Origin: Oscillospiraceae bacterium
GTDB taxonomy: Bacteria > Bacillota > Clostridia > Oscillospirales > Oscillospiraceae
Length of the DNA: 35,228 nucleotides
Assembly: GCA_017516925.1 (NCBI GenBank)
Contig: JAFXAQ010000044.1
Location: 1-35,228, forward strand
Direction: 5' to 3'
Shown here: piece by piece, positions 1 through 35,228 of the stretch
How the letters are laid out: every line of letters starts with the position of its first letter
Position numbering within the stretch: position 1 is the first letter of the stretch
The notes under the pieces: model-generated
What the model saw: the letters and a program-made list of their open reading frames with translations, nothing else
Databases searched by the model: none
Told to the model about the DNA's origin: nothing
Made by a program: the position numbers and the translations under genes

Positions 1-1
1 A

Positions 2-787
2 GTGAACATCCCAAAAGAGGATCACTTCTATCACGAGCGTCCATCCTGGGCCATTGTGACCCCGGAGGTCTTTCAAAAGGCACAGGAGATCATGGATTCC
101 CGGCGAACCAAATATGATTCGGGAGAACCCTTCAGAGACGCAAGATACAGTTCCAAACATGTGTTCTCCACGCTCATCAAGTGTGAACATTGTGGCAGGT
201 CCTTCACCCGGAAGACCTATACATACGTAAACACCCGGGTATACTGGCGATGCGTTACCAACGATCAGTATACTGCAGAAAAGTGCGATAACCGCGTGAT
301 TTTGGATGAACCGGAACTGATAGAGGAGATTCGCAAATACTTTGCCTCGTTGATAGAGGATAAAGATGTTTTCGTGGCAAGTATTCTGGAAAGCTTGGAC
401 AAACAGCTTCCGCAGGCGCAGAACCCCGAACAGAAAAAGCAGGAAATTGAGCTTAAGCGGAAGAAGCTGCTGAGCATAAAAGACCGCTATCAAGAGATGT
501 ACGCCAATGATCTGATCAGTATGGCAGAGCTGAAAGAAAGGCTTGCCGGCATCACCAAAGAACTGAAGGCTGTGGATATGGACTTGGAGCAAATCGCCCA
601 GACAGCACAGATCGTCAGTAATGCGGAGCAAATCATTCAGCACTACCGTCAGGAGGTCCTTCGATTTTTAGAATTAGAAACCGTTACCAATATGGATATG
701 CGCCGGATTATTGACCACATCTCGGTGGGTAAAAACGGCAATGTCCGTGTGGTACTGAAAAAATTTGAAGATATGGTAGCCGCCTAA
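2..787 (+). CDS. Large serine recombinase, C-terminal part (5' end outside window)
   Basis: The reading frame is open at the left edge, so this is the tail of a longer gene. Visible in order (residues numbered from the first codon shown): the end of the Recombinase domain (WAIVTPEVFQKAQEI, about 15-30); a zinc-ribbon with Cys61, Cys64, Cys84 and Cys95 (KCEHCGRSF, then WRC and KC); and a charged coiled coil (about 135-210). This order is typical of large serine integrases of ICEs, transposons and phages, which join attachment sites through a serine nucleophile. That N-terminal catalytic domain is not in the window. The stop codon overlaps the next start by one base (TAATG), so the two genes are probably translationally coupled. 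No att site could be identified. Confidence 0.9.
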   Translation: MNIPKEDHFYHERPSWAIVTPEVFQKAQEIMDSRRTKYDSGEPFRDARYSSKHVFSTLIKCEHCGRSFTRKTYTYVNTRVYWRCVTNDQYTAEKCDNRVILDEPELIEEIRKYFASLIEDKDVFVASILESLDKQLPQAQNPEQKKQEIELKRKKLLSIKDRYQEMYANDLISMAELKERLAGITKELKAVDMDLEQIAQTAQIVSNAEQIIQHYRQEVLRFLELETVTNMDMRRIIDHISVGKNGNVRVVLKKFEDMVAA

Positions 788-1182
788 TGACACTTAGCGA
801 ATTGGTGTCCGTGGTGGAGGTTCTGGACCCCATGGTGCTCAGCTCCAAGGTGACCGAAAACTGTCAGTGCGCCTGTGAGTGCCCGGTTGTACAAATTCCC
901 GAGGGCATCGCCGGGCTGTTTGATGAGGAGCTGGTTATCAGCGGAGAAAGCCGCCGGTTACTGGTAACGCTGGGACAATTTTCCATTATCCGGCTAGAGC
1001 GGGATGCGCAGCTGATTGTGCCGGTGGTAGACTATGCCATACCCACAAAGGAATGCTGTGACGCACCGGGGTGTGCCGAGGACCCCTGCGAGCTTTTCTC
1101 CCGGATACCCTTCCCGGAAGCCCAGTTTGCTCCCAGAGACTGCGACCGCCAACAGCCTTGTGATTGCTATACGACAACCTAA
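787..1182 (+). CDS. Cys-rich protein of unknown function, coupled to the recombinase gene
   Basis: 131 residues starting at the ATG of a TAATG overlap with the recombinase stop. I do not recognise the family. It has three cysteine clusters (CQCACEC near 27-33, ECCDAPGCAEDPC near 89-101, and CDRQQPCDC near the end) around a hydrophobic, beta-rich middle (LLVTLGQFSIIRL, then LIVPVVDYAIP). There is no signal peptide or membrane segment. The clusters suggest metal binding or disulfide cross-linking. The tight coupling suggests either mobile-element cargo or a host gene joined at an insertion boundary. It is the last gene before repeat element 1, which begins 7 bases after its stop. Confidence 0.6.
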   Translation: MTLSELVSVVEVLDPMVLSSKVTENCQCACECPVVQIPEGIAGLFDEELVISGESRRLLVTLGQFSIIRLERDAQLIVPVVDYAIPTKECCDAPGCAEDPCELFSRIPFPEAQFAPRDCDRQQPCDCYTTT

Positions 1183-1188
1183 AATAAG

Positions 1189-1424
1189 TCAGCGGTCAAG
1201 GAAGCGCCAAAGACAAGCAAACCGGACCTGTCGGCGTACAGATGGTACGTTAGGGTCCGGTTTGTGCAGTAAGTCAAAACACCTTGCGATAGCAAGCTGT
1301 TTTAGGGAACTGATTGCCACAACCAGTGTTGCGACGCTGGTTTCGCAATGACTGTTTCATTATGGCAGATTGCTTTTTCAATATCGTTGTGTTTTGACGG
1401 TTTGGGGGTTCCTTGACACGCTGA
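1189..1424 (+). repeat. Structured intergenic element, family 1, copy 1
   Basis: A 236 bp element that folds as follows. P1: TCAGCG plus GTCAAGGAA (1189-1203) pairs with TTCCTTGAC, a bulged A, then CGCTGA (1409-1424), extended inward by CCAAA (1207-1211)/TTTGG (1401-1405). P2: CAAACCGGACC (1218-1228) pairs with GGTCCGGTTTG (1254-1264); its tip carries CGTAC/GTACG. P4: GTCAAAACAC (1273-1282) pairs with GTGTTTTGAC (1389-1398). P3: CTTGC-GATA-GCAAG (1283-1296). The variable loop 1297-1388 holds a palindromic insert (1312-1352). Copies 2 and 3 share the fold with compensatory changes. It contains no convincing ORF. It lies between convergent genes, and its right end overlaps the hairpin at 1423-1448 by two bases. 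Confidence 0.85.
1312..1352. repeat. REP-like palindrome nested in element copy 1
   Basis: An imperfect palindrome running from GATTGCCACAACCAG to CTGGTTTCGCAATGAC. Its ends (GATTGCCAC and CGCAATGAC) match the type of short dispersed repeat found in many bacterial genomes with ends like GTCATTGCGAGG and GGCAATC. A related but different palindrome occupies the same loop in copy 3 (29040-29081). Confidence 0.55.
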
Positions 1425-1448
1425 AGCCGGAGGGTAACCTCCGGCTTC
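1423..1448 (-). terminator. Terminator-like hairpin after the histidine kinase gene
   Basis: A 10 bp perfect stem, GAAGCCGGAG/CTCCGGCTTC, with a 6-base loop lies 8 bases past the kinase stop. On the minus strand no T-run follows. The sequence passes straight into the end of repeat element 1, which may have separated the hairpin from its U-tract. Confidence 0.5.
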
Positions 1449-1456
1449 AATGTCTA

Positions 1457-2662
1457 TTACAGGCACGGCAGCTGAACAAAGAAGCAATTTCCTGTTGGAT
1501 TGCTTTCTGCCCATATTTTCCCCTTATGATTTTCTGTAAGGCTTTTGGCAATAGACAAGCCCAAGCCAAAGCTTCCGTCACCGGTACGGGCAGTATCCAG
1601 TCTGGAAAATCGTCCGAAAATCGTTTTCAGCTTTTCCTGCGGGATCGGGTTTCCCGGACTGGCTACCGACAAAAGGCAACTGCCTCTCCCCTGCCGTTGC
1701 AATTTCACCAACACAAGACCCGGGGCCGCATATTTTGCTGCATTGTCCAGCAGCACGCTCAGTATCTGCGTCAGGTGCTGAGGGCTGCCTGTTAAAAGAA
1801 TTTGTGCTTCAATCTGACTTTCCAGCACCAGATTTTTTTCAAAAAATACCGGTTCAAAGGGTAGTAGCGTCTCCTGAACAAGCTGACTGAAATCCAGCTG
1901 GGTAAAGGTGTTCCGGGTCTGTCCGTTGTCTGCCCGGGTCAGCTCCAGCAATCCTTCCACCAAAGCCCGCATTCGATGAGACATTGTCAAGATATTTTGC
2001 TGAAACTGCTTTCTGTCTGCCTCCGGACAATCCGGGCTGTCCAAAAGCTCTGCGTTGCTCATAATCACCGTCAGCGGCGTTTTCAACTCATGGGAAGCAT
2101 CCGAAACAAATTGGGTCTGCTGCTTCCAGGCCTTGTCTACCGGCTTTACCGCCCAGTGCGCCAAGAACAGGCTAATTCCAAAAAAGGCTGCCAGGCTGAG
2201 CAGTCCCATCAGGGTGCAGGCACGAACCAATGCTGTCAGCGTCGCCTGCTGGCTGGATATGTCCACAAACAAAATAGTCTGGCTGGCAACATCCGAAACC
2301 ACTATATAACGCAAATTGTAGGTTTCCAGCAATCCGGTGTTTCTTTGCTGGGCATACACCCGCTGGACAAGCTCCCGGATAAAGGTTTCGTCGGTAATAT
2401 CATAGTAGCTATAGCCGCTGGTAATCATATTGCCGTGAACAGTTACCTGAACGGAGAAATACGGAAGCTGCGCCTCCCGGTCAGGTTCCTGAAAGCTGCT
2501 GGGACGTCGGGTATTCTGGGACAAGCGTTCCAGAAGTGCCTCTGTCTGGGTGTCCAAATTCATCTTTGTGAAATGATACACCGTGGCAAAAATCGCCAGC
2601 AGCATCGCCAAAACAATGCACATATTCACAAGCACAAATTTCAGGCGTAATTTTCTTATCAC
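1457..2662 (-). CDS. Sensor histidine kinase
   Basis: 401 residues, transmembrane sensor kinase. Order: TM1 (about 8-30), an extracytoplasmic sensor region (about 31-145), TM2 (about 148-168), then the dimerisation/phosphoacceptor helix with H-box FVSDASHELKTPL (His191). The ATPase domain follows, with N-box LLDNAAKYA and G-box GDGSFGLGLSIAKSL. It starts at GTG with GGAGG seven bases upstream; the GTGA start overlaps the TGA of the response regulator by four bases, so the two are translationally coupled. The signal sensed is unknown. The sensor region is too small and unremarkable to name a ligand. Confidence 0.93.
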   Translation of the reverse strand: MIRKLRLKFVLVNMCIVLAMLLAIFATVYHFTKMNLDTQTEALLERLSQNTRRPSSFQEPDREAQLPYFSVQVTVHGNMITSGYSYYDITDETFIRELVQRVYAQQRNTGLLETYNLRYIVVSDVASQTILFVDISSQQATLTALVRACTLMGLLSLAAFFGISLFLAHWAVKPVDKAWKQQTQFVSDASHELKTPLTVIMSNAELLDSPDCPEADRKQFQQNILTMSHRMRALVEGLLELTRADNGQTRNTFTQLDFSQLVQETLLPFEPVFFEKNLVLESQIEAQILLTGSPQHLTQILSVLLDNAAKYAAPGLVLVKLQRQGRGSCLLSVASPGNPIPQEKLKTIFGRFSRLDTARTGDGSFGLGLSIAKSLTENHKGKIWAESNPTGNCFFVQLPCL

Positions 2663-3330
2663 TGTGAAACCTCCAAATGATATCCCAGTCGCCGGATTGC
2701 CACAATTCGTACATCCGAGCCGATAGCCTGCAGCTTCTTCCGCAAAAAGCCCACATAGACCTCCACGTGATTCTCCACCGCATTGGAATCATAGCCCCAA
2801 ATCCGTGCCAATATCACTTCTTTCGACAGATTTTGTCCCTTGGATTGCATCAAAAAGCGCATAACGTCAAATTCTCTGGCAGAAAGACGGACGGATTTAT
2901 CGCCGCACACCAATGCGCCGGAGGCTAAATCCAGCGCAGTATTGCCAAAGGTAAGCTCATCCACCTGATTGCCCTGCCGGCGAAGCAGCGCATTGATACA
3001 GGCCAGCAGCTCCCGGGAATCAAAGGGCTTTGTCAGGTAATAGTCCGCACCGGCATTGAGCCCCTCAATTCTGTCCTCCAGACCGGATTTTGCCGTCAGC
3101 ATTAAAATCGGCGTGGCGCAGCGCTTGGCACGGACCTGCCGTGCCACCTGATAACCGTCCATTTTTGGCATCATAACGTCCAATATCAAAAGGTCATAAA
3201 TTCCCAGCTCGGCATATTCTGCCCCGGCCTCTCCGTCGTAGACAACCTCCACCGTAAAGCCCTTCCGTTCCAGCATTGCCTTGAGCGAATCTGCCAGCAA
3301 TTTTTCGTCTTCCACAATCAAAATTTTCAT
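2659..3330 (-). CDS. OmpR/PhoB-family response regulator
   Basis: 223 residues. The receiver domain (1-115) has the acidic pocket EDE near residue 8, phosphoacceptor Asp51 (LILDVMMPKMDG) and Lys101 (YLTKPF). A winged-helix DNA-binding domain follows (about 125-220; REFDVMRFL, NHVEVYVGFLRKKL, RRLGYHLE). The start is at MKILIVEDEK, with AGGAGG seven bases upstream at 3338-3343, rather than the upstream in-frame start. It is the first gene of the two-gene operon with the downstream kinase, with its own sigma-A-type promoter at 3355-3382. Targets are not evident. Confidence 0.94.
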   Translation of the reverse strand: MKILIVEDEKLLADSLKAMLERKGFTVEVVYDGEAGAEYAELGIYDLLILDVMMPKMDGYQVARQVRAKRCATPILMLTAKSGLEDRIEGLNAGADYYLTKPFDSRELLACINALLRRQGNQVDELTFGNTALDLASGALVCGDKSVRLSAREFDVMRFLMQSKGQNLSKEVILARIWGYDSNAVENHVEVYVGFLRKKLQAIGSDVRIVAIRRLGYHLEVSQ

Positions 3331-3354
3331 TGTATAACCTCCTGACATATTTCT

Positions 3355-3382
3355 ATTATAATACATTGCCAGGCTGAATCAA
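3355..3382 (-). promoter_or_regulatory. Promoter of the two-component operon
   Basis: -35 TTGATT (3377-3382) and -10 TATAAT (3355-3360), 16-base spacer, read on the minus strand. It lies 25 bases upstream of the response-regulator start. Confidence 0.7.
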
Positions 3383-3401
3383 GACTGAAATACACAAAAC
3401 A

Positions 3402-3429
3402 GAAAGGGTCAGCAAAAACTGACCCTTTC
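3402..3429 (-). terminator. Intrinsic terminator of the serA operon
   Basis: 11 bp stem GAAAGGGTCAG/CTGACCCTTTC with a 6-base A-rich loop. On the minus strand it is followed by a U-rich stretch (TGTTTTGTGTATTT), 10 bases past the serA stop. Confidence 0.8.
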
Positions 3430-3438
3430 CACAATTGC

Positions 3439-4602
3439 TTATCGAATCACACGGGCACGGAAAACGCCTTCCAGCGCCTCCAGCTCTTTGACAACCTCTG
3501 CAGGTGTGGGCTCATCCAAATCCAACATCGTACAGGCATACTCCCCTTTGCTTCGGTTCAGCATATCGGAGATGTTGATATTGTGGCTTGCCACCACGGT
3601 TGTGAAACGGCTGATGGTGTTGGGAATATTCTTATGCAGCACCATAATTCGACCAGGCTTGGTACAGATGCCCATATCCATAGCCGGGAAATTTACAGAA
3701 TTCTTGATATTACCGTTTTCCAGATAATCCATTACCTGACGCACTGCCATCTTTGCGCAGTTATCCTCAGATTCTTCTGTAGATGCGCCCAAGTGGGGAA
3801 TGGCAACAACACCCTGCATACCGGCGGTTCTGTCATTGGGGAAGTCTGTAATATAGCGCTTAACCTTACCGGATGCCAGCGCCTGCTCTATGGCATCGTC
3901 ATCCACCAGCTTATCCCGGGCGAAGTTCAAAAGAATTACGCCATCTTTCATCATTGCCAGAGTTTCTGCGTTAATCATATGCTTGGTATCATCCAAAAGG
4001 GGTACGTGCAGAGAAATAATATCGCACTTTTCGTAAATTTCTTCCCGGGTCTTCACAGGCACAATGTTGCTGTCCAAATGCCATGCAGCGCTGATGGAAA
4101 TGTAGGGGTCACAGCCGTAGACCTCCATACCCAGGGCAATGGCAGTGTTTGCCAGAATACCGCCAATGGCGCCCAAGCCGATAACACCCAGCTTCTTACC
4201 CATCAACTCTGTTCCGGCGAACTGGGACTTACCCTTTTCCACTTTCTTTGCCACGTCGCCTTCGTCCTTAATGGACTTTACCCACTCAACGCCGCCTATG
4301 ACATCACGGCTGCCCAGAAGCATACCGCAAATTGCCATTTCCTTCACACCGTTGGCGTTGGCGCCGGGAGTGTTAAACACCACAATACCCTGCTGGGCGC
4401 ATTTTTCCAGCGGAATATTATTCACACCCGCGCCAGCCCGGGCAACTGCCAGCAGATTGTCCGGCAAGTCCATTTCATGCATAGCAGCGCTGCGAACCAA
4501 AATGGCATCCGCCTGCGCAATATCCTCGGTGGTCTTATAGTCCTCTGTCCAAAGGGCAGTGCCCACCTTGGAAATCTTATTCAAATAATGTACCTGATAC
4601 AT
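3439..4602 (-). CDS. serA: D-3-phosphoglycerate dehydrogenase
   Basis: 387 residues. It catalyses NAD-dependent oxidation of 3-phosphoglycerate to 3-phosphohydroxypyruvate, the first step of serine synthesis in the cytoplasm. The 2-hydroxyacid dehydrogenase catalytic domain flanks a Rossmann domain (GLGAIGGILANTA near 145). Conserved segments include RAGAGVNNIP, the LLNFARD loop and the IPHLGASTEES catalytic His region. A C-terminal ACT domain (about 315-387; GRIMVLHKNIPNTISRF) suggests serine feedback. I chose ATG 4602 because AAAGGA then has an 8-base spacer; an ATG nine bases upstream overlaps the apgM-like stop but has no spacer. Downstream gene of a coupled two-gene operon. Confidence 0.93.
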   Translation of the reverse strand: MYQVHYLNKISKVGTALWTEDYKTTEDIAQADAILVRSAAMHEMDLPDNLLAVARAGAGVNNIPLEKCAQQGIVVFNTPGANANGVKEMAICGMLLGSRDVIGGVEWVKSIKDEGDVAKKVEKGKSQFAGTELMGKKLGVIGLGAIGGILANTAIALGMEVYGCDPYISISAAWHLDSNIVPVKTREEIYEKCDIISLHVPLLDDTKHMINAETLAMMKDGVILLNFARDKLVDDDAIEQALASGKVKRYITDFPNDRTAGMQGVVAIPHLGASTEESEDNCAKMAVRQVMDYLENGNIKNSVNFPAMDMGICTKPGRIMVLHKNIPNTISRFTTVVASHNINISDMLNRSKGEYACTMLDLDEPTPAEVVKELEALEGVFRARVIR

Positions 4603-4607
4603 AGCTC

Positions 4608-5810
4608 TCATCCTTTCATAAATAAACGGTCAATTAAGCGATAGCCCTCCGGCTGGAAAATACCGGTGGCTTCAGCCTCTTTTTCGTTATACTGTGCAAC
4701 TTTCTTTCTTTGACAGGTGCTGTCATAGAGAATATAGGGTACCGGGTCCCCAGTGTGGGTGCGGCAGCGAATGGGCGTGGGGTGGTCCGGAAGTATCAAA
4801 AGCCGATAAGGCTCCAAGGATGCATCCATCGCCGCCTTGACTGGGGCAATCACCCGGCTGTCCAGCGCTTCAATCGCCTTGATTTTATTTTCTATGCTGC
4901 CCTGATGTCCCATTTCATCCGGGGCTTCCACGTGGATATAGGCAAAGTCACAGCCGTCCTGCAGCACTGCCTGGATCGCCGCCTGGGCTTTCCCCTCATA
5001 ATTGGTATGCAAGCCGCCGTTGGCGCCGGGGACATTCACAACCTGCATTCCGGCGCCGGTAGCAATCCCCTTTAATAAATCCACAGCAGAAATCATTGCG
5101 CCGGTTTTACCTGTCTTTTTTTGAAAATTCTCCAGACTGGGTTTGGTGCCTGCGCCCCAGAACCAAAGGCAATTGGCTTTATTCTTGCCCTGGGCAGCGC
5201 GCTGCAGGTTCAGCGGGTGGTTATTCAGGATTTCATAGCTTTTCTCCATCATTTGCAAAAAAGCCGGATGCTGCGGCAAATAGGGGGCAATTTTCTGTCC
5301 CAAATGGTCATGGGGCTGCGCCATCTCCAGGACTTTTCCCTTTTTCCACACCAAAATGTGGCGGTAGCTGGTGCCGGTATAAAACTGAAATTCCGGAGCA
5401 GTCAGCTCTTTGCGCAGGTCGTTTAGCAAAATATCCGCATCCTCGGTGGAAATCTCGCCGGAGCTATGGTCCACAATAGTCTTCTCAGCAAAAGGTGCAT
5501 CCTCCGTCAGGGTCACCAAGTTTGCCCGAAAAATCACATCGTCGGCTGCCATTTGCACACCCACGCTCAGCGCCTCCAAGGGAGAACGTCCGGAATAGTT
5601 TTCCAAAGGGTTATAGCCCAATACCGCCAAGTTTGCCACGTCGCTGCCCGGCTTCATAGACTCAGGGACTGTTTTTACCAGTCCCATCTCCCCCTTTCCG
5701 GCCAGTTCATCCATACAGGGTGTTTGGGCATATTGCAGGGGCGTTTGCCCACCCAGCTGCGCCAAAGGCTCGTCAGCCATTCCGTCGCCTAAAATCACAA
5801 AATACTTCAT
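4608..5810 (-). CDS. ApgM-type cofactor-independent phosphoglycerate mutase / proposed homoserine kinase
   Basis: 400 residues, alkaline-phosphatase superfamily. The start MKYFVILGDGMADEP carries the first metal-binding Asp; PGSDVANLAVLGYNP holds the Ser nucleophile region; HVEAPDEMGHQG and LPDHPTP supply the second set of metal ligands. The archaeal-type ApgM family interconverts 2- and 3-phosphoglycerate, but a clostridial branch is annotated as a proposed homoserine kinase because it clusters with threonine genes. Here the partner is serA, which consumes 3-phosphoglycerate, favouring a phosphoglycerate or serine role. The start is set by GGAGG at 5818-5822; an upstream in-frame extension has no ribosome site. 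Its stop overlaps the serA start region. Confidence 0.85.
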   Translation of the reverse strand: MKYFVILGDGMADEPLAQLGGQTPLQYAQTPCMDELAGKGEMGLVKTVPESMKPGSDVANLAVLGYNPLENYSGRSPLEALSVGVQMAADDVIFRANLVTLTEDAPFAEKTIVDHSSGEISTEDADILLNDLRKELTAPEFQFYTGTSYRHILVWKKGKVLEMAQPHDHLGQKIAPYLPQHPAFLQMMEKSYEILNNHPLNLQRAAQGKNKANCLWFWGAGTKPSLENFQKKTGKTGAMISAVDLLKGIATGAGMQVVNVPGANGGLHTNYEGKAQAAIQAVLQDGCDFAYIHVEAPDEMGHQGSIENKIKAIEALDSRVIAPVKAAMDASLEPYRLLILPDHPTPIRCRTHTGDPVPYILYDSTCQRKKVAQYNEKEAEATGIFQPEGYRLIDRLFMKG

Positions 5811-6073
5811 AAGGGAACCTCCGTGTTCGCCTTTTCCCGTCCATATAGGGTAAACATTTGTATTTATCATATAGTAGCACTTCTTGCAAGAAAATACAAT
5901 ATGAAAATTTGGATGATTTTTTAGTTTTTTTACCGGAATTTTCGTCAATAATGTATGATACAGGTCCCAAAAACATATGCTACATCATATTCACAAACTA
6001 TTCACGGGATTTTCAGGGAGTTTTCAGTCTCTGTTCGTATAATGGTGACAGAAACAAAGAAAGGATGATGCAT

Positions 6074-7405
6074 ATGTATCAAGATGATGAGAAGAATTTC
6101 CCCTGGACATATAAGCCGGAACAACCCTCTGCCCAACAGGAGCAGCCCTTCCCGCAAGAAGCGCCGCTGCCTCAGTATGAGCCTGCTCCGGTACAGGAAG
6201 AACAAACATCAAAAAAGAAACGCTCCTCCGCCTCTACCGGCAAAATCGTTGCTCTGGCGCTTTGCTGCTCTCTGCTGGGCGGCATTCTGGGCAGTGTCGG
6301 CGGCGCTCTGGCAATGAAAACCGCAGCGCCCCAAAACAACACCGTGGTCTTGGAGGGTCAGCGGGAAAATACCGTTTTGGAAATCCACAAAATCGATACC
6401 TCCAAGCTGATGACACCTGCCGAGGTTTATGCTGCCAACGTGAACTCCACTGTTGGCATCACCACCACCGTCACCACAAACTTCTGGGGCTTCCAGTCCA
6501 ACTCCGCCGCCTCCGGTTCCGGATTTATCATTTCTAAGGACGGCTATATTCTCACCAACCAGCACGTAATTGAAGATTCCTCCTCTATCACCGTATCCTT
6601 CTACGACGGCTCCAGCAAGGAGGCGCAGCTGGTGGGCTACGATGCCAGCAATGATATTGCCGTGTTAAAGGTTGAGGCGCAGGATTTAAGTCCTGTGGTT
6701 CTGGGCAACTCCGAAAATTTGAATGTTGGCGATTCCGTGGTTGCCATCGGCAACCCCTTGGGAGAACTGACCTTTTCCCTGACCGCCGGTGCCGTCAGCG
6801 CCACAGAACGGGAAATCACCACCTCCAACGGTGTCACAATGAACCTGATGCAGACAGACTGCGCCATCAACTCCGGAAACTCCGGCGGTGCGCTGTTCAA
6901 TCTGTACGGTGAGGTGGTAGGCATCACCAATGCCAAGTACTCCTCCTCCGGCACAGATACCTCCATTGACAATATTGGGTTTGCTATTCCTGTAAACCGT
7001 ATTCGCAGCATTGTGGAAAGCATCATCGAAAAAGGCTATATTGCAAAGCCCTATCTTGGTGTGTCTCTCACCGATGTCAGCGCAGAAACCCAGAGCTATG
7101 GCTTGCCTCAGGGCGCTTCTGTTAAGGAGGTTTCGGAAAACTCCCCTGCCGCCAACGCAGGACTGCAGGTCAACGATATCATCACCCACGTGGACGGTCT
7201 GGCAATTACCGGTTCTTCCGACGTTGTGAAAATTGTGGGAGAATGTGAGGTCGGTCAGGTCCTGAAGCTGACCGTTTACCGGATGGGCATTACTATGGAT
7301 GTGGAAATCACCGTAGGAGAGCAAATTCAAAACGCCACACCACAGGAAACCACACCCCAACATCAATATCCCAACTTCCCCTTTGGCGGAAACGGAATGC
7401 GTTAA
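6074..7405 (+). CDS. HtrA/DegP-like membrane serine protease with PDZ domain
   Basis: 443 residues. Surface quality-control protease. A Pro/Gln-rich cytoplasmic tail (1-46) precedes one TM segment (about 57-81), then a trypsin-like domain with His164 (TNQHV), Asp194 (SNDIAVL) and Ser270 (INSGNSGG), and a C-terminal PDZ domain (about 340-420; PYLGVSL, SPAANAGLQVNDII). The triad is intact. ATG 6074 is preferred because AAGG ends nine bases before it; ATGs at 6065 and 6068 are too close. A TATAAT at 6038-6043 is a likely -10, but no good -35 precedes it, so an activator or alternative sigma factor is possible. Confidence 0.93.
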   Translation: MYQDDEKNFPWTYKPEQPSAQQEQPFPQEAPLPQYEPAPVQEEQTSKKKRSSASTGKIVALALCCSLLGGILGSVGGALAMKTAAPQNNTVVLEGQRENTVLEIHKIDTSKLMTPAEVYAANVNSTVGITTTVTTNFWGFQSNSAASGSGFIISKDGYILTNQHVIEDSSSITVSFYDGSSKEAQLVGYDASNDIAVLKVEAQDLSPVVLGNSENLNVGDSVVAIGNPLGELTFSLTAGAVSATEREITTSNGVTMNLMQTDCAINSGNSGGALFNLYGEVVGITNAKYSSSGTDTSIDNIGFAIPVNRIRSIVESIIEKGYIAKPYLGVSLTDVSAETQSYGLPQGASVKEVSENSPAANAGLQVNDIITHVDGLAITGSSDVVKIVGECEVGQVLKLTVYRMGITMDVEITVGEQIQNATPQETTPQHQYPNFPFGGNGMR

Positions 7406-7448
7406 CAAATCATAACCACCGACAGTGTGCCAGTGGTTTTCTTACCAT

Positions 7449-7479
7449 AAAAGCCGAAGTGCAGTGCACTTCGGCTTTA
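7449..7479. terminator. Bidirectional terminator between htrA-like and metK
   Basis: A long near-perfect stem, AAAGCCGAAGTGCA paired with TGCACTTCGGCTTT, between convergent genes. It can serve both. Confidence 0.75.
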
Positions 7480-7483
7480 TGGT

Positions 7484-8632
7484 TTATAAGCTGTTTGCCA
7501 TTTCCTTAAGCTGGTCAGCCAGGTCTGTTTCCTCCCAGGGCAACCCCGCTACACCGAAATGTCCGTTCCGGGCAGTTTTGCCGTAGATGGGTCTGCGCAG
7601 CTGCAGCTTGCGGATAATGCCGCCGGGTGTCAGGTCACAGGTTTTGCGAAGCAGGGCAGTCATTTCCTCATCGGCAATCTTACCGGTGCCGTAGCTGTCC
7701 ACCCGGACAGAAACCGGTTCTGCCACACCGATGGCATACGCCAGCTGCACCTGCACCTGCGTGGCAAGACCCGCAGCTACCAGATTCTTTGCCATATACC
7801 GCGCCATATAGGCACCGGAACGGTCCACCTTGGTAGGGTCCTTACCGGAGAAGGCACCGCCGCCGTGGGAGAAATAGCCGCCATAGGTATCCACAATGAT
7901 TTTTCTGCCGGTGAGACCTGTGTCGCCGTCAGGTCCGCCAATGACAAACTTACCGGTGGGGTTGATATGAATGTTAGCCACATTTCCAATATCAAAGCCG
8001 TATTGCGCCAGAACAGGCGCAATCACACCATCGCGGATGTATCGGCGCAGCTCGCTGATTTCAAAATCCTCGGTGTGCATAACCGATACCACCACGGTGT
8101 CAACGCCCAGCACGTTACCCTTTTCGTCAAACTCCACAGACACCTGGGTTTTACCGTCGGGACGGAGCAGGTCATTGCTTTCCACGCAAGCCGTCAGCCG
8201 GTTACTCAAGGCTCTGGACAACGCCACAGGCAGGGGCATCAGCTCCGGGGTCTGGGTGCAGGCGCCACCAAACATCATACCCTGGTCTCCGGCACCGCCT
8301 ACTTCATCGTTGGTGCCCATGGCAATATCGGCTGACTGGGTGTGCACCTTACAAACCACCTCTACGGTGTCGGCACTGAAGCCGGTTTCCGGGTGGGTGT
8401 AGCCGATTTCGGCAATGACCCGGCGGGCAATGGCTTCGTAATCCACTTTGGCAGATGTGGTAATCTCGCCGCAAATCACGCAGAAGTTGGTGGTTACCAT
8501 CACTTCGCAAGCCACACGGGAATTGGGGTCCTGGGCAAGGCAAGCGTCCAGAATGGCATCGGAAATGTTATCCGCTACCTTGTCAGGGTGTCCACAGGTA
8601 ACACATTCAGAGGTAAATAATCTCTTTTCCAT
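7484..8632 (-). CDS. metK: S-adenosylmethionine synthetase
   Basis: 382 residues, the usual family length. It makes S-adenosylmethionine from methionine and ATP. Visible signatures are TCGHPDKVADNISDA near the N-terminus, GAGDQGMMFG in the central region and the glycine-rich GGGAFSGKDPTKVDRSGAY. Start MEKRLFTSE with AAAGGA six bases upstream; a weaker upstream start is rejected. It is preceded by a complete SAM-I riboswitch and terminator, so transcription should fall when SAM is abundant. Single-gene unit, convergent with the htrA-like gene. Confidence 0.97.
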   Translation of the reverse strand: MEKRLFTSECVTCGHPDKVADNISDAILDACLAQDPNSRVACEVMVTTNFCVICGEITTSAKVDYEAIARRVIAEIGYTHPETGFSADTVEVVCKVHTQSADIAMGTNDEVGGAGDQGMMFGGACTQTPELMPLPVALSRALSNRLTACVESNDLLRPDGKTQVSVEFDEKGNVLGVDTVVVSVMHTEDFEISELRRYIRDGVIAPVLAQYGFDIGNVANIHINPTGKFVIGGPDGDTGLTGRKIIVDTYGGYFSHGGGAFSGKDPTKVDRSGAYMARYMAKNLVAAGLATQVQVQLAYAIGVAEPVSVRVDSYGTGKIADEEMTALLRKTCDLTPGGIIRKLQLRRPIYGKTARNGHFGVAGLPWEETDLADQLKEMANSL

Positions 8633-8662
8633 AATAATCCTTTCACGCAATCAAAAAAATAC

Positions 8663-8688
8663 CGCACACCGAGGAAATCCGATGTGCG
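8663..8688 (-). terminator. SAM riboswitch expression-platform terminator
   Basis: On the minus strand, stem CGCACATCGG/TCGGTGTGCG with one or two G-U pairs, then GTATTTTTTT (8653-8662). It sits between the SAM-I aptamer and the metK start. Confidence 0.88.
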
Positions 8689-8795
8689 TTCTATCAGATC
8701 CTCATCTTTCGTTGCCGCCGGATTTGGCACCACGCAAATTTCGCAGGTTGCCGGGTTTCATCGGGCCGTTCCCTCCACCACTCTTGATAAGGCTA
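8689..8795 (-). promoter_or_regulatory. SAM-I (S-box) riboswitch controlling metK
   Basis: On the minus strand the aptamer begins CTTATCAAGAG (8781-8791), then GGTGGAGGGA, CGGCCC and GATGAAACCCGGCAACC. This is the canonical S-box core with its kink-turn and SAM-binding segments. P1 closes with CTGATAG near 8691-8697, and the terminator follows directly. Known mechanism: SAM binding stabilises P1 and lets the terminator form, shutting off metK. Confidence 0.97.
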
Positions 8796-8812
8796 GTATG
8801 CAGTTCGTGTCT

Positions 8813-8840
8813 ATTTTACTCAATTTTTCCCGAATGTCAA
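8813..8840 (-). promoter_or_regulatory. Promoter of metK leader
   Basis: -35 TTGACA (8835-8840) and -10 TAAAAT (8813-8818), 16-base spacer. It lies about 18 bases upstream of the first riboswitch bases. Confidence 0.75.
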
Positions 8841-8881
8841 CTACTTTTTTAATTTTTCCGAAAAAGTTCATATTTGCACCA

Positions 8882-8910
8882 TAGACAATCCACCAAAAAC
8901 CTGCTATGAT
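8882..8910 (+). promoter_or_regulatory. Promoter of the rhomboid-like gene
   Basis: -35 TAGACA (8882-8887) and -10 TATGAT (8905-8910), 17-base spacer, divergent from the metK promoter. Confidence 0.6.
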
Positions 8911-8938
8911 AAGGCTATTCTAGCTAGGAGATGAGTTC

Positions 8939-9778
8939 TTGAAAAATCTACGTGGCAAGTTTGAAGCCTTTTGCTACCGGAACAGCCGGAAAGGCATTCC
9001 CAATCTGATGCTGTATGTCACCCTCGGCAGCGCTATTGTGTACCTGCTGAGCCTGTTTGACCAAAGCTACACCTTATATCTGGCGCTGTGTTATGACCGG
9101 GCAGCCATTCTGCAAGGACAAATTTGGCGGCTTTTCACTTATGTGTTTACCTTTGATGCCGGCAATCCCCTGATCACCCTGATTGCCCTGTTCTGTTACT
9201 ACTCCCTGGGACGGTCAATGGAAATGATCTGGGGTACCTGCAAGTTTAATCTTTTCTATCTGTCCGGTGTGCTGCTGATGGACATTTACTGCCTGATTTT
9301 CGGCGGCTATGCAGATGTCTACTACCTGAATATGAGCCTTTTCTTAGGCTATGCCACCCTGTTCCCCGACGCCCGGTTCCTGCTGCTGTATATTATCCCT
9401 GTCAAGGCCTGGATTTTCGCCCTGGTGGATTTGGTGCTTACCGTAGGCAGTGTAATTTTCTATGCCTCCCTTGGTTTGTATTCCGCCGCCGTGTTTCCCC
9501 TGATTGCCGTTGGCAACTATTTCCTGTTCTTTGGCAAGGATGTTGTGAACGTCATCCCCCTTTCCTGGCGGATGAAGCTGGGCAGAAAAAAGACGCAGGC
9601 ACAGCCCAAGGTCCAATTCCGGGTGGTGGAAAAGAAGGATTTTTTCAATCACAAATGTGTTGTCTGCGGACGGACGGATGTGACCAATCCGGAGCTGGAG
9701 TTCCGGTACTGCTCCCGGTGCAGCGGTTACCACTGCTACTGCGAAGACCACATCAACAACCACGAGCATATTGAATGA
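8939..9778 (+). CDS. Rhomboid-like membrane protein with C-terminal zinc ribbon
   Basis: 279 residues with an unusual TTG start, supported by AGGAG eight bases upstream; the only nearby ATG, out of frame, runs into a stop within three codons. About six hydrophobic segments between 22 and 200 include GQIWRLFTYVFTF, which resembles the rhomboid WRLxT loop. The rhomboid catalytic GxSG is absent: the matching segment reads YLNMSLFLGYATLFPD. No helix-6 catalytic His is evident either. It therefore looks like a protease-dead rhomboid relative. The C-terminal tail (about 235-275) has paired cysteines (CVVCG, then CSRCSGYHCYC) with histidines, probably binding zinc on the cytoplasmic side. Substrate or partner unknown. 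Confidence 0.75.
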   Translation: MKNLRGKFEAFCYRNSRKGIPNLMLYVTLGSAIVYLLSLFDQSYTLYLALCYDRAAILQGQIWRLFTYVFTFDAGNPLITLIALFCYYSLGRSMEMIWGTCKFNLFYLSGVLLMDIYCLIFGGYADVYYLNMSLFLGYATLFPDARFLLLYIIPVKAWIFALVDLVLTVGSVIFYASLGLYSAAVFPLIAVGNYFLFFGKDVVNVIPLSWRMKLGRKKTQAQPKVQFRVVEKKDFFNHKCVVCGRTDVTNPELEFRYCSRCSGYHCYCEDHINNHEHIE

Positions 9779-9783
9779 GTAAG

Positions 9784-9813
9784 CAACCCCAAAGCAAATT
9801 TGCTTTGGGGTTG
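9784..9813. terminator. Bidirectional terminator
   Basis: A perfect palindromic stem: CAACCCCAAAGCAAA pairs with TTTGCTTTGGGGTTG. It lies between the convergent rhomboid-like and deacetylase genes; on the plus strand it is followed by CCTTAATTCTT. Confidence 0.75.
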
Positions 9814-9815
9814 CC

Positions 9816-11276
9816 TTAATTCTTGATGTTATGCTGGCAAATGGGGCTGCTGGCATCCAGAGGCAGGAAAGCATAGCCGTTCTCCAGGCCCCAGATGATA
9901 ATCTGTTCCACAGCATCCACGCTGTAGCCCTTAACATCGTGCTGCAATACCACTGCACGGTTTTTCTTACTCACACCGTTAATCACATTGCGGAGCACCC
10001 CGGCTGCCGTTTTGGTACCCCCGGCATCATTGCTGTCCACATTCCAATCGAAATACCGGAAGCCCCTTACCGTCAGGTCCTGAGTCAGTCTGGTCATAAT
10101 GCCGGCATTGTATTTCTTGCTGACTGTATTGGAGCTGCCGCCGGGAAAGCGCACAAGAGTCGTTTCTATCCCGGTCTGCTCTTTAATCAGCGCCTGCATT
10201 CCATAAAGGTCATTATAATAAGCCTCTTCGCTGGCATAAATACGCTTATAGTTATGGGTCATACTATGGATTGCCACCGTATGTCCCTCGTCTGCCATAC
10301 GCTTCATAAGATAATTATACTTCGGCTTATTGGTCACAAAGAAGGTTGCCTTCACATTGTACTGCTTCAGGATATCCAGAAGCCTTGCTGTATGGGGTCC
10401 GGGACCGTCATCAAAGGTCAGGTAAATCACCTTGCCGGCAGGAACAACCGTATCCGGAACGCTGGTTTCGGTGATAACCGTAATTTTCCGGGAAACGGTG
10501 GTGCTGTTTCCGTAGCTGTCCGCAACAGAATACTTCAGGGTATAAACCCCTGCTTTTTCCGTATTGACAGTGCCGGAGATCTTTACCTTGCCGGTAAGAT
10601 TTCCGTCCAGCGTATCTGCCGCCACAAAGCCCCGTTCCTCATAGGTCTGCCCAACCAAAAGCGTAATATACTTGCTGCCGTTAAGCACAATCTTCGGCGG
10701 CTCCGGGTCATGATAAACAATCTCACGCTCCACCGCTGTGGTGTTTCCGGAAAAGTCTGTCACCGTATAGATGACCTTTTCGGCGCTGACTTCCCGATTT
10801 ACCAGCTGTGTCAAGTCTCCGTCCCGGTTGTCCGTCGCCTGATAGCCCTCTTCCTCATAGGGCTGTCCGGGGATTGTGTACTTCTCCGGGTCGGCGGTAA
10901 GAGTGATTACCGGCGGCTGGGTGTCTACCACCTCTACCCGGCTGTAGGCTGTACCCACATAATCTTGGTATTGGGCAGTGTATTTAATCAGGTAAGTACC
11001 CAACGTTCCGGTGTCCACATCGCAGGAAACCGTCACCGGCACCTCCACAGGCTCGGTGTCTAAATGGGTTCCGGAAAAGGTTGCGGTGGCGCCGGGAGCC
11101 GAAAAGTCGTCGCCGTATTCTATTTGAAAAATGCTGTCTCCATCCGGCTGCACAAGCAGCGTATAACGGTTATTCAGATGCTTTATCAGTTCTCTGCCAC
11201 CGAAAAATCCGCCAACTGCCAAGAGGGGTATCAGCAAGGCAATTGCAATTATGATGATAATTCTCTTTTTGCTCAT
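9816..11276 (-). CDS. Membrane-anchored polysaccharide deacetylase with Ig-like repeats
   Basis: 486 residues. Order: signal anchor (about 5-27); three tandem Ig-like/DUF5011 modules (about 35-285; repeats marked by PPVITL/PPKIVL, YEEEGYQATDNRDGDLT and YEERGFVAADTLDGNLT); then a NodB-type deacetylase domain (about 285-480). The catalytic motifs are TFDDGPGPH (metal Asp-Asp), HSMTH (His pair) and RFPGGSS. The family removes acetyl groups from surface glycans such as peptidoglycan GlcNAc. The start MSKKRIII follows a terminator at 11300-11319; upstream in-frame sequence belongs to folA. Its ribosome site (AGAGAG) is weak. Confidence 0.9.
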   Translation of the reverse strand: MSKKRIIIIIAIALLIPLLAVGGFFGGRELIKHLNNRYTLLVQPDGDSIFQIEYGDDFSAPGATATFSGTHLDTEPVEVPVTVSCDVDTGTLGTYLIKYTAQYQDYVGTAYSRVEVVDTQPPVITLTADPEKYTIPGQPYEEEGYQATDNRDGDLTQLVNREVSAEKVIYTVTDFSGNTTAVEREIVYHDPEPPKIVLNGSKYITLLVGQTYEERGFVAADTLDGNLTGKVKISGTVNTEKAGVYTLKYSVADSYGNSTTVSRKITVITETSVPDTVVPAGKVIYLTFDDGPGPHTARLLDILKQYNVKATFFVTNKPKYNYLMKRMADEGHTVAIHSMTHNYKRIYASEEAYYNDLYGMQALIKEQTGIETTLVRFPGGSSNTVSKKYNAGIMTRLTQDLTVRGFRYFDWNVDSNDAGGTKTAAGVLRNVINGVSKKNRAVVLQHDVKGYSVDAVEQIIIWGLENGYAFLPLDASSPICQHNIKN

Positions 11277-11299
11277 ATACGGTTTCTCTCTGAAAAACA

Positions 11300-11319
11300 G
11301 AAGGCGCTTTCGCGCCTTC
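11300..11319 (-). terminator. Terminator of thyA-folA
   Basis: 8 bp stem GAAGGCGC/GCGCCTTC with a 4-base loop. On the minus strand it is followed by TGTTTTTC, 8 bases after the folA stop. Confidence 0.85.
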
Positions 11320-11326
11320 TTTCTAT

Positions 11327-11806
11327 TTATTTGCGGCGATACAGGCACATTTCGTACTCCGTGCCGTTTTCCTCGCCTTTTTGCAGAATTTCTGCCAATT
11401 CCCATTGGGAATCCGCATCCAAATCAGGAAAGAAGGTATCCGATTCCGGCGTGCAGTGCACCTTGGTGACATAAGCGGTATCGCACAAAGGCAGCATTTG
11501 CCGGTAGACACTGCCACCGCCGATGACCATTGCCCGCTGGGCAGTTTTGGCAAGCTCTGCAGCCTGTTCCGGGCTGGTGCAAACCGTAAAGCCGGGAATT
11601 TCCTGTTCTGTACGGGTCAAGGCAACATTTACTCTGCCGGGCAGAGGCTTCTGTCCAGGAAAATCAGCGATGGTACGTCTGCCTACAATCACCATTGCGC
11701 CCCGGGTGGTCTCCCGGAAAAATTTCCGGTCAGCGGTTAGGGCAATCGGCTGGGTACCGTCTTTTCCGATTCCCCAATCGTCATAAACTGCTACAATCAG
11801 CTCCAT
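11327..11806 (-). CDS. folA: Dihydrofolate reductase
   Basis: 159 residues, normal length. NADPH-dependent reduction of dihydrofolate to tetrahydrofolate. Signatures: MELIVAVYDDWGIGKDG at the N-terminus, the NADPH loop VGRRTIADFPG, ALTR, and the GGGSVYRQMLP segment. ATG 11806 is chosen over an upstream TTG because GAGG then has a 5-base spacer. It starts 8 bases after the thyA stop. The pairing makes sense: thymidylate synthase turns methylene-THF into dihydrofolate, which this enzyme recycles. Confidence 0.95.
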   Translation of the reverse strand: MELIVAVYDDWGIGKDGTQPIALTADRKFFRETTRGAMVIVGRRTIADFPGQKPLPGRVNVALTRTEQEIPGFTVCTSPEQAAELAKTAQRAMVIGGGSVYRQMLPLCDTAYVTKVHCTPESDTFFPDLDADSQWELAEILQKGEENGTEYEMCLYRRK

Positions 11807-11814
11807 CGTCCACC

Positions 11815-12645
11815 TCAAATTGCCATAGGAATCTCGAAGTTGAATTCGTGGAACTTGTAGTCCTCCACAGTAAAGCTGTTCTTGGTGAAGTCATAGAAGT
11901 TCGCAATATTCTTATCCAGCGTAACCTTGGGGGCTGCAAAGCCCTCTTTTTCCAGCATTGCTTTCACTGCAGGGATGTGCCGGTCATAAATATGGCAGTC
12001 CGCAATCACGTGGACCAGCTCGCCGGCTTCCAGACCGGACACCTGCGCCATCATCATCAGCAGCATCGCATACTGGCAAACGTTCCAGTTATTGGCAGTG
12101 AGCATATCCTGAGAACGCTGGTTGAGAATGCCGTTGAGGGTATTGCCTGTAACATTAAAGGTCATAGAATAGGCACAGGGATACAAATTCATCTCGTGCA
12201 AATCCTGGAAATTATAAATATTGGTCATAATCCGGCGGGAGGCGGGGTTGTGCTTTAAATCATAAAGCACTCTGTCAACCTGGTCCATATCCCCCTCTTT
12301 ATAGTGGTGCTTAATGCCAAGCTGGTAGCCATAAGCCTTGCCGATGGTACCATCCTCCCCTGCCCATTCGTCCCAGACATGGCTGCCCAGGTCTGCAATG
12401 CGGTTGGACTTCTTCTGCCATATCCACAAAAGCTCATCCAGGGCGCTTTTCCAGTAGGTACGGCGCAGGGTCATCAAGGGGAATTCCTCTTTCAGGTTGT
12501 AGCGATTTACCACACCGAATTTCTTCACCGTGTGGGCCGGGGTGCCATCAGCCCATTTGGGGCGCACTTCCAGCTCTGTATCATAAAAACCGTTTTCCAA
12601 AATATCCAGACACGTAGCCCGGTACAGTTCGTCTGCTCTGCTCAT
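11815..12645 (-). CDS. thyA: Thymidylate synthase
   Basis: 276 residues. It methylates dUMP to dTMP with methylene-tetrahydrofolate. Catalytic Cys157 lies in LYPCAYSMTF, i.e. PCAY rather than the more common PPCH. Other signatures: FPLMTLRRTYWKSALDELLW, the phosphate-binding ASRRI, QRSQDML and HIYDRH. It starts at ATG with an AGGAGGG-type ribosome site. First gene of thyA-folA. An extended -10 (TGCTATAAT, with TATAAT at 12677-12682) lies 31 bases upstream. Confidence 0.96.
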   Translation of the reverse strand: MSRADELYRATCLDILENGFYDTELEVRPKWADGTPAHTVKKFGVVNRYNLKEEFPLMTLRRTYWKSALDELLWIWQKKSNRIADLGSHVWDEWAGEDGTIGKAYGYQLGIKHHYKEGDMDQVDRVLYDLKHNPASRRIMTNIYNFQDLHEMNLYPCAYSMTFNVTGNTLNGILNQRSQDMLTANNWNVCQYAMLLMMMAQVSGLEAGELVHVIADCHIYDRHIPAVKAMLEKEGFAAPKVTLDKNIANFYDFTKNSFTVEDYKFHEFNFEIPMAI

Positions 12646-12676
12646 AAGGAAGCCCTCCTATATTTCTGTTTTTGCC

Positions 12677-12682
12677 ATTATA
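12677..12682 (-). promoter_or_regulatory. Extended -10 of the thyA-folA promoter
   Basis: TGCTATAAT on the minus strand (TATAAT at 12677-12682). No clear -35; the TG extension compensates. Confidence 0.55.
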
Positions 12683-12710
12683 GCACACGAAACCGCAAAT
12701 TACCATAGGT

Positions 12711-14600
12711 TTACCAAACTTTTTGATAGTAATTTGCTGTCAGCAGCAAATTGCTGATACGGATGTATTCTCTGGAAAGTGCCGCCATTTCGTCTATATA
12801 TGCGCTTGTAACATCCAGATTATTTTCGTTTTGCAAAATCGTAGCTTTGCCACCGGCATCCACCTGGCAGACAATGCCGTCACAAATCCAGCTGCCGTCC
12901 GGAAACAGCGCATAGCCCTTATAGTCAGGGGCAAAGGCATCCTGTCCCAAGTAAGAATAAGGGCTGTCAATCCCCAGGAGGTTTAGCATTGTGGGCAGGA
13001 AATCGGAGGTATTGAGGGTCTTATCCACTTTCATTGCCGGTTTTTCTGCAGACCACACAAAGCAGGGGGTCTTTTCCAGCTGCAGCTTATTATCTGTGCC
13101 GGACAAGGCGTAGAGCTCTTCCATATTTTTATAGCCATAGGTATAGTGGTCCGTTACGGCGATAATCACCGTGTTATCCAGCTGGTTTCGCTGCTCCAGC
13201 TCCTGCAAAAGCCGGGCAAACATATCGTCCACCAGCTTTGCCTTCACCCGGGCGCAATTTTCCTCCTCGCTGCCGTATTTGCCCCGGTATTCCGGATACT
13301 GCTTGAGGGCATAGTGGCTGAGCACTTCGTTATATTTGTAGCTCAAGTGGGCAGACCGGGTGATGATGGTGTTAAAGGTCTGCCCTTCCCGGAAGAATTT
13401 TTCAGAAATTTCCGGGATGTCAAACAAAAGACAATCGTCGTACAGCTTATCCTTGTCCGTTTCATAGTCCGCATAGCAATTGTAGGAGCCGTAGCCCATA
13501 GCAGGCTCAAAGACACCACGACTGTAGAAATCCGGGGTATTATAATGGAACACCTCGGAGGTGTAGCCGTTTGCCGCCATTTGGGAGGCAATGGACTGAG
13601 AAAAGTCATTGGTGACGTAATCGAACACGTAGTCTCCGGTGGTGGGCAGATAGATGCCGGTATTGACACAGAACTCAGAATTGATGGTTCTGGCTGTGCC
13701 ATAGCCGGGGGTATAGAAATCCGTAAAGGAAATTCCCTCCTCCATAAGTCTGTACAATGTCGGCGTGTCCTCCGGGGTAATCATCCAGTCATCCATAGAC
13801 TCCATCAGCACCATAACAACATTTTTTCCGGCAAAGACTCCGGTCATTCCATTCTCCTGCTTTGCATTCCGCTTGGCAAAGTAGGTGCTGATTTCCTCAG
13901 TCTGGGCCTGCAGCGCCTGCCGGTAAGCAGGGGTTAAGGGATAGAGCTGGTGCACCCAGATGTCCCGGGCAGTCAGCTGGTACACGCCGCAAATGTTGTA
14001 CACATTCTTGGCATCGTACATAGTGGTATAGGTAGCGCGATAAGAGGAGGACTGGGCATACTCCGACCGGGTTCCCCACACATTCAGGTCCCGCAGGAAT
14101 ACGATTTCCGGCAAAAAGGTCAGGAAAACCGTCACAGCCACTGCCACAACCAAATACGCAAGCCGGGAACGGAATCTCCACTGCCCCTTGGGAAACTTCC
14201 AAATCAGCAGTCCACCGGCGGTGAGCAGCAAAATACCGCCCAACCACCAAAGAAGGGGAAATGCGCCCAGCACATCAGACAAATAGTCAGCGCCTTCTCC
14301 GGCATAGAACATTTCGGACAGCCAGAGCATACGAGTAAATATACTATGATATCCAATTTGCGCCAAGGTCCACAAAAGGATAAAATAGTATGTAACACCA
14401 AAGAAAACTCTGCCTGCCAACCGGGGCAAAAACAGCGAAACAGCCGCAAGCAGCAGCGCCCAGCAGGCACCAAATGCCAAAGAATATCCGCTGTCCGGGT
14501 ACAGCGTAAAAAATGCCAGCAGTTCCACAAGAAAATAGGGTACCGCCAGCATAAAAAGCTTGCGCAAGTAATCAGATATGTTGCAAAAAACGGTTTTCAT
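12711..14600 (-). CDS. LTA synthase-family sulfatase/phosphoglycerol transferase
   Basis: 629 residues. Five predicted membrane segments (about 15-180) precede an extracellular sulfatase-fold domain (about 255-560). Metal and nucleophile residues: Glu267 (VVMVLMESMDDW), Thr305 (GYGTARTINSEF, matching the LtaS nucleophile threonine) and the VTDHYTYG Asp-His pair. The family polymerises glycerol phosphate from phosphatidylglycerol onto lipid anchors or decorates glycans. Whether it makes LTA or another polymer cannot be told. Start at 14600 with GGAGG eight bases upstream; upstream in-frame Met codons lack a ribosome site. Confidence 0.87.
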   Translation of the reverse strand: MKTVFCNISDYLRKLFMLAVPYFLVELLAFFTLYPDSGYSLAFGACWALLLAAVSLFLPRLAGRVFFGVTYYFILLWTLAQIGYHSIFTRMLWLSEMFYAGEGADYLSDVLGAFPLLWWLGGILLLTAGGLLIWKFPKGQWRFRSRLAYLVVAVAVTVFLTFLPEIVFLRDLNVWGTRSEYAQSSSYRATYTTMYDAKNVYNICGVYQLTARDIWVHQLYPLTPAYRQALQAQTEEISTYFAKRNAKQENGMTGVFAGKNVVMVLMESMDDWMITPEDTPTLYRLMEEGISFTDFYTPGYGTARTINSEFCVNTGIYLPTTGDYVFDYVTNDFSQSIASQMAANGYTSEVFHYNTPDFYSRGVFEPAMGYGSYNCYADYETDKDKLYDDCLLFDIPEISEKFFREGQTFNTIITRSAHLSYKYNEVLSHYALKQYPEYRGKYGSEEENCARVKAKLVDDMFARLLQELEQRNQLDNTVIIAVTDHYTYGYKNMEELYALSGTDNKLQLEKTPCFVWSAEKPAMKVDKTLNTSDFLPTMLNLLGIDSPYSYLGQDAFAPDYKGYALFPDGSWICDGIVCQVDAGGKATILQNENNLDVTSAYIDEMAALSREYIRISNLLLTANYYQKVW

Positions 14601-14621
14601 TGGTAACGCCTCCAAATGTTG

Positions 14622-14639
14622 GTGGTACTGTATTACCAC
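14622..14639 (-). other. Hairpin in the LTA-synthase-like 5' leader
   Basis: GTGGTA/TACCAC stem with a 6-base loop, between promoter and ribosome site. Short; regulatory role uncertain. Confidence 0.3.
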
Positions 14640-14691
14640 GCACATTTTGCAAAAACAAGCAAATCCGGTAGAATTCTTCGTAATTTTCACT

Positions 14692-14720
14692 AGTGTATCA
14701 TATTTTTCTGAAATTGTCCA
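14692..14720 (-). promoter_or_regulatory. Promoter of the LTA-synthase-like gene
   Basis: -35 TGGACA (14715-14720) and -10 TACACT (14692-14697), 17-base spacer. It leaves a leader of about 85 bases. Confidence 0.55.
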
Positions 14721-14722
14721 GA

Positions 14723-14748
14723 AAAAGGGCTTTCTGCAAAGCCCTTTT
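14723..14748 (-). terminator. Terminator after the four-helix DUF gene
   Basis: 11 bp perfect stem AAAAGGGCTTT/AAAGCCCTTTT with a 4-base loop, 8 bases past the stop; T-rich on the minus strand. Confidence 0.8.
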
Positions 14749-14756
14749 CAAAGCAA

Positions 14757-15191
14757 TTACAGAAAGCCCCGGATGTCAATTGCCAGTTTTTCTTCCAGAT
14801 TGATCAGCCGCTTGCAGATGTCCTTGGACACCTCATCGGCTGCCTCGTATTCGTTGAGATAGCGGTTTAAGGATTTAACACCCATATTGCAGCCATCGGT
14901 CATCAGGTCTGCCACGGTAGCGTCGGTATCGTCCATACCCAATTTCACATTGGTTTTGATCCAGGACATCCCTTTGGCAATGGGATTGGGCGCTTTGCCG
15001 TCGTCTTCAAATTTGCTCAGCAGTGTGCGAATTTCGGTGTTGAGCTTGTCGTGCTCGTCCTTGCAGGTGTCCAGCAGTTTTTTCAGCTTTTCCGAGCGCA
15101 CGTGGGGCTGTACATCAGAGATAGAATCTGTGCCCATTCGCACACCCGCGTCACACTCCCGCAACAGCTTAATGGTATCACTTTCAATCAT
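14757..15191 (-). CDS. Helical hypothetical protein (DUF2383/ferritin-like type)
   Basis: 144 residues, almost entirely predicted alpha helix, no signal peptide or membrane segment. Four helical stretches, including IKLLRECDAGVRMGTDSI and an acidic segment around DDTDATVADLMTDGCNMG, resemble the DUF2383/ferritin-like four-helix-bundle type. I cannot confirm the family by eye, and the metal-binding Glu/His set is not clear. Start at 15191 because AAAGGA then has proper spacing. It stands alone between two terminators. Confidence 0.65.
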   Translation of the reverse strand: MIESDTIKLLRECDAGVRMGTDSISDVQPHVRSEKLKKLLDTCKDEHDKLNTEIRTLLSKFEDDGKAPNPIAKGMSWIKTNVKLGMDDTDATVADLMTDGCNMGVKSLNRYLNEYEAADEVSKDICKRLINLEEKLAIDIRGFL

Positions 15192-15252
15192 TGGAAACAT
15201 CCTTTCTTGCTTAGTTAAATCTAGTGTTCCCAATTCTTAGGATAATAAACAA

Positions 15253-15276
15253 AAAAGCTCCCTGAAGGGAGCTTTT
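15253..15276 (-). terminator. Terminator downstream of acyltransferase and element copy 2
   Basis: 10 bp stem AAAAGCTCCC/GGGAGCTTTT. On the minus strand T-rich sequence follows (TTTTTTGTTT). It lies 6 bases from the left end of repeat copy 2, so the element sits between the acyltransferase stop and this terminator. Confidence 0.85.
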
Positions 15277-15282
15277 AACTTG

Positions 15283-15514
15283 TCAGAGGTCAAGAAAGCC
15301 CCAAAGATAAGCAAACGGTCGGCGTGGGCGTACACAGGTACGTTAGTCCGACCGTTTGCGCAGTAAGTCAAAACAACTTGCGCAAGCAAGATTTTTACTC
15401 CTCATCCGTCAAAAATCAGAGATTTTTGCCACCTTCTCCCCAGGGAGAAGGCTTTATTCTGTCCACTATCATTTATCCGTGTTTTGACGGTTTGGGGATT
15501 TATTGACACTCTGA
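15283..15514 (+). repeat. Structured intergenic element, family 1, copy 2
   Basis: A 232 bp element with the same fold as copy 1 but different stem sequence. P1: TCAGAG...TCAAGAAA pairs with TTTATTGA, C, bulged A, CTCTGA (15509-15514), extended by CCCCAAA (15299-15305)/TTTGGGG (15491-15497). P2: GCAAACGGTCGG pairs with CCGACCGTTTGC around GGCGTAC-ACAG-GTACGTTAG. P3: 15377-15390. P4: GTCAAAACA (15367-15375) pairs with TGTTTTGAC (15480-15488). The loop holds two unrelated small hairpins. The right end overlaps the last codons and stop of the acyltransferase gene. Confidence 0.85.
15391..15479. repeat. Variable loop of element copy 2 with two small hairpins
   Basis: It contains CAAAAATC-AGA-GATTTTTG and CCTTCTCCC-CA-GGGAGAAGG, both palindromic. 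Neither resembles the loop inserts of copies 1 and 3. Confidence 0.5.
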
Positions 15515-16696
15515 GCCGGTGTAGATACCGGAATAGCCGTAGATATAACCGCCGTTTAAGTAATGCGCCTTGATTTTTCGCTGCAGAGAGGTATCCTCCG
15601 GCAAATCACGCAAATCTGCCGGGCGCCGGGTAAAGGCAAAGCTGAACACAGCTGTGCCGCCATCTTTTGTGGGATAGCGGGTAAAGCTTTGCTGGAAGGA
15701 AGTGATTTTGGAATTCTCCCCCAGCAGTTCAGAAAGAGTGGGGTCCAGCAGCCAGGATGCGCAGAAAATCAGCCGTCCTTTACACTCCGGATAGCGCTGC
15801 GCCACAATTTCCAAGGCGCTTTTACAGGCCTTTGTCATATTCTCCCGGGAGATATCCGCCCCCTTGGGAATATGCATATTCAAGCAATCATCCCCGGGTC
15901 TTGCAACACATTCCCACTTGGTTTTGGGAAAGGTCTCCCGCTGAGAGGACACAACACAGTCATAGGTAGGATAACCATAGTAGTTTTCTTCATCCTCTTC
16001 AAATAGGACCTGGAAGGTTTCCGGGCATTCCTCAAAGCCGGCAGAGCCCAGTCTATGCTTGCCGTCATCGCAGAACACAGCGTTCAGCACAAAGGGGATT
16101 ATTTCTCCGGTCTCCTTATTTTTCAGCCAACAAGCACCGAGGGGCATTGTGAATTTTTCGAATTGTAAGGTGTGGGTTTTGAAAAGAATTGCCTTTGTAT
16201 AGTGGATAAACCAATTGAAATACGTCTGGTTTACACCGGGCCGACCGGTTTGATTCCGGACAATACTGATGCCGCCCTGATAGCCCCGCAGCAAATCTTC
16301 CAATTCGGCTTCAGGAAAGCCCCGGTCACGGTACTGGGCAATGGATACGGGAATTTGCGGGAGCAGCATAAACAGCGGCAAAAAGTCCATGGTTTCTGTG
16401 CCGTCTGTGGGGGGCACGGGAATGCTCCGGGCATCCGCAAAATCTGCCTGCAGCGCATATTGGGAAGATACTCTGACCCAAGCGCTGAGGGTTTCATTTT
16501 CGTTGATTGCTTCTCCTGCCCGCATAATCGGGTCAATAAACTGGCCAAACAGATTGTGTTCCCGCTGCAGCGCTTCCACAACCGCCAGATCGCAGGCAAC
16601 CGCCCCATTATCCCGGTAGGTTTCCGCAAAAGCCAGCATTTTCTCCGGAAGCTTGGCGGTGATGCCCACAGAAGCTGCCAATTCCATAAGGTTCAT
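15500..16696 (-). CDS. Acyltransferase, NAT_N/GNAT_C type
   Basis: 398 residues, cytoplasmic. The N-terminal helical part and C-terminal GNAT-like part (about 165-290) match the two-domain acyltransferase family common in Clostridia; FNWFIHYTKAILFKTHTLQFEKFTM is the conserved junction. After the GNAT fold there is a further region of about 110 residues (KTKWECVARPGDDCLNMHIPKG and beyond). Substrate unknown. Starts at ATG with GGAGGG upstream. The final codons (Glu-Cys-Gln-stop) lie inside the end of repeat element copy 2, so the C-terminus was probably rewritten by its insertion. Confidence 0.8.
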   Translation of the reverse strand: MNLMELAASVGITAKLPEKMLAFAETYRDNGAVACDLAVVEALQREHNLFGQFIDPIMRAGEAINENETLSAWVRVSSQYALQADFADARSIPVPPTDGTETMDFLPLFMLLPQIPVSIAQYRDRGFPEAELEDLLRGYQGGISIVRNQTGRPGVNQTYFNWFIHYTKAILFKTHTLQFEKFTMPLGACWLKNKETGEIIPFVLNAVFCDDGKHRLGSAGFEECPETFQVLFEEDEENYYGYPTYDCVVSSQRETFPKTKWECVARPGDDCLNMHIPKGADISRENMTKACKSALEIVAQRYPECKGRLIFCASWLLDPTLSELLGENSKITSFQQSFTRYPTKDGGTAVFSFAFTRRPADLRDLPEDTSLQRKIKAHYLNGGYIYGYSGIYTGSECQ

Positions 16697-16760
16697 TTTC
16701 AGCCCTCCATCGTTTTTTCTTCATTATAGCCTATTGTTGAAAAAGCGCAAGGTCTTTTCT

Positions 16761-16789
16761 TGCTTTTTTTGCAAGTTTTTTGTATAATA
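16761..16789 (+). promoter_or_regulatory. Promoter of the amidase gene
   Basis: -35 TTGCTT (16761-16766) and -10 TATAAT (16784-16789), 17-base spacer, 34 bases before the start codon. Confidence 0.7.
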
Positions 16790-16822
16790 GCCCAAGAAAT
16801 CAACGAAGGGAATACACAGAGA

Positions 16823-18505
16823 ATGAAAAGGATATTTGCCGCAGTTTTGTGCATTGCTATGCTTTGCGGTTTCCCGGTGGTAAATGCCCAGGAAGCCGTC
16901 GTCAGCGTAGAAAAGGACACACTGCTTTCTGCGTTATACGAGGCAGATATTTCCGCTATGCAGGAAGCCCTCAGTCTGGGGCTTGTAACCAGCGAGGAAT
17001 TGACGCAGTATTACCTGCAGCGCATCGAAGACTACAACGAGCCCTATAACTGCTTTATTACCATTTGCGACAATGCCTTGGAGGTCGCCCGGCAACGGGA
17101 TGCAGACCGAAAAAAGGGTCTTGCAGAGGGCGCATTATTCGGCATTCCCATTGTGGTTAAGGACAATATGGACTATGAAGGGTACCACACCACCAACGGC
17201 TACTATAAAAAAGACAGCCAGATTGCAAAGGAAAATGCCGATGTAGTGCAGGCCTTTGTGGATGCAGGCGCTGTTATCATCGCCAAGGCCAATATGAGCA
17301 CCGCCGCTCAGGATGCGCTGTGCTCCAAAAGTCAGGTGGCAGGAGAAACAAAAAATGCCTATAACACCACCATGGCAGCCGGTGGCTCTTCCGGCGGCTC
17401 CGCTGTGGCGACATCTTTGAATTTCGCCGCCGCAGCGCTGGGCACGGACACCAACTCCTCACTGCGCATCCCTGCCGCCCTGAATGGCTGTGTTTCTTTG
17501 CGGCCTACATTTGGCCTTTTATCCAACAAAGGTATCAAACGGCTCAACAGCACCCGGGATACTGCCGGTGCCATCACCCGGACGGTGTATGACCAGGCCC
17601 TGATGCTGGATGTGCTCACCGGCGGTACACAGCACTACACAGAAAATTTAAACGGTCAGGTCTTGACCGGTATGCGGATTGGCATTCTGGAGGAGCTTTC
17701 CTATGCTACCTCTAAAGAAGCCAAGCGCAAGGAAAGTAACCTTGACAAAGAGGTTTCCGAGGCTTTTGCCAATGCGGTCAAGGAGCTGGAAAGTCTGGGC
17801 GCAGAGGTGGTTTCTGTTTCTTTCCCCAAGCTGTTCAGTCTGTCCAACCGCACGTTTTCCAGCGGCGACGCTACCTACAAAGAGGCGCTTTACAACGCAT
17901 ATCTGGAGGTTCTGGAGGAAAACGATGTTTCCGTTTTAATTTACCCCAGCTATCTGTCTGCCCCCATTCGCTCCGGTGTGGACGAAAACGGAAAGAAATG
18001 GAGCGCCACCAGTCAGGTCAACATCAACAACTGCCGTACCCTCTCCCCCAGCGCCGGTCTTCCGGAAATCACCGTTCCCATCGGTGTCCATTCCCGGGGG
18101 TCCGGTATCGGCATGGAAATTGCCGCCCCGAAAAACTGCGAGCAGCTGCTTTTGGATATTGCCTACAGCTACACCCAAAGCTATGACCACCGACAAGCGC
18201 CGGAGGGTGCGCCGGACAGCTACCAAGATGCCAACCAGGGGTCTTTACCGGCTGTTATCGACGATTATTTGTACCGGGTAGCGCAAATGCAAACAGAGCC
18301 TACCACCCTGCCGGAGGAAACTGCCGCCACTGCCACAGAAACCGTTTCGTCCGCAGTGGAGGCAACGCCTGTTGCCAAGCAAAATGACACCTTGCTTTTG
18401 TATGCTGTTCTGGCGGCTACCGCTTTGATGTCCATCATCGTGGTTGTTCTGATTGTAAAGCAAGCCCGCAGGCAAAAGAAAAAGCACAAAGAACCGGTAG
18501 CGTAA
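16823..18505 (+). CDS. Membrane-anchored amidase-signature hydrolase
   Basis: 560 residues. Signal peptide (1-22; hydrophobic core then NAQEA), an amidase-signature domain (about 35-480) and a C-terminal TM helix (about 520-545) followed by a basic tail. The catalytic triad is visible: Lys113 (IVVKDNMD), cis-Ser189 (GGSSGGSA) and nucleophile Ser213 (LGTDTNSSLRIP). Related enzymes hydrolyse amides; cytoplasmic GatA is ruled out by the signal peptide and the lack of gatB/gatC. The layout places the active site outside the membrane, suggesting a surface amide substrate. ATG 16823 has only a distant AAGGG, so translation may be modest. Confidence 0.88.
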   Translation: MKRIFAAVLCIAMLCGFPVVNAQEAVVSVEKDTLLSALYEADISAMQEALSLGLVTSEELTQYYLQRIEDYNEPYNCFITICDNALEVARQRDADRKKGLAEGALFGIPIVVKDNMDYEGYHTTNGYYKKDSQIAKENADVVQAFVDAGAVIIAKANMSTAAQDALCSKSQVAGETKNAYNTTMAAGGSSGGSAVATSLNFAAAALGTDTNSSLRIPAALNGCVSLRPTFGLLSNKGIKRLNSTRDTAGAITRTVYDQALMLDVLTGGTQHYTENLNGQVLTGMRIGILEELSYATSKEAKRKESNLDKEVSEAFANAVKELESLGAEVVSVSFPKLFSLSNRTFSSGDATYKEALYNAYLEVLEENDVSVLIYPSYLSAPIRSGVDENGKKWSATSQVNINNCRTLSPSAGLPEITVPIGVHSRGSGIGMEIAAPKNCEQLLLDIAYSYTQSYDHRQAPEGAPDSYQDANQGSLPAVIDDYLYRVAQMQTEPTTLPEETAATATETVSSAVEATPVAKQNDTLLLYAVLAATALMSIIVVVLIVKQARRQKKKHKEPVA

Positions 18506-18509
18506 AAGA

Positions 18510-18540
18510 AAAATCCAAGCCGCAACCGGCTTGGATTTTT
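18510..18540 (+). terminator. Terminator of the amidase gene
   Basis: Stem AAAATCCAAGCCG with CGGCTTGGATTTTT, running into T's; ends one base before the tRNA-Ser 3' end. Confidence 0.88.
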
Positions 18541-18541
18541 T

Positions 18542-18630
18542 TGGCGGAGACGGCGAGATTCGAACTCGCGTGGGATTGCTCCCTAACTGATTTCGAGTCA
18601 GCCCCGTTATGACCACTTCGATACGTCTCC
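18542..18630 (-). tRNA. tRNA-Ser (anticodon CGA)
   Basis: 89 bases with encoded CCA. Acceptor GGAGACG/CGTCTCC with discriminator G; anticodon loop CTCGAAA gives anticodon CGA, reading UCG. A long variable arm (GGGAGCAATCCC) is typical of serine tRNAs, and the T loop is TTCGAAT. Convergent with the amidase gene. Confidence 0.96.
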
Positions 18631-18667
18631 ATATATGTTAAACCCTTTTCAGAGTTTAGTTTTACTG

Positions 18668-18810
18668 CGTGAGGCGCCCCCTTCTCCCTGTTGCGGTACC
18701 CGAAATTTTCAGTTCGCTATTCGCTTCACAAAATTTCGACCGCTGCCACTCCGTAGCCTTCGCTTCATCTGCCACTGGCAGCGCTCGGCAACGTCCCCTC
18801 TTGGGTACAT
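18668..18810. repeat. Structured intergenic repeat, family 2, copy A
   Basis: Shares CTGTTGCGGT-CCCG, CGACCGCTGCCACTC and GCCACTGGC with the region 34849-35012. Predicted pairs: GTACCC (18696-18701)/GGGTAC (18803-18808); CGAAATTTT (18701-18709)/AAAATTTCG (18730-18738); CGCTGCCA (18741-18748)/TGGCAGCG (18776-18783). The second stem has a different sequence but is still paired in copy B. It fills most of the non-coding gap 18631-18851 upstream of tRNA-Ser. Confidence 0.7.
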
Positions 18811-18851
18811 CTCCAAAGACTGGGATATTATAGCAGTCAAAGCGGAAAAAA

Positions 18852-19109
18852 TCAAGGTTTTTTCACCATTTCGATGACCTGCATTACCTGCTTTTGGATG
18901 CCACTGCAATTTTCCCTTTGGTGAGGGCGCAGGCAGTTGGAGCAATCCTTAATGCCGTTATCCAGATATACAAACTTGCCGCCGCATTTGTCCCCCAGGG
19001 CATACAGGGGGCAGTAACAAAACAGACAGTTAAAATCCTCCGGTGCAATGTCTTTGTGACACGGAAAGTATTCGCAATTTTTATTTTGGAAAAATTCATG
19101 GTTTGCCAT
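18852..19109 (-). CDS. Cysteine-rich small domain protein
   Basis: 85 residues. Matches the Cys-rich small domain family, with cysteines in NKNCEYFPCHK, FNCLFCYCPLY, GDKCGG, KDCSNC and RENCSG. The family is short, cytoplasmic and probably binds metal or an iron-sulfur cluster; its role is unknown, and family members often sit near cobalamin or radical genes. The start MANHEFFQ overlaps the end of the pseudouridine synthase gene by two codons or less, indicating co-transcription. Confidence 0.82.
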   Translation of the reverse strand: MANHEFFQNKNCEYFPCHKDIAPEDFNCLFCYCPLYALGDKCGGKFVYLDNGIKDCSNCLRPHQRENCSGIQKQVMQVIEMVKKP

Positions 19110-19114
19110 ATTTT

Positions 19115-19747
19115 TCAACACTCCGTCCAAGGATAGATTTCCGGGGGCTCTAGGGTAAAGGTCATTTTTTCGCCGGTAGTTGGGTGGGCAAAGCCCAGAA
19201 AATGGGACCAAAGGGCAATTTCGCAAGCATCCTCCAAAAGGCTGTACTTTCTGTCCCCCACCAGGGGTAGCTTGCGGCTGGAGAACTGGGCGCGGATTTG
19301 GTGGGTTCTTCCGGTAATCAGCCGGATTTTTACCCGGCTGAGGTTTTCGGCGCTGTTTAAGACCTGATAGGTCAGAATTGCTTCCTGAACCCCCTTGGCA
19401 GGCTCGGGGACTACGTAGGTCTTGCGCTCCTGCTTATTCCGGAAAAGCAGGTCACGGAATTCTCCTGCCGGCATTTCCGGGCAGCCGTGCACCACTGCCA
19501 AGTATTCCTTTTGAAATAAGTCCTCCCGGATTTGCCGGGACAGCTCCGCAGCGCTTTTTGCGTTGCGGGCAAGGACCATTAAGCCGCTGACCACCCGGTC
19601 TAACCGGTGAACTGTCCGCACATCGGCGCTTTCGTCGCCCAAAGCCTGCCGCACCAAGCCGGGCAATCCTCCCGGCTCGTCAGTGGACAGCACCCGGGGT
19701 GGCTTCACCGCCACCACAATATCATCGTCCAAATACAAAATTTTCAT
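19115..19747 (-). CDS. RNA pseudouridine synthase, RluA family
   Basis: 210 residues. It isomerises uridine to pseudouridine in RNA. The catalytic motif HRLDRVVSGLMV carries the Asp; GRTHQIRAQF and LVGDRKYS are the conserved RluA segments. No S4 RNA-binding domain is present, so the target (rRNA or tRNA) cannot be named. Start at 19747, seven bases after GAGAGGG. That ribosome site lies in the 3' arm of the 16 bp hairpin 19751-19794, which could reduce translation when folded. Confidence 0.9.
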   Translation of the reverse strand: MKILYLDDDIVVAVKPPRVLSTDEPGGLPGLVRQALGDESADVRTVHRLDRVVSGLMVLARNAKSAAELSRQIREDLFQKEYLAVVHGCPEMPAGEFRDLLFRNKQERKTYVVPEPAKGVQEAILTYQVLNSAENLSRVKIRLITGRTHQIRAQFSSRKLPLVGDRKYSLLEDACEIALWSHFLGFAHPTTGEKMTFTLEPPEIYPWTEC

Positions 19748-19750
19748 ACG

Positions 19751-19794
19751 AAAACCCTCTCTTTTCTTTATCCTACCAGAAAAGAGAGGGTTTT
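19751..19794 (-). terminator. 16 bp hairpin: terminator of the SGNH genes, also covering the rluA-like ribosome site
   Basis: A perfect stem, AAAACCCTCTCTTTTC/GAAAAGAGAGGGTTTT, with a 12-base loop, 7 bases past the SGNH stop. On the minus strand only four T's end the stem, then CGTATG: the start codon of the next gene. The 3' arm contains GAGAGGG, the next gene's ribosome site. Confidence 0.75.
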
Positions 19795-19801
19795 GCAAGA
19801 T

Positions 19802-20443
19802 TTATTCCATTTCCCGGAAGGCCTTCAGCCAGGCCTCCTTAATCAGGGTATGCCCTGCACCGGTGGGGTGAATGCCGTCACCGGACCAGACCCCGGGGTT
19901 CTTTGCATGGGCTTCGTCCAGCATTTTCTGCAGCGGCACGAACTTCGCATTGTGCTTTTTCGCAACACCTTCTGCGATTCTGGCTCTGTTTTCGATTTCC
20001 GGGCGCATAAAGTCCCAACGGTCCGGGTTTTCCTCGGAATTATTGGTAGTGGTACCGGGCAACAGGAAAGGCTCCAGAATCATAAGCTTAATATCCGGCA
20101 GCGCCGCCTTGACCTCAGAAAGAAGCAAATCATAAATGATTTCATATTTCTTTGCGGACACACCGTTGTCGTTGCGTACCTGGGCATACACATCGTTTAC
20201 ACCGATTAAGATACTCAGATAATCCGGCTTCAAATTGATAATGTCGGCTTTGATACGGGCATACAGGTCTATGGTTCGGTTTCCGCCGATACCCCGGTTT
20301 AAGAAGGTATAATCATCCGGCGCATCGGTACCCAGCTCCGCCGCTGCCAGAAAAGCATAACCCTGACCCAGCACCTTATCATTTTCCCGGCTGCGACCGG
20401 CATCGGTGATAGAATCGCCCTGGAACAAAATTGTTTTAGCCAT
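19802..20443 (-). CDS. SGNH/GDSL hydrolase (second of two paralogues)
   Basis: 213 residues, no signal peptide, so cytoplasmic. SGNH blocks are intact: FQGDSITD (nucleophile Ser), NRGIGGNRT (Gly), LIGVND (Asn) and DGIHPTGAGH (Asp and His). The family hydrolyses esters, commonly acetyl groups on carbohydrates. The start overlaps the stop of the first paralogue by 8 bases, with GGAGGG just upstream. Next to GH39 and uronate genes, removal of acetyl from xylo-oligosaccharides is a reasonable inference. Confidence 0.87.
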   Translation of the reverse strand: MAKTILFQGDSITDAGRSRENDKVLGQGYAFLAAAELGTDAPDDYTFLNRGIGGNRTIDLYARIKADIINLKPDYLSILIGVNDVYAQVRNDNGVSAKKYEIIYDLLLSEVKAALPDIKLMILEPFLLPGTTTNNSEENPDRWDFMRPEIENRARIAEGVAKKHNAKFVPLQKMLDEAHAKNPGVWSGDGIHPTGAGHTLIKEAWLKAFREME

Positions 20444-21098
20444 TTTCCTTGCCCTCCTTCCGCACAGCTTCAAAGGTCTTCAGCCATTGACGCTTAATCA
20501 GCTGGTGACCGAATGCGGTGGGGTGCACGCCGTCCAAGGTCCAGTAATCCGGCTTTTGGGCATTTTTCTCGTCAAAAATCCTTTGCAGCGGCACAAAGGG
20601 CAGGTTGTGTTTTTCCGCAATCCGGGCAGTTGCCTTTGCTCGCAGCTCTACCTCCGGGCGCATATAGTCATAACGAGTGGGATGTTCTTCCGAATTTTCC
20701 GTTTTACTGCCGGGAAGCAAAAACGGCTCCATTAAAATCAGCTGGGTATCCGGAAGTTCTTCCTTGAGCTCTGTCACAATCAGGTCATACAAATGCTCAA
20801 ACTTCTCTGCATCCACGCCGTTTTGACCGGTATACTCATGCCACACATCGTTGACACCGATTAAAATGCTTAAGTAATCCGGCTCCAACTGTATCATATG
20901 CAAGCGGATTCTGCCCCACATATCCACGATACGGCTACCGGAAACCCCCCGGTTAAAGCAGCGGTACTGTCCGGGGTATTTTGCCTCCAACTCCGCAGAG
21001 GCTAAGCGCATATAACCGCTGCCCTGATAGAAATCATTCTCCCGGTTTCGGCCGCAGTCTGTAATGGAATCGCCTTGAAACACAATGGTTTTTGCCAC
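20436..21098 (-). CDS. SGNH/GDSL hydrolase (first of two paralogues)
   Basis: 220 residues, cytoplasmic. Same SGNH blocks as its neighbour: FQGDSITDCGR, NRGVSGSR, LIGVNDVW, DGVHPTAFGH. The two proteins align end to end (shared AKTI-FQGDSITD, PDYLSILIGVNDV, LMEPFLLPG/MILEPFLLPG), so they arose by tandem duplication. I chose GTG 21098 because GAAAGGG then has a 10-base spacer and the protein starts like its paralogue; a GTG three codons upstream has no spacer. It has its own promoter at 21132-21159. Confidence 0.87.
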   Translation of the reverse strand: MAKTIVFQGDSITDCGRNRENDFYQGSGYMRLASAELEAKYPGQYRCFNRGVSGSRIVDMWGRIRLHMIQLEPDYLSILIGVNDVWHEYTGQNGVDAEKFEHLYDLIVTELKEELPDTQLILMEPFLLPGSKTENSEEHPTRYDYMRPEVELRAKATARIAEKHNLPFVPLQRIFDEKNAQKPDYWTLDGVHPTAFGHQLIKRQWLKTFEAVRKEGKENG

Positions 21099-21131
21099 TG
21101 TTTTCACGCCCTTTCAAGAATTTCTCCTGTC

Positions 21132-21159
21132 ATTATACACCCCTTGACGGAAATGTCAA
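21132..21159 (-). promoter_or_regulatory. Promoter and overlapping dyad upstream of the SGNH pair
   Basis: -35 TTGACA (21154-21159) and -10 TATAAT (21132-21137), 16-base spacer on the minus strand. TTGAC-(6)-GTCAA forms an inverted repeat at 21144-21159 covering the -35, a possible repressor site. Confidence 0.7.
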
Positions 21160-21178
21160 TAAACAAAGCAAGTCATTT

Positions 21179-22669
21179 CTATGACAAAACAAATTCCAAA
21201 AGCATAACGGCATTATTCTGCAGGGTCAGGCTGTAGGTGTCCCCACAGGGCAAGCTTTCCGGTGTCAGCGCACTCTTGACACGCAAGGTTTTTAGTACCG
21301 CATCGTCAATCTCCGGCTTACCCATTTGGCACCAGGCGCCGTAGCCGTTGGCATGGCTTTGGTCGATGGTCCAGGCGGTTGCCTGCTGAACCTTTGCGTT
21401 TTTCAGGTTCAGCTCTACATTGACTTCCGGCAGCTCTGCGTCAAAAGGCGTCTTGGCATTGACCAGCGCCACCACCAGCTTATTGCCGTTTAGGGTTGCG
21501 ATACACGACAGTGCATCACTGCCGGTATCCGTTTTCAGCAAGGTATCTCCCAGCCGGGAAGCCAGACAGTAGCCGTTATAAATAGGCTTGGGTAAGCTGT
21601 TCAGGGTAAACAAACCGCGAAAACCGGTAAATTCCTTTTCCATTTCGTGCTGACCGGACAAGCAGATGAGCATCTTATCCAGATTGATATCCTGATGGAG
21701 ATAGCAACATATCAGCTTGAAGAAATAGGCAGAGAAGATTTCATTTTCCCGGAAAATCATCTTGGCGCTGGTGTCCAAATCGCAGAAGCCGCCACAGCTG
21801 GCGCCCCATTCGTCAATCACCAGTTTTTTGTCCTGCATTCCGCATTGGCGGATAACATCCATATACTCATTGGTTTTTTCCAGCGCCAGCTCCGTGGACA
21901 AGGTGCGGGTGCCGTTATCCAGAGATGTCGGACTGCATTTTGCGTAATTATGGACAGAAATAAAGTCCAACTGCAGCTTTTCCTCTTTAATAAAGTTCAA
22001 AAAGCCCTCCAAAAAAGGCAGGTTGCCTGCCAGCGCAGGACCGCCTACGCACAGGTTCTTGCTTACTCTGCGGACAGCATTTTGGAAGCTTCTGTACATA
22101 TTCTTATACACATCCAATCGGGCAGGAATATGCTCCTGCTTGCTGGGAAGATAGCTGAGCATAAAGCAGGGATGGTCCGGCTCATTATAGCACTGCAGGT
22201 ACCAATTGGAGACTCTCTGCTCTCCATAGCGCTCCACAATATGCTTTGTATACTCGTAGCAAATCTCCTCCCAAAGCCCGAAATTCACAGGTGCAGAAGT
22301 GTTAATCAGCTTGCCCTTATATCGGGTTTTGCGCTTGCTGTTGGAGGCGGTGGCGTTTTTGACAGAGGCAATGCAATCCGGAATGAAGTTATAGGACAAA
22401 AGGATATGGAAGCCCTTTTCTACCATATAATCCAGACGCAGGTCCGTCAGGCGGAAGTCATAGCAAAGCTTCCCTTCCTCGTCCATTGTCACAACATCCT
22501 CAAACATCGTGTACATCCGGACAGTTTCCGCCGCCTTGTCAGCGCCTACTCTATCCAAAATCCGTTTGCCCCAGGCATCCTCAATCGCATCGGTGGGATG
22601 AAAGTGGATATGATTCCAGAAGTTGGAAATCTTCCGTTCTACCTTTTGGGTATCAATTGTCAGGTTCAT
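21179..22669 (-). CDS. Glycoside hydrolase family 39-like enzyme
   Basis: 496 residues, no signal peptide. A TIM-barrel domain (about 1-380) is followed by a beta-sandwich. The acid/base Glu163 lies in LQCYNEPDHP and the nucleophile Glu287 in VIDEWGAS, the GH39 pattern. Known GH39 enzymes are mostly beta-xylosidases, so intracellular cleavage of xylo-oligosaccharides fits the uronate context; other glycosides are possible. The ATG overlaps the UxuA stop by four bases (ATGA), so translation is coupled. It is the last gene of the uxaC transcript before a second promoter. Confidence 0.82.
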   Translation of the reverse strand: MNLTIDTQKVERKISNFWNHIHFHPTDAIEDAWGKRILDRVGADKAAETVRMYTMFEDVVTMDEEGKLCYDFRLTDLRLDYMVEKGFHILLSYNFIPDCIASVKNATASNSKRKTRYKGKLINTSAPVNFGLWEEICYEYTKHIVERYGEQRVSNWYLQCYNEPDHPCFMLSYLPSKQEHIPARLDVYKNMYRSFQNAVRRVSKNLCVGGPALAGNLPFLEGFLNFIKEEKLQLDFISVHNYAKCSPTSLDNGTRTLSTELALEKTNEYMDVIRQCGMQDKKLVIDEWGASCGGFCDLDTSAKMIFRENEIFSAYFFKLICCYLHQDINLDKMLICLSGQHEMEKEFTGFRGLFTLNSLPKPIYNGYCLASRLGDTLLKTDTGSDALSCIATLNGNKLVVALVNAKTPFDAELPEVNVELNLKNAKVQQATAWTIDQSHANGYGAWCQMGKPEIDDAVLKTLRVKSALTPESLPCGDTYSLTLQNNAVMLLEFVLS

Positions 22670-23622
22670 TCTTTTCTCCCTTCTGTGGCTTCCAAAAGCC
22701 CTCGTAAATAGCCCAAAGCGTACAGTCTTCCCAAAGCTGTGTAGCCCGCAGTGCTGCCCTGGCACTCCCCTGCCATCAGCGGCACGTGGTCTACCCGGAT
22801 AGGCACATCCACGTTGCATTTCTGGTACAGCCGGAGAATGTCCGCCATGGCAATGTCTCCGTTGTCGTGGAAGGTTTCGTGGAATTTGTATTTGTTGCCG
22901 GTGGCATTACGGAAATGCACAAAGAAAATCTTTTCCGCCAGCTCCGGAATTACCCGGTACAAATCCTCCCCCATCATCTGGTAGCAGGCCTGACACATGG
23001 TCACACCCAGATTTTCGCTGGGAATCAGATTGATTGCCTTTTTAATGTTCTCGTAGGATATCATAATCCGTTCCACATCCCCCAGACGAGGAAGCGGAGG
23101 GTCATCCGGATGCAGTGCCAGCTTGATACCGTGCTTTTCGCAATGGGGAAGCATCGCCCGGATAAAATACTCGTAATTTGCCCACAGCTCGTCAGCTGTG
23201 ATTTTCTTATCCGTGGGCACAAAATCCGCCAAGTCAAAGCCGGTTACCAGCGCACCGCCACGCTCCCGGATATCGCTGGAGGTACGCAACCAGCCGATAT
23301 GCGCCATAAAGTTAAAGCAAATGGTGGTAATGCCCAGCTTTTCCATAATAGGCAGCATTTTGAAAGCCTTTTCGATGCTCTCGTCCCGCTTTTCATCACC
23401 GGCCTTAATGTGGTCGTGAAGCTCGTTGGGCATCGGCTCAATGATAATGGGGGTAATGCCAAAATCCGTAAAGCCCTTGTGCACCTGGCGCCAATGGGTT
23501 TCGTCTGTGATATCAAAATCAGGGGTTTCCGGCAGGCGAATGACACCGTGCTTCACCCCGCACTGCCTGGCAAAATCCCAGGTGATATCCTTATCACTTC
23601 TTAAATAATCCGTTAACAGCAT
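22666..23622 (-). CDS. uxuA: Mannonate dehydratase
   Basis: 318 residues. It dehydrates D-mannonate to 2-keto-3-deoxygluconate. UxuA signatures: HPDDPPLPRLGDVERIM, TMCQACY, FFVHFRNATG and the metal-binding HETFHDNGDIAMADILR. It is shorter than E. coli UxuA (about 395), as in many Firmicutes. The ATG directly follows the stop of the SDR gene (TAATATG), with a weak ribosome site, so it probably depends on coupling. A GTG four codons upstream is possible but less likely. Confidence 0.9.
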   Translation of the reverse strand: MLLTDYLRSDKDITWDFARQCGVKHGVIRLPETPDFDITDETHWRQVHKGFTDFGITPIIIEPMPNELHDHIKAGDEKRDESIEKAFKMLPIMEKLGITTICFNFMAHIGWLRTSSDIRERGGALVTGFDLADFVPTDKKITADELWANYEYFIRAMLPHCEKHGIKLALHPDDPPLPRLGDVERIMISYENIKKAINLIPSENLGVTMCQACYQMMGEDLYRVIPELAEKIFFVHFRNATGNKYKFHETFHDNGDIAMADILRLYQKCNVDVPIRVDHVPLMAGECQGSTAGYTALGRLYALGYLRGLLEATEGRKE

Positions 23623-23623
23623 A

Positions 23624-24463
23624 TTAAATACCACTTTTTGTCAGGAAGCCGCCGTCAATGGGGATGGTCACACCGGTGACAAAGGCGGAAGCTTCATCGT
23701 TTAACAGCCAATCCACACAGCCCAGTAAATCCTCGGCAACACCAAAGCGCTTCATAGAGGTGTGGTTAATGACGCTCTCGCCCCGGGGGGTCAAGCCCTC
23801 CTCCACGGTGCCCAGGAAGGTACGGGAACGCTCATTGACAAAGAAGCCGGGAGCAATGGCATTGACACGGATATTGGCAGGTGCCAGATAGTTACCCAGC
23901 CATTTGGTGTAGTTCTCAATGGCTGCCTTACTCATCGCATAGGCAGGGACACGTGTCAGGGGACAATAGGTGTTCATAGAAGCAAAATTGAGAATGACGC
24001 CGCCGCCGTTTCTGACCATCTGCTCGCCAAAGACTTGACAGCAGGCTACCGTGCCCACGGTGTTGATTTTCAGGACGCTGGTGTAAACGTCCATATCCAA
24101 ATCGAAAAAGCCCCGGACACCCTCGGGCTTGTCCTCAGACAGTTCCACAGGGTCATACTCCGTCAGGGTGGTCATTGCGTTCATCTGGTTGCCACCTGCG
24201 CCGTTAATCAGGAAGTTGCAGTTGCCCCACTGGGCTTTTATTTCGTCAGCAATCTTCCGCATAGCGGCTTTGTCGGTCACATCACCGGTTTTTATCACAT
24301 AGGTTCCGCCGAATTCTGCAATCTTATCAGCAGTTTTCTGGAGCTTTTCAGCGCTTCTTCCCACCAAAACAACTTTTGCGCCTTTTTTTGCCAAATGAAT
24401 GGCAATACAGGAGCACAGGGTGCCGCCGGCACCGGTAACCACCGCAATTTTATTTTCAAACAT
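23624..24463 (-). CDS. uxuB: SDR oxidoreductase, D-mannonate oxidoreductase (fructuronate reductase) type
   Basis: 279 residues. Rossmann-fold short-chain dehydrogenase: TGAGGTL (cofactor loop; TGxxGxx with Cys-Ser after it), NGAGGN, catalytic Ser (NFASM) and YAMSK (Tyr-x-x-x-Lys), ending GVTIPIDGGF. Position between uxuA and uxaC matches the SDR-type UxuB of Firmicutes, which reduces fructuronate to mannonate. Starts at ATG with AGGAGA. The assignment leans on context, since the SDR fold alone does not define substrate. Confidence 0.85.
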   Translation of the reverse strand: MFENKIAVVTGAGGTLCSCIAIHLAKKGAKVVLVGRSAEKLQKTADKIAEFGGTYVIKTGDVTDKAAMRKIADEIKAQWGNCNFLINGAGGNQMNAMTTLTEYDPVELSEDKPEGVRGFFDLDMDVYTSVLKINTVGTVACCQVFGEQMVRNGGGVILNFASMNTYCPLTRVPAYAMSKAAIENYTKWLGNYLAPANIRVNAIAPGFFVNERSRTFLGTVEEGLTPRGESVINHTSMKRFGVAEDLLGCVDWLLNDEASAFVTGVTIPIDGGFLTKSGI

Positions 24464-24475
24464 TTTGTTCTCTCC

Positions 24476-25384
24476 TTATAATGCAGATTGGGTATCGTTG
24501 GGATCGCCGTTGATAGCCAGGTCATATTCCACAGACCAGTCCAGTCCGCGGTAGTCCGCTGCACGGTCATCCTTTTCGATAAAGTCCAACAAAAGGTCCA
24601 GCATTTCCTTGCTCCAGGTGTTTTTATCAATCTGGGCTGTGGTGAATTTGTTCTGGGAAATCATCTCAAAGCCGAACATATCCTTCACCTGGGTTTTGGC
24701 TGCGCCGCCTACCACCTCTTCCACCAGATGGGCAGGGATGAATAGCACACCGCCACCGGCGCCGAATACCACGTCACCGGGCAAGCAGATGGCTTTACCG
24801 ATTCTGGTGGGGGTGTTATAGCCCATCATAATGAATTCCCGGATGGGTGTGGGGTCAATGCCCCGGTAGTAAACCTGAGTGTCCTCCACTTTTTTCATCT
24901 GCTCGGTGTCACGGATGCCACCCCAGATCACTGCGCCGCCGTTTTCGTTCTTGGTTTTGTTTTTCAGGGCGGTTGTCAGGTTACCACCCAGGTATGTGCC
25001 CTTGTAAATCTTGTCATACATATCAATCACAGGCACATCGTATTCCATCAGGTTGTCAATGACCCACTGGTTGTAGGTGCCGGTTCTGCCCTCTTCTCTG
25101 CCGATTTCCTTAACGGTTTCGTCAAAATCGGGGCGGTAGGGGCAATAGGTGGCGGTAACAGCTCTGCCGATGAGCTTCCGTCCGTCATCGTGGAGGGTGT
25201 GCAGACGACCCTCGAACTGGCTCTCATAGCCCTTAACGAAAATGGGCTTCCAGACCTCCTCCAGCGTCAGATTTTTCAGCGCTTTTAAGTACTTTTCGTC
25301 CACCTTGGGTCTGCCGTCAGGCAATCTTTCGCCCTTCCACTGGGATGTGAGTTGAATAACATCTTCTTTTACGTTGAAATGCAT
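24476..25384 (-). CDS. RraA-family protein in the uronate operon
   Basis: 302 residues, longer than typical RraA (about 160-230), with an N-terminal extension (about 70). The RraA core is visible: WGGIRDTEQM (the GGIRD Arg-Asp pair that binds substrate and metal in HMG/CHA aldolases) and PGDVVFGAGGGVLFIP (usually with an Asp where this has Gly). RraA-fold members include pyruvate-releasing aldolases and the RNase E inhibitor, which is unlikely here. One base separates its start from the UxaC stop. A role in KDG cleavage or another uronate step is inference; function unproven. Confidence 0.82.
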   Translation of the reverse strand: MHFNVKEDVIQLTSQWKGERLPDGRPKVDEKYLKALKNLTLEEVWKPIFVKGYESQFEGRLHTLHDDGRKLIGRAVTATYCPYRPDFDETVKEIGREEGRTGTYNQWVIDNLMEYDVPVIDMYDKIYKGTYLGGNLTTALKNKTKNENGGAVIWGGIRDTEQMKKVEDTQVYYRGIDPTPIREFIMMGYNTPTRIGKAICLPGDVVFGAGGGVLFIPAHLVEEVVGGAAKTQVKDMFGFEMISQNKFTTAQIDKNTWSKEMLDLLLDFIEKDDRAADYRGLDWSVEYDLAINGDPNDTQSAL

Positions 25385-25385
25385 A

Positions 25386-26747
25386 TTACTTGCCCTCCTG
25401 AATCAATTCTTTTGCATTTTGATAGCATATTTTTTCCACAATGGGTTTCCAAACAGAAAAGTCGGCCGGAAGCTCCCCGGCAGCCACTTTTTCTCCAATC
25501 CACATACACAGTACACGGCGGAAATAATCGTGCCGGGAGAAGGACAGCAGGCTTCGGGAATCCGTTGTCATACCCACAAAGGTAGACAGCACACTGAAGG
25601 AGGCGAATTCATTTAGCATCTGCTTTATTCCCTGCATATGGTCACACCACCACCAGGCAGGTCCCTGGGTAACCAGCGCCGGAACACCGTCACGGGCATA
25701 GGAGCCGCTTAAGATGGAAATGGGCCCGTTATCTGCCGGGTTCAGGGTAAAGACAATGGTTTTGGGCAAGCCCTCTGTCTGCTCCAAATCATCCAACAGC
25801 GCCGTCAGGCTTTGAACATCCAGTGTATTTCCAATACCGGCAAAGCCACCGGCAGGACCCACCAGATTACGAAGCCGGGTGCTGGTGTAGCGCTGGGCGC
25901 CAATATGCAGCTGCATTGTCATATGGTACTGACAATAAAGCTTTCCAAGGATACGCAGCATTTCACTGCGCAGCGCCTGGGTGTCGGCAGGAGATAAGGT
26001 TTCTCCGGACAGGACTGTCTGCAAGCGGCATTGGTTTTTTCCGTCATCCCGGATATACACAAAGCCGTTATCCAAAGCGTGGTCAGAAAATTTGCAGCCC
26101 GCTTTTGCAAACCGGGAAATACGTGTTGCAAGGGCTTCTGTCAGGGTTTGCAAATCCACAATCGAAACATTGCTCACTTGGGACAGCTCCTGCAGGAAGG
26201 TTTTATCCGGAAGCAGAATATCGTCTGCCCGCAAAGAGGGCGCCAAGCCGGGTATGTCTTCAAAAGCGGAAACATCCTCCCGGATACCGGCGCAGGGCGC
26301 AGCATATTCCACATTGAATTTTTCCAGGTAGCTACCGGCAGAAAACGCAGGGGTTGCCAAAAGCTTTTCTGCCGTATCCCAGATTTCCCGGGCAGTCTCC
26401 GGGGCGGGAACAAGGTCAATGCCGAATACATTTTGCAGCTCCGCCAAAGACCAGTCATACACCGGTGTGCCGGCAAGACTTCCAAAAACCTCGCACCACT
26501 TTTGGAACTTCTCATACGGCGCTTTGTCTCCGGTTATGTATGCCTCCTCTACACCGCAAATTCGCATAAGGCGGTGCTTATAGGGGTCTGTCGCCAGCCA
26601 GATTTCATAGAGATTTTGAAACTGCCGGTTGTTCCGGATATCCGCTACGCACAAATGGTTATGATAATCGATGATTGGTAAGTCCTTTGCCACCTGATGA
26701 TAAAGCTGCTGCGCCAAGGGTGTGGTCAGCAGGTAGTTCTCGTTCAT
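25386..26747 (-). CDS. uxaC: Glucuronate isomerase
   Basis: 453 residues. It isomerises D-glucuronate to fructuronate (also galacturonate to tagaturonate). Amidohydrolase-fold enzyme: IIDYHNHL metal site near residue 28, DPYKHRLMRICGVEE, and C-terminal FVGMTTDSRSLLSFSRHDYFRRVL. First gene of a minus-strand operon (uxaC, RraA, SDR, uxuA, GH39) with near-zero gaps. Starts at ATG with GAGGTG upstream; promoter at 26769-26797, divergent from the AraC regulator. Confidence 0.94.
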   Translation of the reverse strand: MNENYLLTTPLAQQLYHQVAKDLPIIDYHNHLCVADIRNNRQFQNLYEIWLATDPYKHRLMRICGVEEAYITGDKAPYEKFQKWCEVFGSLAGTPVYDWSLAELQNVFGIDLVPAPETAREIWDTAEKLLATPAFSAGSYLEKFNVEYAAPCAGIREDVSAFEDIPGLAPSLRADDILLPDKTFLQELSQVSNVSIVDLQTLTEALATRISRFAKAGCKFSDHALDNGFVYIRDDGKNQCRLQTVLSGETLSPADTQALRSEMLRILGKLYCQYHMTMQLHIGAQRYTSTRLRNLVGPAGGFAGIGNTLDVQSLTALLDDLEQTEGLPKTIVFTLNPADNGPISILSGSYARDGVPALVTQGPAWWWCDHMQGIKQMLNEFASFSVLSTFVGMTTDSRSLLSFSRHDYFRRVLCMWIGEKVAAGELPADFSVWKPIVEKICYQNAKELIQEGK

Positions 26748-26768
26748 AGTTCTCTCACCTCATTGATA

Positions 26769-26797
26769 AGTATAAATCTCCCACCGTTTCAACGCAA
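26769..26797 (-). promoter_or_regulatory. Promoter of the uronate operon
   Basis: -35 TTGCGT (26792-26797) and -10 TATACT (26769-26774), 17-base spacer on the minus strand. Just upstream, GATAATC...GATTAT (about 26808-26833) is an imperfect inverted repeat and a candidate AraC-type or repressor site. Confidence 0.6.
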
Positions 26798-26851
26798 TAG
26801 AGATTTGGATAATCGTTTATAAAAAAAGATTATTTTTGCTGCTCGCAGAAG

Positions 26852-26880
26852 TTGAATTGCAGAATATTATTTGATATAAT
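26852..26880 (+). promoter_or_regulatory. Promoter of the AraC-family gene
   Basis: -35 TTGAAT (26852-26857) and -10 TATAAT (26875-26880), 17-base spacer. It shares the 154-base divergent region with the uronate operon. Confidence 0.68.
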
Positions 26881-26901
26881 ATGCAATAAGGTGGTGAAAG
26901 A

Positions 26902-27666
26902 ATGGATTATACGCTGAATTTTGAAGTTCACGATTTTGCTTTTTTTGTAACAAAATCCCACGTCAAGGGAGACAAATATGCCATCGGGTCCAAGATGCTT
27001 TTCCGGCTCGTTTGTGTTTTGGAGGGGGAAGCCACTTTTATATTTGAAAACCACAAAGCTACCGTAAGCGCCGGGGATTTATGCTTTCTGTTCCCCGGAA
27101 ATGACTACACTGTGGAGGTTTCCAAGGAAAAGGATTTTAAATTCATAACGGTTACCTTCTCTGCAGACTGCAACCTGTCCGGCGCAAAGCCCCTGCTTTC
27201 CACGTCCCTTCCGGAAATGCGGGACAGCTTTGAGGATGCCTATCGCGCCTATATGCACCAGGAAGCCACCTGGCGGCTGAAGCTGATGTCCCTTGTCTAT
27301 TGCGCCTTTGAAAGGATCATCGCCGCCAACACAGAAAGCTACAGGAAAGAAGACAGAATCCAAAGCGCCGTACGATACATCAAAACCAACTATACGGACA
27401 AAATCACCCTGGAGGAACTGGCTGAGTGCGCAGGCTGCAGTGTGCCGCATTTTAAGTATTTGTTCCACAAGCAATTCGGTATCTCCCCTATCCGGTATCT
27501 GAACAAGCTAAGGATGGAGCACGCTATCAATCTGATAAAATCCGATATGTATTCCGTTACGGAAATTGCCGAATTGTGCGGCTTTCACAACGTGTATTAT
27601 TTCTCCAATGCTTTTAAAAAACACACAGGTCTCTCCCCCACCGCCTATATGCAGACCCTGAAATAG
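26902..27666 (+). CDS. AraC-family transcriptional regulator
   Basis: 254 residues. An N-terminal cupin-like sensor domain (about 10-130; ENHKATVSAGDLCFLFPGND) and a C-terminal pair of helix-turn-helix motifs (about 155-254; ITLEELAECAGCSVPHFKYL, then VTEIAELCGFHNVYYFSNAF and GLSPTAYMQTL). It is divergent from uxaC, so it most likely controls the uronate operon in response to a uronate or xylan-derived sugar. The effector is not shown by the sequence. Confidence 0.93.
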   Translation: MDYTLNFEVHDFAFFVTKSHVKGDKYAIGSKMLFRLVCVLEGEATFIFENHKATVSAGDLCFLFPGNDYTVEVSKEKDFKFITVTFSADCNLSGAKPLLSTSLPEMRDSFEDAYRAYMHQEATWRLKLMSLVYCAFERIIAANTESYRKEDRIQSAVRYIKTNYTDKITLEELAECAGCSVPHFKYLFHKQFGISPIRYLNKLRMEHAINLIKSDMYSVTEIAELCGFHNVYYFSNAFKKHTGLSPTAYMQTLK

Positions 27667-27668
27667 TA

Positions 27669-27692
27669 AACCCCCCGGCTAAGCCGGGGGTT
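27669..27692. terminator. Bidirectional terminator between araC-type and membrane gene
   Basis: Stem AACCCCC-GGC/GCC-GGGGGTT (about 10 bp, short loop) between convergent genes; followed by AATTTTAC on the plus strand. Confidence 0.75.
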
Positions 27693-27700
27693 AATTTTAC

Positions 27701-28024
27701 TTACATACAAAATGTGAAGATAGATATTATGAAAAGTAAAGCAAACACAGCCATTGCAGCAATTGTGATATATCGTAGAATTTTCTGCTGTAACAATTTC
27801 TTGCTAATCCAAGACAGGATGAAACCCAAAACAGAAACAGCAAACAAGCAAATTCCATATCCCCAACCAATACCAAAATAATCAATTCCACTTGCACTTG
27901 GGTCATTGGCAAGTTCATTCAAAATACGGTTGATATCAGCAATACTGTAGACACAGAAAATTATTGAAACAATGAGAACGAGGCACGATGCAACCAACAA
28001 TATCATAGATAGTATTCTTTTCAT
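27701..28024 (-). CDS. Small membrane protein of unknown function
   Basis: 107 residues. Three predicted TM segments (about 5-27, 50-70, 82-106), with a short acidic loop containing NELANDPSASG after the first. No recognised domain. Start MKRILSM with GAGGGAGC upstream. Lies in a minus-strand run of small genes below a GNAT gene; AT-rich compared with the neighbouring sugar genes, which may mark recent acquisition. Confidence 0.65.
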   Translation of the reverse strand: MKRILSMILLVASCLVLIVSIIFCVYSIADINRILNELANDPSASGIDYFGIGWGYGICLFAVSVLGFILSWISKKLLQQKILRYITIAAMAVFALLFIISIFTFCM

Positions 28025-28058
28025 ATTTATGCGCTCCCTCGTCAAATCGGAATTTGTT

Positions 28059-28562
28059 TTACTGTAGCTTTAAGCACATATAATCAAAAGCTATTTCTTC
28101 ATCACCAATCTTGAAGAAAACAGGGTGCATACCAATTTTCTTAAAGCCAAACTTTTCGTATAAATGTATTGCCGGTAAATTATCACTACGCACCTGCAGG
28201 TCAATCACTTCAAATGCATTTTCTTTCGCAAAGTTGATTATTTCCAGCAATAATTGACTTCCGATACCTCTGTTCCAGTATTCTTTTAAAACAGATACGC
28301 CTAAATCTCCCCGGTGCTTCATTCGACGGGGCAAGCGGCTCAAGCTGGCATCCCCAACAATTTTTCCGTTTTCTTTTGCAAGAAGCATAATTGCATCGCA
28401 AGAGTTTTCCATTTGGCGAATGTATGCCGCTTCCGATTCAGTTGTAAAAGGCAATCCCTCTGCACCGAATGTCAAATTATCTGTTTCTGCGCCTATTTGT
28501 TTTAAATATCGCAATATCTCAGCTGCGTCTGCACATGTTGCCTTTTCAATTGTAATGCTCAT
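28059..28562 (-). CDS. GNAT-family N-acetyltransferase
   Basis: 167 residues, standard single GNAT domain. Acetyl-CoA-binding motif A is visible as SVLKEYWNRGIGSQLLLEI (R/Q-x-x-G-x-G/A pattern), followed by LQVRSDNLPAIHLYEKFGFKKIG. Closest in look to RimL/ribosomal-protein or small-molecule acetyltransferases; substrate unknown. Starts at ATG with GAGGTG upstream. Confidence 0.9.
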   Translation of the reverse strand: MSITIEKATCADAAEILRYLKQIGAETDNLTFGAEGLPFTTESEAAYIRQMENSCDAIMLLAKENGKIVGDASLSRLPRRMKHRGDLGVSVLKEYWNRGIGSQLLLEIINFAKENAFEVIDLQVRSDNLPAIHLYEKFGFKKIGMHPVFFKIGDEEIAFDYMCLKLQ

Positions 28563-28589
28563 ATGGTAGTCACCTCGTCAAATTCTCAT

Positions 28590-28868
28590 TCACTTATCAC
28601 TTTTAACAAGCAAAGAAACACTATTGATGATTATGGCTGCAATCGTTAGAAACCATAAAGCTTTGGATAAGGTAGGCATAACATCCAATAGCGCACTGTT
28701 ATCTCCGCTGATAGCCCAATGATTCGCCATACTGTAAAAAGCGCACAGGGTCAGCGCCGTAAATGACAGGCTGATAAAACGAAAAACCTTTGCTTCACGA
28801 TGCCGAATAGTCCATATTACATTCAAGATTGCTGCAATAATTGCGATAATCCCAAATAACAACCACAT
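28590..28868 (-). CDS. Small three-helix membrane protein
   Basis: 92 residues. Three TM segments (about 2-20, 29-48, 67-86), the first joined to a basic turn (RHREAK). No known family identified. Starts at ATG with GGAGG upstream. Low-complexity hydrophobic content makes function unpredictable. Confidence 0.6.
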   Translation of the reverse strand: MWLLFGIIAIIAAILNVIWTIRHREAKVFRFISLSFTALTLCAFYSMANHWAISGDNSALLDVMPTLSKALWFLTIAAIIINSVSLLVKSDK

Positions 28869-28942
28869 AATTTACGCGCCTCCAAATTCCTATTTTCTAA
28901 CAGTTTCATATATTCTATCACATAGCAGGAAGATATACAAGA

Positions 28943-28967
28943 ACAAACCCGGCATCGCCGGGTTTGT
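28943..28967 (-). terminator. Terminator-like hairpin at the right end of element copy 3
   Basis: 11 bp perfect stem ACAAACCCGGC/GCCGGGTTTGT with a 3-base loop. It directly abuts the element end at 28968. On the minus strand it is followed by TCTTGTATATC. Nearly identical to the hairpin at 29245-29272 on the other side of the element. Confidence 0.65.
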
Positions 28968-29211
28968 GCAGAGTGTCAAAGAACCCCCAAATCGCCAAAA
29001 CACAATTCGTATTATAGTCATAATCTTCCATAATTGGAACGTCATTGCGAGGACCCTGAGCGAAGTCGAAGGGGACGTGACAATCAGTTCTTCTTTGAAA
29101 AGCCTTGCTATCGCAAGGTGTTTTGACTTACTGCACAAACCGGACCCTAACGTACCATCTGTACGCCGACGGGTCCGGTTTGCTTGTCTTTGGCGCTTCT
29201 TTGAGCTCTGC
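28968..29211 (-). repeat. Structured intergenic element, family 1, copy 3 (inverted)
   Basis: 244 bp, minus strand. P1: GCAGAG (29206-29211) then TCAAAGAA pairs with TTCTTTGA then CTCTGC (28968-28973). P2 is identical in stem sequence to copy 1, with the GGCGTACAGATGGTACGTTAG tip. P3: 29104-29117. P4: GTCAAAACAC (29118-29127) pairs with GTGTTTTGGC (28994-29003, one G-U). The loop 29004-29103 carries the repeat at 29040-29081. The P1 ends differ from copies 1 and 2 but remain paired. Confidence 0.87.
29040..29081. repeat. REP-like palindrome nested in element copy 3
   Basis: Starts CGTCATTGCGAGGACCC and ends GGGGACGTGACAATC, with an internal GAGCGAAGTC palindrome. The end sequences are of the GTCATTGCGAGG/GGCAATC type seen as dispersed repeats in many bacteria; copy 1 has a relative at 1312-1352. 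Confidence 0.6.
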
Positions 29212-29215
29212 CAGT

Positions 29216-29239
29216 CTGTCAAAAATACTTTTTTGACAG
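29216..29239. other. 10 bp hairpin next to element copy 3
   Basis: CTGTCAAAAA/TTTTTGACAG with a 4-base loop, between the element and the hairpin at 29245. Confidence 0.5.
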
Positions 29240-29244
29240 GCTGA

Positions 29245-29272
29245 ACAAACCCGGCATCGCTGCCGGGTTTGT
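29245..29272 (-). terminator. Terminator-like hairpin after the SdpI-like gene
   Basis: 12 bp stem ACAAACCCGGCA/TGCCGGGTTTGT, 6 bases past the stop. The U-tract on the minus strand is poor, as if interrupted. Confidence 0.6.
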
Positions 29273-29278
29273 GGCTTC

Positions 29279-30355
29279 TTATCGTTCTTTTAACATTTCA
29301 TAGAGGGCTTTTGTTTCCTCGGGGGTTTTGGCATTGACCACCAGCACCTTATCACCGCTTTTGATGACAATTGCCCCGTCGCAGCCGGTGTAGCTGTAGA
29401 GGGTATAGTTGCCAAATTCGTCGTTTTGGAAGGTACCCATAGACAATCGGGGGGAGCCGAAGCCCATAACACGCATTCCCTTGTCCAGGCTTTCCCGATA
29501 AGTGATTTCCGTTACGGTATCCATAGGAACCGTCAAGTCCTCGTGGTAATCTGCCGTGATACAGATAGCATCATTTTCACAGGTAACCGCAATGTCGCCG
29601 GTACACAGCAAAACGCCCACAAAAATCAAAATTGCCAGAATGGGTATCAGGGCAATCCATAACGCTTTTTTGTCCTTGGCAGGAATTTCGTATGCGATTC
29701 CCGCTTTTTTATGGGCTTTATAAATGCTGTAGGAGTAAAGAGTTGGGACGATAATCATTGCAAACGTAATGACAAGCACCAGAGGAAACATCACCTTACC
29801 AGGCAAAAATGCTGTCAATAGGCAGGCAAAGCCGCCAGCAACCCAAAGCTTTCCGGCAAGACGGTGGGTCTTATTCCAGTTTTCTTCGTTATAAATCGTC
29901 CAGAACAATTTAATGCCCATTGTTTTATTTTGGGTAACCTTCGGCATCATATTGCCGATAATCAAAAACAGCGCGCCAAACAAAAGCGGCAGCACCAGTT
30001 CCACAGACCAGGTTTTGCCCAATGATACGCTGTAAATAAAGCTGCTGACTGCCCAGGACAGCATTGGCATAATCCAGAAAATAATTCCCATAGCCTTGGG
30101 GTTTTGCTTCCGGTTACGCTTATCCAAAGGTGTCACAAAGAAGCACAGAAGGTCAAAAGCCGTTAAAATGACAGGCAGCAAAAACACGACAAAAGCCTTT
30201 GAGCCCGTGCCGTCGGCAGCACCGTCAGCGCCCCAGTGGATATTCATCGTGTCCGGCAGCTTATTCCACAGCAGCAGACCCACCAAAACAGGTGACAGCG
30301 TAAGCAAACAGGAAATTAAAATTTTCTTCCAATTACTTTTCAGCCAAACATTCAT
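29279..30355 (-). CDS. SdpI/DUF1648-family membrane protein
   Basis: 358 residues with about seven TM segments (roughly 11-30, 54-74, 91-110, 118-136, 166-185, 190-210, 232-250). The N-terminal DUF1648-type segment reads LWNKLPDTMNIHWGADGAADG; the SdpI-like part contains GNMMPKVTQNKTMGIKLFWTIYNEENWNKTHRLAG. A soluble C-terminal PH-like domain follows (about 258-358). In Bacillus, SdpI protects against the SdpC toxin and controls the ArsR-type SdpR. The adjacent ArsR gene is upstream in the same operon, but no toxin gene is visible. Confidence 0.87.
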   Translation of the reverse strand: MNVWLKSNWKKILISCLLTLSPVLVGLLLWNKLPDTMNIHWGADGAADGTGSKAFVVFLLPVILTAFDLLCFFVTPLDKRNRKQNPKAMGIIFWIMPMLSWAVSSFIYSVSLGKTWSVELVLPLLFGALFLIIGNMMPKVTQNKTMGIKLFWTIYNEENWNKTHRLAGKLWVAGGFACLLTAFLPGKVMFPLVLVITFAMIIVPTLYSYSIYKAHKKAGIAYEIPAKDKKALWIALIPILAILIFVGVLLCTGDIAVTCENDAICITADYHEDLTVPMDTVTEITYRESLDKGMRVMGFGSPRLSMGTFQNDEFGNYTLYSYTGCDGAIVIKSGDKVLVVNAKTPEETKALYEMLKER

Positions 30356-30359
30356 TTTC

Positions 30360-30623
30360 TTACTCTCCTTTCAAATCACGTATCCAAAGCATAATTTCCT
30401 CCAGCACGGAAGCATTGATATCATAGTAAATGAACTTCCCCTCCCGGGTATCCCGAATCAAATCTGCTTCCTTCAAAACAGACAAGTGCCGGGAAATTGC
30501 TGCACCGGTGATAGAAAAATGCTCCCCAATTTCCCCTGCTGACAGTCTTCCCTTTTTCAGCAGATTTAGAATATCCCGCCGGACAGGGTCAGCCAAGGCT
30601 CGCAACGTATTTTGCAGTCCCAT
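30360..30623 (-). CDS. ArsR/SdpR-family transcriptional repressor
   Basis: 87 residues, winged helix: LRALADPVRRDILNLLKKGRLS, recognition region GAAISRHLSVLKEADLI and the beta-wing REGKFIYYDIN. No cysteine pairs for metal sensing. The SdpI-like gene starts five bases after this stop, the sdpRI layout. The promoter carries an A/T-rich dyad between -10 and start (30638-30664), which suggests self-repression. Confidence 0.92.
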   Translation of the reverse strand: MGLQNTLRALADPVRRDILNLLKKGRLSAGEIGEHFSITGAAISRHLSVLKEADLIRDTREGKFIYYDINASVLEEIMLWIRDLKGE

Positions 30624-30637
30624 AACGCACCTCCATC

Positions 30638-30664
30638 ATTTAACATTTAACTTAATTGTTAAAT
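30638..30664. promoter_or_regulatory. Nested palindromic operator of the sdpR-like gene
   Basis: 27 bp: ATTTAACA...TGTTAAAT as outer arms, and TTTAAC-(6)-GTTAAA as an inner pair. It lies just downstream of the -10, overlapping the expected transcription start, where an ArsR dimer would block RNA polymerase. Confidence 0.7.
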
Positions 30665-30666
30665 GT

Positions 30667-30695
30667 ATTTTAGCATATGCTTCTCCCCTTGTCAA
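30667..30695 (-). promoter_or_regulatory. Promoter of the sdpR/sdpI-like operon
   Basis: -35 TTGACA (30690-30695) and -10 TAAAAT (30667-30672), 17-base spacer. Confidence 0.78.
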
Positions 30696-30715
30696 GTGGG
30701 TATGCAAAAAAATTT

Positions 30716-30737
30716 CCCGCCTGCAAAGGCAGGCGGG
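30716..30737 (-). terminator. Terminator after the VEENP-repeat protein gene
   Basis: 9 bp stem CCCGCCTGC/GCAGGCGGG with a 4-base loop; on the minus strand followed by AAATTTTTTT. Confidence 0.88.
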
Positions 30738-30753
30738 ATAAAACGTTTATAGC

Positions 30754-31590
30754 TTATTCTTCTACCGGATTTTCCTCTACCGGATTTTCCTCTACCGGAT
30801 TTTCCTCTACCGGATTTTCCTCCACCGGATTTTCCTCTACCGGATTTTCCTCTACCTGAGGTTCTTCTGCCGGGGATTCCGCAACCGGTGTTTCTTCCGC
30901 AGGAGCCTGCTCTACCACAGGCAGCACCGGCTGGGGCGCAGGCTGGGGCTCTGCCTTTCTGGGCGGCATACCACCATCCTTTTTGCGGCTGAAAAAGATA
31001 AAGAAGGGCATTGCCACAGAAAAGAAAATGGACAGCACCAAGTAGGTTGTTGCATTATAGGGGTCACAGGATGCAAACAAATCATACAGCACAATATAGG
31101 TATATACCGTTAAGATAAGCGCAGATACAACCACAGCCAAGTAGAAAAGTACCGTCAAAAGAATACCAACACCTGCGGTAGTCGCACTGTCTCCAACGAT
31201 AGCGGCAACTGCCATCACAATTGCAGAAACACCCGCAACAACCGACGACGCAACGATTGCGATGGACAAGCCTAAAAGAACCTTTCTGCGATTGCGGACA
31301 CGACCCTTGACAACATACTGATACTGATCGGAAATGCTGCCCAAAATCCACAAAACACCCACGGGAATCCAAGCCAGCCACGGATTATGGATACCACGGC
31401 GCTTAGCAACGGTGTAAATACCGATAGACTGCAAAATGTAGCTGACAATACCAAAAGCGAGGATTAAAAGATAAAAAACCGCCATGACACCAAGCAATGC
31501 GCCCACTACGCCAAAGGCTTCTGATGTTGCGCCGGGCATTTCTGTAAAGGGCTCATAGCCATAGTCCGGGGTCATATAAAATTCACTCAT
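30754..31590 (-). CDS. Membrane protein with a C-terminal VEENP repeat tail
   Basis: 278 residues. About four TM segments (roughly 28-58, 103-130, 140-167, 178-200), with a basic loop (KGRVRNRRK). Then a Pro/Glu-rich tail: PQPAPQPVLPVVEQAP, spaced Glu/Pro repeats and six tandem copies of a five-residue unit (ENPVE), from a 15 bp DNA repeat. No domain recognised; several Firmicutes have similar tails. The repeat is likely to change copy number. Starts at ATG with GGGAGG upstream; promoter candidate at 31623-31651. Confidence 0.85.
   Translation of the reverse strand: MSEFYMTPDYGYEPFTEMPGATSEAFGVVGALLGVMAVFYLLILAFGIVSYILQSIGIYTVAKRRGIHNPWLAWIPVGVLWILGSISDQYQYVVKGRVRNRRKVLLGLSIAIVASSVVAGVSAIVMAVAAIVGDSATTAGVGILLTVLFYLAVVVSALILTVYTYIVLYDLFASCDPYNATTYLVLSIFFSVAMPFFIFFSRKKDGGMPPRKAEPQPAPQPVLPVVEQAPAEETPVAESPAEEPQVEENPVEENPVEENPVEENPVEENPVEENPVEE
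30761..30850. repeat. 15 bp tandem repeat, six units, in the coding tail
   Basis: Units TCTACCGGATTTTCC, one with a C for T change (TCCACC), at 30761, 30776, 30791, 30806, 30821 and 30836. In frame with the gene; prone to slippage. Confidence 0.95.
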
Positions 31591-31622
31591 AATTTTGCCT
31601 CCCTTATATTTTAGGTGTCTTT

Positions 31623-31651
31623 ATCGTATCATATTCCCAAGTGCATTGCAA
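31623..31651 (-). promoter_or_regulatory. Candidate promoter of the VEENP-repeat protein gene
   Basis: -35 TTGCAA (31646-31651) and -10 TACGAT (31623-31628), 17-base spacer. Confidence 0.5.
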
Positions 31652-31658
31652 GAAAAAT

Positions 31659-31682
31659 GTGCGGAGTGGTTCCACTCCGCAC
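31659..31682 (-). terminator. Terminator after the GH3 gene
   Basis: 11 bp perfect stem GTGCGGAGTGG/CCACTCCGCAC with a 2-base loop; on the minus strand followed by ATTTTTC. Confidence 0.85.
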
Positions 31683-31690
31683 ATTGGAAT

Positions 31691-34600
31691 TTATTTTTCT
31701 TTTTTCTCTTGGGCTATGGCATTTTGAATGGTTTTGTAGTCCAGATACGCTTCTGTCCTCTTCCACCTGCGCTTGCCCTTTATCCACAGCGCCAGCATTA
31801 CCACAAAGAGCACGGCTGTAACAGCTGCAAGAGCATACACAAGAACAATCGCCTTGGGTGTGGTTGCTTTGATTACCGTGTCTGCGCCGATGCCGTTCAT
31901 ACCGCAGGAATGGGCAATGGCATACAGGTTCTTATGACAGGCTTCCCGCATTGCCCAGACCACAACCGGGTCATTTTCATATTTGGGAAGCTGTTCGGTA
32001 ATATAAAATGCCAGCATGGAATCAAAGGCAGTCGTTCCGCCCATAACGCCGTCCACACCGTTGACGTAGGTGGTCAGCACGTTATCTGTAATCTGCAGAC
32101 CGTTGCAGCCCCATTCCTTATTCATAATGCCGGTAACCAGATTATGGTTGGCACCGGACCACTGAGTACCCCAGCGGGTATATGCCATCATCACGCCGTT
32201 ACCGCCGGCCTGAGAGCTTTCCAGAGCGCCCTGGAAGGCACGCAGATAAATCTCCCGGGCAGCCTGCTCAGTGAGCCACACACCCAAGCCAATTCTATCC
32301 TGCTCGCTGTCATTGAGCGCAAAGTGCTTGATAACCACGTGGACGCCCTTTTCCTCAATACCCTTAACCTCCGCGGCGCCGATGGCGCTGGACAGGTAAC
32401 CATCCTCAGAGTAATACTCAAAGTTACGTCCGCCGTAGGGTGTTCTGTGGGTGTTGGCGCCGGGTCCGTACAGGAAAGCAACGTTGGCCGCCAGGCAGTC
32501 ATTGCCCACAATCTTGCCCATTTCATAGACCAGGGTCTTATTAAAGGTCGCTGCCAGCACATCCTCGGAGGTCAGGGCAGTGGTTTCCACACCCAGGCCG
32601 GAGCCAAACAGCGTAACCGTCAGACCCTGAGGACCGTTTTCATCCCGGGTGCCGGGTGCCTGCACAGATTCTACAGGCATTGTCCAGTGGAATGCGTCGC
32701 CGATGAGGGACACCATATCCTGGAAGGACAGCTGGTCCAGCAGCTGCTCCCACTTGGGATCGTTGTAATCAAGACCAATCATCTGCACCAGCTTCAAGCC
32801 GTTTTTGGCATTCATTGTGGGAAATGCCATATCCGTCAGGGCATCCGCCTTGTACTGCACATCCTGCAGCGCAGCCTTTAACATATCCGTCAGGGTCAGC
32901 TTCAGGATTTCTCCGGTGGGCATAGTGCCCTCCCAGTTGCTGCGGGTCAAAAATACCACGTCCTCCCCAACACCCTCGTTCAGGTTGGGGTCGGAGCTGT
33001 CCAGCTGATTGGTAATGGCAGTGCCGTTATCGCTGGTGGCATAGGTGGTTGTATCCAGCTGCGGATTGTTCCATATCACTGTCAGGGCAGCGTCGCCCGC
33101 AGCATCCATGCGTCCCTCGGTGTTTTCCGGGGTGTAGCCCTTGGCTGCCAGCACGTTGTTGGCAGCGTTGTGAGAATCGGTAGCAGCGGTAAAATAGTAG
33201 TCACCGGCATCCAGGATATAGGTTTTGGCACCAAAGGCATCGTAGCTTGCCACATAATCGCCGTCTACAGCAATGGTCAGGGTCTGGGATGCGCCGGGTT
33301 CAAGCATATCGGTCTTTTCAAAGCCCACAAGAGAAACAGCAGCCTTTTCCACCTTGTTCTGGATATCATAGTCGGTATAGGGACTGGAAACATAAATCTG
33401 GACAGTTTCCTTGCCCGCCACAGCCCCGGTGTTGGTGACGGTTACCTCTATATGGTAGGTGGTTGTGGACTGGTCATAGTTCAGCTTCATATCGCTGTAG
33501 GCAAAATTCGTATAGCTTAAACCATAGCCAAAGGGAAACGCTACGTCCTCGCCGTAGCCGTAACTGCCCGCATTGCCGGTACCCATAACGAAGTCCTCAT
33601 ACCGGGTTTCATAGTACTTGTAGCCCACATAGATGCCTTCCTGATAAATCATATAGGTGCTGGCATTTTCAGGAATAACGCCCTCTGCGTAGCCTGCATA
33701 GGTGGTGGGCACAAAGTTCTTCATCGCCGGGCTGGAGAAGTTGTCATAGCAGTAGGTATCCACCAGACTGCCGGAGGGATTTATCCCGCCGGTGAGAATT
33801 TCCGCCACCGCATTGATTCCGGTAACGCCCACACCGCCAATCCACAAAACCGCATCCACCCCAATGTCGCTTTTCTGCAGAAAATCCATTTGGATAGGGT
33901 TGGAGCTGTTGACCAACACCACCAGCTTCTTGATTTTGCCCTCCTGCTTCAGCTTGGTCAGGTTGGTGAGCATATCCAGCTCATTCTGATCCAGCGCAAG
34001 ATAATTGGTGGTGACAAAATCCAGGTCTGCACCCTCACCGCCTACACGGGATAAGGTTACAATCGCAGCGTCACCGTAGGCAGAAACGCTGTCCAAAAGC
34101 TCCTGAGTGTAGGCGCTCCAGGGGGCTTCGCCAACCTGAGAGGAGGCAGTAAAGCCACCGGAAATGCGCTGATATTCGCTGCCCTCGCCGGTGAGATAAA
34201 AGTCCCACAGGGTGGGATTTACCTTGACGCCCGCCTTTTCCAGAGCAGATCTCAGGTTGTCTGCCTTGGAGGCGTCTACATTGGCAGAGCCTGTGCCGCC
34301 GTAAACAAGGTTCACAGAGGATGTGGAAAACAGGCTGACAGAAACGTCCTTGCCAAGGGGCAGTGCGTTACCCTCGTTCAGCAGCAGGGCTGCGCCTTCC
34401 CCCTCCACCTGCTTAACCAGCTCATAGCCGGCCTTTACCCGGTCCTCCTGGGTGGCATAATCCGATTTGTAATAAATCGCATCAGGGTCCTCATTTTCCA
34501 GTTTCCAGAAGCTGTCCCCAGTAAACAGCGCAATGGTGTTATCAAACACAGTAACCCCTATGCCGCCTGCCGTAAACAGCAGACACAGCACAAGGCTGAT

Positions 34601-34693
34601 AATGGCAATGGTTTTCCAGGGTGTGACCATACGCCGCTTCGCCTTTTTATAGGCTTTTTTACGCGCTTTGAGCTCTTGCTTTCTTTCGTCCAT
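31691..34693 (-). CDS. Membrane-anchored, domain-permuted GH3 glycoside hydrolase
   Basis: 1000 residues. Cytoplasmic basic N-terminus, TM1 (about 27-50), then the GH3 C-terminal alpha/beta domain (about 85-395), a fibronectin-like domain (about 400-500), a linker, and last the GH3 TIM-barrel (about 640-900) with KHFALNDSEQDR and nucleophile Asp870 (LQITDN), then TM2 (about 938-962). Normal GH3 order is barrel first, so this is circularly permuted, as in a known Ruminococcus albus beta-glucosidase. Two anchors place the enzyme outside the membrane. Glucosidase or related activity is inferred. Start with GAGGTG upstream. Confidence 0.9.
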   Translation of the reverse strand: MDERKQELKARKKAYKKAKRRMVTPWKTIAIISLVLCLLFTAGGIGVTVFDNTIALFTGDSFWKLENEDPDAIYYKSDYATQEDRVKAGYELVKQVEGEGAALLLNEGNALPLGKDVSVSLFSTSSVNLVYGGTGSANVDASKADNLRSALEKAGVKVNPTLWDFYLTGEGSEYQRISGGFTASSQVGEAPWSAYTQELLDSVSAYGDAAIVTLSRVGGEGADLDFVTTNYLALDQNELDMLTNLTKLKQEGKIKKLVVLVNSSNPIQMDFLQKSDIGVDAVLWIGGVGVTGINAVAEILTGGINPSGSLVDTYCYDNFSSPAMKNFVPTTYAGYAEGVIPENASTYMIYQEGIYVGYKYYETRYEDFVMGTGNAGSYGYGEDVAFPFGYGLSYTNFAYSDMKLNYDQSTTTYHIEVTVTNTGAVAGKETVQIYVSSPYTDYDIQNKVEKAAVSLVGFEKTDMLEPGASQTLTIAVDGDYVASYDAFGAKTYILDAGDYYFTAATDSHNAANNVLAAKGYTPENTEGRMDAAGDAALTVIWNNPQLDTTTYATSDNGTAITNQLDSSDPNLNEGVGEDVVFLTRSNWEGTMPTGEILKLTLTDMLKAALQDVQYKADALTDMAFPTMNAKNGLKLVQMIGLDYNDPKWEQLLDQLSFQDMVSLIGDAFHWTMPVESVQAPGTRDENGPQGLTVTLFGSGLGVETTALTSEDVLAATFNKTLVYEMGKIVGNDCLAANVAFLYGPGANTHRTPYGGRNFEYYSEDGYLSSAIGAAEVKGIEEKGVHVVIKHFALNDSEQDRIGLGVWLTEQAAREIYLRAFQGALESSQAGGNGVMMAYTRWGTQWSGANHNLVTGIMNKEWGCNGLQITDNVLTTYVNGVDGVMGGTTAFDSMLAFYITEQLPKYENDPVVVWAMREACHKNLYAIAHSCGMNGIGADTVIKATTPKAIVLVYALAAVTAVLFVVMLALWIKGKRRWKRTEAYLDYKTIQNAIAQEKKEK

Positions 34694-34768
34694 AAAAACA
34701 CCTCGTTTCTACGAATTTTCCCCGATTTTAATAAAAATAATCGGTTTTTAAATATATTCGGTCGAATT

Positions 34769-34797
34769 ATTTTAACATAAATCATCCGGTAAATCAA
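34769..34797 (-). promoter_or_regulatory. Promoter of the GH3 gene
   Basis: -35 TTGATT (34792-34797) and -10 TAAAAT (34769-34774), 17-base spacer. A TTCGGTCGAA palindrome follows at about 34757-34766 and could be an operator. Confidence 0.6.
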
Positions 34798-34848
34798 TCG
34801 CATTTTAGTCGCTCTTACAATATCGTCTTTCTGCTTCTCTTCTGCCCT

Positions 34849-35012
34849 GTGAGGCAGAAATAAATGTAGCCACCAGTTTTTGAACTGGTGGTAGCAACTT
34901 CCTGTTGCGGTTCCCGGCATCTGACTTCGTCGACGGCGCTCCTTGTCATCTGCCGACCGCTGCCACTCGCTCAGCTCCCTTTATCCGCCACTGGCGGCGG
35001 TCGCATCGCTCC
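34849..35012. repeat. Structured intergenic repeat, family 2, copy B
   Basis: Shared with copy A (18668-18810): GTGAGGC, CTGTTGCGGT-CCCG, CGACCGCTGCCACTC and GCCACTGGC. Paired arms: CGGCA (34915-34919)/TGCCG (34951-34955) with GAC/GTC inside; CCGCTGCCA (34957-34965)/TGGCGGCGG (34992-35000, one G-U). Between the GTGAGGC and CTGTTGCGG segments it has an extra hairpin (CCACCAGTT/AACTGGTGG, about 34870-34891) missing in copy A. It lies between the GH3 promoter and the tRNA terminator; no gene is seen here. Confidence 0.7.
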
Positions 35013-35056
35013 CCACCGGACTGTTGCGCTTTAATCTTTCGAATCTCCTGCGGATA

Positions 35057-35092
35057 AAAAATAGGGATACCCAAATGGGTATCCCTATTTTT
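35057..35092 (-). terminator. Terminator of the tRNA operon
   Basis: Long stem AATAGGGATACCCA/TGGGTATCCCTATT with flanking A/T pairs; U-rich on the minus strand. Immediately 3' of tRNA-Lys. Confidence 0.88.
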
Positions 35093-35167
35093 GGTGACCC
35101 GCTGGAGATTCGAACTCCAGACCCATTGCTTAAAAGGCAATTGCTCTGCCAGCTGAGCTAGCGGGTC
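35092..35167 (-). tRNA. tRNA-Lys (anticodon TTT)
   Basis: 76 bases with encoded CCA. Acceptor GACCCGC/GCGGGTC, D-arm with AGCTGG, anticodon loop CTTTTAA (anticodon TTT), T loop TTCGAAT. Two bases separate it from tRNA-Gln, so both are processed from one transcript. Confidence 0.96.
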
Positions 35168-35169
35168 AT

Positions 35170-35228
35170 TGGCTGGGATGGCAGGATTTGAACCTACGAA
35201 TGCCAGAGTCAAAGTCTGGTGCCTTACC
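35170..35228 (-). tRNA. tRNA-Gln (anticodon TTG), 5' end beyond window
   Basis: The 3' part with encoded CCA, T loop TTCAAAT and anticodon loop CTTTGAC (anticodon TTG). The acceptor 5' strand is cut by the window edge. Confidence 0.92.

What the first reader, a model, noticed from the sequence alone, without database searches (positions are those of the whole stretch)
1189..29211. Three copies of a 232-244 bp intergenic element with a shared, covarying fold
Copies at 1189-1424, 15283-15514 and 28968-29211 (minus) share a terminal stem with one bulged base, a long hairpin with a GGCGTAC...GGTACGTTAG tip, a CTTGC/GCAAG hairpin and a GTCAAAACA/TGTTTTGAC inner stem. Terminal arms read TCAGCG/CGCTGA, TCAGAG/CTCTGA and GCAGAG/CTCTGC: different but always paired. 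The long hairpin is CAAACCGGACC/GGTCCGGTTTG in copies 1 and 3 but CAAACGGTCGG/CCGACCGTTTG in copy 2, with five compensatory pair changes. Single-stranded parts are conserved instead. This points to selection on structure: an RNA, or a mobile element recognised as a folded strand. I cannot match it to a known family.
Basis: seen in the sequence. Interest (0 to 1): 0.87.

Follow-up and report, generated by a model that had tools for sequence, protein, structure and literature searches.

The report
Folded mobile element duplicating terminator hairpins
The three repeats are copies of a small mobile DNA element of gut bacteria that folds into a conserved shape, sits at the hairpin stop signals after genes and usually has a copy of the whole local hairpin on each side; the enzyme that moves it was not found.

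Summary
The three copies lie where stated, and the fold and compensatory changes are real. A model of the left half gives 31 matches in this 1.65-Mb MAG, and matches in 23 of 101 genomes of its genus and 28 of 295 of its order. Nothing reached an Rfam gathering score. In 33 copies the structure pairs in 95.9% of 1747 cells; 25 of 53 pairs change on both sides.

The larger finding lies around the copies. The complete form is T-H-E-T: E is the reported element, H a roughly 34-nt palindrome built from the same end sequence, T the local terminator-like hairpin, repeated directly on both sides. Of 99 copies with both flanks, 73 show it (control 1 of 1980). The duplicated length follows the hairpin (14-41 bp; r = 0.94). 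In other genera 31 of 46 show it (control 0 of 920). Window copy 3 is complete; copies 1 and 2 lack H and one T.

My reading: a MITE-like, non-autonomous element that inserts at hairpins with a structure-defined target duplication. Its enzyme was not found. My paper searches found no description of such a duplication.

The parts
1189..1424 (+). Copy 1 of element E (no H), between the stop codon of the ORF at 787-1182 and the 3' end of the histidine-kinase-like ORF at 1457-2662 (minus)
1217..1265 (+). P2, the long hairpin of copy 1; its tip GGCGTAC...GGTACGTTAG (about 1233-1251) is the most conserved part of the family
1273..1398 (+). P3 of copy 1 (GTCAAAACAC at 1273-1282 with GTGTTTTGAC at 1389-1398), enclosing the CTTGC/GCAAG hairpin and a variable stretch
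1424..1448 (+). Single T beside copy 1, hairpin AAGCCGGAGG/CCTCCGGCTT; no second copy found on the left
15253..15276 (+). Single T beside copy 2, hairpin AAAAGCTCCC/GGGAGCTTTT; no second copy found on the right
15283..15514 (+). Copy 2 of E (no H); its right end supplies the last codons and the stop of the ORF at 15500-16696 (minus, GNAT_C domain)
28943..28967 (-). T copy on the 3' side of copy 3
28968..29211 (-). Copy 3 of E, in the complete form T-H-E-T
29212..29243 (-). H, palindrome CAGCCTGTCAAAAA...TTTTTGACAGACTG of copy 3
29245..29272 (-). T copy on the 5' side of copy 3; same stem, with three more bases near the loop than the other T

Best explanation
The three sequences are copies of a non-autonomous, MITE-like mobile element. 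The complete unit is H-E: a short palindrome H and the 220-245-nt folded element E, whose outer arms all carry versions of one end sequence (CAGNNTGTCAAA). It inserts, in either orientation, at terminator-like hairpins after genes. Insertion leaves a complete direct copy of the target hairpin on each side, so the target duplication is as long as the hairpin and not of fixed length. Inferred mechanism: an enzyme acting in trans recognises the folded plus strand of the element (perhaps by the conserved tip of P2) and the feet of the target hairpin; the two target strands are cut at opposite feet, as at a four-way junction of an extruded palindrome; the element is joined in, and filling the gaps copies the hairpin on both sides. 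Keeping a hairpin on each side would leave termination of the neighbouring genes intact. Shown by sequence: dispersal, the shared covarying fold, T-H-E-T, the link between duplication length and hairpin, and independent insertions. Inferred: the enzyme, the cuts, the recognition of the folded strand, and that T works as a terminator.
For: Dispersed copies: 51 blastn matches in the own genome, some of them parts of one copy; 31 model matches in G000 with 38 of 588 candidates scored, and 23 of 101 genus genomes. Fold; in 47 copies from other genera P1 of at least 8 bp is predicted in 44, P2 in 47, P3 in 29. T duplicated in 73 of 99 copies against 1 of 1980 mismatched flank pairs; 70 of 74 with H against 3 of 25 without H by the script's rule, and those 3 (L024, L082, L134) carry a divergent H by eye. 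Duplication 14-41 bp, median 28; hairpin span 17-39; r = 0.94 over 71; no gap to the element in 61 (left) and 62 (right) of 73. Other genera: 31 of 46, control 0 of 920. T lies within 80 nt of a gene stop in 61 of 72 against 297 of 1440 random positions, and has a T-rich 3' or A-rich 5' edge in 42 of 72 against 99 of 1440. Related sites carry different T and insertions in opposite orientation (L105/L158, L009/L177), and L135 has a single hairpin where L074 has T-H-E-T. G.T outnumbers A.C in the stems, 122 to 32 in 63 representatives; 23 pairs lean to G.T and 7 to A.C, p = 0.005.
Against: No enzyme was found: 150 of 180 left halves have the right half within 260 nt, 28 lie too near an end to tell, and 2 lack it (one truncated beside a metal-ATPase gene, one degenerate); none holds a gene. 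No empty site with the same T sequence was found: 67 rebuilt sites gave no spanning match, so that T predates the insertion rests on synteny. 26 of 99 genus copies and 15 of 46 in other genera do not show the duplication. Window copies 1 and 2 lack it. The G.T excess is carried by few columns, and three P2 columns lean the other way, in part because of a gap in the alignment. Orientation relative to genes shows no clear bias, which does not support a made-to-order transcript.
Confidence: 0.68

Rival explanations
1. E is first of all a structured non-coding RNA made from read-through of the gene before it, ended by the second T, and moved by a retro-mechanism (group II-like or retron-like).
For: Multi-branched fold with compensatory changes and an invariant tip; more G.T than A.C in the stems of one strand; group IIC introns also insert next to terminator stem-loops (PMC7923331, passages).
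Against: No Rfam intron or other match at the gathering score. RVT_1 was found in 4 of 16 element-bearing and 7 of 11 element-free genomes. E points either way relative to neighbouring genes. The two T copies match each other at each locus and differ between loci, which a terminator copied from a donor transcript would not give.
Confidence: 0.13
2. The element is moved by a HUH (Y1) transposase of the REP-associated kind acting on single-stranded DNA; E is a large REP-like element.
For: Divergent Y1 proteins are in 11 of 16 element-bearing and 2 of 11 element-free genomes; the folded-strand asymmetry fits single-stranded DNA.
Against: Several of the Y1 genes are flanked by their own GTAG-tagged palindromes and none has E ends by the motif scan. 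Element-bearing G091, G001, G078, G072 and G069 lack a divergent Y1. The association was seen after trying several families, and the genomes are incomplete. Single-strand insertion of the IS200/IS605 type makes no target duplication (recalled).
Confidence: 0.12
3. An ordinary DDE insertion sequence with long target duplications (of the IS1202 or IS1182 kind) moves a MITE derived from it; the hairpin fit comes only from a preference for palindromic targets.
For: IS1202 members make 24-29-bp duplications (PMC10045372, passages). IS1272 (placed in the IS1182 family from memory) takes inverted repeats of 21-85 bp as target (PMC5678879, abstract and two sections).
Against: rve was found in 5 of 16 element-bearing and 4 of 11 element-free genomes, DDE_Tnp_1_6 in 2 of 16 and 4 of 11, DDE_Tnp_1 in 3 of 12 and 4 of 11; the own genome has none of the three. 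A fixed stagger does not explain lengths of 14-41 bp that follow the hairpin. IS1272 replaces its target and leaves no duplication.
Confidence: 0.15
4. Not mobile now: old repeats whose flanking hairpins were made alike by gene conversion or are part of the repeat.
For: Tandem copies and repeated T-H-E units exist; three T pairs match better in inverted form (L074, L132, L174).
Against: T differs between loci of one genome but agrees within a locus; related loci carry independent insertions in both orientations; copies of 95% identity exist in one genome.
Confidence: 0.05

Closest known systems
IS1272 (PMC5678879)
   Same: Targets are inverted repeats recognised by structure and not by sequence, two of its three new insertions lay just downstream of genes (abstract and two sections read).
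   Different: It carries a transposase; it replaces the target inverted repeat and leaves no duplication, whereas here the target hairpin is duplicated. The conserved inner fold has no counterpart in the passages read.
Group IIC introns (PMC7923331, passages)
   [quoted passage not shown] structured RNA.
   Different: Here there is no match to any Rfam intron family, no reverse transcriptase in most element-rich genomes tested, inverted-repeat ends and a duplicated hairpin.
bcr1 and other structured repeats of Bacillus cereus; prokaryotic MITEs (PMC3446304, PMC10969869, passages)
   Same: Short intergenic repeats without genes, MITE-like, with folding transcripts.
   Different: The passages read describe short direct repeats (7-9 bp for QMITE2) and no terminator hairpin as target or duplication.
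IS1202 group (PMC10045372, passages)
   Same: Long target duplications of 24-29 bp.
   Different: Fixed length classes, transposase present; no hairpin dependence in the passages read.
REP/BIME repeats with REP-associated Y1 transposases (PMC2817692, PMC3733652, listings only)
   Same: Palindromic, high-copy, intergenic, structure-based.
   Different: E is about ten times larger, has no GTAG foot beside its hairpins, and duplicates its target.

Membership tests
MITE (non-autonomous inverted-repeat element) | short, no transposase gene | tested here: met
   109 unique copies of 210-313 nt; no gene inside the copies that could be judged
MITE (non-autonomous inverted-repeat element) | terminal inverted repeats | tested here: met
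   P1 arms of E, and CAGNNTGTCAAA at the outer ends of H-E
MITE (non-autonomous inverted-repeat element) | target-site duplication | tested here: met
   73 of 99 copies, but of variable, hairpin-defined length
MITE (non-autonomous inverted-repeat element) | ends shared with an autonomous element | tested here: inconclusive
   no autonomous partner in the fetched loci; whole genomes were not read through
Group II intron | match to an intron covariance model (domains V and VI) | tested here: not met
   no match at the gathering score in the window or 12 loci from other genera
IS1182-family (IS1272-like) derivative | inverted repeat as target | tested here: met
IS1182-family (IS1272-like) derivative | target replaced, no duplication | tested here: not met
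   target duplicated in 73 of 99
IS1202-like derivative | direct repeats of 24-29 bp | tested here: not met
   14-41 bp, following the hairpin
REP / RAYT system | palindrome with GTAG foot, flanking the Y1 gene | tested here: not met
   Y1 genes lie beside other, GTAG-tagged palindromes; no E ends near them
Rfam RNA family | score above gathering cut-off | tested here: not met
   sub-threshold matches only; none at E up to 1 for copy 1
Retron | adjacent reverse transcriptase | tested here: not met
   own genome has no RVT_1 match

The most novel reading that the evidence does not exclude
A new class of mobile element, present in many families of one bacterial order, in which both the element and its target are recognised as folded strands: an unknown enzyme cuts at the feet of an extruded terminator hairpin and inserts the folded element, so that the target duplication is defined by structure. 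The element thereby keeps a terminator on each side and is nearly harmless.
Probability: 0.4. Interest if true: 0.92.

Novelty: new variant of a known kind. Interest (0 to 1): 0.82.

Why it matters
In the transposons that I know of, target duplications have a length set by the enzyme. Here the length is set by the target hairpin, which points to a cut guided by DNA structure and offers a direct test of whether terminators extrude as hairpins in living cells. The insertion keeps a terminator on both sides, which would explain how a repeat can reach dozens of copies between genes. The fold is a candidate new family for Rfam, spread over many families of an order of gut bacteria, with a tip that stays nearly unchanged while its stems are rewritten: a good handle for finding the protein that binds it.

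Tried and rejected
Autonomous copy: lone element ends were sought in the 193 loci held at that time; of 10 lone motif matches, the seven that were read gave no gene-bearing element. The longest apparent copy in the own genome (L018) is truncated and runs into a metal-ATPase gene.

Transposase families: DDE_Tnp_1 in 23 genomes, and Y1, rve, DDE_Tnp_1_6 and RVT_1 in 27 genomes. Only divergent Y1 proteins went with the element, and they have palindromes of their own. IS110, IS256, recombinases and other families were not tested.

Empty sites: the gene beside copy 3 was at most 48% identical in relatives, too far to be used. 67 rebuilt empty sites gave no spanning match among the loci. Three target pairs had both flanks in one relative; one of them (L074/L135) is an empty site with a single, different hairpin, one (L191/L184) holds the element on both sides, and one (L024/L188) holds an element copy near the gene.

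Considered and rejected: chance fold; intron; known RNA family; REP element. First assumption dropped: that E alone (copies 1 and 2) is the intact form. At least five copies without H keep half of H (L031, L127, L159, L165, L170), and L184 lost H by a deletion between direct repeats relative to L191.
Full report
What is in the window. Each folds better than all 200 shuffles. The structure is an outer stem P1 with one bulged base, a long hairpin P2 with a conserved tip, an inner stem P3, and a small CTTGC/GCAAG hairpin. The stretch inside P3 after that hairpin is variable.

A dispersed family. blastn with copy 1 gives 51 matches in the own genome G000, of which some are parts of one copy; many lie at contig ends, so the assembly breaks at them. 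Among 60 relatives, 12 of 60 listed genomes have matches, the own genome included, but those of G002, G005 and G011 hit only the variable middle; none of the 23 genomes outside the genus matched by blastn. A covariance model of the left 109 positions finds 23 of 101 genomes of the genus, with 31 matches in G000 (38 candidates scored), 29 in G079, 25 in G033 and 22 in G093. G069, of the window's genus, has a contig of the same length (10155) as one of Candidatus Faecousia excrementigallinarum, so I take the genus to be Faecousia or close to it (inference). At order level 28 of 295 genomes match, in 17 of 148 genera, several with many copies.

Structure is under selection. In 33 copies 95.9% of 1747 cells pair, 25 of 53 pairs have changes on both sides, 171 cells have such a change (shuffles 48 on average), and 0 of 500 shuffles reach any measure. 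P2 is the clearest: 11 of its 13 pairs change on both sides while the tip stays. In 47 copies from other genera with both ends found (47 of 60 fetched), P1 of at least 8 bp is predicted in 44, P2 in 47 and P3 in 29; their arms differ in sequence while the tip stays recognisable. In 63 representatives of 109 unique copies the stems hold 122 G.T and 32 A.C cells; 23 pairs lean to G.T and 7 to A.C, p = 0.005. This suggests that the plus strand is the folded one, as RNA or as single-stranded DNA. The signal is carried by few columns and some P2 columns oppose it.

The complete form is T-H-E-T. Reading outward from E, most copies have on the left a perfect or nearly perfect palindrome H, then a hairpin T; the same T follows directly on the right of E. 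H has the same end sequence as E (CAGNNTGTCAAA). T is different at each locus. Of 109 unique copies, 99 have both flanks: 73 have matching T by a local alignment score of at least 14, against 1 of 1980 mismatched pairs. By the script's rule 74 copies have H, and 70 of these have the duplication, against 3 of 25 without; those three have a divergent H by eye. The duplication is 14-41 bp long (median 28); in 71 of 73 it holds a hairpin of at least 6 bp spanning 17-39 bases, and the two lengths correlate at 0.94. There is no gap to the element in 61 of 73 on the left and 62 of 73 on the right. The two copies are identical in 40 of 73; where they differ it is mostly in the loop (34 of 278 loop positions, 12 of 1514 stem positions). 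In three cases the right copy matches better when inverted. In other genera 31 of 46 copies show the duplication, 0 of 920 controls, in 12 of 17 genomes. Window copy 3 is of this form; copies 1 and 2 have one T and no H.

T looks like a terminator. Of 72 hairpins, 61 lie within 80 nt of a gene stop (random positions 297 of 1440), 42 have a T-rich 3' or A-rich 5' edge (99 of 1440), and the mean stem G+C is 0.62. That they terminate transcription is inferred.

Mobility. Related genes in different species carry the element with different T and sometimes in opposite orientation (L105/L158; L009/L177), so insertions recur at the same genes. L135 has one hairpin where L074 has T-H-E-T. No empty site with the same T sequence was found. 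L184 differs from its 95%-identical relative L191 by loss of H through direct repeats; at least five copies without H keep half of it. So copies without H are best read as decayed. Orientation relative to neighbouring ORFs shows no clear bias (crude ORF choice, 20 of 109 too short).

Machinery. None found. Of 180 left halves in the fetched loci (some loci overlap), 150 have the right half within 260 nt, 28 are too near an end, 2 lack it; no inner gene was seen. In 27 genomes (16 with and 11 without the element): divergent Y1 in 11 and 2, rve in 5 and 4, DDE_Tnp_1_6 in 2 and 4, RVT_1 in 4 and 7; DDE_Tnp_1, in 23 genomes, in 3 of 12 and 4 of 11. The Y1 genes lie next to other palindromes, several with GTAG feet. 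The genomes are incomplete and the counts were read after the fact. Of two IMG/VR contigs with the pattern, one has T-H-E-T and one is diverged without H. Phage records gave no match; one plasmid record (Vescimonas fastidiosa) matched 21% of the query, the variable middle only.

How it may work. If the target hairpin is extruded, opposite cuts at its two feet and gap filling leave the whole hairpin on each side. This explains the variable length, the flush joints and the insertion in either orientation. It is inferred. The nearest precedent is IS1272, which takes inverted repeats as targets but replaces them without a duplication (PMC5678879, abstract and two sections).

Literature. Nine searches found no description of a target duplication equal to a terminator hairpin; two of them returned no paper at all. 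The library lacks most subscription journals and all bioRxiv preprints, so earlier description cannot be excluded.

Noticed in passing
window 1297-1388 and the same part of other copies: The variable middle of E often holds other dispersed palindromes (ATTGCCAC...CGCAATGAC; CCTTCTCC...GGAGAAGG). The first also occurs in genomes with no element E (G002, G005, G011) and 17 times in a Vescimonas fastidiosa record.
   Followed up: partly
L238-L259: Several genomes of the genus carry divergent Y1 transposases next to GTAG-tagged palindromes such as GTAGGGGACGGGTTTCCCGTCCC, a likely REP system of its own.
   Followed up: partly
window 15500-16696: The end of the element supplies the last codons and stop of a GNAT_C-domain ORF.
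   Followed up: yes
L077: The T at this site (AAATCGCACTCTAACGTAC...GTACGTTAGAGTGCGATTT) resembles the P2 hairpin of E itself.
   Followed up: no
L294: A diverged copy whose P1 arms are quite different (CCGGAGGCTG/CAGCCTCCGG) yet fully complementary.
   Followed up: no
L348, L349 (G281): P2-like hairpins with the conserved tip inside a different outer stem (GGGG.TGGCTCA / TGAGCCA.CCCC), possibly a separate branch of the family.
   Followed up: no
L029, L012 (G000:C10): One copy is interrupted at the P2 tip by about 285 bp of other sequence.
   Followed up: no
window 30757-30861: Tandem 15-bp repeat inside an ORF (TTCCTCTACCGGATT).
   Followed up: no
window 8699-8793 (minus): SAM riboswitch, 78.3 bits.
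   Followed up: no
window 2-787: ORF with a recombinase zinc-ribbon domain directly upstream of the small ORF before copy 1; perhaps the remnant of an integrated element.
   Followed up: no
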